NCBI RefSeq assembly: GCF_003073045.1 | Contig: NC_037596.1 | Span: 12,025,950-12,089,949 of the forward strand | DNA: 64,000 nucleotides | Origin: Pomacea canaliculata | Lineage: Eukaryota > Mollusca > Gastropoda > Architaenioglossa > Ampullariidae | Reading direction: 5' to 3' | Part shown: positions 1-64,000 of the stretch, in pieces | Layout: each line of letters begins with the position of its first letter | How positions within the stretch are numbered: position 1 is the stretch's first letter | Notes under the pieces: model-generated | What the model saw: the letters and a program-made list of their open reading frames with translations, nothing else | Told to the model about the DNA's origin: nothing | The model's database searches: none | Program-made: the position numbers and the translations under genes

Positions 1-3000
1 AAAAGTGGCTTTGATAAATTTCTCACAAACGTCAAGTAAAATAGGAATTAGACATGTGTACAGTATTAAAGAAGACATTTTTAATTCATATGTTAACATT
101 TCAAATGGAATTTACTGTTTGAAATCTTTTGATTGTAACATACTTTAAGAAAATTATACCTCAGAAAATAATTTGTCACTTTATCAATAATAATATAATT
201 TGTAAAGCACTTCTCCCTGTTTGGAGTTGAGCTCAATTTGTCACCCTCAGTTCATCATACATGTGACACTCTCCCTGGGCCTCACCTGCTGCTAAGGCCA
301 CCTTTGAAAGTATGCACACCTTTTTCTTCTATTTACCTGCATCCAATTTTATGTCAGTTTAGTCCCTTTATATGAAAAAACTGTTTCATTTTAAGTTTTT
401 CTTTGGAAACTTTTAAAGTTTTGACATTAATTTTTTTCTCATTACTTCAAAGTTGTGTATAGTAACAGTTACACCAATTACCTCCCTTTAACTATTGGTG
501 AACATCTTTGGTTCTTATATCACCATGTATCATGTGGACAATAGGAACTAAATGAGTAATGTGGAAAATAAAATAATGGAGTGAAACGAAGAAGGATTGA
601 GCAACTGAATTTTAAAACATTATACAAAGTAAAATCTAAGTGGAGTGAAGGTAAAGATGATAGATATTCATATGAAATGAATGTGAATATATCTTGCACA
701 AGCCTGTCAGTAGTGTATGACACACACACTCTTTCTCTCAAAAGTTAACATATTATATACCTAGCTACACTCGGCCCTATGCTACTCAATGAGTAACAAG
801 GAATAAACTAAATACACCTACACACATGCACACACATTTACTTACAAATTTATGTTTAAGATGGGAAAGAGATGTGCTTACATGATGGAATTGGGTGGGT
901 GACAGAGGGTACACAAATCTAGCCTAAGGAATTATTAAAGTATGGTGTACAATGATGTCAGCATGGCTACGACAGTACTCCCACACAGTGTATCATCCTT
1001 TCCACCACCATAAAAAAATTAGGTCTATTAGTTTATAATTTGTGCATTAGTGCATGTGCGTGTGTGTGTGTGTCAAAAACAAGTACCTGCTAAAGAGAAC
1101 CTTACACAAAATAAGAAATGCTGCTGCTAAAAATGATGATGATGATATGGAAAATATATATAAATATATAATTTAGAGACATATGTATAAATTGACAATC
1201 TTTTAACAATTTACAATTTTATTTGTATAATTATGACAGAAATTATTCAACAAGATCTTAAGCAGGTTTCATAGTTCAGAACCTCTAACCATCAAAATTT
1301 TGTTCTAATAAAAAGATCCAATTCATGAAGAAAACAATTTATACTTAAAATAAAGCAGACTTGGGTATGTGGAATCATAGCACCTCAACAAAACATCTCT
1401 AATCTTGAGGGCTATATATTCGTCACAGCAGAGGAATCATGGTGTACAAAGTGCCAAGAGGTCAGCTAAATTTATTCAATGAAAAATAGTAATTGCATGT
1501 ATAACCTACACCTTTAGATATTACATAAAAATAGTAAAGATACAGAGACACCCAATGGTTGTCAAATGACATTTAAAGGTGAGTTTGACAAGGCAATTTC
1601 AGACATAAGTGGGGAAAAAATTATTAGATGATGAAAATACAGTATGATACTTTGCGTAGCCCTGGCTGATATATTAGACACAGTAACAAGAATATCACCT
1701 TCTGACAGGATAAAGGAATGATAATTTGAGGCTTACATTGAACAGCAATAATTGGGATCTATAGTTGGGAGCAGAACTGATGTTCCTAAGACATGTGACT
1801 AAGCATGATGACCTAGCTTGTAGAGTGGCGATAAATGTGTGGGCATGTGTGTATATACACGTGTGTGTGTGTGTGCTTGCACGTGCAGTTTTCTTTCAGG
1901 AACTTATTTTTGTGTCTAGTGTCTTCTCAGTGCAACACATTCACCCACAAATAGCCTACATTAAATAACATTATTCTATAAAAGTATATGTTACTTCTAA
2001 TCTGTTTCTGTTTAATATTAACTCTGAAAATATTTGATTGTCTCCACCTTGTTTAATACTTATTCTCTTTTACAGAGAAATGAATTATTATCACTTACAA
2101 AACTCTTCTCACATATGATTATCACGACACGATAGGTGGCATCTTTCGACAGTGTATGCTGATTGCAGGTTTGTTTAAGTCCTTTGCTTGACCATGTTCA
2201 TGGAAGATTATCACTGAACGTTCATCAAACTCAGCCCATAGATGAAGGGTTAGAAACTGCACACATAATTCCATTCCAAATAACCAAACACTACAGTCCT
2301 GTCCACGTTTATCTGGAATAGTGCAAACACAATAATATTATTATTACTTTAACAGGCATCAGGTATGACTGTCTAAGCAATTAATACATTTGTAAAAGAA
2401 TTAAAAAATGCATACACTTATATCACCATTTTCTCTACTTACTATCAGAAACCAATGCAGCACAAATCTGCAATCAACTAAAACATATTTTTATTACATA
2501 AAACTTTAGGGTTTGTCAGATTTGAAAAAAAAAATGAGCCATGAAATCTGTAAAGGCAAGTACATTTGGGGATTCTGTCCCTATGATTACTTTGGTCAGA
2601 ACAGCTTCCACAGCTGGATCACTTGCTGAGGATTAGATATTCTTGTGTAAATCCTTTTTCTGAAACAAATGTTACATGTACATGAATAATAAAGCTTATA
2701 TAACATAAACAGACTTTCAGAAACAATGATTGCAGGTACATTTGTGTATGTGTGTTTGTTTGTATTATTTGCATCTTAATGAAGTCATTTTTGTGATTGT
2801 GTTTTTAAAAGCTTATCATGTAATGCTCATTAAGTTCAACACTTAGACATTGAGCACTTAGTCTCACTCCAAATAATCAAACACTATGGTCCTGTCTAGG
2901 TTTATCTGGTACAGTGGAAACATAATAATGATAATGCCTATATGAGCATACTACATTTGCTTTTTAGCAGCAAATAGTATTGAGACATTTGTAGATATTG

Positions 3001-3826
3001 AATCTGTGTATGCATGAATGTCGAAGTGAGTGAATGAATAAGTAGATCTTGAGTAAATTAATTGAACTGACCCAAAATAGAAATAAAATTTATTGACATT
3101 CAATACTTCACTACATAAAAAGAACAAGTTTCTAACAGAGGTTGTTTTGCCATACAATGGGAGGAAATTGGGATGTTATTTATTTAGTTGGTATTTTCTT
3201 ATATTCATAAGAGAGATTAGTACATGTTCCTGCCAAGCAGTGTATTTCTGTTGCTGTATTTTAATGCTTTCTGCAACTTTGCCTCATGAGACCAGCATCA
3301 TACAGACACAGGAAGTTGCTGTAACCTTTGGTACTTGTAGCCGGAAGATTTGAGATGAATAAGGTTCATTGTTCATTCCTCTACAAGTGAAGTCTGCAGA
3401 GCTATTTATGACGAATCTGAATAGGAAGGTCCCGAATACTTTTAAATAAAATTTACTGAAAGATCAGGGGATTATACAGGAAGGCTGCTGGCCGCAAGTC
3501 CGGCTGTAAGTCTTATGTAGTTTTATCAGAGACTTACAGGTCTTATACAACTTGAAAATAGGATAAAGCTCACCATGGACACTGCGGCTATGGCTGCAGT
3601 TTGTGGCTTCAGCAACAGGAGTGTCACTGTCTGAGAAAGACTTAACAATCATTTAATTGTTACCATTTAATTATAATATAACGAGCATCCTCTAAAAATT
3701 ATTGTTCCATACCTCAAAATGAGTGTTAGCATTGGAAAAATTTCTGATACTAGTATTTTTCAGAATATAGATATTTATTATTAATAATTACTTTTACAGT
3801 TTCCCTCTGAAACAAGATAGCAAAAG
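1..3826. repeat. Segmental duplication, left copy (non-coding)
   Basis: This AT-rich stretch is paralogous, in the same orientation and order, to about 50355-62445. Clear matches are 'aaataatttgtcacttta' near 169 and 50517, 'catgtatcatgtggacaata' near 523 and 51300, 'taaaatttattgacattcaata' style sequence near 3085 and 61765, and 'ccggaagatttgagatgaa' near 3341 and 62002. Similarity fades after about 3826/62445; the left edge lies outside the window. I see no convincing gene in it. It also contains a diverged internal repeat of about 600 bp (2271-2335 against 2866-2930, 'ccaaataaycaaacacta'). It lies 3' of gene A, so it looks like duplicated intergenic sequence carried along with receptor genes. 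Confidence 0.8.
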
Positions 3827-5440
3827 CTGTTTTTGACTGTCAGTTGGCGGTACTACATGCTGACAGTGAACGACTTTCATAGTTTTGCCTCCTCAGTCTC
3901 TTTTTGAGGGGACAACTGCCCCACCTTGCGTTTCAAGCTGAATCCCCATTTGTTTTGTGGGTTATTTGGTTCCTCTCCCACTTCAATACTTCCTTCCCAC
4001 AAGACATAGTCAATCCTACCAAGATATTGGACTTATAGGAAATTAGGAAAATGTTACGATTCAGCCAAATACTAAGAATATGAATGTCGAAATTCTAAGG
4101 ATAGCTTTCAGCTGTTGTAGGTTAGCAAATGTGATTATTTCAGCTATACAACTGCCAGACACTTTTGGTTCTTATTTACCTGACCCTTTAAAAAAATCCA
4201 AGAAATAATGTATTTTTTCCAGAGAGCCAAAAAAAAATTTAATTCAATTGATAATAATAATAAATATTTTAAACGAGGCTGTTAAGTAAATGTAAACAGG
4301 TAAAGAAAACATACAGAACAATCCAGGGCAAGGATCAGGCTAAGCTAAAGAGACTGGCAGTTTGAGAACAGCAGCCACACTCATTGAGAAGGTATAACTG
4401 GTAAAACCGCAAGGACTTGATAACGATTTTGAGAGAACACAGAATGAACGTGCATCATGAATTCAACATGCAGAACCCTATTTTGCTTAGTTTTCGTGAA
4501 AGATTTGTACGGAAAGGAAAGAAAGCAATAAGTTTTGTGGGTTAAACAAGCTTGTGCAATCATATAAAGTATCAATACAAATAGAGATATTAATAAAGGA
4601 TAATCAAACTGTCATTTCTATCTCCATGTTTCAAGGATCACAATAGAGACAAGAATTGATTTTTTCAAACAAATACTATAAAGTGGACTGCTAAAATCTA
4701 ATTTATTAATCAATAAAACAAATAGTAAATAAGTAATTTTGTTTTTAATAAGAAATGAGTCCCATATGGTGTAAGAGAAAAACTTCAAACTTTTGTAGCA
4801 TGATATTTAAAGAGTTTATATAATTATTTTGTGATAATATTTTGGGAGAAGTACGTAAAGAAAATGTACAGACTGAAGATTTTTCTTTAAGAAAATTTTG
4901 GCACAACACGTGGTCATAAACACAATTTGTAGCAAAAGTAAAGTAATCCTCATAATCAAGCATGTATCTATGTTTTTACATGCAAAACTCTTATAAGGCT
5001 CATACTCCTCATACTCCAGAAAAATTGATGGATGTACATGCACTCATCAATTCAGGGACAACCGCCCCTAAATCACACAAACAACTGCATGCGTGAACTG
5101 CTCAGAGCAGAAGATAAGCGCATAACCAACAGGTAGGTAGGTAAGCTGCATGAAAGAAGGGACTTGTGTTTCAATGGAGATATGTTTACTTACACAGTAT
5201 GTTCAAATCTTACGATAGCAAAGCCGCTTGTTGCATGCTGATTGTTGTTTCCAGATTTCCAGCATCGAGAAAACACTCGGTCACGTGGTTGTGACAACAC
5301 GCGCCGATTCGCGACGCAATCACGTAATGAAGACGTTAATAGTGTAAACGCGAGGTCAAGTCAAGTTTTTTCTTCAAAAGTGCAAAGATAGAAATCTGTT
5401 TCCTAACGTACATAAAAAGTGACTGTAAACACACAACACA
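3827..5440. other. Intergenic, with a CpG-richer block near 5210-5360
   Basis: Mostly AT-rich with no convincing gene apart from the tentative exon at 3877-4031. At about 5265-5340 base composition changes: several CG dinucleotides, a CACGTG E-box (in 'ggtcacgtggttgtg') and 'cacgtaatgaagacg'. On the minus strand this block runs into a possible splice donor (GTAAGATT near 5216), so it could be a promoter or first non-coding exon reading left. That is inference only. Confidence 0.3.
3877..4031 (-). CDS. Candidate terminal coding exon (tyrosine-containing tail), uncertain
   Basis: On the minus strand an AG acceptor (TTTCCTATAAG) is followed by a 51-codon open frame entered in phase 1 and ending in TGA. 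It begins QYLGRIDYVLWEG, is rich in Glu, Lys and Asn, and has no hydrophobic segment. The entry phase matches the phase-1 exit of gene A's transmembrane exon (6065), so it could be an alternative cytoplasmic tail of gene A. Gene A already has a nearer terminal exon with a poly(A) signal, and an open frame of this length can arise by chance. It sits at the edge of the duplicated block, and the other copy does not preserve it. No family is recognised. Confidence 0.22.
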
Positions 5441-5457
5441 AACCCAAGCTCGCAGAG

Positions 5458-5463
5458 TTTTAT
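5458..5463 (-). promoter_or_regulatory. Poly(A) signal AATAAA of gene A
   Basis: On the minus strand AATAAA lies about 330 nt past the gene A stop. It is followed by CTCTGCGAG and then a GT-rich stretch (GGGTTTGTGTTGTGTG), a typical cleavage and downstream-element arrangement. This supports 5793 as the end of the gene A coding region. Confidence 0.65.
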
Positions 5464-5792
5464 TTCGCATCCAAGTACAAATAATTGTCAGGGCTGTACA
5501 CTATACTTTCAACACAAGCAAGCTGCTCCAAAGGGTAGAAGTGCAAACTATACAGACCAAGAGTAAAATAAATGCTAACAAAACCAGACACGGCATTTCG
5601 AACACGATGGGGTAGATCACAACGAAACTGTATAGCAAAATATCACAGGATGCAATTCACAAGAAGCCAAAAGAAGAAACTTGGGATTCACGCATGAAAT
5701 ATTATCTATGAGGTAGGATAAAAGATATTCTTAGACACATAAACAACATCTAAATGTTAGACCAGCTCAGTTTTGTCTTGATATTCGAAAAT

Positions 5793-8700
5793 TTAGGCAG
5801 TTGACGGTGCTGAACCGACTAAAAATGTAATCAGCCATTAGCATTTTCTGTCTTTCTTCAAAACGCTTTCTCGATATACTTTTTTTTCTAATAATACAAC
5901 GACGCAAAGACCCGGGGTAAAGAACCAAAACAAAATAATGAAATGATGGATGGTAATTAATGTTTAAACGTATTAAAAAGTTTATATGAACTTTATAAGT
6001 TTATATGACAACTTCCATGATAAGTATAAATAGTAGACCGCAATCTTATATAACATAAACTTACCGTTTGTATGTTCTCTGGTCCTTATTTTAATACAAA
6101 CGACGACATTGAAGATAACAGCGACAAGCAAGATCCCACCACACGAGAGGCCGATTGCTAGTACACCGACTGACTCTACACACTGGGTTGTTGTCTCAGA
6201 CACTGACTCTACACTTGGGGCTGTTGTCTCAGACACTGTAAATTAAGGAAAGATTCTGGTTTACACAGTCTAGGTAAGGTTTAGCCTACCATGTGAGATT
6301 TTGTGTTATCAGAGAAATGACGGCTTACCATCACAAACTAGATGACTATTGTACAGAGATCCATAGTTAATAATACTACAAACAGTTATTCATATTACCT
6401 GCAGTCATATTAATGAAACATTTTATAAGCTTTTTAAAAGATGTAATAAGATTTACATTGATATAATAATATAAACCTTTATTCTAAAACAGCAACATTC
6501 ACTTAAGACTAAAATGATTTATTGTATTTTACATTTGGTATACCAACAACAGTGTGAACGTAACCAATAAACATGTTGACACAATTCGTATTTTCTACTG
6601 TGTTTTCGGTTTATGGTAATAAAGATGAGTTGACATACGTACTAGAATATTCAGTGATGTTCACTGTTGTAATGTCATAACCTATTTCATTGCCAAGAGT
6701 TATTTTCCAGATTCCTTGGTAAATGTTTTCTTCCGGATGAAGCTTCAACACCAGATTAGGAGGCTCTCCACTCAGGTTGCATTTCACCTTCGGTATGAAT
6801 GTATCCTGTGATGGGGTCGGTGTCAAGGAACATTTATTGAATATTGTTGTGTGTGCTTTTACACGAAATGTTACTTTCTCCAATTGTAAAGATACAAGTG
6901 TGACAGGACCGTCAACAAACTGAGGAGCACCTGCAAACATCAGGAACAAAAGTTACAAATTAAAAAACAGACTAGGTTGTCTTTTATTAAATAAAAAGAC
7001 GTTTCGTTAAAACATACAGATGGGATAAAAAAATAAGGGTTTCAAGTAGAGATAATGTTTTTATAAATAGATGCAAGAATCTTGATATCCTTGGATAAAA
7101 TAAGTCTAAATTAAACTCGTTGACTATCCGTGATAAAAACAGTACCTCAAAAAAAAAAAACCACACACACACTACACAAACAATAACCTTCAGCATAATC
7201 TGCCAGTTCCTGGGTTTGGGGTTTCAAGGACAGAAAAAGTTTACTGAACAAAATCAAACGAAGACTCGATTCAAAAACATTTAAGAAATCAACTGCTTCT
7301 ACTCCCCATCTTTATCGTGAAACAAACACAGTGCACAAGGCTCGTAGGGAACAACATTCAAATAAAAGCATATGATTGTCCACAAAATTTCACATTCACC
7401 AGACACAAATATACACAGCAACACAATTGACTGGTCAGGCGCAAACAAATATCGCAGGGGAACAAACATATTGTGTTGGGGGAGAGGATGTTGTTCTCCA
7501 TGCCCGCTGCTGATGTTCTGTCTGCTTTGGTCTAGGAGCAAAAAGAATCGCAAGGACCACGTGACAGAGACTCGAGGTTCACTTGACAAAAAGATATGTT
7601 TATCCCAGTCCTATCCCCGTGTTACCACTTCGCTTTGATGGGCGCAGCAAGAGGCGGGTCCCCCCCTTCAGCTCTCACCTCTCTCGTAGTTACCACTGAT
7701 CAGATTACTCCACTTCCCAGTCTCTCATTAACATCCCCACCTCTGTAAATTATCTCCCTAGCGGTTTACTTACATCTCACAAGAAAGGACACCGATCTAT
7801 TTATTTCCGACCCGCTTCCTTCACAACGAACTGTCGGCCAGTCGTCTTGACACCTGACTGACAGGGAAACCTTCAGATGCTCTTCACCACTCTTAGTTTG
7901 CATTGCACTTTTGTCCTCTTTATTAGCGATTTCCATTCCATTCATGTTTAAGAGATTAAAGACAGCAGGAGGATTTCCTCTCTTAAAAGAGCAGCAGACG
8001 TTGACTTCACCCTCGTTAATGAGATGAGTACTGTTTACTTCTTGACCGTCTACGGTCAGATTTGTGACCTTGGATGGGTCTGTCGGTAAAAAAAAAAATG
8101 CACATATAAATTCATTCCCATTCCTTAAGCAACTCTTTACTAAACAGAAACTTAAATAATACTATTTACTTACTCTCTTCCATTATTTGTTTATTTAGTT
8201 GTGCTTGCTTATTAACTCAGGCTTTGATTATTTATATTTACTGTATGATGCTTATTGTGTTCTGTTATTTTATACTTTTTATACATTGGATATGCCACTT
8301 GTGTTTCTAGTAGTTATATTTTATTGTCTTTTAAATTCCTTTTTATAAAAGAAAATTTCTTTTTTAATTCCATAACGTTAGAAGGATTCAAATTTTAGTT
8401 GCGTGTTTTGTTTCTCCTGTAGCCAACGACTGTTTCCTTTCTCACACATTCCACTTAACATTTTATTTGTTTGTGAAGACAAACCAACCCCATCAAGTGT
8501 CACTCTACAGCCATTATCAGATTTGTACTTACTAACATTCTGGCATGCTTTAACAAACGATCGGTTGATGTCTTTGTCTTTTAAAGTTGCACAACTTGAT
8601 TGTGTCTGATCGAATCAATCGTGAACAAACTGTTGTTTTACTCACAATCACCCAATGTGTTGTGGTCACATCAAGCAGTCTTAGTAACAATAACGAGCAA

Positions 8701-9514
8701 TAATACAATACTTGAGATGCTATGTTTGTAACTCTAATTACTTACATATCACATCAATGGGTATCAGCAGCACTGTCTGTCTGTGTAGAGTTTTATTCAT
8801 AATGTCGAGATATATAGCAGTGATGGACCGAGTGAGCAGCTGTGAAATCTTCATCTCCCAGGTCCTCACGGAGCTGATGAAGTAGCGACGCTCTGCTACA
8901 CACAGTGTGTCATCTCCGACATTAGCATATTTCACAGTGAAGTCCTGAGACTGCTTTGGCCTTATAAATATGCACAGAAGTGATCTTTTGTTATTTTGGC
9001 ACACTTCAACATAGAGACGTGAGGTGTCTGTAGATACTGAGTTTTCGCTAATATTAAGAAGATAACTAATATTTAAAAAACTTCCTTCGTTTTGAGATAA
9101 CATTTCACTAACGTTCACCTTTCCACCTGAAAATACAGACATAATCGTATTTACAGACATATACAGACATATACTGACTAGCTTTCATTCAGAAACAAAA
9201 CTCAGGTTTGAGAAACTTGTTACAAACGTCACTAAAAAAACGATTTGATTTTATTTTATTGTAAGTAATTGTATGTTATTAGTTTATACTTATTATCAGT
9301 TACATATATAACGTTTTTATGGTAGATAAAGAAAATGTTTTAACATTTATATGTATAAACTGCAATGCCTAGTGTATGATATATGTGCACACAACATATC
9401 AGCGCATTTTTAGTACAAAAAGTTGTGTTACTTACTTGAATTACAAGAAGAGAACGCCAGCTTGTGTAAACTAAATATTATTAGAAAAAAGAAACATTTG
9501 AAAGCTGTCTCCAT
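5793..9514 (-). CDS. Gene A: three-Ig-domain transmembrane receptor, short tail
   Basis: Six exons: 9514-9436 (signal peptide, starts METAFKCFFFLIIFS), 9126-8746 (Ig-like 1), 8079-7774 (Ig2), 6930-6643 (Ig3), 6235-6065 (stalk and TM), 5818-5793 (tail GSAPSTA, stop). All introns are GT-AG and phase 1; the sum is 1251 nt, 416 aa with no stop. Ig2 carries the family signature: Cys, GNPPAVF, then CQDDWPTVRCEG and NRSVSFLVRC. Ig3 has VKAHTT, LSGEPPNL and GNEIG. The TM segment (GVLAIGLSCGGILLVAVIF) is followed by basic KIRTREH. The tail has no tyrosine, so this receptor should not signal through its own ITIM; the Ig domains should be extracellular and N-glycosylated. Splice sites and phase agree with paralogues B, C and D. 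The ligand and precise family name are unknown. Confidence 0.85.
6170..6235 (-). repeat. 33-bp tandem repeat encoding the stalk of gene A
   Basis: Two adjacent 33-nt units (6235-6203 and 6202-6170) differ at only a few positions and encode SETTxxxVESV-like repeats just before the membrane segment. They form a Ser/Thr-rich stalk of the kind often O-glycosylated. Repeats of this length can change stalk length between alleles. Confidence 0.85.
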
Positions 9515-11844
9515 GGCGACACACATCAGGCGGCTGTGTAGACAACAGTGTGAGTGCGATGTGTACATCAAGTGGAGCTGAAGGTTGAGTACATCCTGTA
9601 CTACTTACATATAAACACTCCAAGCTTTCGTCTTCCTTGTACAGTTTAGTACAGTCATAGCTTCTATGTTCTTTGATAAAAATTTCTTATTCCCTAGAGT
9701 TCATGCCAGCGAGATTTTGAAGTCTCGGCTTCGTTTGCTGATGTAGCAAATTGTAATTGCTAAAACCACAAAATATCTGTTTATATTTCTATCTTTTCAT
9801 ATCATTATATCTTTGTGGCCCCTGTCTGCGTTTTATAAAATCAAAATTAAATAAAAAGCACTAATGATTTTCCTTTTTTCTCAGAAAGTTATTTTAATGT
9901 TTATATTATCCACGTGCGTTGTTTCTTCTTACAAAACGCATACTTTTCTTTCAAATGCTCCTTTCTGCCTCAAAAGTCAAAAAGATAACAGATGCCTATA
10001 AAAATTATAGAACACTACTTATGTTATGTACTGTTCACACAAACAACAGTGTTATATATTTTAAGACAAAAGAAACAAGACAGAATTTTCATCCCACGAC
10101 TCCCATCGGGCCTATGAATAATGAATAAAGAACACACAAGTGATTATTCTTCAAGCTGACAGTGTGTGTGTGTGTAGATAATGTGTAGAACGTGCATACA
10201 AGGGAAATAACTTATTTTGAAACTGCGTCTGTGGCCAAAACACTGTTTCATGAGTTGTCTCAGCTTTTCTCTGGGCTTTGTTGAAATTGTTCTACTAGCA
10301 CAAATTAACACAATCATGTTCATTTAGCTCTGGAAATATTTATTGTGCTCGCGTATTTGGATGTATGTAGTTAATGTACTTAAAAATTACATTAAAATAT
10401 CTCAAAAGCTTAAATCTTGGCACTGATGTTGATAGTCCATGAGGTAGTCAGTCAGCCAGGGCAATTAGTTAAGAGTGAATTATTTCAAAGTGTTCTATTT
10501 CTTAAAATGTAATTTGATGTGTCTACAGTTTAGAGACCTAAGTAGAAAATTGAGTAATCGTAAGCTAGTTTAAAACCGTTTTCATTGTTAAAATTTTATT
10601 AATTAGATTTAAGGACACATAAACACATACACAAATCTACAAAACAATACAAATCACTCTCTGTGGAACTGGTAGGTCTCTTACGAGTGAGCCGGCTTAC
10701 TTCAAGTTAGGCTAGAGTGCCAGCTAATCGAAGGATGAGGATGATAAGGAGAACCCATCCCAGTTCTGGTGGACGTCCTGTCCTGTCATCCATGGAAAAT
10801 AAGACTATACTTAGTGTGGTTGCCACCTTGGTGGGCCACTAGACCTGGTTTGCATGTAAGGTCTTGAGGACAAATAAAATACCGTTATAGATGTTCATAT
10901 AGCTTGGTCTGAAAAGTCAACTTTCCACATGAGACTAAGAGGCAGGACTCATTTTCAACACTTTTCGTTGTAGCCTAATAATCGTTTCGCAGAACAACTG
11001 GTCTGGTTCGGCAGTGTCACCGGTACGACACTTTAATGTCGTCCGTGTGGGTACCTTGGACGGTGGTTAAAACTGGTCGGGTAGACAGAGAAATAAAATA
11101 CTTACTGGGTATAATAGACTTGTCATACCATGTAAAACTGACGTGCAGCCGCTCAAGATGTACATACCTAAGAAATGAGCCTGGTGAGCCACTGCATCTA
11201 TCCACTTGTCCACCCTCCCTCGACAACAGGTGCTGAAGGACAAGCTTTACATGGCGCCATTTGATACCAGTGAAGGGATGAATAAATGAATAAATTAGAT
11301 GCTAAAAAGTAGACTGCAAACTAAAGTTAAGAGCCGGACTCATCATCCGTCTCTGAGATTCAAATCTTAACTTCCATGAACATGTTCTGATACTTGTTTC
11401 TCATGGTCCTGATTTCATTAACCTTATGTGATGTGTCCATACGTGAATGATGGTGACTTTGTGATGGACAATTCACGCGCATTAAGCGGCAATAAACTGT
11501 TTATGAAACCGTGTGCTCTAATTTTATTATTCAATGAAACATTAATATATCTTTACCCAGATGCTTTTCAGGAACTAGTGTCTTATCAGAAGTGGAGGTT
11601 CATCATTGTTGCCTGCATTTACTCGCTTTAGGGTCAACTTAGTCCAGACTGGAAAGGTTAGGGCGTGTTTACTTTCTTCAGATCACTGATGGCTGTGTGT
11701 ATGATGTCCCTAGTCAGAGCTTTGCTTCATATTAAACAAGGACATGAGCACATAAACACACACTCACATTAAGGAAGAAGATTGCTTTAAATAATCAGCT
11801 TTTATTTTCTTTCGCCTGCATTTAATGTGTAAATACACTAGCTC
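9515..11844. other. Intergenic between divergent genes A and B
   Basis: A and B point away from each other, so this holds both promoters. I see AT-rich sequence, short GT runs near 10160, and a mildly GC-richer block at 10660-10900. Open frames on both strands near 11017-11236 overlap one another and have no domain. No TATA box is convincing for gene A; 'acatataaacactcc' near 9608 is the nearest candidate. Confidence 0.4.
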
Positions 11845-11851
11845 TGAGTCA
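11845..11851 (+). promoter_or_regulatory. AP-1-like site (TGAGTCA) upstream of gene B
   Basis: A perfect TGAGTCA lies about 30 bp before the gene B start codon. AP-1 sites are common in immune gene promoters, but a 7-mer this close to the ATG may be in the 5' UTR and could be chance. Confidence 0.25.
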
Positions 11852-11880
11852 TCCACACAACTTTTATAGCTAGAGTCAAG

Positions 11881-13493
11881 ATGTCTACACCTCGCTCTGT
11901 GCTAACAAGTGTGTTCACATTGCTTGTGTTTCTTACAGTGGCTTATGGACACCTGGAAAAGTGTGAGTTTATTGTATACTTTTACGTCTGGATACATTTG
12001 CAGGGATTGACACTTTGTAAGACATAAAAGCATACTGAATTATATTTTTTAGATAGAAAACAGTTACTTGTACAGTCAGCCTATTTACCCTGGTAGCGAG
12101 CGGCTATCATGAACTTAACACTGCAATGTCACATATCACCAGATTGATGAGAAAATGCTCTTTCACACTAACCCCATGGAACCACGTGATATTTTGCACC
12201 TGGTTCGAGCTACGCCATTTCAAAGTTGAATTATATTTTGCTTCAAGTTTGGTGTGAGTTTGAACAGTTACATTTTATTAAAATTACACAGAAATGTCCT
12301 CTAATCTTCACTGATTCAATTCAACATGTATATCTCAATATCCATGCGAAATCTTGTAAACGCGAGCTCAAATACCGACCCAACCATCCAAACTTGCCGG
12401 TTTTCGTGAGGGGTAACATTTATTCTCACAAAATACACAGTATCCTCCCAGTCACACAAACCTAAAGCATACTCTGAACACATAAAGAATACTTGTTCTT
12501 TATTGTGATTTAAAGATGATATTTTTGTTCCTGATACTTCATTAAATACTTTGAATTGAAAACGAGCAATTTTTGTGTGATCGTCGACTTTCCACCCGCA
12601 GGAAGGAGTATGTGCCGGTACCCACTTGTCCGACTACGACTGGAAGCACATTAGAAGTAGCTGAACACAAAGATCTAGCAGTTATCTGTATTGATGATAA
12701 CATATTTATAAAGTTGATGGCTACCTATTTATTCTAGATAATTTTACTGTGCGTCCAGTTCCTGGAAAGTTGACATTATTTTCTGGTCGCCAGTATTTTA
12801 CAGGTTAAATTTTGTCGTATAATACCTTCGTTTCTAATTAGTAATATGAATAACATACTTTAACATACTTGACAGTGTACTGCTTCTAATAAACAGTATA
12901 AACAATGAAAGAGCTCTGTCTGAGGTTAATGCAGGATGACTTGCTTTTTCAGGTGCAGTGCTCGAATTTCTTCACCTGACAGAAAATGTTTGTATCAAGC
13001 AAAACGACTTCGTCAACCTGACCTTCTGGCTGAATACTTCAGGCTGTGAGACATCAGACACAGTCTACATACTGTTAGTGAGGGTCAAAACAGACACAAA
13101 CATCGCCGATGACGAAGGACGGTTAGCTGTTATTAACGGCAGGTGTGACGTCATAATTGGACAATTACTCCGCTGTGTCAGTCCAGCTGGTCCCGTGGAG
13201 CTGTACAGGAGAGTGAACAGAGCGCACATACAAATTGAATGGAGATGGTGGTGGAAGGAAAATGGGTCGTTTACCGACAGAAAGAAAATATTAAACATAA
13301 CTGCTTGTGGTTAGTCTACCTTACTACTTTGCGATGTAAAACGCATTTTTGCTGTAAAACATTAAATGGAGACTTCAGAGACATCTATCCACTTCTTCAC
13401 AAGCAAAACATGGAAACAAAACATGATAGAAATGATGATGATGATGATTGATGATGATGATTGATGATGATTGATGATTATGATTGTTGTTGT

Positions 13494-13528
<35 letters not shown>

Positions 13529-15073
13529 GCCGTTTTTGTTCCAGCACCGTCTTATGTCACAATTCTAACTGTCAACGGACAGGAGACTAACGGAACTTTT
13601 ATTACCGATGTGGGTCAGAACATCAGCATCTACTGCGCCTTTGATAAAGGAAACCCTCCCACTACCTTTCGTCTGTTAGACAGAAATGGAGGTGAAATAG
13701 ATGTCGCTAGAGATGAAAGTCACATTATTCATTCCTTCGCGCCTGTTTCATGTGAAGAAGACTGGCCAGTCATCCGGTGTGAAGGAAACAGGGCTATAGA
13801 AAATAAATTTGTATCATTGCTTGTAAGATGTGAGTATAAAATAAACATTGGTGAAAGTTTTGTAATACAATGCCTATGAAAGATAGTTTAAGAGTCTACG
13901 CATAAATCATAAACATGGATAGCTAGAATTGGTATCTTGACGCTCTGAATGCTTTATGAGCTGTGTTTTTGATTGTTGATTAACTATGTTGTTATGCTCT
14001 AATGATAATGATAGCCTACATTTCCCTACAAAGAATTTATAAAGATGACTGCGAATATTTGGTAATGCATCGATACAGATGTAAGTGCGAGCAATATTGA
14101 GATCATGGGTACATATTTATGTATTAGTGGGAATAGTTTGTGTAAGGCTTACTTTTGTTTCACCAAATGACCGAAAGAACACCAAAACAGTAGATTTTCT
14201 TAATAACAACCTCTAAAAATTGTATTTTATTGAAAAATTAGTTTTAAAAAACGAAATGTATTTCATTTAAGATTTTTTTAATACAGGTCCACCACAGTTT
14301 GCTGACATGGCTCCAAAATTCGTGTATCCAGATGTAAATGATCACGTGATATTAAATATCAAAGCCCACTCGACAACACTCAGTGGATGTCTGTTGACCA
14401 GAGCCTCTACAGAAGAAAACTGGAGACAAAAAGTGAACTGTAGTCTTCATGGTGTTCCTCCGAACCTGACTTTAAACATTAGTCTTCACAATGAAGTGAA
14501 GTTGATCCTGGGCAACTGGACATTAAATGTTACCAATGATATAGGCAGTGGAGACATCGTACTGACATTTATTGCCACCTCTGGTATGTATTTTTGTTAC
14601 CTTTTCCAAATTATTTAATTGTTAAACAAAATTTTTGAAGTTTACGAAAACATAGTAGTTCTAAAAAGATGAAAAATATAAGTCTGGTAGCCCCTTTGCA
14701 CTGCATTTTGGTATAGGAATGTGTCTATATAAGTACTTCTTACATTAGAGACAAATTAATAAAGAACAAAATAACGCCTGTAACTTGGAAATAATCCTCA
14801 ATTAATGTTCATTTTATAGGTAGGGTTAGGCCTTGTAACCAGCTGTTTGAAAGTAGAAAGCTCAATTTCATGAATAATGAGATCAGTGGTTAGCAGCTAA
14901 AAGATATAATTAACCTCAAATATCATATTAATATTCAGATTAGGGACATTTGCATGAATTTTAGTGCCTGCCACCCGACTTAAGCTTTGCTTATGCTTTC
15001 CTGTTATTCTCTCTCCTAAGGATCTGTGAATGGAAAGGAAAAAGTTTCTAAGGATGATATAAAGAACACTTAA
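11881..15073 (+). CDS. Gene B: three-Ig-domain protein, probably secreted
   Basis: Exons: 11881-11962 (signal peptide MSTPRSVLTSVFTLLVFLTVAYG), 12953-13306 (divergent N-terminal domain), 13545-13829 (Ig2), 14287-14583 (Ig3), 15021-15073 (last exon). Introns are phase 1; the total is 1071 nt, 356 aa, uninterrupted. Ig2 shows VNGQETNG, FDKGNPPTTF and CEEDWPVIRCEG. Ig3 begins PPQFAD and has GNWTLNVTNDIGSG. The N-terminal domain has four cysteines, a WRWWWK stretch and little similarity to A, C or D. The last exon follows a strong pyrimidine tract and adds GSVNGKEKVSKDDIKNT and a stop. I found no transmembrane exon between 14584 and about 17500, so a soluble product is likely. The donor of exon 2 (GTGGTT) is weak. 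The secreted ending is less certain than the four upstream exons. Confidence 0.75.
12155..12640 (+). repeat. Dispersed repeat R1, single copy in intron 1 of gene B
   Basis: It contains 'caaataccgacccaaccatc', 'aaccacgtg', 'tttcaaagttgaat' and a 3' part 'gaaaacgagcgattttt..gtgatcg..ccgca/gcgggaagg'. The same blocks, in the same order, occur at 35450-36870. It is probably a non-autonomous transposon. No terminal repeats or target duplications were identified, so the class is unknown. Confidence 0.6.
13431..13530 (+). repeat. GAT/TGATGA microsatellite next to the Ig2 acceptor of gene B
   Basis: Imperfect (GAT)n with TTG interruptions ends about 14 bp before the Ig2 acceptor (ccgtttttgttccag). 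It fills the space where the branch point should lie, so length changes could affect splicing. Confidence 0.85.
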
Positions 15074-15171
15074 AAAACATTTAGCATTTGATTATAGGTC
15101 ACTTTAGATATTTGAAATTAGTAGTATCGTGCAAGGGTCATATCATCTGGTGAATATATTTTACAAGTTAG

Positions 15172-15177
15172 ATTAAA
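15172..15177 (+). promoter_or_regulatory. Possible poly(A) signal (ATTAAA) of gene B
   Basis: ATTAAA lies about 100 nt after the proposed stop at 15073. It agrees with 15021-15073 being a terminal exon but is weak alone. Confidence 0.35.
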
Positions 15178-15254
15178 GACATCTAGACACAATCGCATGC
15201 AAAGTTGACACACACTTAGTCATGTTTAGAATGGACTTTTTATTTGATATGATG

Positions 15255-15780
15255 TTACCCTGTGTTATTATCATTAGGTGAAAGGACCAGGTATGTCCAT
15301 GTATTATTATTAAGTAAAAGGACCAGGTATGTCCCAGCATAAACGGAAAATTTGGCCAAGCTTGGGGAAAGCTTGTAACATTGGTTTGCCCATTGCCAAG
15401 CATCCCCCAAGCAAACGCCAGAATCTTCAGCATTCGCGGTGCGCGCGCAACGTGATCTGCGATCGCGAGATTGGCGAAACCTCTTCGCCGCCAAGATGTT
15501 CAACACAACCCTGGCCGCCAAAATTGAGCCAGTCTCACTGACATGAATATTCATGACTATCAAGTCGCTGTTCGCTAAGAAAAGATTTTCACGGCGTGTG
15601 TTTGTAATTATAATTATTTTTAGATTGTTGTGTCGCTTCAGAATGTCAACAAGTATATAGAAAACCCTCGCACGTGTTCCTGTTGCCTTCTAATTAGAGC
15701 GAAATAAAGTGGCTTGTTCTCTAGACTTCATTGGTCTTCAGTTTTCAGTCTTCACGTTTTGTCACAAGTTTTTTAAGGTA
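15255..15780. other. GC-richer block of unknown origin between B and C
   Basis: Base composition rises (gcgcgcgcaacg, gcgatcgcgag, ttcgccgccaag) in a very AT-rich neighbourhood. The block begins with two tandem copies of 'aaaggaccaggtatgtcc', contains the palindrome tgaatattcatga, and ends with gcgaaataaag then TC-rich sequence. It could be an old transposon or LTR fragment or a CpG promoter. I could not find matching ends or a target duplication. Confidence 0.3.
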
Positions 15781-17504
15781 CAAGTATCCAGACTCTAAAT
15801 GTTCATCGACCAGTATGTGAAATTTTAGCAAAAGTGAGCGCATCTGAAATTTTAGGGAAATGCTCTAGGGGAGCTGAATTCTCGGAAAACAAATACTCGT
15901 TTCTACAAATTAGGTGTGGAGTACTTTGATGTGGAAGCTGCTCTATGAGCTGCAAGCGCCACAGGGAAATAGAAAGCGGATGTATATTTGTAGTTTGTAA
16001 GTAATTAGAATTTCTTCTCCACCACTATTTGTTTATGAAGGCAGTGTTCGTATTTTAAAACGCAGAATCTACACATTAAAAATAAACATACATATGTAAA
16101 CATAAAGATGATGGATGCTTTATTCGCATAATGTACGATTAACTCGCATAAATATTTTAGTCAAATGACCAGCCTGTGCATACCGATACTAACAAGTACG
16201 CCTAAACAGTCATATCTTTATCGGTTGGAGATTATTTTACTAACCTTTGTTAAGCTGTACGTCAGCAAAAAAAAAAAAAAAGACAAATACCAGCATGTAT
16301 CGGGAGCCTGCGCAAAATGTTTCAAAATAAATATCATATCTCAGCTTAAAGTTGTTAAAATGTTTTACAGATTTAAAAATATTTTGCGTGAGTTTTGTAA
16401 GCTTATTAACAAGAACTCTACACTTAATAGAAAGCTTGAAGTATCCGTGCATTTTAAATTCAAATATTGTTCTGATGTCTTTATTACTAAGCAGGCTTGT
16501 TGAGGAAGATGACATATACATTTTTGAAAAGAAAGTTATTGCGAAATCTGTTTAATGGATTCTATATTAGCATTTTATTTCAATAAGTATATGTAACAAC
16601 GTATGCATTCAAACATAACGTTTGATCTTAATGTTTACTTAAGAGTTTGTTTTGGCAGTATCTATCAATAACTTCCTTTCTTCTTTAAAATGTTGAATAA
16701 AGAAAATATTGTTAATGTGCACAAATTTGAAGTCATGGATCGAAATAGAACTTTAAGTTAAGGAATCAGTAAACAGCTACCTTACGGCTAACCTGTTCTA
16801 TGTAGATATACTTTTCAAACGTGTGTAGAACATATTAACATATAGAACATACATTTAATACACGTTTTATTATTGTGTAATGAGAAGATAACGCATACAT
16901 ATAGAAATAGAAAGATGGTCAAAAGCCGTCTGTTTAAACTAGAACTTTATGCATTTTAACCGGTTTTCTATATAAATTGATGGTCATTTTAAGAGTGGTT
17001 CGAGAAAGGCCAAGGAACAAAGAAATGAGTCATTGCAAAGCGAAACCAAAAACAGGAAAGTGTGAGAGATTTGATATAGAGGAAAGATGCGGAACTGTAT
17101 TAAATGTATTTCGTGTGTCTCACCATGTTCAAGAGTGTCGCGTTAGTAACTGGAATTAAAAGCAATGATCGACATGGTTTTAAGTGCTCGAAATTATTCA
17201 AGAGTTTAACCATATAGACAAAAAATAACGCGAATTTTTGTTAAATATGACAGTGGGTCAAAACACAATATAAAAAGGAAATTAAAAATAAAATTTGTAG
17301 TAAACGAATAATGAACGTAAACAATAGCAAACTAAAATTACTCTTCTTTCTCAAGAATGGTCATGCTACATTATAGATAAGATATGGTATACTACTAAAA
17401 AAATAATACAAATTGAGCAGATATATTAAAAATGATTAATTTTAGTTCATTTCCTTTAGTGTCATGTTTAATGGTGTGATAGCAGTACACGTACAATATT
17501 ATAG
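15781..17504. other. AT-rich intergenic sequence, nothing recognised
   Basis: Only short open frames with lysine or phenylalanine runs; none has a domain or splice context. A search for a transmembrane exon for gene B on the plus strand found none. Confidence 0.5.
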
Positions 17505-17509
17505 TCAAA

Positions 17510-17640
17510 AAATACGTAGTGACATAAAATTATATAGAAGAAACCGGCAAAGACGACAAAGTGGCGAAAAGGAGGGATCACCCTCTAGCCGGTTAGGCGA
17601 AGAGACATCACTCTCCCCAAAGCAGTATACTTGATGCAGT
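17510..17640 (-). mobile_element. SINE-1 5' fragment
   Basis: The minus strand reads AGTGATGTCTCTTCGCCTAA then CCGGCTAGAGG, matching the 5' ends of the SINE-1 copies at 41817 (minus) and 52697 (plus). Similarity weakens within about 130 bp, so this is a truncated or very old copy. It lies in the probable 3' UTR of gene C. Confidence 0.5.
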
Positions 17641-17698
17641 GAACCACTTTCTCTGGAAAGTTTTCCCCAGTCATTCTTATGTCGACCCGTTGCATCTA

Positions 17699-19351
17699 TC
17701 AATCGTTGTTCCGAGCTTCAATTTTCTTGTTGCCGGCAGTCTGTAGTCTCGGGGAGGTGACTTGGATTTCAGTGTACTCTGTTTTTTCTTCAGTTCCGAT
17801 GATGACTTTGGACAATTTCGTGTTTGTGAAAATTAGGTCTCCGTAGATCAATCCGTCAGCATTTCTGTTACAGGGGGGCTTTTTCTGATACAATATAAAT
17901 ATAATGTGTTATCTTTTGAGCGACTTTCTCTGCTAATCTTAGAATAATGCTAATCTTAGGAAAGGTACAGCAACAAACAAAAATTTATTACGAAACAGTA
18001 TCTGATTATAGGTATCAAAATGGAAGCTGAAATTAAGAAGTGTTTGAAAACCTGACAAACCTCTGGATCTGGGTGTGGGCTCGTTTCAGCTGCATTAGTA
18101 GCTGTGTGACTGGATTCAGCAACATAGGTCTCTCGGTCTATGATAAATTAAGAATCTTTTCCATTTAGAATAATTTTTAGGCTTTTATCTGCAGTATAAT
18201 ACAATACAATGATATATATATATTACATAACACTATACAACGCAATACTACAATAATACAAAATACATTGACTGTCGAACGTGAAAGCTTTTTTGTGGGG
18301 TTTTTACTTTTTGTTGTATTTTTTTGCATTAACGATATCTAATTTTTACATTTATCACCAGCGCGATAAATTTTGTTTGAACTGTTAAATATTAACTTAT
18401 TCTGTCGCGCGTCTTCTCTTGCCAAGCATCTCTTGCCAAAACATGTCACCCTGTTTTACAATGGGTTGACAAAATGGCGGAAAAATGTAGGAGGAATTTT
18501 TTTCTATTTCAGTTACTGATATCTGCTATAAGCTTACTAACTTTGATTCTGGATGTGGTGAAGATCAATTTTTAGGTTTTGTCAGTTTTACAAAAGGGAC
18601 AAGTCGAGAGGCTGTTACTGGGAAATTATTGTTTAACATTTATTGTGTAATAGTTGTTAGTTACATTTAGTTAATATCATTAAACGAATACAAGCCTTCA
18701 AAGAGGTAGAGTTGTTTCTAAAAAAAAAAAAATCACAAATATCAAGGCGTTGACGTGGACGCAAGGTTCTGTGACAGTCAGATTTGCTCTACTACATATA
18801 AACAATATTGAACGGTTAGACTTTCTTACCTTTTTTCTGTATTTGTTTCTTCTCTCGGACTTTACGTGCAGAGACGTAAACATTTTCGGATGTTTCAGAC
18901 GATGAATTACCTGAGTCAAAGCAGTCAGTAATGATATAATAATGTAGATCATAGCGGGCAGATAAATAAACTTGCTACTGAAACCAGGGTCTTTGTATTT
19001 TTGTGTGTGTGTGTTTCTTCTTGCCTTTCAATTTGGCGTTTTACCTCTTAACATCACTTTGTCTAGCTCTATGTTCTCGTTGGGTCCATCTCTCTCTCTC
19101 CTCTCTCTGACACACTCATGAAATCAATGAAATTATTTCTTTTAACTTCGAATGAGAGAATAACATAAATTAAATTCGGTCAAAGAATAATGATAACGTA
19201 CGAGCATCTGACTGCGTGTCTCCAGTAGGTAGACGTGAGCGAAGAGGGCGGGGTGGAACTTCCGATGAGGTCGGTGGAACGGGACTACGGTCAACGATGT
19301 TGTTGCTGTCAGCTTCTCCGCTTGCCTCGATCAGGTCATTCACGATCATAG
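17699..19351 (-). CDS. Cytoplasmic tail exons of gene C: ITIM, ITSM and SH3 motifs
   Basis: Four exons (19351-19202, 18910-18830, 18137-18061, 17884-17699) join in frame (phases 1, 1, 1, 0) after the TM exon. In order they encode: a linker ending in a proline motif PPRPLR (class II SH3 ligand, PxxPxR); ENVYVSARK; RETYVAES; and a last exon with LIYGDL (fits ITIM [SIVL]xYxx[LIV]) and, 23 residues on, TEYTEI (fits ITSM TxYxx[VI]). In vertebrate receptors this pair recruits SHP-1/SHP-2 or SAP-like SH2 proteins; recruitment here is inferred. All four exons have GT-AG borders and none contains an internal stop, which argues for selection on the tail until recently. Confidence 0.75.
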
Positions 19352-22300
19352 CTATTGACAGGGAAAAAGTCAATCAACAAAGTCACCTCGTGTTAATTTA
19401 TAAAAAAACAATACAAAGGCACAGCTAAAATCGCTGGAAATAGAGCATAATGTATCACAAAAACATACTCGGTGGTATTTTATGGCAAAGAGACACGAGA
19501 AATATTATAGTAATGCTTTTGTCTTAATACCACCTTGAATTTTAGAGAAAATAGAAAGTGACGAAAGGGAACATTTCTAAAAATAGTGTCGTCTGAATAA
19601 GCTGAATTCGAAGAGAAAAGATGCAATCCTCTGTAGAAGAAAACAGACAAGGACACGATACGTTGTTGATGATGAATGTTCTCGTCGACAATGAGATAGA
19701 GTTAGTTTTTGTGCTTTATTTAAATGTGCTGTGCAACGTTTGTCATCAGACTGTATTCAAGAATTTACTCAAAACATTTCAAAAACTATTATTATCTAGT
19801 ATCTTATACAAGTTTTGTCCTTTCAGTACTTTTCGTCCTACAGCAGTGCCAACTCTACAAAAACACCAGCTGTTAAAGCCAACGACAACTAAGACTAATG
19901 CACACACGTGTTTGTTTTATTAACAATAACACACATGGGAAAATATCTAAAATATTCCAGTAACAGAGAATGAATAGCACAACGTAGACTGCAATGACCT
20001 GATTGCTTCCCATTACGTTTTGATCTGGAGAAGATTTACTTACCAGTCTGTTGAGTGAATTCAGTTTGGACCTTTCAGTCAAAGCTTGTAAAGAAATATT
20101 AAATCTGTAAAATCCGTTTTTTTGGCAAACAATCGCTGCTTGAGCGATATTTCTTCTTTTGACTTGAAAACATGCATAGATCTGCTGAACTGAGCCACTC
20201 GCTGTTATAAGCACTGCTCGCCCGCAACCGAGCTCTCCAGTGTAGGAGAGCAATTTTCTTCTCCATTTCAGTGGCAGGTGAGAATTTTTTTTGCTTGAAG
20301 GCTTACATCTTGAAAATTAAGCATAACTGTGTACTCATATTTTGGAAGTTGTTATTTTAAAATGTTTTTAATCCGATCATGAAGAAAAAATAGTATACTC
20401 GTCTTGTTCTTTACAAAATTTCCCCTAGGACGTGTCGCTCTTACTTTTCGCTTTTAAACATTAACGGAAATATAAAAAAACGAAACAAAAACCACAATTA
20501 AAATTTAAGTATCAGATACTGCCACTTATTCAGATTTTAATGACTCACTTGAAGAATTTCCTTGAAGATTTCCGCTCGTACTTTTCCTGCAGCAAAAAGA
20601 ACTGCACTATATGGTTTATATTTGATTGCAATCGTCTGTGATTAATTTAAAACACTGATTGTCAATATTGGTTTATATTTGAATCTGGGAGGAAATCATT
20701 TTAAAAAATGATATAAAATATAATAATTTACTAAATTAAATTTTCCTTAGTATAGAATATCTTAACTAATTTGTTTGTCTTCATGCTGTTAAGTATGACA
20801 ATAGTTTATTCTTTGTCTATGGTAATGTATATCATGTGAATCTCATTGATAAGTTATAAGATTCCACACGCTATGGCTCTAGAAAGACTTAAACAATATA
20901 AAGTAAGTGTACCATTATTTTTTTTATAAAGTATGTCTAGGAAATTCAGTGCATTCAATCTGTTATGGTTTGTTTCTCTTGCATGTAAAAGTAATGGAAA
21001 AAAAGACGGAGAAAACACATGCTGCCTATAGTCATATACGTTGATATAAAAAAGCAATCAAGAAAAAATATTTAAAGAAACTTTTTAACAATTCAGAGAT
21101 AGTCACTTACAGTGTATTATAGTAACATGAAGAATGCCACTAAACAAACTCATTTTAGGATTCTAATGGAGCAGCAAATAGAATAAATATTAAATTTCAA
21201 CAGCTTGTGTTTAAGTTATTTATCATTTTAAATTTCTTATATCGTTAGTACGTAGCTGTACCAGTGTAAAATCAGCAAAAATACTTACATTCCTGCCACT
21301 TCTGCCACAGAGGTAGCAACCAAGACACAGAATTAATATCAGTGCAACAGCAAAGCATTAAGTTAGAGGATCGACCAAATATAATTGTCAGGAGAAATAA
21401 AAGTAACTCGTCTGTTAATCATTTAGGGAAGTAACAATCTGTCCGTTAGAAACTGTTATATAGGTCAAAGTTATCTCAATGTTCAATCCTAGAAAGAACA
21501 ATGCAAAAAGGAAACACGAGAAACAATAAATGATAACTAAAATAAGGAATGTGGTAGTGAGTGTCATTAATTAGCAATACAAATCACAAGATAGTAATTA
21601 AAGATGGCTAAAGGGGCGAACATAGCCTGTATACATAAATCACAACTGTTAAAAATATTATTTATGTCTGTGTATTGGATGAAAAAAAAATTACCATGTC
21701 TCTGCCTTTTCACATTTCTAACAACAATTATGCTGACAACGACGATAGTAACGAAAGTCACCACAAAGCCACACATAAGCGCAGTGGTTACGTTTGTTGG
21801 TAATGCTGCTTTTGGAGGGGATGCTGTAGAATCTGAAACAACATGTATGATTCTGGACTCAATATCTAACATTGATTTCTAATCAGTCGGTTAGTTTTTA
21901 AAGCCTATTCAAATCCACTGTATAGTAGACCAGCGTCGGTTGTTTTCTCTACTTACAGATAACATGTACTCAGATGTTTATATGTACAGCTGTTACTAAG
22001 ATGGTATTCACCAATGTCTGTGATATATATAGTTACCCATCAATGTCTGAACAGGAACATGAACATGTCTGCTTGTAAGATGTGCTGCCTATTCTTTTTT
22101 ATGTTTATATCCTCATTTTTTGCGAACGCGTTCTTGTATGTGTACATATCTGCTTTATGTACGAAGCACACAGCTACGTATTATTTGATTTGCATTTTTG
22201 CATGCTTCTTTTTTCCTGAGGTACTATATTTGTGAGCAAAGACATTAGAAAATTGCTAGTACTTCTCAGCTTCCATGTATGCTTACTTAAACTTCCCAAA

Positions 22301-25046
22301 ACACGGATTGTTGTGGTAGTTGATCCTATTTCATTGCGAAGAGTTAGGGTCCAGTTTCCTTGGGTGATGGCTTCAGTGTCTGGGTGAAGATGTAGCTTTA
22401 GATCAGGAGGTTTGCCATGTAGGGTACATCTCATGTTTCTTTTGGTGATGTCTTGTGAGGACACTGCTGTCAAGAAACATGCAGTTAATAATGTTGTGTG
22501 AGCCTTGACTGGAAGTTCTATGATATCACGAGCATATGTAGTGTAGATTTGCGTCGAGACGTCAACAAACTGCGGAGGGCCTGCAACAATAAAAACAGGA
22601 AAGTCATGGTAGAGTCAGTTACATTTCTTAAAAGTAACAGTATAGAATAAGTGTAAATAATTCTTATCACATTATCAAACAGGACAGAGATTACAAAAGC
22701 TCATTCTTTCTATTAAAAAATCATGATTCATTTAAAATCAAAGTTTCATTGTAGCATTCATTTTAAAAGAATTTCGGTAGTAAATGGTATATGCGTTTTT
22801 GCCTTAAATGCCTATATTTAACTCGTGTTTCAGACCAGATTGTGCGCATTGATACAGCACAAATTTTATGGGATAGTTAAAATAATGGTACTAATTTTTT
22901 AATTTGTGACTGTTGTGTGATGTATTAAAGTCGAAATTGAAATCATGGTTGTAGTTACTTTTCAAACGGAATAGGGTATCATTTTGTTTAGAGAAACAAT
23001 CATAAACTCTGTAATTTATTAGCAAATGTGAACGCATTAGGGTGGCGATTACTTCGAGATATCCCAGAGAGAATTTAGAAGTTTGTACTTAAGAGAACAC
23101 CACAGATATATTTTAAGAGTTAAACTCGCGACCACGAAAGCCTTTATCAGATAGACATCAAAATACTACACATACAAAAGGCTAAGTCATCTAATACAGG
23201 AGCAGGAACGGAAACAGCCAACAGGGAAAGTTCTCTACCACAACAATAGGAGTATGTCAAGGATATCTCTCTTTCCCTACATTTTTCTCTAACACTCCTC
23301 CGTCTGCACAAATTAGACTTCAGAAGTCATAAATTATTTTTGTTTACTGACAGTCGTAGCTGATATGAATCTAAGGGTTTCGAAAACGAACTAGGTGAGT
23401 TTACAAGGAGTCAAACGTCGATGCAGCTATTGTAATCTGCTGCGCAAATTCATGTTTTAACTTAAACTTGATGTGAAACCTTTCATTTCTATCTTGACTT
23501 TGAAATCGTTTGACCTCTTGGCCTTATTAATTAAAATCAAGAGAATATTTTTCAGAAGCTTGTATATAATATTTAGTTTGGAGACATATAAACTGTAAGA
23601 AACTATTTAGCATGATGTTTACGCCCTGCACATTGCTGGGAAAATGAAATAATGGAAATATTGTTTATGAACAGCTGACTTCTTTCTTGCAAGGTAGCAC
23701 ACATTTTAGTCCTTCGTTCACGTCGTTCTCACACACACACACAAAAACTACTCACTCGAATATACAAATTCCTTGAGACATAAATAGGGTTAATATTTGT
23801 TTGCAAACGAAAAATCTTATTGACAAGTATCATAGGATCTGAAATACGATAGCTGAAATCTGTGTACTTACACCTGACGAGGAATATCACGGATTTGTTC
23901 TCTTGCGTCCCGTTTCCTTCACATCTGACCATCGGCCAGTCATCTTCACACTCGGCAGTAAGTATGTGATGAAGGTGTTCTTCATCATGTGACGATATCA
24001 GTTCAGTTCCGTTTTTAAGTAGCAGACGGAAAACAGCTGGTGGATTCCCCTTCTCAAAGTAGCAGGACACATTAACCTCCTGACTATTATTGATAAAGTA
24101 ATTGCCGTTTACCTCCTGTCCATCCACAGTCCAGGCTTGTGATGTTGGGTGGGTCTGCGCAAGTACACACATTAGGGTAGTATTTCAACAAGATGCATTT
24201 ATAATAGTTTATATTATGATCATTAACATTTTTTCATCTCACTTTTTCATGTTTCATAAATATATAAAGTAACTAATCAGTCAACTATCTAGTATTTTCA
24301 CGAAATCGCAGTTCTTTAATAGTATTCCTTCCCTGTCTTCATCTCTCTGCTGATCGCTAGAGTGAAACGTTAGATCATGATCATGATTTTGTCCTCCATT
24401 TCGACACACCCGAGTTGAGTGTTGAGAAAAAACACCTCATTTAGCATTTCAACAATCACATTTCAAAATGTTGTGGCCTGTAAACATGATTCTATTTGTG
24501 GGCTGGAAAATCAGCACAAAACTTAGATGTGAACGCTAAAAAAAATTTCAAGATTTCATTTTAATATATTGACTATTGCAGTATGTTTGGAAAGACTTAA
24601 ATCACAAAAGCAGGACTTGCCTGCTACTTGGAATAAAACTTAATATATAATACTTCATATATTATTATACTTACACAACACCTTCAACGTGTCTCAGTAG
24701 TATTGGTTTGGGTAGCCCACTTGTACTGGTGGAGAGTATCATCGCACTCAGTGACCTCGTGACGAGCTGAGAAATGTTGATATTCACAGACACCACAGAG
24801 CTATTCGCGTTTACTTGTTCCAAGTAGCATGTAACTCCTGCTTTTTGACTCAAGTTTTCCCCAAACACACTGCCTAAGTCAATGTTTTTCATTTCTTTAC
24901 TGAAGTAACAAGCTGTTTTCTTTACGCCTTCTTCACAAACCGTATAATCGGCAAAAAAATAGTTTCCTGTGATGTTGAGGTGTAGGTAATATTACTAAAA
25001 CTAAATTCTTCTGCGATCAGATTCTCGGTAAAGTTAGATATTCCAC
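17699..25046 (-). CDS. Gene C: Ig receptor with ITIM/ITSM tail; ectodomain frame-disrupted
   Basis: Exons: 25046-24675 (Ig1), 24154-23872 (Ig2), 22580-22287 (Ig3), 21832-21695 (TM), 19351-19202, 18910-18830, 18137-18061, 17884-17699 (tail, stop TGA). From Ig3 on, the frame is open for 309 codons with compatible phases. Ig3 begins PPQFVD and has GNWTLTLRNEIGS. The TM is FVVTFVTIVVVSIIVV then RNVKRQRH. Ig2 has FEKGNPPAVF and CEDDWPMVRCEG. Compared with gene D, Ig1 loses frame near a T7 run (about 24961), and Ig2 has one extra base near 24131 (exon 283 nt instead of 282). I found no signal-peptide exon 5' of 25046. Either C is a recent pseudogene, or these are assembly indels or a missed exon. 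The tail makes it an inhibitory-type receptor. 3' end not firmly placed. Confidence 0.7.
19352..21694 (-). other. Large intron of gene C between TM and tail exons
   Basis: About 2.3 kb, AT-rich. Open frames at 19621-19923 and 19873-20253 overlap in opposite directions and show no domain. An alternative short last exon like the one in gene A could be hidden here; I did not identify one. Confidence 0.4.
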
Positions 25047-27379
25047 CTGAAAATGATAGAAAAAGTCGACATAAATGCTTAGTTATTTAATATGAAGTAT
25101 ATGATTTTCTTACGTGTATCAAATAACTTCATGTATATGGCACGAAATTAACAGTTATAAATCAGATGGTGATGAGGATGATGGTAAATGGGCTTCGTAT
25201 AGCACTTGAACACAGCTTTAACATCGCTCTATTACGACACTCGCGCAAGTAATTTTTTATATCATTCACGCATTCGAATGGAAGTCAAATATTTGCTAGG
25301 TGTTCATATTTTACAACCCTTCTTAAACTTTCAAAACATTTGTTTAAAAAAAATTGACAATGATCCTTCTCCCTCTCTCTTGTCACACGTGTAACCTGTC
25401 ATGCTGACACGCAACTGTCCCACCAAAATCAGTCTTTTCACCTGCCTTCTACTTCTCTACAATATTTGAGTTATTCTCTATGCGCTAATCATGAACAATA
25501 TGAATGATTAAAATTGTACAACGAAGGAATACTATGAAATCTACGGATGGCATGGAGCAATATCCAGACAAAAATTTGTGGCCTAATTTTCCAGATTTTT
25601 TTTAAAACAATAATCTCATTAAATATAACACCCGTGCTGATTTAGAGGGACCTAAGTACACAAAACAAGAATATGGCTTTCAGCAGGGAGCAAAGAACAG
25701 ACACAAGTTTCTCGGAAAAGGTCGACAAACAGAAGGATAGTTCATCCTCCATATCGTCATTGAACAAGGACATGCCCACATCTCGGTTATGGTTAAATGC
25801 ATTATGTGAAAAACAGACGCCAGTGTTGGATGACTGGCTAATAGATCAAAATGAACTCAATAATAATTCGATGTGTGGAGTATTTCAGCAAACAGAACAG
25901 GCAACGACGATGAATGCCACCGAAAAAATATTAAATGTAGAGGCCAGGCAATAAAGTTTTCACGCAAACAGTGAGAACATTTTCTACAAATATCTATAAA
26001 TTTGATGAAAGAATTTTCTGACACTTTTAGAATTATTTTATTACTTCTTTCTAACAAATTATGTGAAAGGCATACAATTTTCAAAATTCATTGCTTACAG
26101 CTGAAAAGAGGTGCTCCTTTCGACAATAAGAAAGCAATCAAAATGATACACCCATTACTCCTTGATGTGTACATGATGGAGTGTTCTCCCGGTTCTGATC
26201 TCAGTTCACCAGCGGCTACGAAGTTTTCACGGAAACATTATCCTTAAGTCTCACTTCCGCCTTGACACCACAGTTTCTGTTTCCTTGCGAACCCTGTACA
26301 CGGGTGTTCAACTGGACGATCCCGAGACCCGAAGACCTAGGTCATCAGGACCGGGACCCAGAATGCTTTCACATGTAAATGTGGGGTGAAGCAAAGTAAC
26401 TTGTAGAAGTGCATTGAGGGATCGTTGCTAGTACCAAATGTAAGGCACATGCAAAAATCACGATATTAGAAAGGTATTCTACTTACAAACTGTATTTAGT
26501 TTCTTATGTATCATGAGCGTAAATGTTACTATTTACGATGGTTCCTTTTTTACATTCTACTCAGCTTGCTTAAATAGTGGCACTGGCCAATTCGATTATT
26601 GGACAATTTTACCAAATACTTGAATCGATTCGACATAAATTTGGCAGTAGTTTTGAGTATAAGTTACGAAAAAGGGCTGTTTCTGTGCAGCGATGATTGT
26701 TGTTTTATTTTAAGATTAGAGCCTTGTGTTTATCATTCCTCTTCTTTATTGTGTGAGCAAATAAGCTTGAATTCGTAAATTGTTTAATTGACTAACCACT
26801 GAATGATTTGGTGGTGGTGGTGGTTGTTGGTGTTTTATACCGGGAGATACATCATTGTAAAGTTACAGTTAATAGTATTAATGTTATAGTTAATAGTGGT
26901 AACAATTAAACTAAATCGAAGTAAAATAATCTGAAATAATGTTGTAAATTTGCATATTTTTTGTAATTTAATAAAAAATAAATTGTAAATGTAAATATTA
27001 TTCTTAATATAATTAGAATGATTTAAAAAAAATTGTTTTGTATATTTATATTTTTATTTGTGCATTGCATTTACACTGTGCAAGTAAAAGTGTTATCTTG
27101 TTGTATACGTTATGTGCTATTTTTGTGATAGATTAATTGCATATTTCGAAAAAGTAAAATAAACTTGTAAAGAATTCAAACAAAAATTATTTCATGAAAT
27201 GACGCTTTTACATGTTTATTTACGATTGCATTAGTTTATGAATTGAAAATATAAAATTCACATAAAATTATGTCTTTATGTAGCACTTTAGTAGTGTTCT
27301 AAGGTATTTCCTTATTTTTTTGATTGCGTAGTAGACCAGACTGCCATTCTCCACGTCTGCTGCGAATGTAATAACTAAC
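25047..27379. other. Region upstream of gene C, no signal-peptide exon found
   Basis: In A and D the signal exon lies 310-360 bp upstream of Ig1. The matching interval here has no minus-strand ATG followed by a hydrophobic core and a phase-1 donor. The 93-codon plus-strand frame at 25673-25954 is polar and Ser/Asn-rich, without domain or splice support. A GC-richer patch lies at 26270-26380. Confidence 0.4.
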
Positions 27380-27481
27380 CTTGAACTGTCCCTCTAGTGT
27401 CTACAGGACCTACTGTTACATTCAGTGTCGCCTGACCCACTTGGGAAAGTCTAGACAGCGCGGGAGGAGGTGGCATACGCA
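27380..27481 (-). CDS. Candidate orphan symmetrical (1-1) exon
   Basis: The minus strand shows CTCACAG, then 102 nt open in phase 1, then G/GTTAGT. The peptide includes RMPPPPALSRLSQVGQATL then NVTVGPVDTRG. It resembles the end of an Ig-type domain running into a linker and is GC-richer than its flanks. It shares the exon phase of the receptor genes but has no identified neighbours, so it may be an orphan of a decayed gene, an unplaced 5' exon, or chance. CA/CG-rich simple sequence lies beside it (27500-27620). Confidence 0.3.
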
Positions 27482-27839
27482 CTGTGAGGACAATCACACA
27501 TACACGCACACACGGTCATTACGCACGTACATACATGCGACCGCATAAGCATGCATACCTACCTTCACACACGACAGTCGCACGCATACGCACGCACACA
27601 TACACATGCGCACACTTACACTCTCAAACACAATGACAGATTACACGTGGGCAGACAGAAAGACCAGGAAGTCCGGTCTTGGACTCGATGAGTGGGGCGC
27701 AACTGCCGCCACGGGGGCAAGAAATGTCGAGGCTACTAACCAAAAGGGTTGATGGTTTTTGGAACGTGTGACGGGAATGGAATAAGTACTGTAGATTTGG
27801 AATTGTAGAAAGCTTTTGGACTTTGGAATGATAATGAAG

Positions 27840-28140
27840 AGAAGGCAGACTAGCCGCTGAGTGAAGCTCTGAATAAAAATCTAGTTATGCGGCAAATTAT
27901 ATCTTTGTTGTGTCTTGCGCGAGTAGTCCACCAAACGGCCATCATGCGTGCTGGTTACATTTATTTTGACGGAAAAATGCATGATACCATGACCTGGGAT
28001 CAAACTGAGAGCGCGCCTGTTCAGTACCCGATTAGCGCAGCAAACTTCCCATAGTTGACCCAGCTGGCGGGTCATAGAGGGTTCGGATATATAGGTCGGC
28101 GAGGGAGGGAATCGAGTGGACACTTTCCTCACGTAAAGCT
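27840..28140 (-). mobile_element. Possible tRNA-derived SINE
   Basis: On the minus strand TGCTGCGCTAATCGGG and, about 35 nt on, AGTTTGATCCCAGGTC resemble RNA polymerase III A and B boxes in their usual spacing, in a GC-rich island. No target duplication was found, and the block is just upstream of the locus E promoter. Confidence is low. Confidence 0.3.
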
Positions 28141-28279
28141 TGCCCCGAGATAATGGAGGTCTCTAACAGCTCCCCCAATAACTTAAAAAGGTTAAGTGGT
28201 GACCTTTACCTGTACCAGTTTTGCTCTCCTGCTCTAAAAATGCTATGCGTAATTTTATAAATACCCGATAGATCGATTC

Positions 28280-28288
28280 TATAAATAG
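28280..28288 (+). promoter_or_regulatory. TATA box of locus E
   Basis: A canonical TATAAATAG lies 50 bp before the proposed start codon at 28330, with an initiator-like 'gagtacagtgg' about 30 bp downstream. It is the clearest core promoter in the window. Confidence 0.55.
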
Positions 28289-31200
28289 AAGGAAGCTTAA
28301 GCCCGTTTGCTGAGTACAGTGGTGACATCATGGATTCAGGTATGTGTCTTATAATGCTGCCCCTATTTTTTATTGATATTTGTGACAATGTTTAAAATAA
28401 AGAAGTTGAACTTGTTCAGCTTGACAATTGACATCCTAATTCATGTAATTATTATGAGTAAAAGCCAAAATTAACCTTTAATTTCAAGTCTTTGTCAAAA
28501 ACCCTGATTAGATATTTGCTGACTTCAAACGTAGGAAGGTACATGTATAGACCATTACCAATCTCGGCCAAAAAAACTTACACTGCATCAAGTTACTGAG
28601 AACTGATACCACAAACAAAAGCATTAAAACTGAAAAGATATGTTTACGTTATCAATGGTGCAGCCATATCGAAAGTTACTAAGTCGTATTTTGTGGTTCT
28701 CTAGTATAAAAAACAAAACAAAGGGAGATAACGCAGTATCCATGCCAGTCAATTAGACACTACTGATGTATAAAACCTCACTACCTGGTTGCAAAGTGAT
28801 GAGAAGCGTTAAGTGTAATACTTTATCCTTAAAATGCACTAATAATTCTACACCTGACAGATACTAACAGGTCCAGCAAGCTGGACGGAGAATGAGACGA
28901 CGTGCAGAAATGAAAACAAAAGAACTTCCTGGTGAGCACACTATTCTTGAGAACTTGTTTTCATTTTGCATTGATATGTGTTGGAGTCATTTTCCCTGAA
29001 TTGAAGTGTTATTTCTCTCTAATTACAAAAAATGTTGTCTTTTTCAGATGTCACAAAGACGCTAAATCTTCTTGAATATTGATGTAATTATTTTCAAAGA
29101 CGAACAGAAAAAGGAATCGCAGCCGAACTAAAAGGATAAAACTTGAAAGTATGAAAATTATACAACAATAATACCAAAATAATACAAATTTTAATGTCAA
29201 AACCATTTTTAGACCATGTAAAGAAACAGTTTTAAGTGCCTAATGAGTCACCAACTTTTAAATGTATGTCGATTATGCTTTTAAATTAATTTTTTAGCGT
29301 TTTTCTATCTACTTTCTACATACTACCTACCGACAGAAGCCTGCTATGTCCTAAACTGTCATTTATTAACAGATTTGTCATTCTCATAAAAGCAGCCCTC
29401 ATAATATTAATTTTGTGTAAATTTGTATCTTTTTTCAGACCATCGAAATGACTTGTGAAATTAAGAGTAAGCATCATCCGGTTCAGATAAAGTGCTCATT
29501 TCCAGAGGTTAATGAAACTAAGAGAGATTTTTCTGTCTACTTTCATTCATCCGATGGAAGTCAGGGTTAAGTCATCGAAAACGAGTGACATCTTTCTTTC
29601 TCCCTAACTTTCTTACTGATTCTGTGAGACGGTGTTGTTGTTGTTTTTTGTATATATATATATTATGTTTCCGTTTGTTTTGCTTCTGTGCCTTTTTAAT
29701 CACCCTCTTATTTATCCGTCTTAAGAAAGTAATAATATGTAGCTTCTGAACGTTAATATCATTTCTTCTATTTCTATTTTAAAATGCTTCAAAATAAAAA
29801 AGACAAAGCTAACAGGTTGCCATAATTAATCCTGTAAACATATAACTGAAAAGTCTCAAGGTGACAGATTTGTTCTAAGGATACAGTTCTCCAAATTTAT
29901 TTTTACGTTATTAACAAGTTAGATATTTAAAATCTATAATTCATTAACGGTAAATATTGTAGATTCGTATGTCTTCTGCAGATGCAGTAGCCAACTGTAT
30001 TTTCAATGGAATAAACACATGCTTGACAGAAGAGGGCTTCGACGCCAAACTGAAGGTTTTAACGCGGCCATTGTAACAGTTCCTGACTCATTTGCAGCAA
30101 AGACCGGAATATTTGTTTGTCAGAGAGGAGATCTACCTTTTTTCGAAAATTGTCAGTTCCCTCTTGAAGGTAAGGTGCCTTTTTTGAAGAACATGCTTCT
30201 TAAAACGTCCTCTTTAAAGACACCTCCATTACACCACTGAAAGACATAGCTGTTGAACATCTATGAAGCTTGTTTCTAAATAGGTAAACACGTCAGAGAC
30301 TTTCATGATTTTGCTGCACAAGATCTTATTATTTGACAACTGATTTATGTAAGAAAAATCATACGTGGATTCTGACTACTAAACCCCGAAGTCAATGCAA
30401 TGTTTTTTGAGAACATTTAAATGGGACGCTACCCAATCAAAAAGCTTACTTTTGTGACGTAGACAGGGACATTTAAAACTGACCTAAAAAATTTTCGTAC
30501 ATGATGACTTTGTTCTCTGTAAATAAATCGCATTAGATACAAGACTACAAGGCCTTTATTACTTAAAACAAAAGACAGAACTGCTTTTGCAATTTAGCTC
30601 AAAGTTATAATAATACACATTTTACAGCTTTTATTTAATATCTAACTCTGCGTATTGCTTTTATTTATTTTCAGGCAACAGTCTTATCTCTGAAACTGGT
30701 TATGGAACGACAACAAATGGTAGCTAAAAATTAAATGCTTATTTATTTGTTCACTGAATAGTTCAGTATCTTGATACAGATACGCTTTGATCGCGATATT
30801 AGGCTCTTCTCTAAATTATTATTTAAATACAAATTTTGAACATAGTTATCTAGATTCAAAATTTATAAATATTTGTTAAATCCTTTGAAAAAGTAATTAT
30901 TAATCCTAAGCTTTTGATAAAGTTCTTCCAAAGCGTTAACAACTGTCCCATAAAGATACACGACACGTGTGTGTTCTGTAATTCTGTAGCCAACTCTTTG
31001 CTCCGAAAAAACACAAAATTTGTAGTTTATACTGATTCTGTAATGGTGATGCTTTTGTGATTTCTTTTTATTAAAGTAATCTAGACACAATATTAATAAA
31101 AGGACCCAGAATAAGTACGGAACAGGATCCACAGACACATGTGGATATAACCTCCTCTTACAAACATTCAAAAGATTTAATAATGTTATGATTAAGTAAG

Positions 31201-31439
31201 TAAAATGCCAGAACATATTCACAGACTGTCCATTGAGTGTGTAAAGTTTTTAAATATGAGAAAATGTTTACCAGCCCATAGCTCCTAGAAAAGACACAAC
31301 AAGTTGAACGGATAAATATAAATTCATTCCACTTCTCTAAATAGCTGGCAACAGAAGAAGGCCATTTTATGATAAACTTAAAAATTGTGTTTAGTATACT
31401 ATTTTCCTTACTTGAAATGTTGAATGCCTCACTAATTCA

Positions 31440-31830
31440 CACTCTGACTGCCACTTGCTGATTGCCAGGGATCATGTGGATCCTTGGTCGTGCAAACCTC
31501 CCTAGGAGTAAACGCTGACAAGGCTGACCACTTAGGTCTGTCTTGAGCGGTGTTGAGCAGGTTTTGTATGGTAAGACCAGTCCACTCCTTCACGTTTCCT
31601 ATTCAGTTTTATCTCTGTCCTCTTTGACTTGTGTATTCAGTGTTCTGTATGACGACATGGCCAAAGAGAAAAGTGAAGAAAATTCCCAACAGTGGAGTCT
31701 TCGGTTGAAAATAAGCGTCTGACACTCATCTGTCTGATGTGTGTCACTGTAGGACAACACAAGCAGATTAAAGAGATCGACCCTGGTGGTATTTTCAGTA
31801 GATATATATGTAAGGGTAACACTGGTCGCA
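31440..31830 (-). mobile_element. LINE 3' fragment (end of reverse-transcriptase ORF) in an intron of E
   Basis: The minus strand encodes EWTGLTIQNLLNTAQDRPKW, which matches the conserved C-terminal 'WTG...AQDRxxWR' end of many LINE pol proteins. Upstream (higher coordinates) frames are broken. It is 5'-truncated and decayed. The clade cannot be fixed from this piece. Confidence 0.55.
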
Positions 31831-34507
31831 CACGGTGTGGCGTATTGTAATCATATGTGAGCTTGGACTGGCAGCCAGCAAAGCATTCTGAGAATCAGTG
31901 TAACATGGTCCGATATTTTGCTTTTGGAAGACAGCACAACATTTGGATCCCTTTGTGTGCAGTAAGCAATTAAGATAGATCGTTATATTGAGCATTTCAG
32001 TAGTGCAGCTGTGACAGCACATATTGAGTAGTTTGGTGGGACAGGAATATTAGGATCTGGCTGATCTTGTGAAGTTCAAGGACTATCAAAACAGATTGCA
32101 TTGATGTGAGACTCAAGGGATAATGATTTGTCACATTCGTCCTGACTGCTTGAGGGAGAGAGAGAGGAAGGACATCTGAATAGATAAAACTGCGTGTGGA
32201 CTTTTTCTATGGTGTTTTACACAGTCCCATTTAATGTGAAAGATCAGCCCTTTTTTTTATTAAGGACTTTCCAAAATAAAACAAAAACGAATGGGTCACT
32301 TGAATTCAGTTTTCTGAGAGCGAAAACGCTTCCTTTACACCTTATTTTCCTTTCAAAAATCTACATGAAGACAATTACACGCCTAATGTTACAACAAAAA
32401 CCGTGTACGATGGGTCATATTAATTATAAAAAAGGCAGCTTTGTTACACCATGAAAAAGCTATTCATTTTTAAAGTGTAATTTGCTTTAAAACTTCATAC
32501 TATCCCACATACCCGTTGACTGTCTTTGTTCCAATAGAAAGCAAAATACATAAAGGCGTGGCTATGAAGAATGTCAACAAAGTCTTCCCATTGTTCTTTG
32601 TTCTACATCTTTGTGACCATTTTTTAATTTTGTTAAGTGGAAAGAGTTTGCATTTGGTTGAGATATTGTGCTATATAAATTCTCATTACTGTTCTTGTTT
32701 TGATAGAGACCAACTACCAAAGTTTCAAATCTGACCCACCTCTTGTATGAATAGCTCACGTAGCAGAGCACTCGTTCCTAATTCGTATACTTACTTTTAT
32801 AAAACAGAGTTTTTTGAACCATTCTTATTTTCAACATAAACATGTGTTTTTTGTTTTCAGTAATTCCTGGTTTTGTAACGACCAAACACTCTGGAAATGA
32901 AGGCAAGTAAATCAAGTAAATTTAACAGCTGAAAAAGTACTTGATTTTGTGATTTTATTTTTGTGAAATTGCATTAAATTGAATTCCTTTTAGAAATAGA
33001 AACTAGACTTGATTACGAGGAGTTAATAATGATGAAAGCGTTAAATAACAATTCATGGATTTTAATAAGTGTAATATGTATGATAAGTCATATCCCTTCG
33101 CTAATGCTCTTTGATGTCTAAGTGTAAATAATGTGTGATACCAAATGAATTTTAAAGGAAATGACTGAAAGAAAGCTTAAATAGAATATACAATTTTAAG
33201 CAATATCTTATGTTTTGTTAAAATTAGATTTTTGATCAAAGGAAACATTTTGCGGCACAAATGAAAAATCAGATATGTGCTCTATTTGTGGTAAACTGTC
33301 CAAGGACGAACAAATGTGACAAAAGTTGTGATTCTGCTCTCTCACTTTTTCCAATCAGCTAAATGAAAGGACGTCTATTTAGATATTAGTTATATTTAAG
33401 AGAATATTTTCCTTCATAAAAAGTTTTTTGATTGCTTATCTTTTTCCTTGCATGTCTTTTTAATTGCAATATTCTGTCAGTAAGCTCTATTTCACAATGT
33501 TATGTATTTAAAAATATTTTGTTCAAGCAGATGATAATCAGTTGATTATTATCTGTGCTGCCGTTTCTGCCATCGTTGGGGTGATTCTTCTGCTCTTGTG
33601 CATCACCTTTATATGGTTCAAGAGATTCAGGACTAAAAAACGTAAACATCTTTTCTTTGTCTCATTTGCTTAAGCATTTTAAACACAGCATTGATGAGTA
33701 CAGCACAATAAAACAACCAAAACCAAACTGCAAATCTACCAAGTTAAGACAACTGACAAAGTGAAAAAAATCATGAAGCTAAATTAGTCGATTTTTTGTT
33801 GTTGAAAATAGCAATTAGATGAGGATTAAATGTGACATATTACAAATTTCGACTCTTGTAAACACAAAGGTATTTTTCTATGTGTTTGTTTTAGATCATG
33901 AACATTCCTACACGAGAAGAATGTAAGTTAAATGTTTGTGATTTAACTTACTGATTTGTGATTTAGGTTACTTATTTAGAGTTACTAAGACACATTCACA
34001 TGACGTTTTACTGCCATTATACTCTAACACACTCTCAGACACACAGCCATTGAAAAGTCACTTGTCAATGAAAAAAGACTTTAATTCAGTTTTAAAACGT
34101 TTCTGTTCTCTCTGTTTCTCACTTTTATGGTACTGATGCAAACTCTTTAGCTACACCTTTGGGGAATGTTTGGCTCTTCTGTCTAAAGGGACTATATGCC
34201 TACAGCTGTCATGGTAGTACCTCATTATCATTTAACGAAAAGAAATGGAAAATATAGCTTTGTTCCTCTGCATTATGAGGTAATACAGAAACACAAGATA
34301 TTTTAATGGTTTTCTCGTTAAAAGTCCACAATCTTCTGAAAACTATTCATTTCAGTTGCTGGACAGAGGAAATCCAGCCTTGTAAAGTTGATCAAGACTG
34401 CAAAATATCTTTTCTTGGGAACGAGAACAAAAGGAACGAACTGGACCAGGATGAGCTCAACTCTAAACTGACTGGAATTCTCGACAGCAGCCCGGCAACA
34501 AAAGCCA

Positions 34508-34521
34508 GGTCCTAAGGTAAG
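34508..34521 (+). promoter_or_regulatory. Two alternative 5' splice sites in the tail of locus E
   Basis: If the exon runs to the strong donor at 34517 (G/GTAAGTGC), a TAA at 34513 ends the protein as ...PATKARS. If the upstream AG/GTCCTA at 34509 is used, phase 2 joins in frame to the exon at 34930 and adds NGFNITEKQ...KEYPHLDV. Choice between the sites would add or remove a tyrosine motif. This is inferred from frame and splice signals only. Confidence 0.4.
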
Positions 34522-35064
34522 TGCACAGTGCTGTAAAAGAAATCGGAAATGTATTTTTGAGAATGTATACATAAAAATAACTTACATGCACTGAAAATGT
34601 TCTCTTTGGTTTTAGAAAAGCCATGGCATATTTTTCTGGTTTTAAATTTTATTTATTTATATAAATTACAAAGATCAATCAATGATTTTGTTCGATAACT
34701 ATTTACCATAGTTCAGTGAGCTTCACAATTACTCGTTGATAGAAGGGCCTATGTTTATCGATGAAAAACTAAAGTAGACATAGAGTGCAACTCTTAGATT
34801 AATGTTTAATTTTCACACCTTTATCTATGTTTTCTGTTTGCCCTTTTTGGTTTTCTTTTTCTTGGAACTGAGCGTAAATAGGAGTGAACGTTTGAAGATC
34901 TGTGTTTTACCTGTATCTTCCATTTACAGAAATGGATTTAACATCACTGAAAAACAAGAAATCGCCGACAAAGAATACCCACATCTTGATGTGAAAAATA
35001 GCCATCTAGTGCGGGTTCGACATAAATCTCAAACTACTCTCATTCCGCATTAAACAAAAGACTC

Positions 35065-35070
35065 ATTAAA
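35065..35070 (+). promoter_or_regulatory. Possible poly(A) signal (ATTAAA) of locus E
   Basis: ATTAAA lies just after the stop at 35051-35053 and is followed by a CAA repeat. The position suits a short 3' UTR but the signal is weak alone. Confidence 0.3.
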
Positions 35071-35338
35071 ACAACAACAACAACAACAAAGTAATGACCC
35101 AAACCCGTTTTCTCCCCTCTACTGTTTTGTAGCTGGAGTGTATGTAAATATTCTCAAGATTTTTTAATATTTTCTCAGTAATATTAGGTACCGGCTCACA
35201 ACAATAGATTTTTAAAAGATTATTTTTGCTATGTTCACATCAAAGTAAACGAAAACATAAGGAAACAATTTTAAACCAGAATTTAGTTTTGGAGATAGTG
35301 CTATATGGGGTTTGTGATTTGTGTAACAGTTTTAGCAC

Positions 35339-36700
35339 AATAATTTGGTGATGTTTGAAGCTCTTATATGTATTATCTACAAATCTTAGAAGTCCTCTAA
35401 TACTTTGTCTGAGAAGTTACCAACACTGACTTTTTACTCGACTGATTTAAAAATTAATTTGCGAAAGCTTGTGAACTCGAGCACGAATACCGACCCAACC
35501 ATCAAAAAAGGTTACACGGCACACGTAAAATGTCTGCGAAGGCTGCCATTTTGTATGCCGGGTACCATTTATCCTCTCTAAATACACATGATTTTTTCAG
35601 TTGCACAAAACAAAAACAAATTGTAGCTGCATTTGAAATTAGAAGTAATATTCCACGCTATTCAGAAGAAATACTATTTCACGCTAACCGATGTAACCAC
35701 GTGGTTCAAGCTACTTCGTTTCCAAGTTGAATTTTTTATGTCGTCTTTTATTGTGCTTTAATTTCGTTGATAACTGCATAGACTTTCCAGTAATCTTCGG
35801 TGATTTAATTCAATGCGTATACATCAGTATCCATTTCGAAGTCCTGGTGAACTCGAGTACAAATACCGACCCAACCATCAACATGCGTTACACGGCACAT
35901 GGAAAATGGCCTCCGCGAGGCTGCCTATTTCTTTGAGCCGGGTAGCGTTTATCCTCTCAAAATACTCATGATTCTTAAAGTCACATGTTTAAAGCTCTTG
36001 TCTATGTATTATCTGAAAATCTTATAGAAGTCCCCAAGTACTTTGTATGAGAAGTTACCAACACTGGCTTTTTACTCAGCTGACTTAAAAATTAATTTGC
36101 GAAAGCTTGTGAACTCGAACACAAATACCACCTCAACCATCAACATGCAGTACAAGGCACACACGGAAAATGTCAGTTGAGAGGCTGCATTTCTTGTATG
36201 CCGGGTACTATTTCTCCTTTCTAAATACAAATTCTTTCAGTTACACAAAACAGACAAATTGTGACTGCATGCGCCAATTATTTTAAGGATAGGTCCCTTT
36301 ACCTTGTAATAGCTAGCTATTTGAAACTAGAAGTAATATTCCACGCTCTTCAGACGAAATTACTATTCCACGCTAACCGATGTAGCCCCATGGTATCGTG
36401 CACGTGCTTCAAGCTACTTAGTTTCAAAGTTAACGGATTTTTGCGTCGTCTTTTACTGTGCTTTAACTTCGTTAAAAATTACATAGACTTTTCCTCCAAT
36501 CTTTACTTATTTTATTCGATATGTATACATCAGTATCCATTGCAAACATTTTTGAACGCGAGCACAAACACCGACCCAACCATCAACATGCGCTACACGG
36601 GGCACAGAAAATAGCTGCTGAGAGGTTGCTCATTTTCCTGCTGGGTACCATTCATCCTCACAAAATACAAATAATTGTTTCAGTCACACAAAACAAATGC
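35339..36700 (+). repeat. Tandem duplication (about 638-bp period) of repeat R1
   Basis: 'gagaagttaccaacactg' at 35412 recurs at 36050, and 'ttaatttgcgaaagcttgtg' at 35455 recurs at 36093. Within each unit the R1 core ('caaataccgacccaaccatcaacatgcg') occurs twice, so four cores lie at about 35475, 35855, 36115 and 36560. Each is followed by 'acacggcacac...gaaaatg..' and a 'gccgggtaccatttatcctctc' block. Open frames here are by-products of the repeat. Element class is unknown. Confidence 0.8.
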
Positions 36701-36739
36701 ATATTCTGCTCAACTAGGAAAAGTTGCTTTGCATAGGGA

Positions 36740-36870
36740 TTTAAATGTAATTGTTGTGTTCCTGATAAACCATAAAACACTTCGATTTGAAAACGAGCGA
36801 TTTTTTCGTGCGATCGCCGCTGTCCACCAGCGGGAAGGCGTGTGAGCCGGTACCTACTAATATTATTATT
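36740..36870 (+). repeat. R1 3' module
   Basis: 'gtgttcctgat..ttgaaaacgagcgatttttt.gtgcgatcg' and 'gcgggaaggcgtgtgagccggtacc' match the end of the gene B intron copy (12520-12625). This shows that the tandem array ends with the same terminal module as a single element. Confidence 0.6.
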
Positions 36871-37082
36871 ACTTGCACTGTTATTATTATTAGCATAAAT
36901 ACTGTGTATTTTTGTATAACTCTGTTACTTTCTTCTATGCTATTCAAACTCGATATATATATCTGTGTGGACATTTTATGACTTAACATGTCCTTTGATT
37001 GCTAGTAGTTGAAGCCTCTTTGCTATCATATGCGCTTTTTGGTGATTTTGTTGGTTTGGTGGTTGGTTGGATGGTGCTGCTT

Positions 37083-37702
37083 TTTTGACTTACGTGAAGA
37101 AATTTTGAAACCCATGATTGAGTCCAATAAGATGGTTGCTAAGGACAGTGCTGCTGTTAAGAAGGATACATTTCATAGAACTAAAGAAAGAGATCACAGG
37201 AAAACAGCGTGGTCTGCGTGTGGCTGATTTTGCCAAGTTGTACGACCGTTTGTCATTAACAAACTGCGAAGAGAGAGAAATTTACATGCTTAATGTGGCC
37301 ATAGGAGTTATCATGAGTACCAAGCAATTTCCACAACTCCTAGAAGATTTTGCGAAGCTGCTGGTGTGGATCAAGGAGAAGCAGTTAAAAAGCGATTCTG
37401 TCTGAAGGTATTACACGCGCAAAAGCAAAGGCACTGTATGTGGACCTTGTCAGGAAGGCACCAGGCATAACGTCTGAAGATGAGAAGGCATTCAAGGCAA
37501 GTCGGAGAAGAATCTAGAAATTTAAAGACAATAGGCATACACAGGATAGTGCGACATGAGAAAGCTACAGATGCTGCAGAAAAAATTGTGCCGGAATTCC
37601 AAGAACTCATTATTAGTGAGAAGACCTACATCATGGCAGAGGAGAAATATTTGCCTGGCCACAAGCCAATGAAGTATAGGCTCACGCGAGTCCATTTTTA
37701 GA
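37083..37702 (+). mobile_element. Tigger-like (pogo, Tc1/mariner superfamily) transposase fragment, decayed
   Basis: In shifting frames the plus strand encodes VADFAKLYDRLS, LLVWIKEKQL, ALYVDLVRKAPGITSEDE, FKASRR, GIHRIVRHEKATDAAEKIV, VPEFQELI and TYIMAEEKYLPGHKPMKYRL. These match, in order, the helix-turn-helix, CENP-B-like region and start of the catalytic domain of Tigger/jerky-type transposases (the 'LPGHKPMKDRLTL' block is especially typical). The frame changes at least twice and the piece stops before the full DDE domain. No ends were identified. Similarity is from memory. Confidence 0.7.
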
Positions 37703-38229
37703 AATGCTTCCCTTTCGTCATTTTCTGTTTTGTTGACATATACAGGTGTGATTTAGAAAAAAAACCATTAAGATACTATTTCTCGTACCTCTTTGTCAAA
37801 ACAATACTAGTGGAATATGTTTTTGAGATGCATTTTACTCTCTTTCCAGCGATTGTTACTGAGCTCTTGCATCATCCTGTAATGCCTTATTTTAACTAGT
37901 GCTCTTCCCAGTTCTAAATAAACAGCTGAAAGTTGTATTGGTTTCATATATATATATATACTTAATTTTGTTTTCCATTTTGTTGAAAATTTTGCTAGAC
38001 AATAGAAAGATGCTTTTGAAAACATATAGTTAGCAGCTACTCTATTCGTAATCTCCTTAACCATGGCTTTGCTATTTGCCTCATGCCAAGAAAAAAAAGC
38101 GATTTCTTGTTAGTTTCTATGGGAGAGTTCTATTGTGTGATTTAGAATGATTTGTTTGAAAATCTTGTTTTATTCGGTGTTTTTTGGTGTGTTTTTTGTG
38201 GGAAATAAATGGATAGCTTTTTAATCTTT

Positions 38230-39530
38230 AAAATATGTTTTTGTGTTTATTCCTTATTACTCCTCGAGGAGCATAGGGCAGTAACAACACCTCGCCAGCG
38301 GACCCGGTATAGGGCAGCCCTTCCCTTCAGCTGGGCCCATGTTGTTCCGATGTCCGTTGCCTCGCTCTCTGCTGTTCTTTTCCAAGTTTGCTTCGGTCTC
38401 CCAACTCTCCTCTTCCTCTGAGGGTTCCAGTAAAGTGCCTGCCTGGCAATGGTGTCAGCTGGTTTGCGCAGGGTGTGTCCTATCCAGCTCCATCTGACCT
38501 CTTGGCTAGTGGCATTCTGGTTGTTGTTTTTTTTTCTACAGGCTGCTGTTGGAGTTCTTTTCATGCCATCTTATTCCAAGAATATGGCGTAAGCATTGGT
38601 TGGTAAAGGTCTACAGCTTGTTGTTGATAGTATTTGTCACTCTCCAGGTTTCAGAATAATACAGTAGGACTGCCTTCACATTGGTGTTGAAGATGCGGAT
38701 CTTACTGCGGAAGGGTAATGCTCGGGAGTTCCAAATGGACCACAGGCTGTTGAAAGCATGCCTGGCCTTGTTGATGGGGCTTTTGATGTCATCGTCCGCT
38801 CCTCCGTTCTTGTTGACAATGCTCCCAAATACTTCAAGCTATCTGTTTCCAGGATGTTCTCTCCTAGAAGCTGGATTGGGAATTCCTGCTTGTTATTGAT
38901 TCTTATTACTTTGTTATTCTTTTTGTTGACCTTTAAGCCATTCTTTCTGCTTCCTCCACTTGCTTACTCAGTTTGGTTTGTGCATGTTGCTGCCGCTGAG
39001 ATAGGAGACTAATGTCTTTTGCATAGCTTAGGTCCTCATGCCATTTGTGAAGGTCCACTGGATACTGGTGTTGTTGTCTTGGGTTGTCTTGTGCATAGTC
39101 CAGTCTGTGACCATTAGGAAGATTATCGGTGATAATATGCAACCCTGTCTTACGCTGGTCTTCATTACGAAAGTTTTAGTGAGTTTGCCACTGTGGATAA
39201 CTTGGCAGGACGAGTCTTCGTACAACCCATGAATAATGCTTATGAGCTTAGGTGGAATACCGTAGTGGATCATCAGCCTTCAGTTGACGTCCCGTCTACA
39301 CAGTCAAATGCTTTCTCAAAGTCGACAAAAGTTATATGAAGGGAGGGTTGACACTCAATAGACTGCTTAATGATGATACTGATGGTGACTATGTCGTCAG
39401 TGCATGACCTATCCTGACAAAACCGTGCCTGTTCTGATCTCAGTCCTTTGTCTTGATTTATGCACATGTTTGCTACTATGTATGGCAGTCTTTGATGCAA
39501 TCTGTGACATTTGTTAAAACACACTTATCC
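38230..39530 (-). mobile_element. LINE (non-LTR retrotransposon), 5'-truncated, decayed reverse transcriptase
   Basis: On the minus strand successive frames give reverse-transcriptase blocks: LRSEQARFCQDRSCTDDI, FVDFEKAFDCVD, YGIPPKLISIIHGLYED, SVRQGCILSPIIF. The 3' block (38564-38247) has VRWSWIGHTLRKPADTIARQ, RRVGRPKQTWKR, WAQL and a terminal LCSSRSNKE before the stop. This C-terminal pattern (WIGHxLR...GRPKxTW...LCSSRxNK) is common in mollusc LINEs of the RTE-like/endonuclease-RT type. Several frame changes show it is inactive; the 5' end is missing beyond about 39530. The clade assignment is tentative. Confidence 0.8.
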
Positions 39531-41244
39531 TTTATCAATCAAAATCATCCTCAAATGCCAGTAATATATTTAGAGAACACACAGATTATCTACCTAGAAA
39601 ACATGTATATTAATCATGAATCACAGGAATTTCACAGGAATGTATATATGTTTAAGGGCGACACAGTCCTCACACTGCATTCCCAGATAAAACTGACATA
39701 GAGCCCAATAAAAAAGAATTTTACATATTTTTTTTCTGGGCCCTAGATAGAAGTGCGACATGCCCTTCACCAACTTCGTAACACAGGACCCAGGTGTCCT
39801 CAGTTTTTCTGTGCAACAAAGAGTATTATTGTCTATCATTGTCTGATGTTGTTAGCACTAAATAGTCCCATGGGCTCAAAGCTTTTCTAAACAAATGGTA
39901 TACACACATGCCTGGCTCTCCTCTCAGCAAGTCCTTTTTTCCAGCTCAATAGAAATGCTTGGTATGCTTCCTTTGCAATACTGATTTTCATCTGCTGGCT
40001 AAGGATTCTTGCCAAAGATGAACTGTTGTTTTGAACATCCTCCTGTCGACCTGGCAAACAAAATATAAGCTTTTTTAAATGATTTTGAAAATATTTAAAA
40101 ATCTTTTTGCGTGCTTTTGCGATAGATTTAGAAAAGCAATTTTTTTAGTTGTAAAGTTGATTTCGTTTGATGAAAGGACGCTCGGTGCATTAGATGAGCA
40201 GTAGCTTTTCTTTTCCTTTGTATGGAAAATGTAGCTCTGTTACTTGGTCCTCAGCACGAATTACACTTACGATTCAAGGGGTCAGAAACAAAACAGAGAG
40301 AAACAGGGAATGGAGTATTTGACCTTAGACGGAAAATTTCCTAAATGTTTAAAGATTATCTAATCATTCCCTGATTCAAGGATTTTAAAATCCGGAAAGT
40401 GCGGAAATGAATTGTTCCTTGTGATAAGTGCAATGATTTTAAAGGAGCATCTCATATAGGGTGTAGTTTGAAAAATAAAACTGCTTGTTTCTGTAACATC
40501 AAAGCTGCTTTGGTCTTACTGAGGACCCGTGTAAATATTTTTTTATATGTACACATTTATTTACTTACTATTTCATTAAATCCAATTTTCATAAGCAGTT
40601 AATACATGAGAGAATTCAATGCGGACAAATACATGACAATATCTCTGTGCCCTTTTGGAAACCTTTACCTCATACAGATTTTTGCTGAGAATGCTAACGT
40701 GTATCTATTTTGATTGTATAATTTACACTTCACATTCTTTTTTCTCAAATGCTTACATTAATTCAACTTGCTTCACTAATGTGAAGGACCACTTAATAGT
40801 TTCAGATATTCATCAATACTCTTACCTTTTGTGTGGCGATTTGGTCTGCTCTTGACAACCACCTTTAACAAACCTTTTGTCGTTGTAAATATTTTAATCA
40901 GAGTTTGAATTTATGTGCAATATTAACCTTAGCTTCTCTGGAGTCAATGGTGAGAAGCAGAAGTACACATAATAAACAAAATTAATGGGTCGACAGAAAG
41001 CAGCGGTGTGTGACCTACAACCATCTTTTACATATATATATAACTGCAATTAAAGATGATAATCAACTCACATTACCAGACACTGTAATTCCATTAGAAA
41101 CGAATGATCACAGTAATGCATACTAGAAAAAGCTGGAAGTATTCCTGAATCATATATATATAGAGATATTTTGGAATCCGTTGTCCTGTGATTATTGTCA
41201 ACGTCGCTGTCATCAACATCATAAGCTTCTCCTGTCTTTACACG
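39531..41244. other. AT-rich sequence 3' of gene D, nothing firm
   Basis: No transmembrane or tail exon for gene D was found on the minus strand. A frame at 41240-41068 (VKTGEAYDVDDSDVDNN, acidic with tyrosines) follows an AAG acceptor but lies directly after the SINE tail and lacks other support. Confidence 0.35.
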
Positions 41245-41820
41245 AAAGCTTTGGTAGAGAAATAAATAAATAAAAGTTAGCTTGTACCTTATGTACCTTA
41301 TGAGCAATTTCAAGGCGCTTCACAAGTAACATCAGGGGAAGTCAGAATAAGGTGGCAACATAACAAAATGTTGTGGGTATGTAGCAGACCGTGTACTCCA
41401 TGCCTAAGGGCAGAGTTCATACACAACATGAACCTCAATAGGTAGTCCAAATATCAAACAAAAATATCAGTCATACAATTCACCATAGCAAATGCAGTTC
41501 CAAGTAGCACATCCAACAGATGGAACCAGTCGCACTGGCACGACGAATGAGCCCCAGCACAGGTTAAAGTTCACTGATACACAAAGGTCAAACGGACATG
41601 AAGCGGAACTGCGCCGACTGTCAAGTCTGCCCGCCGAAAAGGAACCGAAGCCACCGACACGGAAGAGGCTCCACATTTTCAAACACACGACAACAGGCAT
41701 ATTAAAATCATACACAACCATGTCCAACACGAGGAAGACATCAGATAAGACAAAAATACCACCGAGCTCTGCCTCCTACAGTCAGTTAGGCGAAGGGTCA
41801 TCACTGTTAAGTTAAAGTAT
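41245..41820 (-). mobile_element. SINE-1, near full-length
   Basis: Read on the minus strand it starts AGTGATGACCCTTCGCCTAA, passes through TTATCTGATGTCTTCCTCGTG and CGGTGGCTTCGGTTC, and ends with GCGCCTTGAAATTGC then a (TTTA)n tail. The same blocks in the same order make up the element at 52690-52844 plus 59591-59886. Length is about 570 bp. It sits where the transmembrane exon of gene D would be expected by comparison with A and C. Its reverse strand carries a 107-codon open frame that looks protein-like but belongs to the repeat. Confidence 0.75.
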
Positions 41821-42198
41821 ATACAAAATTTAAAAACATTAGTATATCGACAAGTATGTTCAATTTTAAATATCAGTAACAACAATATGTGGCATATTTC
41901 TTAGTGCTCTATCCCGCTACCCATTGATTCTCACAGGCCATTAAACCAAGAATAATTTATGTAGGTATGCCAGAGCTTATTATCTCCTGTGTATATTTAC
42001 ATTAAATAATCATTTGTTTGTTTTAGAATATATTTGCATTAGCATGTAAGGAAAGCAGTATAAATACATGCTTCGAATTGTGCATGCCTGGTATTTCACT
42101 CACTGTTACTCGGATGCTAGTCCTATTATTATGTTTCTGTATATTTTGCAGCAAATGTTCATAGATGTTTACTACCTAGCAGTAAAAAGTATGCTTAC

Positions 42199-44545
42199 TT
42201 TCACCATAAATGATGCTCAGTATAGTGTTGGCAGAACCTTTTTCATTTCGAAGATTCAGTGTCCAGTTCCCTTGGGTAATACTTGCTTGTTTGTGTAGAT
42301 AAACGCTCAGGACGAGATTCGGTGGTTTACCGCTAAGGATGCAGCTTAGTCCTCTGATGTTGTTGTTGTTGTTGCTGCTGCTGTCGTCGTCTGAAACCAC
42401 TGGTGTCAAGTGGCATTCAGTGAACGCTGCCGTGTGAGCCTTAACATGATATGTTAGCTCTTCAAAAGATCGTAGATTAACGATTTTCATTTTTTCAAGA
42501 AACTGAGGAGGACCTGTGACAAATTAACCATTTAAATTAAATTTATCTCTGCACTTTAATTACGGCAAAAATTACGTAAAATATTAATTCAACAGCTCAT
42601 TATTAATAAACTGAACCCACATTAGAAATAAACCATTGCTACTGTTTGAGACATCAGAAAACAACGTAACATTGAGACACAATTTTTTAAGACTCCATTT
42701 TGTAAGGATACTTTATATTTATTAAGTATTTCTTGTATAATTATACTTTCATCATTAGTACTATTTACTGCATAGCGTTAAAGCTTAGTCCTCTTTAACA
42801 CAGTTGTGGGAATTTGAAACCTCGATACTCCCAGGAACATAAAGATGGTTTCACAGGCCAAGGCACAAAAAAAACATTTTCGACAGCGTCTGGGATCAAA
42901 GACATTGTCTCATACCCAGGCATGCAATTATATTTCTCGCACGAATATGGAAAAAAAGGGGGAGGGAATTCACATTCTCATATGCATTCACATTAAAAAC
43001 ACATGTATCAAACTCTAGGCATGCAGTAGCAAGCTCTTGCTTAGATATAGAGACAAACAGTGGATCTCAAAGACATGCCTATCAGTCTGTGCACAAAATA
43101 AACAGGTTACTGAACTTATTGTGAGGTAGATGATATAAAAACTCAAGTCATACTTACACCTGACCAGAAAGGAGACTGATCTGTTCCGTGTCGACCTGCT
43201 TCCTTCGCAGCTGACCACTGGCCAGTCGTGTTTGCACCAGACAGTGAGTGAATAGCTGAGATGTTCTTCATTACCAGCAGATTTAATTTCATATCTATAT
43301 TTATCCAGAAGCTGAAAACTGATTTGGGGGTTGCCTTTGTCAAATACGCAGAAAATATCGGTCTTTTTGCCTTCCTCAATAATGTAATCACCATCAACCT
43401 CGTGTCCGTCGACGGTCAGACTTGAAACATTAGGTGGGTCTAACACACACACACACAGAGAAATATATACAAACAAACGTACACACACACACGATAATAA
43501 ATACACTTGAGGAAGCACATTTAGTAATTATCAATACATACATAAGTAAACGTTTGAAAGCATACTGTATGATTAAATCTTTCTATCCGGTAATTATATT
43601 TTGGAATATTTTGGGAGTATTTAAAGATTATTAATTAAAAAAAATAAGAAAGAAATTACATGTGACTAAAACCAGTTCTGAATATGTCCATGTATTTAAA
43701 TAAAATTGTATAGATAAATAGAGAGAGAGAAATAGCTTACTCACAAAGTACATTAACATGGATGATTCGCTTTGGTTTGGCAATCCCGCCTCTCCCTAGA
43801 GACAGCACCATCACACTCAGTGACCTCGTGATGACCTGAGAAATGTAGATGTCTAAAGCCATCACAGACCTGCTGACATTTCGTTGTTCCCAGTAGCAGC
43901 TAACTCCTTTCTTTTGGCTCCTGTCGTGGCCAACCATGGTCATAGAGTCCTTGTCACGAATAAAGCTGCATGCAGTTTTTAAAGAGTTCTCTTCACAAAC
44001 TTGATAAACGAAGTTAACTGTCTCTGGTGTTGCCGTAATGTCGACAGTATAGTTGGTGTTAATAGAACCATTTTCTTCTTCGGAAAGGGTGTCAGTAAAA
44101 TTAGATAGTCCACCTAAAAACAGAAAAGCCTAGTATTAAATTAGTTTTCTAGTTCTACCCTGAATTCCTCTTTGTATAAACTTTCTAAAAAAATTGAATT
44201 TGTTGTTTTAGTATTAAAATGGGCTTTTTCTTTTTGAGGATGAAAAATCGTTTGGCTTGATATTGTAAGTTCTAATGGCATGCTATTAAAGAAAAACAAA
44301 ATTTAACAGAAATTGCCAGAAATTTTGCACGAACAATCAGCCTGCTCATCATACTTACTGAAAAATGAGCTACAAATTTAGTCTAAAATAGTTTACAGAG
44401 AAATTGGCCAAAATAATTCAGTCGAGGATTAGCACGCTGCATCAAAACGTTTATAGTGTCAGAACTTACAGGTCGAGGCAAGTACTTTTTTCTGCAATAA
44501 CAAAAGTAGAAAACAAACGCCAACAGTTCTCCAGGACGCGCTCAT
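42199..44545 (-). CDS. Gene D: three-Ig-domain receptor-like gene, 3' end not found
   Basis: Exons: 44545-44470 (signal peptide MSASWRTVGVCFLLLLLQKK), 44113-43745 (Ig1), 43439-43158 (Ig2), 42513-42199 (Ig3). All junctions are GT-AG and phase 1 with no internal stop (347 codons plus 1 nt). Ig1 includes VCEENSLKTACSF, GVSCYWEQ and SQVITRSLSVMV, matching gene C. Ig2 has VDGHEVDG, FDKGNPQISF, CKHDWPVVSCEG and NRSVSFLVR. Ig3 begins PPQFLE and has LSGKPPNLVL and GNWTLNLRNEKGSA. After the intact donor at 42198 (GTAAGCAT) I found no TM exon down to about 37000; a SINE and LINE lie there. D may be truncated, secreted through a short unrecognised exon, or have a distant tail. It is closest to C in the first two domains. 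Confidence 0.75.
42358..42393 (-). repeat. Trinucleotide run encoding a Asp-Ser-Asn tract in Ig3 of gene D
   Basis: A (GTT)n(GCT)n(GTC)n run, read on the minus strand, encodes DDSSSNNNNN between two conserved strands of Ig3. A, B and C lack it, so it is a recent in-frame microsatellite expansion in a surface loop. Confidence 0.85.
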
Positions 44546-47500
44546 GTTGAAGGTCCGGAACCGTTTGTCGGGGATAGTTAATTTTAATGTAGATATTTCC
44601 TTGAAAGGTTACAAGGAACACTGCCGGTGTCATTGAAAAGTCAAGACCTCATTAACCCGTTACATTGTTCTTCGTTGTTTTCGCAGTTACAGTTCACTCC
44701 AGTGGCACAGCAAACTTCACTGCATTTCCCTGATAATATAGAATTACTTGTTGCTAAACCTCAGTTTGTTAGTGAGATTGTCCTTTAGTAAGGAAACCAC
44801 CATTTGGGTTTACGTAACATTATAAATGCAATCAATTCATTTGATAATGAAAACGATCATTCCTACCAGTTTTAATGGACATACAGTATCTATTTGTCAT
44901 ACTCTAATTTATTTGTACGAAATACATTAAATGAAGCAAGATGCGATTGATAATGTAGTTTATTACAAGCATACAATGCAAATAAAATAATTGAGGGAAA
45001 TATAAATAATGTTTTGCTTTGAAAATGAAACTTAATAATATATTTAGAAGCGAAAGAAGATAAAGATGGAAAGGTGTCAGTGACTAACTAGTCAGACCGA
45101 CTAGTGCAAAACTTGGTGTCCTCTTTGTTTTCACATCTGATACAAAAACTGAAACTGAAGACTGTTCAAGGAAAACAGACCATAGATATTATAATGAGGA
45201 GAAGAGAAAAGGGAGGTTCTAATAGTCAATTAACAAGGAAGGATACTGGAAGTAAATGTGGGAAAAGACAATAAAAATCAAACAATGTGTAAAATATTAA
45301 TAAGGAAATGAGTTAACACCTTGTACATGTCTGAAACCTACTATGGGAAAACATCTAGGCTGAACCTGTGCTGTCGCTAAAGTACAATAAAATGTTCCCT
45401 AGCATCAAACACTTGTTACAATTCTTGTAAAAGAAACTGATTTTGTGTCAAAAGAGTAGGTGTGATTTTCACATATTAGGGTCATATAGTTCTTGCACAC
45501 AGAGGATATAGTTTAGCTACATACATCAGTACCAGATCTCACATTTTGCTAATTTTTGAACAGTGATTACATTGTCACCTTGTATAGGGATTCTTATGTC
45601 AAATTGTTAATTTGGGGTGAAGTGAAGTAAGCGAAGTGTTGCCTCTGTGTCCACACGAGCCTTTTCTGTAGAGAGAGACAGCTGACACTTGATAGTTTAA
45701 TAAGCCAATGTGTTCTGAAAACTATTCAGCATTCTGTCCACAGTAAGTGTATAACGACGGCTTATGCTCAAATCACCCGCTTTGATCCCTTAAAATTAAT
45801 AAGAGGCATTGAAGTAGATGAAAGGAACACTCTTCCTTAAATTTTGACTGAACGTCTACATTGTACTTATATTGCCGAACTCGATCTTGTTTGCCTCCCG
45901 CATGCTTTGATATTGCATCAAAATTCAACCATCAAAGTTTCTCTCATTCTCTCTCTCTCTCGTTCCCGTTTTTTTATAGTTAAAGTATACTGAAGCAGTA
46001 TGCAGAATTACAGAGAACATTCTTCATTGCTCGCATTTAAACAGAAAGCAATTGATAGTTTAGAGATCTTATCAACATTCATCGCTCAGCCAGAAATCTG
46101 AAACTGAAACTTCACACGGAAAGTACATAATTAAGGTTTATTTCATTTGACTGAGTCAGAGTATACCTCGAGGATTCCATTTTTATTACATCTCACTCAA
46201 TTAATTAAGGCTCTACGTCTAGATTAAAACGCCAACAAAAATATGAACTAAATAAAAAAAATTAAAAAATAACAGCAAACAAAAGTGATTAACGCTTAAC
46301 AGTAAACCCCTATATGTTTTTGATTAAATAAAATTTACGTGGGGAACGTCTGGCTTTGAAGCCTCCACCGTCAAGTCCCGAGCTCCACCAAAGAACCACA
46401 TTTATCCGCTATAGTAATTAACTACCTGATGCTTCTCATCTGCTAAACTGCCAGTGTGGAGTAACCTTCATGTAGCTCAACAAATAATTGTGACAGGAGA
46501 ACCCACTTGTCTTAAGTTTGTTTCACAAAGACTTTGCAAAATTAAAGTGTTTGAAATAAACAAGTGTTTTCTTCTATTGCTCTTCCTTTATAATGTGCTG
46601 TGTGACTAAAGTTGCCTTCTGCACACACCATTTTTGTTGCAAACATTCATCACTTTGATTTAAAATACTTTGAGGTTTTCTATGGAAATACATCTGTAGA
46701 AATAGCTGGGCATGCTGCTGCATGCTGTTAATCTGCATATATGACTCTGATGACTGATCCATTGCTAGTACTCTTGAGTAACAGTTGCTTGTGTTGTGGT
46801 AGCAAGATGGCCACTCAAGCAGCTCAAAGAAGTGAATAACCTCATATGCAAATGACCAGTTAGTATCAAAGAATGGACAAGCATCTATTTGTTAAATTTT
46901 TTCCCCTGCCACAATGGTCACACTGCTAATGTCATTTCATCTAGTGTATTCTTCCCAACCCCAGGTTAAAAGACTTAATTATATACCACAAACATCTGTT
47001 AATTTTAATACATTACAAAAGATATGTGTATTGTAATTATTGTATAATACCTGAGAACTTTCAAGTAAATTAAGATTTTACAAAATTCTGCTGTATTTCT
47101 TATATAGTATACCTATACTTTTCCTCTGACAAACAACACTCTCAAAAATCCCTAATCCAATCATGCGAAGGACAATCCTAGAAAAAATATTCTCCATTAT
47201 TTAATGCTTTTGATCTTCTGTGACAGTGGTTGCTATTGTGACAACAGTGCATTGGTAAAATTGCATCAAAATGAACCCCATGACAGCTTGCATAAGGACC
47301 TTCTGGAAGCCAATGTGCATAAACGTTTGTGTGTGCATGGGTGGGGGTGTGTAGGCATGAATGGAGAGATTGTGCTTATATGCCTGTGTATTATGTCACT
47401 CTGTGTTTCTAACATTGCAAGCATCTGTATATACATATTATGTATATTAAATGCTTAAAGGATAGCTACTGCTGCTGCGATATAATCCTTTATAAATATT

Positions 47501-50354
47501 TTTGTAGTTATAATTATGATTTTTTTTAAATATATGATTATAAAGTGCTTATATTTCCAGGTGGCATGATAATAATTACAATATTAATACAAAGTTAGAA
47601 AACTAATAAATTTTTGGTATTCAGTATTAGTATTAAATCTCCTTAATTGCCATCTGTGATTAACCCATAACAATCATATTGATTGCATTTTTCCTTTTTA
47701 ACCTACTAGATGGAATCTTTTAACAATTATTGCAAACCACATGTCCTTTTCTTTTTGTCAGTATTGAGAATTTAATGCTTATAGTGGTTTATAACTCAGG
47801 CAACACCAGGTACACCACAAGGGACACAAATATGATATTCATATCTGGCTTATTGTCTTGTTCACACACAATGTAACATTCGTTTTCCTAATTTCTATGC
47901 CCTAGTCCTATTTCACACAAAATTCTTCATGTGATTCATTAATTTTATTTACTTTGTCAGCACAATTATACTATACTTCCATGGAATTATAGTCTTGCGC
48001 TAAGATTGGATTATCTTCATTATCTCCCTTGGACCAGTTGGTGAGAAAAGTTGTCTGCAGTAAACTTTCGAGTGCAGGATAGCAGGTATTTATATTCTTA
48101 GATATCGTACACTAGGCAGCAGCACAAAATGTAGAATAAGACAACAATCTAACAACAAACTTATTTACATCAGTAAACATTAGGACTGTTGAGAACTGGG
48201 TTGCAGCAGAACACAGCGACAGAGGGCAGGTCGACTTTTAACATGCAGTGATCAGTGGTTGAGGAGCTCTTGGTGGGGATGCTGTGGTTTAATTTACTGT
48301 CATACTGTCGGAGCCAAACGCACACACACACACAAATAAAGTTTTACAATCACGAGTTTGAACATCTACACTTATTTCTGCTATCTTAGTGGAGATATGT
48401 TTATTTGGGCAAACATCTCAAAATGATTTTTTTAGCGAGCATATGTGCACACTAATATGGGCATATGTTTGTTTTTATCTGTTGTGTGTCATGAAGCACA
48501 CCCAAGTGGTTGCATGTTACTGAGAGAATGTTTACGTGAATGTGTATGTGTGAAATCTATGTATGCTTTAACTCTTTATTGCATCTGTCAATCAATGTAC
48601 AGCAGCATTAAATTTTAGATGGAAAATTATTTAATTTATGAGTTTAAAAGAACTGAAATTATTTTTGTATTTGTTATATGATTTAGTGCAAATGTTTCTT
48701 AATTCACATGTGATTTGCTTTACACTGAAATATATAAGCACTGCATGTTAATGATATCACAGTATTTTTGTCTCTTTCACACACATCCATCACACTAAAC
48801 ACCATCTCAGAAAGAAACTTAAACTTAAGTTGTTACTTTGCGTCAGTCATTAATATGATCTCTTCTAGTACACGCTGGCCGAATCACGTTATCTTAAATG
48901 AATCCAGAACAATATCTAACCATGAACGTGTATTATAAGTTCGTGATCTAACCAGCTATTCCTTTTGGTTGCAATTAAATCAGTGTCGATACAATTTGCC
49001 TTTCTTTTATTTTACGCTTTACATTTACAGTCCCTTTTACATTAAAAGAACTTTATATTTTACACAAATTTTATTCACTCAGTCAAATGAATTTTAATTA
49101 ATTAAACTCTTTTATGAAATAATGTCTTGCACAGATACCAATGTATTTCCCTTTGACCAGTAAGTGCAAGAATAAGTCTCCCCCCCCCCCCCCAACAAAA
49201 AAAAAAAAGAAAATATTGAATGTAATCCAGAGGGTATTTATACAGATGTCCTACAGTAGAAGTCAACGAAGAATGTGAGGACAGGTCTGTTTGTGGTTCA
49301 GAAGCTCTAATTAAGTAGAGATGTAATTCACCCTCTAACAACCTGAACCTCGATCTCACACACACAAACACACATTTAAAGCATCTTACAAGAACAGATA
49401 TGCACACCTACATGTTCTAATCTTTGTGGATATTTGAATATTTATCCAACTTCAAACGTTTGTGATTAAGTGGTTTTGTCCAAACGTGCACACTACAGTG
49501 AGTGTTGTATGTCTGTTGATATTTAGAAATGTTTCAATATTCATATATGCAAACTCATATACATATAAACAGATATGCATACGTATGCAGTCATACATAA
49601 ATGAATATGCAAGAGCATTGAAATGGCTATATCTTTTCTAGAGAAAGTTTATATTTGTATGATGTGTGTCAAATCTTGTGTGCACACTGTTTTTCAGGTG
49701 TGTAAGTGTGCCTTGTTTAAATATCTGTCCAAGTTAGCTTGTGGATGTGTGCACACTATTGTGTGCATATGCATCCATGTTGTGTTTGTGAGGGAATATA
49801 CATATGAGGCACAATCTGTAAACTCATATGGATAAGAACAGACATGAATATATATGTACACATCGATATAAAGCAGTCAAATAGTATGAAATAAGCAACC
49901 ATATTCAAGTGGTTAGACATGACAGAATGTTTGTTTATATGTATGTTTATGTGTTTACCATTGTGTATATGTGCATCAACCAGTAAAACAGAAGTAAAGA
50001 TCTACTAATCATAAACAATTCACCACCAAACAAACACACCCACAATTGTAAGGAAAAGGAAGAATTTGTCACACCAATCCTATTTATTGTCCACCAAAAC
50101 AGACTCATTGCAAAAATGCTGCTAGCATTGAGTTTACTCGGTAACTAACTTACTAAACAAGAAGTAAGTAGATTAAAATGTGTCATTCATTAAATATCTC
50201 CATTGCAATGTTTGTGTTCTAAAATATGTAAAGAAAATAATAAATTTACTTTTATTGTGATTTAATGGACAGCAACAGAAGATTTTAAGTAGAAAATTAG
50301 TTTTAACACAAAAAGGAAGCAAGTCTGGAGGCCAGTTTGAAATCTACAGTTGTT
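44546..50354. other. Long intergenic region, no gene recognised
   Basis: Nearly 6 kb of AT-rich sequence. It holds short TC and CA runs (45948-45962, 48322-48336), a C14 run followed by a long A run near 49180-49207, and only short open frames without domains. Because the block to its right is a copy of bases 1-3826, this sequence may correspond to whatever lies left of the window; that cannot be checked here. Confidence 0.5.
49180..49207 (+). repeat. Homopolymer pair C14 / poly(A)
   Basis: Fourteen C, then AACA and a run of A. This is a likely site of sequencing or assembly length error. Confidence 0.9.
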
Positions 50355-51948
50355 GTTGAAAAAGTGTCTTTGATAAAACTTTCACTCAAGTCAGGTATAG
50401 TTGGGATTAGACATTTGTAGAGTACTAGAAAGAAGACATCATTATTTTTTGGTGTTGACTTTTGAAAATGTTAGAAATTTTTTCCTTATAACATACATAG
50501 CAGAAAGGTGACTTAAAAATAATTTGTCACTTTATTAATTTAAAAAAAAAATTTTAGAGTTCTTTTGGCTGTGAGGAGTTAATTTCAATTTTCTGTCAAA
50601 ACAGGTTTACAAAAAAATGACAATCAACCATACATTCATGCACAAACACACAAGCACAAACAAAAGCTTATAACACCCAAAAGAAATTAACAGAATTTCT
50701 TGAAACAATAAAGAATAAAATGCATCTGTGTCATAAAATCTTTACATTTTCTGGGAGTGAGATGAATAAAATTTATTTCCCTGAGATGTAATTGATCTGT
50801 ATAAAGAGCAACTGAAAAGCATGAACTGGTTATATGAGATTCCTTTTTTCTCTATTTAAAATCTTGATTCATTGTAAACATTATATAACATATGCTGGTT
50901 TGTTTTATTTTTTACAATGATGGGAGTGGTAGGGAGGTGAAAACTGAAGTAGCTAGAAAAACCTGCAATAACCAGCACATACAGGTATCACATAATGTCC
51001 TGAGACGAGATCTGAACCAAGGGTCTATCATTGCAGTACTGATAAGCAAGTATTGGCAGTACACTTCTGGGCACCCCTAAATGTATGCAATTTATAAGAT
51101 TTCAAAAGCACTTTAGCTATTTAGCAGAATAAAGCATTATTGTTGTTTAATCCCCTTATAATAAAAACTGTTTCACTTTCCATTTTTCTGTGGAAGAATT
51201 TAAAGTTTCAAAAATCCTTTTTCTCATTACTGTTCTACAGTAGTAGTTAGACCAGTTTACCTCCCTTTCACTTTTGGTTAAGATCTTTGGTTCTTATGTC
51301 ATGTATCATGTGGACAATATCAACTAAATGAGCAAAAAAGAAGATAAAATAATGAGCGAAATGAAGAATACTTCAGCAAATGAATTTTAAAAAAGTGCTA
51401 TTCATAAAAAGTAAAATCTGAGTGGAGCAATATTAAAGTATAAAAGGACACTAATAGACGTTATATGAAATACGAAGACAGCTTGCACAAAGCTGATAGT
51501 AGTGTAAGGCACACACTCTTTCTCTCAAAAAATAACGTATTATTTAGCTACACACATTCACACACAGTTACTTGCAAATTTATTTTGTATTTATATAAAT
51601 TTGTGTATGATTTATGGATGGGGAAGCGATGTGCTCGCCTGCTGAGAAATGGGTGGGTGACACAGAGCATAAAAATCAATGGGCATATAAACATTACAGG
51701 GAATCTAAATCAATATAAAACTATACAGTGGGTCAGGGGATCTAGTCTAAAGAACAACTAAAGTATAGTGCACAATGACATCAGCATGCCTATGACCATA
51801 CTTCCACACAATATATCCTCCTTTCCACTGCCATAAACAGATCAGGTCTTGTCTACAAATTTATATGGGTGTTAGTGTGTGTGTGTTTTCGCATGCGCAA
51901 TCAGTAGCTTCTTGAGAAAACCTGATGCAATATAAGAAATGCTGCTTC

Positions 51949-52005
51949 TGTGGATGATGATGCTGATGGTGGTGGTGGTAGTGGTGATGGTGATAATGAT
52001 GATGA
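51949..52005 (+). repeat. GAT/GGT microsatellite
   Basis: Imperfect gatgatgctgatggtggtggtggtagtggtgatggtgataatgatgatgat. The left duplicate has only a short GAT run at the matching place (about 1133-1146), so it expanded after duplication. Confidence 0.85.
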
Positions 52006-53094
52006 TCTGAACAAGAGTATATATATATAGAATAGATAAAGATTTAAAATGTCTTTACAATTTACAATTTTACTTGACAAGATTTACAATATAAGTGATT
52101 TACTTTTCTGACAGAAATGTCGAAACAAGATCATAAGCAGGTTTCACAATTCAGATCGAACAATTTACCTCTGACCATCAAAGATAGTGCTCCAGTAATA
52201 AGATAAAGTGCCCCTTACTTCACAGTTAATGAAGAACACAGTTTATACTTAAACAAATGCAGAATAAGGCAGGTGGAATCATTGCATCACAGCAAAATAT
52301 CTCAAATCCTGAGGGCTATATTTATCAAAGCAGAGGAAGAGTGGTATACAAAGTGCAGAAAGGTCAGCCAAATTTATACAAAAAAAATACAAAAACACTC
52401 AGTTACTTTTGTTATTTCTAATCAGTCTCTGTTTAATATTTGCTCTGAAAGTATTTAAATGTCTCCAACTTGTTTAAATAAGCATTTTCTCCTGCACAGA
52501 CTGTCTTGACACATATGCTTATCATGGCATGAAATTGTAGCATCTTTTGATATTACATGCTACTTGCAAGTTTGCTTAAGTCTTTTGAATGACCATGTTC
52601 ATAGAAGCTTTTCATAAAACAATCATGAAACTCAGCCCACAGATGAAAGATTAGACGTTGAGCACATAATTTCATTCCATAAAGCCAAATTGATTAGAGT
52701 GATGTCCTCTCACTTAACTGGCTGGAGGAATCAGAGTTCTCTCATATTTTTGTTTCATCTGATGTTTTCCTCTTGTTGGATTGGTAATTGTGTGTGTTTT
52801 GACGGGCCTGCCATTGTGTGCTTGGAATGTGCTGCCTCCTTCGTCAGGGATGGGGAGTAGCTGTAGCCGAGCTACAGCTACTGTAGCTGGCTACAAATTT
52901 TGTAGCTTGTAGCTTAGCCGGCTACAAATTTAAAAAAAGTAGCTTTTAGCCGTAGCTACATTTTAGAAAGTAGCGGTCAAAAAGTAGCTTGGCTACATGT
53001 TGGCTACTTTCACGACCATTCGTCGACAGCGTGTCAGCAAGACGACGACAGCCACTGCTCTCACTGCTCGGTGTGTTGACAGCTAGACACCCAC

Positions 53095-53322
53095 GTGTCT
53101 CGAACGCTCAGTAACCGGAAATACTGTGTCGTCCATGTGCGGTTAAGCGGTATTTTGTTTCATTTGAAAAAACGAAGATGGACGTACCCATCAATTTCCA
53201 GCTTTATTGAATTTTTTACATTTTGCCAAGCCACAAAATGTGGCTCTATGTTTTCAAATGCAAGAATTGTTGAGAGATTGTTCAGTCTGGCAGGACTTAT
53301 CATGACAAAGCTGCCGCACTAG
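53095..53322 (+). pseudogene. hAT transposase C-terminal (dimerisation) remnant
   Basis: A 75-codon frame ends in CGSMFSNARIVERLFSLAG then LIMTKLPH and a stop. 'S.A..ERLFSxAGLI.T' is the signature of the hAT family C-terminal dimerisation domain. The catalytic region is missing between it and the element's left end, only about 250 bp upstream. This explains the outer hAT. Confidence 0.75.
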
Positions 53323-54838
53323 GGGGACAGACAGCAACTTCGAGGCCAAAGTTCTGGTCAAATTCAATTCCCATGGAGGACTAAAAGAATGTAGATTTGT
53401 TATTAAGGTTACGGTACACTCCAAAATTAAATCCATAATTTTAAATATCTTTAAGGGTTTTTAAATATAGGAGTAACAAAATAAACATAAATATAGCACT
53501 TTCTAAAACTGTTTTTGTGGTACCTTAAAGTGAAAATTGTGACTTTTAATCAACGTTTTTGTTTCAAAACGTACAAGCATTTTTAAAAACAAATTTACAA
53601 AATACCATAAGTTCATAATACCAAAGGTTTTGGGTTTTTTGTAAAACTTAGAGGCATGATAAGAAACTGATGCATAAGGCGTTTTGATATCTCAAGATTT
53701 CTAGGAGACAGGCCTGACGAGAGGGGGGACAGGGGGGTCTAGTGTACCCGGGGCCCGCGGCTGTCAAGGGGGCCCGGCCCTTGGTCATGGATTTTTTTTC
53801 TTCTTCTCCTTTTCTTTTCTTTTTAAAAGAAAGGTCTAAGGACAGAACACCCAAGTAATTACACATGCAGAAAGTTGAGTTTCAAGTCTGTAGAATACAA
53901 TTTCGGGGTGCTGGGGCCTGTCTGAGAAGTGTAGTCAGCGGGTATCATATTCTCGCTGGACAAGCCAGAGAGGTGACGGCGCTGGACACTGAAGATTTTA
54001 TCGCGTGTGAAAACCGCCTGAAGAACCGTTGGTGCCATAGATTGCTGCTACAGGTGCCACTACCGGGAGGGTGGGGTGGAGGAGGGCGGCGGGCCTGCAA
54101 GCAAAATCGGGAACTTAACAGTGGAGATCAGGCAGGTATGTTACTGATGTGTGGCCACTCTGTGAACCAACATGGTGTGGGCCCGCCCCTGCGCTGCAGC
54201 CTGTAAGCGAGAGACATCAAGGCTGCTTTTTTTCGTAGTTACTAAGCAACACTGAGACTTTTTTTAACCGGATCTCCATCAACCAAACAAATCACACTAC
54301 ATTAGTCCTACACAGTAGATCCCTGATACAATGAGACTATCTCTTATCTGTAATACTATCGCAGCCAGCAAAATAGAACACATTATGCACACATTTTAAA
54401 CACTGCCTTGTCCCGCAAATTTTAGGTTTATAAATGATCACGGTGGTGTCGCGGGAATTTGGAGCTAGAGAGGATGATAAAGAGGAGGCAGCAAATGAGG
54501 AAAGGTAGCAAGACAGTGACATATATCAACGCACGGTTGGGTGGATGGCCCGGTAAAGGTAAAGGGAGAGCCGTTGAATGTCAGCCGGAAAGGGAGGCAC
54601 TCTGACTACTGTAAACTAAAGGTGTGGGACCAATCGCACGACCTCCGCGATGTACCGAGCATCGCCCTGTAATAAACACATCGGCCTCCGACCTTTTTTG
54701 CTCTTTGCCGACAAAGTCCCGTAATAAAAGGAGATACTGATCTACCCACCCATCCGTCCTCCAAAGCACCTTCATGGAAATCTTTCTTATTGTGCGCTAG
54801 TTTCTTTCAAGGAAGCTGTCATATATGATGCTGTAGTA

Positions 54839-54898
54839 CAGTCAAATCTCGCTACTTATGCCACCTACCGGGACTGAGCAAAGTGGCATAGTAGCGAG
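54839..54898 (+). mobile_element. pogo/Tigger-like transposon end with 16-bp hairpin
   Basis: After a TA dinucleotide the sequence reads CAGTCAAATCTCGCTAC, like Tigger termini. CTCGCTAC-T-TATGCCAC (54848-54864) pairs perfectly with GTGGCATAGTAGCGAG (54883-54898), except for one bulged T. I did not find the other terminus, so this may be a truncated end or a small MITE. It may relate to the transposase fragment at 37 kb. Confidence 0.45.
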
Positions 54899-56042
54899 GG
54901 TTCGTACAAACGGCTTTATTTGCTCTAAGTTACTTGTAGTCTATGCTCCAAGAATCGTCGCTTTCGCTCCTGTCATCCTCTCATTCTCCCCCTCGCCTGT
55001 CTTCAAATCAACCAACCAGCCTCCCAAACACAAATCACGCGCACCTGCACCTGTCGCTAGTCGACTCTGTTACGAAAAATAGTATCTTAGTTGACGGGCC
55101 TTGGCGGAACGGTGGCGATGTCAATGGTCAGGGCGTACTGCGGTCCTAATTTTTTTATATATTTTTTTAATATTTTTTTTTATTTTGTAATTTTTGCATT
55201 TTTAGAAGACGGATCTATAAAAAAAGGCTGGGGTAGACCGAGTGTGGTCGTATATTCGATTTTTTTCTGAGTGGAAGTAAGAGAATGTAAGTAGCTCTGT
55301 GGTGGCAGTCCGCTGATTATGGGTTTATAACGTTGAGTTTTGAACAATGAAATAAATACTGAGAATATTACAGTTGGCCGCTGTAACGTGTTCTATTCCC
55401 TCTTGTTCAACGGATGACTGAACGTGACTTTGTAACAGGAAAGGTTGACACCGCAGATTTTCAGATCTTAAACGAGCCAGAGTTACCGCGACGGTCGTGA
55501 CAGACTCCTCACTCTCCCTCGTCACGATGACTGGTCACCCGGCCAGCCGACCACCCCCCTCGCCAGCTCCCACCTCCATGCTGTGCGTGCTATGTTCCAT
55601 CCCCCCTAACTGCGATGTCCCACAAGCTACCATACAGTATAGTAAATTTCGGAGTTTATTGGCAAAAATAGCATTTGACAAGGCAGGAACATCGTGTCAA
55701 TGAGAGTGACTAGCGTCTCAAATGACTGACAATGGAATGAAGTTTGTGAGAAAAGCTCATAAAGTTTTAGTCAGCAAGTGTAAAATGACAATATTAGTAC
55801 TGTATAACTTTGTCTATGAACTATCACGATTCAGCTAAACATATGCTAAACATTTCTATTTTCTGTCATTTATTACAAAACCTTCTAATTCCTTAAGGAT
55901 ATTAAAAAAGTATAAAACTTACTAGATAACTAGTCTTAAAACAGTTGCTTTGTCTTCTAAAGACTCAGCGGTATCTTTCAGGCTAGTGACTGATGGCGGT
56001 TGGAAGTCGACCGAAGGTTTATTGCTTTGTAAAAAGTTGGAT

Positions 56043-56353
56043 AGCGGCCCGGTGGCACAACGCGTTAGCGCTGTTAGCGCCTGATCACCAATACAGTGAA
56101 GGTTGGGCTCCCTGAGTTCCTTCTCCGGCTCGGGCATGTTTCTTCTCTCTGTCACGTGCACCTGTTTACAGGGCGGCTGCTCTCCGCAAGGACGTCCCAA
56201 AGCCCGGCTGAAAAAGGAGGAGGGTTGGGGCGTGGGGCACAGCACCCCCACCCGTAAAAACAATCCTTGCTACTAAAACATCGACATACAGTTAAGACTG
56301 TCGTCGATGGCCTATGCCCCAGGAAGGGGTGAATGGGCATAATAAATAAAAAT
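56043..56353 (+). mobile_element. SINE-2, tRNA-derived, with 12-bp target duplication
   Basis: It begins AGCGGCCCGGTGGCACAACG (A-box-like), has GTTGGGCTCC about 60 bp on (B-box-like), and ends in an AATAAATAAAAAT tail. It is flanked by a perfect direct repeat AAAAAGTTGGAT (56031-56042 and 56354-56365). About 311 bp, apparently complete. The intact duplication implies a fairly recent insertion. It sits within the inner hAT. Confidence 0.9.
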
Positions 56354-56976
56354 AAAAAGTTGGATGAATTCAAAATTTCTGCTTTAAAGAGTCTGAAGGC
56401 GAGCAGTTCAGTTCAGAATATCTGTTTACTTAACAGCATGCCGTGTGTGTAGTTATTGTGTGTGTATGATGCGCGCGTGCGTGCGTTTTGCTAAAGGAAT
56501 AATATAGGATAGGGACTTTCGATAGGTGCTGCGTTTTGTTATGTTAAGATTGATAAAAAGATAACTGATGTGCTCTGCTGTTCGTCGCAGCAACAACTTT
56601 TTTACTGAGTTATTAACGACACTCGATGAAGAACTTGTTTAAGGCATTACTTTTTCGGTTCTTGTCCTCTTTCCATGTAAGAAGTATAAATCCTTACACA
56701 TAGAACATTTCCTTGCACGTCAGTGAGCTAGTAAAAGCGCAGCATCTTAAGAACAAAAGGCGATGTGATATCTAAGCCGTTTTCTAATCTTCGAGGTTTT
56801 TCGACACGCTGCTGACGTAACAGTCCTTACGAAAGGGGGGGTGTCTGTGGAGCGGGGCTACAAGTCTGATCCTTTAACATCATTTGTACTCATTTACTAA
56901 CAATCTTTAAATGTCAAGTAGTGAGTAGATACAGTGCCACTTGTCCTCCTGTTTGCAGTCTATATTTCGTACTGAA

Positions 56977-58289
56977 TGTCACGGATAAGTCCTGCCTCCT
57001 TTGTTTTTTTATTTGGTTTTTTTTGTGGCAATTGCGCCTGATTTTGGGTGAAAGCGAAATGGAGGGGGGAGCGGGGTGGCGTCAGCCAGCCCGTGGTGGT
57101 GTGCCCCTCTGCGATGGAGCAGCACGGCGTAATTTTAGTTGACGGTATATAGAGCTCCGTGAACCCCACGTGGAAGTTTCGGACCTCACATGGCGGGCTG
57201 AAAGATATGCGACACCTGGTCAGGGGACCTGGGGGTGAAGATTTAAGGCGACCGTAGCGTCGGTCGGGGGGGGGGAGGGAGAAACGAGTAACAAGAGGAA
57301 GTATCGAGCAGTCGAGTTGAGGGGGGGGGAAGAGAGACTCGAGAAGCTGATTGATACAGCGGGCGGCTGTTAATTGTGTTAATTGTGATGGGAGTGTATT
57401 GATGACGGACTTTGCTGTACCGTGTTTGCTACGGAGCCGCTCTGTTGTGTTTTGGGGATTCGCAACTTCAGTAGAACTGTCTGCTGAAGGTCCTCGCGAA
57501 TCTGCTAACTGGGAGGTGACATCAGCCGAGCTGAGAAGTTTCCAGAGAAGAACAACCGAGCGAACGACTATAGGCGGGCCGCATCTCATCACAGCTGGGG
57601 AGTGGTCGTAGCAAGTGGGCTCCACTGCTCGTTACTTACAAACGATCGACGACACCGACCGCGTGGAGGGCCGTCGCTGTCGTCTTTAAAATAAGTCGTG
57701 CATGGAGTGTTGAGGACAGCTGACGATTTGATTTGTCCGCTGATGCGACAACTCAAAGTAAGACTTTTGCCTTTTGGGTTTCTCCTCCAAGAGAGAGAGG
57801 AGAGGGGGAAGGTCGTACCCCCCATTGTTTTATCTCCACCGTCAACGTAGAGGGAGAATAAGACGGTTTACACGGACTGTGTGTATGTGTTTGATGAACA
57901 TTTAATTTGAGTACACGGACTGTGTGTAGTGTTTGATGAACAATTTATGAGCACAACGGACATGCTGGTGGCTAGGAAGGTGCTCGGGAGAGACTATCGT
58001 TAGATGTGGATTGAAACGGACATGTGTATGAGAACTGTTGTAGCAGCCTGCGCGCTGCCGTAGTGTCGGTGTTGAACCAACCTAGGATGTAACTTTCTGA
58101 TTTAGAACGGATACAGTGAACTTGTGCTGTATGGTTTAATTTGACCTGCTGGAAATTCTTGTATTACAATTAGTTTTTTAGTATTTTTTTCTTTTTGGTG
58201 TATAATAAATAAACAAAACGTCTCAATCTCAAGTGAATCTCTTGTCGTTCTTCGTAAGAATGCGCAATGTCCGACTACCGGTCGTGACA
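56977..58289 (+). mobile_element. Solo LTR of an LTR retrotransposon (Gypsy-like, tentative)
   Basis: It starts TGTCACG and ends CGTGACA (7-bp inverted ends, TG...CA) and is flanked by a perfect 5-bp duplication CTGAA (56972-56976 and 58290-58294). A poly(A) signal AATAAA lies near 58205, about 85 bp before the end. At 1313 bp it is long. No internal coding part or second LTR is present, so it is a recombination product: a fossil with no genes. Perfect ends and target duplication suggest a young or moderate age. Family is a guess from end structure. Confidence 0.82.
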
Positions 58290-59821
58290 CTGAATGAAGT
58301 GTAGATATTGAGATTCGAAATTGTAAACATACATTATATACTGGGGAAATAATTTACGATTACAAGTACAAGGGGCCCGGAGAGGTCGTCTGTCCTGTGG
58401 GGCTCCGGGCTGGCTCTCGGCGGCCCTGCTAGGAGATATATAAAATCAGACATGGTACCCCCCCGACTCAGTGGTGAATGTGGCAATTAATATTTAGAAA
58501 ATATTTAGAAAATTTAATTTTATCAAAAGTAATGTTTATACCATATTCTCAAAATGCATCACTTTGTAGCTTATGCATTTCTAAACAAAATTGCAAAAAT
58601 TTACTGCTGTAGAACAAGCCAATCTTGAGAAATATGTTTTTATAGTTTAGGACTGGATGTCAAAAACGACAAACAGAGAAATTCAAGCTTAAAGATTTAA
58701 AATAAATATATCTTGTATCAGATCATTTTTGAAAAATATATTTCAGTGTTTATATGCTACACTTGACATCCTACTATATAATTAAAGTCTATTCTAGTAT
58801 GCCAGGACTATACTTTACACCCTATCAGCTTTTGGAAACAATTAGTTTGTGTTCTTTTCTTTGTTTTCAGTGTCAGTGTTAGAAAAAAATGCCTTATGAT
58901 CTGCTTGCCTAAATTAGATTAAGCAGTGTTTACTTATATTCCATGCAAACTCATTTATTCAATGGTCTGTTGTTCATTGTCACAGTATTGATAAGAGGTT
59001 GACATTTTTCATCACCACATAACCTAACTTATTGAAAATTCCACCAGGTACCTGATACTTAAGCATCTGTTTAGGTTTTCATTTCTAAGTAATAGGGAAC
59101 AAATAGTTATAGAAAACAAATGTTTATCGGAAAACTTATATAATTTCTTTTGTCACTAAAAACAGGATGAGGAAAAAGATCCAGAAATGTTTAATATAAA
59201 TCGTAAAATACGTGAACTTATTGTGTGAAAAAAGGCCGGGGAGGAAGGGGGCAAGGAAGATGATGAAAGCATTTATGATTCACTAAATAAAATTGTCGGT
59301 ATATCGCAGTTCTCTCGTTCATTATTATAATATAAAACTTTGTAAAGCAAGTAATAGTGTTTAGTGTGTATGTTTGATATTTGTGCATGTTGCTACAGCT
59401 AACTTGTTATAACATCACGCTTTTAAAAGTAGCCAAAAGAAGCCAAAAGAAGCTGGCTACATTTTAAAAGTAGCCCAAAGTAGCTGGCTACTTTTTGGAA
59501 AATTGTAGCTGTAGTGTAGCCGGCTACATTTTGAACAAAAGTAGCTGTAGCCTAGCCGGCTACAAATTAAAAGTAGCTTGCCCATCCCTGTCCTTCGTGT
59601 TGTTGTCTTCGGTTCTTTGATATTTAGACTGCGAGTTGCTGTTTGTGCTGTGTGCGGACGCTGCCCTGTGGTGTGGGACTCAGTCTGCTGAACACCCGGC
59701 ATTTTGTCATCTTATTTTGTCATCATCTTATTTTGACATCACATCACCTTCTACACCTTCTGTCATTTGTCAAGCACCTTGATATGTCTGCAAGTCAGGA
59801 TTAGGCGCTATACAAGGGAAC

Positions 59822-59822
59822 G

Positions 59823-59867
<45 letters not shown>

Positions 59868-59886
59868 TATTACTATTATTATTATA
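59822..59886 (+). repeat. (CAT)n/(TTA)n microsatellite tail of SINE-1
   Basis: About fifteen ATC/CAT units followed by ATT repeats end the SINE-1 element. The minus-strand copy near 41250 instead ends in TTTA repeats, so tails differ between copies. Confidence 0.85.
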
Positions 59887-60309
59887 CACTACAGTGTCAC
59901 CCATGTTTATTGGACACAAACATAATAATTATAATAATAAAATTATTATTATTTAAATGTATATCATACTTGATTATCAAGCCATTAATGCATCTGTAAA
60001 AGAGTAAAAAGATATGCACTTATATCACCAATATCTCTACTTACTATCAGAAACTTCTGCATCACAAATGACTGTAATCAACTAAAACTTTTCCCATGCC
60101 ATAAAACTTTAGAGGTCATCAGATTTTAATCAAAATGAGCCATAACATCTTTAATGACAATCACATTCAGTTGAATTGTTATTTGCTCATATATCTTTTA
60201 CTGAAAGTAAGCTTTCTTTTTCAATTGTTTGTCATAGTCAATGGTTTCAGGTGCATTTGAGCATGTTTGTGTTTGTATGTACTATTTGCATTTAAATGTG
60301 ATCTTAAAG

Positions 60310-61610
60310 TAGGTGGACCATCCATCTATTCACGGATGCTTTACTTTAGGTGTTCTCAGGCTTTTCTGGAATTACTTTACATAAAAGAATATTAACTTTA
60401 CTTTTATATTTTATCATAACATACACTTATAAACAACTTACATGTTGCACATTATATTTATCTTTACATAGATACTTGCAATCAAGGTAACTTTTAAACG
60501 TTCCGTCTTTTCAGGTTAAAGAGACATGTCACAGTTATAATTGCCATCACACATAAACATACACGGGTCGTGGGCACAATGATTATTTCTTTTTTCTGTT
60601 GAAAACACATCTACAAATCAAAGGATATACAGTGTATGAAAAACAGAGACATAATAAATTGATTTTACATATATTTTCTATGCTTTTTCAAAACATGAAA
60701 CACGCAGTTCAGAATAAGATATGAGTACAGGTCTTAAACTGCTTAGGATTGGCTTGTCGCATGTCTCTAATTTTAGTTTCAAGTTTCATCTAAATTCATG
60801 CACAAATTATTTATTTCATATCAAAAAAACATACAATAAGGATTTCAGTGTTTAGTCTTAAAGTGAAAGTTAGTATATTTTATTATTTCCATGTGTGTGT
60901 GCATGCAAGCAAGTTTTTTAAGTGTGTGTGTGTGTGCATTATGCATGATGAATTACTTCTACCAAACACCTGATGCAATAAAAAAAATTATAATAAACAT
61001 CATGATTATTATTTTTTTTACATTGTGTACTTTGAGTTTATGTTAATACATTAAGATCTCACTCACTATTACTATTTTGTTAGACAGCATATGCTGGTGG
61101 TCAGTGCGCTGGACTGCGAAGGGTGTGGTCATTGGTTCTGTGGCCGGAAAGCTTCTGGCAACCCAGCAGGTGATCTGCAGGTATGAGCAGCTGATCTATC
61201 AAAGAAAGCAAGACATCAGCAAAAGGGTGTTTGGCTTCTTAGCATGACATGTCCTTAACACATTTGACCACTTCCATTGGCCATAGTTTCAGTACACTTC
61301 AGTACACTGTCCCTATACCTTTTTAAGTGCATTATTTAAATTGAAAATGCCCAAAAATGTTTTCGTTGAAATATTTAAGGGAACGTTTTTATTGTCATTA
61401 AATCTGTCAGTGTGGTTCATCCATCCATTAGATTTTCTGTCAGTTTGCGAACAGGTGCTTGTAAAGACTAGGATTTTGTAGTTCAATTCAACAGTACTCC
61501 AACTAAAGGATGTTATGACCCATTGTATACATAACAAAAATAACTCATCTTTGTCAAAGGCAATTTCTTTCCTGTTATTAATGATTATATGACAATAAAA
61601 TTTCTGATAC
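60310..61610. other. Insertion unique to the right duplicate, with tRNA-like SINE head
   Basis: This block separates sequence that is nearly contiguous in the left copy (about 2776-2945). Near 61088-61145 TGGTGGTCAGTGCGCTGGAC and, about 30 bp later, TTGGTTCTGTGGCC resemble Pol III A and B boxes, suggesting a SINE fragment. The rest is AT-rich with no recognised gene. No end repeats were found. Confidence 0.4.
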
Positions 61611-62445
61611 AACAATATGTGTACTATATTTGCTCTTTAGCAGTGAATGGTATTGAGACATTTGTATTTCTCTTTGTTTGTGAGTGTACATGAATGTCCC
61701 AGTAAATGAATGAATAAGTGAGTAAAAAGAATTTAAGTAACCTAAGTGAACTCACCCAAAACAGAAATAAAATTTATTAACATTCAATATTTCCCTCCAA
61801 CTCTAATTCACAATTAGTTGTTTTGGGAGGTAAATGTGGTGTTAATTATTAAAATTATATTTGCTGTTTTTCACAAGAAAGATTACTAAAGTTTTCTTGT
61901 CATGCAATCCGCGTATGTTGCTGTATTTCAATGCTTGCTGCCACTTTGCTTTATGAGATCACACACACACAGGAAGCTAATGTATCCTCTGGTACTTGTA
62001 GCCGGAAGATTTGAGATGAACAAGGTTCCTTGTTCATTCCTATACAAGTTAAAGTCTGCAGAGCTATTTGCGGAAAATATGATTAAGAGGATCCCATATA
62101 CATTTAACTAAAATTTACTGAAAGATCAGAGGATTAGAAAGCTAGGCTGTTGGCCGAAAGTCCGGTTGTAAATCTTAACAAATCTTATCATAGATTGACA
62201 GGTCTTCTACAGCTTGGAAATACCATCAAGCTTACTATTGACATTTCTGCTACAACTGCAGTTTGTGGCTTTAGCAACTTAAGTATCTTAGCTTGTGAAA
62301 AATTTAACAATCATATCTGTTACCATATTACATTAAAATGAGTGCTAGTTAGGAAAGATTTCTGAAACTAATAATTCGCAGAATACTGATATTTCTATTT
62401 AATGATTTCCTTGACAGCTTCCCTCTGGAACAGAGATAAGAGATA

Positions 62446-64000
62446 CAAAAGTATTTTTCTTTTTTTGGTCTTTTTGCGAATACGACGAAGATACCAAAGA
62501 CGTATCTATATTTGTGTAAAAATGAAACCGTACGCCTAACAAGTACAAGTAGCTTTTTATCCCAGATACTCCAAGTGTACATTAGTGAATCATCAGGAAA
62601 CACTTTTCCTATTCCTCTTAGAAATTTGTCGCGGACATTGTTGAGTAAGATTACACAGAACATTTTGCTTCAAATAAAATAGAAGAAGCTAGAATCTCGC
62701 TAAGCGTTCACACACACACACAGACAATGAACGTTAAATACACTCTGTAGTGCCTGTTATTCTGTCATTCTGAGTACTCTTTTATCTGCAGTACACAGTA
62801 CACAGTATCTTTAGTCTACAGTCCACAGTCTAGTTTTCTGTAATCTGTTTTTAGATCATTCCAGCCTATTGCTACGTTTCTTCATTTCTTCCTTCTCACA
62901 TTTGTATATTCTTTTAATTAAGTTCCTCTCTTTCTGCGTTTCTTCAAACGTTTCCGATTCATTCCAACTTTCATAAGTTAGTTCATTCGTTATTTCAACC
63001 TATACGGTTATCTAGGTCTGGTGACATTTTTGTATTCATCTTATGCTGATATTAACTTTCTGTCAGGTAGGTAGTGAGGACCACGTGCAATAACATTATA
63101 TACGAGTATATTCTACTCTGTACTGTTCATATAAAAGTTTCTCTTGTCTCTATACCTTCTTGTAAGCCGTGCTTGCCGAATGTAAGTACCTTTCTGAGTG
63201 AATGGACAATCCAATAAAGGCATCTCTTGTTGTGTATTTGCTCTATCGTTTTTCTGATTTAATCACACATTTTTCACGTATTATTTTTTTTTAACTTTTG
63301 AATATGTACAGAGACAAAGAGCAAGAAGGCGAGAGACAGAAAGAAACAGACGGACAGAGAGAAGGGTAAAGGAATAAAGGGGAAGATAAAGAAGACAACA
63401 AGCCGGTTAATGGTTTTGTCCTTTTATGAAAGTCATTTATTTCGCAAGTTGAATAATACTTGGCTTAACCAGTTTCTTTTTCTTTCAACAAACATCTGCT
63501 TACGACAGATAGGTCTGGAAGTGTGCTTTACGATAGTAAACAGATGAAAGGGAAGTCTTATACCTCAAATATGCAGAAAAGAAAGATAGGCAAATGAAAT
63601 TTAGTTGATTCTTGCATTAGATAATTTTCTCAAAAGAAAATGCGTTCTGTAACTTATTTTGTGTCATTCAATATCCTTTTAATTAATTATTGAAAAGAGA
63701 CAGGACATACTGCCCCTGTCTACTCGTGAGGTATTTTCGACACTCAACTACAACCAGTTGATTAATTCATTAATAAAAAAAAGTCATGCACATCAAGAGG
63801 GAAATAAACAAACAAAGTACACCATAATAGCTTACAAGTTTCTGTCTGCGCCCAACTTTGACTTGTGCTCGCACCTGTCCTGTCATTGAAATTGAAAGGA
63901 AGGAATGCATTTAAATGGTGTTTATGTTGGTATGGAGACCATAACATCGACCACAAAAAAAGAAGTCACTGACTTTTTTATATATTTTATAACAGGGAAA
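62446..64000. other. Right flank beyond the duplication, nothing recognised
   Basis: Similarity to the left part of the window stops at about 62445. The flank holds TC-rich low-complexity sequence at 62860-62960 and a GA-rich patch at 63305-63400. No open frame has a domain or splice context, and no receptor exon of gene A type is visible yet. Confidence 0.4.

Follow-up and report, generated by a model that had tools for sequence, protein, structure and literature searches.

A large family of predicted type I receptor genes, some with an ITIM/ITSM tail exon, on one chromosome of the apple snail Pomacea canaliculata

Does a snail possess anything comparable to the paired immune receptors of vertebrates? 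KIR, LILR, CD33-type Siglecs and SIRP are encoded by clustered Ig genes with phase-1 exons and ITIM or ITIM-ITSM tails, and some of their relatives have shortened tails or none. The question is raised by the window studied here, a stretch of 64,000 nucleotides from Pomacea canaliculata, for which a preliminary description proposed four related three-Ig genes (A to D) with differing ends. The genes are genuine. Each has three ectodomain exons behind a signal-peptide exon, the borders being AG/GT, and every junction of A, B and D is in phase 1, as had been proposed for nearly all the shared exons (Table 1). Stop-free reading extends over 405 codons in A (signal peptide, D1, Ig2, Ig3 and transmembrane exon), 340 in B and 347 in D. 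Compared with the Ig2 exon of A, those of B, C and D show 49–60% identity, the copy of C entering this comparison as a typed copy, with two frames joined over the first residues.

Table 1. Positions of the exons and other features of genes A to D in the window.
Feature	Position	Strand	Remarks
Gene A signal-peptide exon	9445..9514	-	phase 0 to 1, open, GT donor, hydrophobic core
Gene A D1 exon (earlier 'Ig1')	8746..9126	-	phase 1-1, open; related to D1 of C and D
Gene A Ig2 exon	7774..8079	-	phase 1-1, open; closest tree-set copy 91% identical
Gene A Ig3 exon	6643..6930	-	phase 1-1, open
Gene A transmembrane exon	6065..6235	-	
Gene B signal-peptide exon	11881..11962	+	
Gene B D1 exon, divergent	12953..13309	+	phase 1-1, open
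Gene B Ig2 exon	13545..13829	+	phase 1-1, open
Gene B Ig3 exon	14287..14583	+	phase 1-1, open
Gene B deletion site	14721..14830	+	110 bases vs 631 in sister L112 (12.00 Mb)
Gene C candidate signal-peptide exon	26099..26174	-	phase 0-1; one among several candidates
Gene C D1 exon	24673..25046	-	T-run frame break; two frames each match D's D1
Gene C Ig2 exon	23872..24154	-	frame break close to start
Gene C Ig3 exon	22287..22580	-	phase 1-1, open
Gene C transmembrane exon	21695..21832	-	
Gene C tail exon t1, proline-rich	19202..19351	-	similar exons in L041, L042, L113
Gene C tail exon t2, YVS repeat type	18830..18910	-	
Gene C tail exon t3	18061..18137	-	phase 1 to 0
Gene C last exon t4	17699..17884	-	LIYGDL (ITIM), TEYTEI (ITSM), 23 residues apart, then stop
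Gene D signal-peptide exon	44470..44545	-	
Gene D D1 exon	43745..44113	-	phase 1-1, open
Gene D Ig2 exon	43158..43439	-	phase 1-1, open
Gene D Ig3 exon	42199..42513	-	

The three ectodomains are not equally recognisable as Ig, and the three-Ig label is supported for Ig2 only. At E values up to 0.1, the 38 Ig2 copies compared with Pfam match Ig_C17orf99 (30 copies), Ig_2 (22), Ig_3 (14) and ig (10), with a best value of 1.1e-6. Against PDB, the Ig2 profile finds SYG-2 (E 0.0037) and DSCAM (E 0.035), and weakly CD22 and MAG (E 0.18–0.67). Ig3 barely matches: two of 31 copies hit Ig_3, and a weak likeness to a titin Ig domain (E 0.2) involves the last 30 columns only. The first domain, here called D1, has no Ig family match in any of 19 copies, and its profile finds nothing in PDB at E values up to 10. 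When three joined ectodomain sequences were scanned with Pfam, all matches stayed below threshold.

The four genes do lie together within 39 kb, but the family is far bigger than this, and the window is a small sample of it. At least 145 copies of the Ig2 exon occur genome-wide, some of them partial or broken, so that clustering of related ectodomain genes, a feature of paired receptors, is present. All of the Ig2 matches listed fall on a single 31-Mb chromosome (C7), where they form three main blocks (11.19–13.28, 14.86–15.77 and 17.08–18.45 Mb), while a fourth (21.66–21.79 Mb) lies near fibrinogen-domain matches. The majority of the matches listed span the exon stop-free; three contain a stop, and others are partial or divided between frames. 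The best 150 of 726 candidates for the Pfam 'ig' model all fall outside the three main blocks; the family may therefore be missed by routine annotation. In a search of the literature outside subscription journals and preprints, the papers listed included none on this family. Fusion to FREP or C-type-lectin domains was considered and rejected: among the candidates scored (150 of 481 for Fibrinogen_C, 150 of 360 for Lectin_C), none of the matches listed falls within a main block.

The ends of the four genes differ, although not always as first described. For A, a tyrosine-free short tail had been suggested; the transmembrane exon is genuine, but the tail itself is unsupported, as beyond this exon A resembles its tailed relatives at the DNA level in short pieces only. 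Compared by eye, the candidate next exon and the corresponding site of a 90% identical duplicate of A are in different frames. A complete tail was also sought with tail queries, which gave no convincing t1–t4 match between the transmembrane exon of A and the neighbouring gene. A nine-residue likeness to t4 occurs further on (2,599–2,573). B, earlier read as having a probable soluble end, has lost its transmembrane exon: a deletion of about 520 bases has removed the segment in which the transmembrane exon of its sister L112 sits, and a scan for hydrophobic phase-1 exons from 14,580 to 18,500 found none. The same scan from 42,200 to 36,500 was empty for D, for which no recognisable transmembrane segment had been noted before, and comparison with D-like copies revealed no shared downstream exon. 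Retroelement-like pieces are present downstream of D.

The long ITIM/ITSM tail ascribed to C is borne out in that Ig3, the transmembrane exon and four intact tail exons (t1 to t4) read in frame to a stop, but the gene as assembled has two frame breaks, and its signal-peptide, D1 and Ig2 exons read as a single chain contain nine stops. The published P. canaliculata assembly is based, according to the part of its description available, on PacBio reads, with Illumina reads generated as well (PMC6129957); if the present assembly is the published one, single-base breaks in runs may therefore be errors or may not. At 12.61 Mb lies a relative whose reading frame stays open from the initial Met through the transmembrane exon, t1 and two YVS exons. 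In gene E, a phase 1-to-0 exon was sought for the last join (YVS exon to t4) and none was found.

The last exon, t4, was found in 31 copies, two of them with a stop. Nine came from a second query, and calling t4 absent from a gene thus depends on search sensitivity. The exon keeps company with Ig2: 25 of the 31 copies share the strand of an Ig2 exon and sit no more than 10 kb downstream of it, compared with six when strands are swapped and a mean of 4.9 (maximum 12) in 2000 placements drawn at random within the three blocks. For the remaining six, no Ig2 is listed in the 10 kb upstream. Among the 22 t4 exons read (18 obtained by similarity search and four by motif pattern alone), all retain L[IV]YG[DE]LxF, none departing from its L, Y, G, L and F, and in all of them the two tyrosines are exactly 23 residues apart. 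The strict ITSM form TxYxx[VI] is present in 19, the exceptions being TEYAAL (twice) and MEYAAI (once), and 21 have T at position -2 of the second tyrosine; selection of the sample took no account of spacing or ITSM. Mean pairwise identity is 0.91 in the ITIM columns, 0.67 in the ITSM and 0.30 in the linker. An exact DNA pattern for LIYGDLxF has 19 matches in the genome, 17 of them inside the C7 blocks, and the reversed-pattern control gave four. The evidence supports t4 as a conserved tail exon of predicted inhibitory type, with ITIM and ITSM forms. A reading of t4 as an ITAM was ruled out by the 23-residue spacing and a pattern check.

Ectodomain and tail have repeatedly parted, by loss or by exchange. 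When presence of the tail is mapped on a tree of 78 Ig2 copies (94 columns, drawn from a non-random sample, 33 of its 75 inner branches being open), 15 changes are needed, at least ten of them forced by well-supported branches. Tailed copies are mildly clustered on this tree, as 7 of 500 shuffles are as low as 15 changes; with less complete labels (18 of 78 tailed) the count is 17, and 402 of 500 shuffles are as low, the two labellings being separated by three tail labels from the second t4 query.

Related ectodomains, differing ends, an inhibitory-type tail and repeated separation of ectodomain from tail all agree with the proposed paired-receptor character; the activating partner does not appear. 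All ten transmembrane exons seen have an uncharged run of 23–30 residues, with none of the charged residues typical of activating members, although only three of the ten (A, L052 and L112) come from genes in which no tail exon was found. Neither an ITAM nor a hemITAM pattern occurs in the tails of C and E or in the 22 t4 exons, to which this search was confined. Because no activating partner was seen, the family falls outside the paired receptors in their vertebrate form.

The window is probably one part of a type I receptor family, of inhibitory type and specific to its gastropod lineage, whose relatives have repeatedly been stripped of their tails. The predicted receptor is made up of signal peptide, D1, Ig2, Ig3, transmembrane segment and a tail of t1, YVS-type exon(s) (in most tails seen) and t4. 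Binding of a ligand would lead to phosphorylation of the two t4 tyrosines, 23 residues apart in L[IV]YG[DE]LxF and TxYxxI, and the phosphorylated tail would attract an SHP-2-like phosphatase with tandem SH2 domains, which would damp activating signals within the cell. Many other members have lost the tail, or tail and transmembrane segment, through small rearrangements, leaving predicted short-tailed or secreted forms with ectodomains of the same type; these may be decoys that vie for the same ligands, or soluble binders.

Other explanations have to be weighed against this one. It is unlikely, but worth considering, that the family has ITIM-type tails and a non-immune role, in cell adhesion, allorecognition, gamete recognition or a neural surface code. 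Three features argue against such a role, being commoner in immune families: the very large number of copies, the recurrent loss of the tail, and segmental copies of recent date; fusion allorecognition, moreover, is not known in a solitary snail. The best profile matches of Ig2, to the adhesion-type Ig proteins SYG-2 and DSCAM, agree with it nevertheless, as do the ITIM-type tails in allorecognition described for Botryllus, and for candidates in Hydractinia, in the portion of PMC12065747 at hand. An equally improbable explanation is that the locus is largely a graveyard, in which C and the tail-less copies are decaying pseudogenes beside a small working set. The two frame breaks of C, the Ig2 matches with stops, splits or partial length and the retroelement-like pieces downstream of D would fit decay, but most Ig2 matches listed are stop-free, the ectodomain exons of A, B and D are open, and dN/dS lies below 1 in all 11 pairwise exon comparisons (0.21–0.68, estimates that include the time preceding tail loss).

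Somewhat less credible still is that t4 is an endocytic tail and that the genes encode scavenger or clearance receptors, not inhibitory ones, taking up bound ligand through clathrin. The endocytic signal YxxΦ is indeed matched by YGDL/YGEL and the Y-x-x-[IL] of t4, and by YADI, but such a signal needs neither L at -2, nor F at +5, nor a fixed spacing of 23 residues, and all three are kept in the 22 exons read (L and F having been part of the pattern that alone found four of them); in 21 the second tyrosine also keeps its T at -2. It is very improbable that the IgSF has simply expanded in this lineage in the manner of FREPs or C-type-lectin (VIgL) proteins, for although most fibrinogen-domain matches listed share the chromosome of Ig2 and the fourth Ig2 block lies near them, members with transmembrane and ITIM-tail exons are unlike secreted FREPs.

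On the preferred reading of an inhibitory-type receptor family with tail-stripped relatives, more than 100 copies of an Ig module, some with a switch-off tail and many without, mean that the snail may use a system like KIR or LILR. A bolder and more tentative version, possible although we would not bet on it, is a protostome system on the scale of KIR or LILR, independent of those of vertebrates, Hydractinia and Botryllus. More than 100 germline ectodomains on one chromosome, with an ancient ITIM-ITSM module repeatedly stripped to yield short-tailed or secreted competitors, would then set the activation threshold of hemocytes against diverse ligands. If true, this would place the family among the largest ITIM-based receptor families of any animal. 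ITIM systems with differing ends are already known in vertebrates and in cnidarian and tunicate allorecognition; a large protostome family with a tightly constrained tail and many tail-less relatives would suggest that the design arose repeatedly. Snail immunity would become testable at the level of receptor signalling, in a host that is an invasive apple snail and whose genome paper, in the text available, mentions interrupting the transmission of parasitic nematodes (PMC6129957).

Compared by description with known invertebrate systems, the family shares its features with several. Hydractinia Alr is an invertebrate Ig-type family of 41 genes in one complex (PMC11999971, available portion), with ITIM/ITAM motifs in candidate genes (PMC12065747, likewise); Alr differs in its cnidarian V-set and I-set domains and its role in allorecognition. 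Botryllus FcoR proteins, encoded at a polymorphic locus, are also type I Ig receptors able to carry ITIM tails, as far as the accessible account goes (PMC12065747), but consist of a V-type Ig, a sushi and two C2 Ig domains, include hemITAM forms, and each adjoins a fester partner. Among molluscan Ig-type immune proteins, oyster CgIgIT2 has five Ig domains, a transmembrane segment and an ITAM, not an ITIM (PMC11999971), and CgSiglec-1 two I-set domains (PMC5877582); in the passages available both are described as single genes, unlike the snail family. Also comparable are molluscan clusters of genes with Ig and transmembrane domains. PTC2 and LG16 of Biomphalaria hold single-transmembrane genes, some Ig-only, one PTC2-linked gene being listed with a 'SHP2-interacting transmembrane adaptor' domain (PMC10875847), and the pearl oyster has clustered Ig-domain genes, frequently with a transmembrane domain (PMC9646362); these clusters differ in having C-type lectin and FN3 domains, and the available parts of both sources do not mention an ITIM/ITSM tail. 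The paired receptors of vertebrates differ from the snail family in several respects: the snail transmembrane runs are uncharged (10 exons) and the tails read have no ITAM, the sequence kinship found goes no further than weak Ig matches, D1 has no match to an Ig family, and the copies are far more numerous in the snail. What the two have in common is clustering, the ITIM/ITSM tail, phase-1 exons and relatives in which the tail is shortened or absent.

Exon borders and phases of genes A to D were rebuilt from the sequence and are collected in the table below. In genes A, B and D the reading frame is open throughout and every junction is in phase 1, as the preliminary description had it for nearly all joins of the four genes; gene C departs from this, the frame breaking at a T run within D1 and once more near the Ig2 start, and its SP-D1-Ig2 chain contains nine stops. 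The published P. canaliculata assembly (440.1 Mb, 14 chromosomes of 27.2–45.4 Mb) is PacBio-based, with Illumina reads also generated (PMC6129957), so that, if this is the assembly at hand (440,159,624 bases in the 24 contigs searched), both an assembly error and a pseudogene are possible. The long tail claimed for gene C is borne out, since Ig3, TM and t1 to t4 read in frame to a stop.

Exons of the four receptor genes (SP, signal peptide; TM, transmembrane; t1 to t4, tail)
Gene	Exon	Position in window	Strand	State
A	SP	9,514-9,445	minus	open, phase 1 junction
A	D1	9,126-8,746	minus	open, phase 1 junctions
A	Ig2	8,079-7,774	minus	open, phase 1 junctions
A	Ig3	6,930-6,643	minus	open, phase 1 junctions
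A	TM	6,235-6,065	minus	open, phase 1 junction to Ig3
B	SP	11,881-11,962	plus	open, phase 1 junction
B	D1	12,953-13,309	plus	open, phase 1 junctions
B	Ig2	13,545-13,829	plus	open, phase 1 junctions
B	Ig3	14,287-14,583	plus	open, phase 1 junction to Ig2
C	SP candidate	26,174-26,099	minus	no read-through with D1 and Ig2
C	Ig3	22,580-22,287	minus	in-frame chain to stop
C	TM	21,832-21,695	minus	in-frame chain to stop
C	t1	19,351-19,202	minus	in-frame chain to stop
C	t2	18,910-18,830	minus	in-frame chain to stop
C	t3	18,137-18,061	minus	in-frame chain to stop
C	t4	17,884-17,699	minus	ends chain with stop
D	SP	44,545-44,470	minus	open, phase 1 junction
D	D1	44,113-43,745	minus	open, phase 1 junctions
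D	Ig2	43,439-43,158	minus	open, phase 1 junctions
D	Ig3	42,513-42,199	minus	open, phase 1 junction to Ig2

The ectodomain had been described as three Ig domains. This holds for Ig2, which at E up to 0.1 matches the Pfam families Ig_C17orf99 (30 of 38 copies), Ig_2 (22/38), Ig_3 (14/38) and ig (10/38), and whose profile, run against the PDB, has a match to SYG-2 at E 0.0037; just 2 of 31 Ig3 copies match Ig_3. For the first domain the description finds no support: none of 19 copies matches an Ig family and their profile matches no PDB chain up to E 10, hence the neutral name D1. Elsewhere in the window, reverse-transcriptase-like pieces in several frames are visible by eye downstream of gene D (38,247-39,524, minus). 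Similar short translations, e.g. forms of STNTDPTI...YTAHGK, recur by eye at ~12,190-12,630 and 35,390-36,740, which suggests an interspersed repeat with several copies in the window. A 223-codon open frame (56,960-57,631, minus) lies within its GC-richest stretch (54-58 kb).

The four genes belong to a large family on one chromosome, C7, of which the window covers 12,025,950-12,089,949. A C-type Ig2 query gives at least 151 matches (best 150 of 163 candidates scored), and all of those listed are on C7, as are all 128 matches to Ig3 and all 61 to D1. With split matches merged, the window's four counted and a near neighbour at 12,419,692 left out, there are at least 145 Ig2 sites, some partial or broken, in three blocks: 88 at 11.19-13.28 Mb, 34 at 14.86-15.77 Mb and 23 at 17.08-18.45 Mb. 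The 141 outside the window are divided between the strands (61 plus, 80 minus). Stops occur in three of the listed Ig2 matches, and a few others are divided between frames. A B-like gene immediately to the left of the window (C7:12,021,446-12,022,222, plus) has Ig2 and Ig3 each split over two frames, and at C7:12,417,868-12,420,003 two same-strand Ig2-Ig3 exon pairs 1.3 kb apart are possibly one gene with doubled domains. A fourth, diverged Ig2/Ig3 block (C7:21.66-21.79 Mb; stretches L048 and L049, the latter with a TM-like exon) lies near fibrinogen-domain genes. Most of the fibrinogen-domain matches listed are on C7 (20.5-21.7 and 27.6-28.7 Mb), as if this chromosome gathered immune-type families. 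Of the Pfam 'ig' matches listed (best 150 of 726 candidates), one lies in the fourth block and none in the three main ones.

The last tail exon, t4, recurs among members of this family. The gene C exon as query gives 18 matches, all on C7, and an exact DNA pattern for LIYGDLxF gives 19, of which 17 lie in the blocks (four matches genome-wide for the reversed-pattern control); together these define 22 sites, and a second query (E up to 0.05) adds nine, making 31. A looser pattern gives 145 matches genome-wide vs 114 in its control, a part of them listed, and was therefore given no weight. An Ig2 exon lies within 10 kb upstream on the same strand for 25 of the 31, compared with six in a strand-swapped control and a mean of 4.9 (maximum 12) when positions within the three blocks were drawn at random 2000 times. 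Among the remaining six, two (15.14 and 15.19 Mb) follow a listed Ig3 by ~2 kb, and two others (C7:9,666,931-9,667,032 and C7:10,339,872-10,339,955), which contain a stop, lie outside the blocks and have no listed Ig2 close by, are stray tail remnants.

Of the motif L[IV]YG[DE]LxF, the residues L, Y, G, L and F are unchanged in all 22 t4 exons read. The second tyrosine always follows the first by 23 residues and has T at -2 in 21 of them, with strict TxYxx[VI] in 19 (exceptions TEYAAL twice, MEYAAI once). We take the two motifs to be an ITIM and an ITSM. The ITIM columns have the highest mean pairwise identity (0.91), followed by those of the ITSM (0.67) and the linker (0.30); the ITIM pattern alone found 4 of the 22 and the ITIM motif chose the reading frame, while spacing and ITSM are free of this selection. 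The exons upstream of t4 include t1 and a YVS...VRK-type exon, with one to three matches per tail in gene C and the C7 stretches L041, L042 and L047 and no match in L045. In the four tails with matches, this short exon (Y-V-S or a close form, then a basic stretch) is a second tyrosine module. A gene at 12.61 Mb (minus) is open for 507 codons from Met through SP, D1, Ig2, Ig3, TM, t1 and two YVS exons, without stops and in phase 1 at all junctions; t4 was located downstream, and a search for an exon bringing it into frame found none.

Close relatives differ in their ends. Gene A shares 91% identity in Ig2 with a tailed gene at 12.24 Mb, and DNA similarity extends through Ig3 and TM to ~6,022; beyond that point it is limited to a 78-base piece at 3,684-3,608, whereas the relative continues to t1 and t4. 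Similarity to L041 likewise ends after TM, except for one 39-base piece. A duplicate of gene A at 11.99 Mb (C7:11,985,000-11,992,300), ~90% identical over 6.2 kb to window 6,956-237, is a recent segmental copy of its 3' part and downstream DNA; it has the TM and, within the stretch examined, no tail exon was found. Gene B, earlier given a probable soluble end, aligns with its sister L112 (12.00 Mb) as far as 14,720, and the alignment resumes at 14,831; the interval holds 110 bases in gene B against 631 in L112, and the TM exon of L112 falls in the missing stretch, in agreement with that claim. As L112 matches the tailed relative L047 (TM, t1 and t4 present) across this stretch, the loss is assigned to gene B.

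On an Ig2 tree (78 copies in a non-random sample, 94 columns, 21 labelled tailed, 'no tail' meaning no match at the sensitivity of the t4 searches), 15 changes of the tail label are required, of which well-supported branches force at least 10. Shuffled labels give as few in 7 of 500 cases, so tailed copies are mildly clustered; with three fewer tailed labels there are 17 changes and no clustering. The tree alone cannot separate gain from loss, and we infer mostly loss because t4 occurs in both of the largest blocks, which lie well apart. Across 11 comparisons of exons from close copies, dN/dS is 0.21-0.68 over an interval that includes time before any tail loss, a range that argues against free decay.

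Judged by their sequence, the members with a tail resemble inhibitory receptors whose output module has two tyrosines, and the fixed 23-residue distance between these would be well matched to a tandem-SH2 phosphatase. Tail-less members, lacking the inhibitory signal, would recognise the same or related ligands and might serve as decoys, as soluble binders or as partners of putative adaptors. In each of the ten TM exons seen, of which three belong to genes with no tail found, 23-30 consecutive residues are uncharged, and no ITAM or hemITAM pattern occurs in the tails read; thus an adaptor-coupled activating form is not seen among them.

The main text of the genome paper (PMC6129957) makes no use of the word 'immunoglobulin'. 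No published account of this family was found in the literature searched, a scope that leaves out most subscription journals. Vertebrate paired receptors, to which the cluster had been likened, are among the nearest designs. So are the Hydractinia Alr family and Botryllus FcoR (PMC12065747, PMC11999971). Ig receptors described in molluscs include CgIgIT2, which has an ITAM (PMC11999971), and CgSiglec-1 (PMC5877582). Ig genes occur in clusters in a pearl oyster (PMC9646362), and Biomphalaria sudanica has clusters of single-TM genes, as well as one PTC2-linked gene listed with an SHP2-interacting adaptor domain (PMC10875847).
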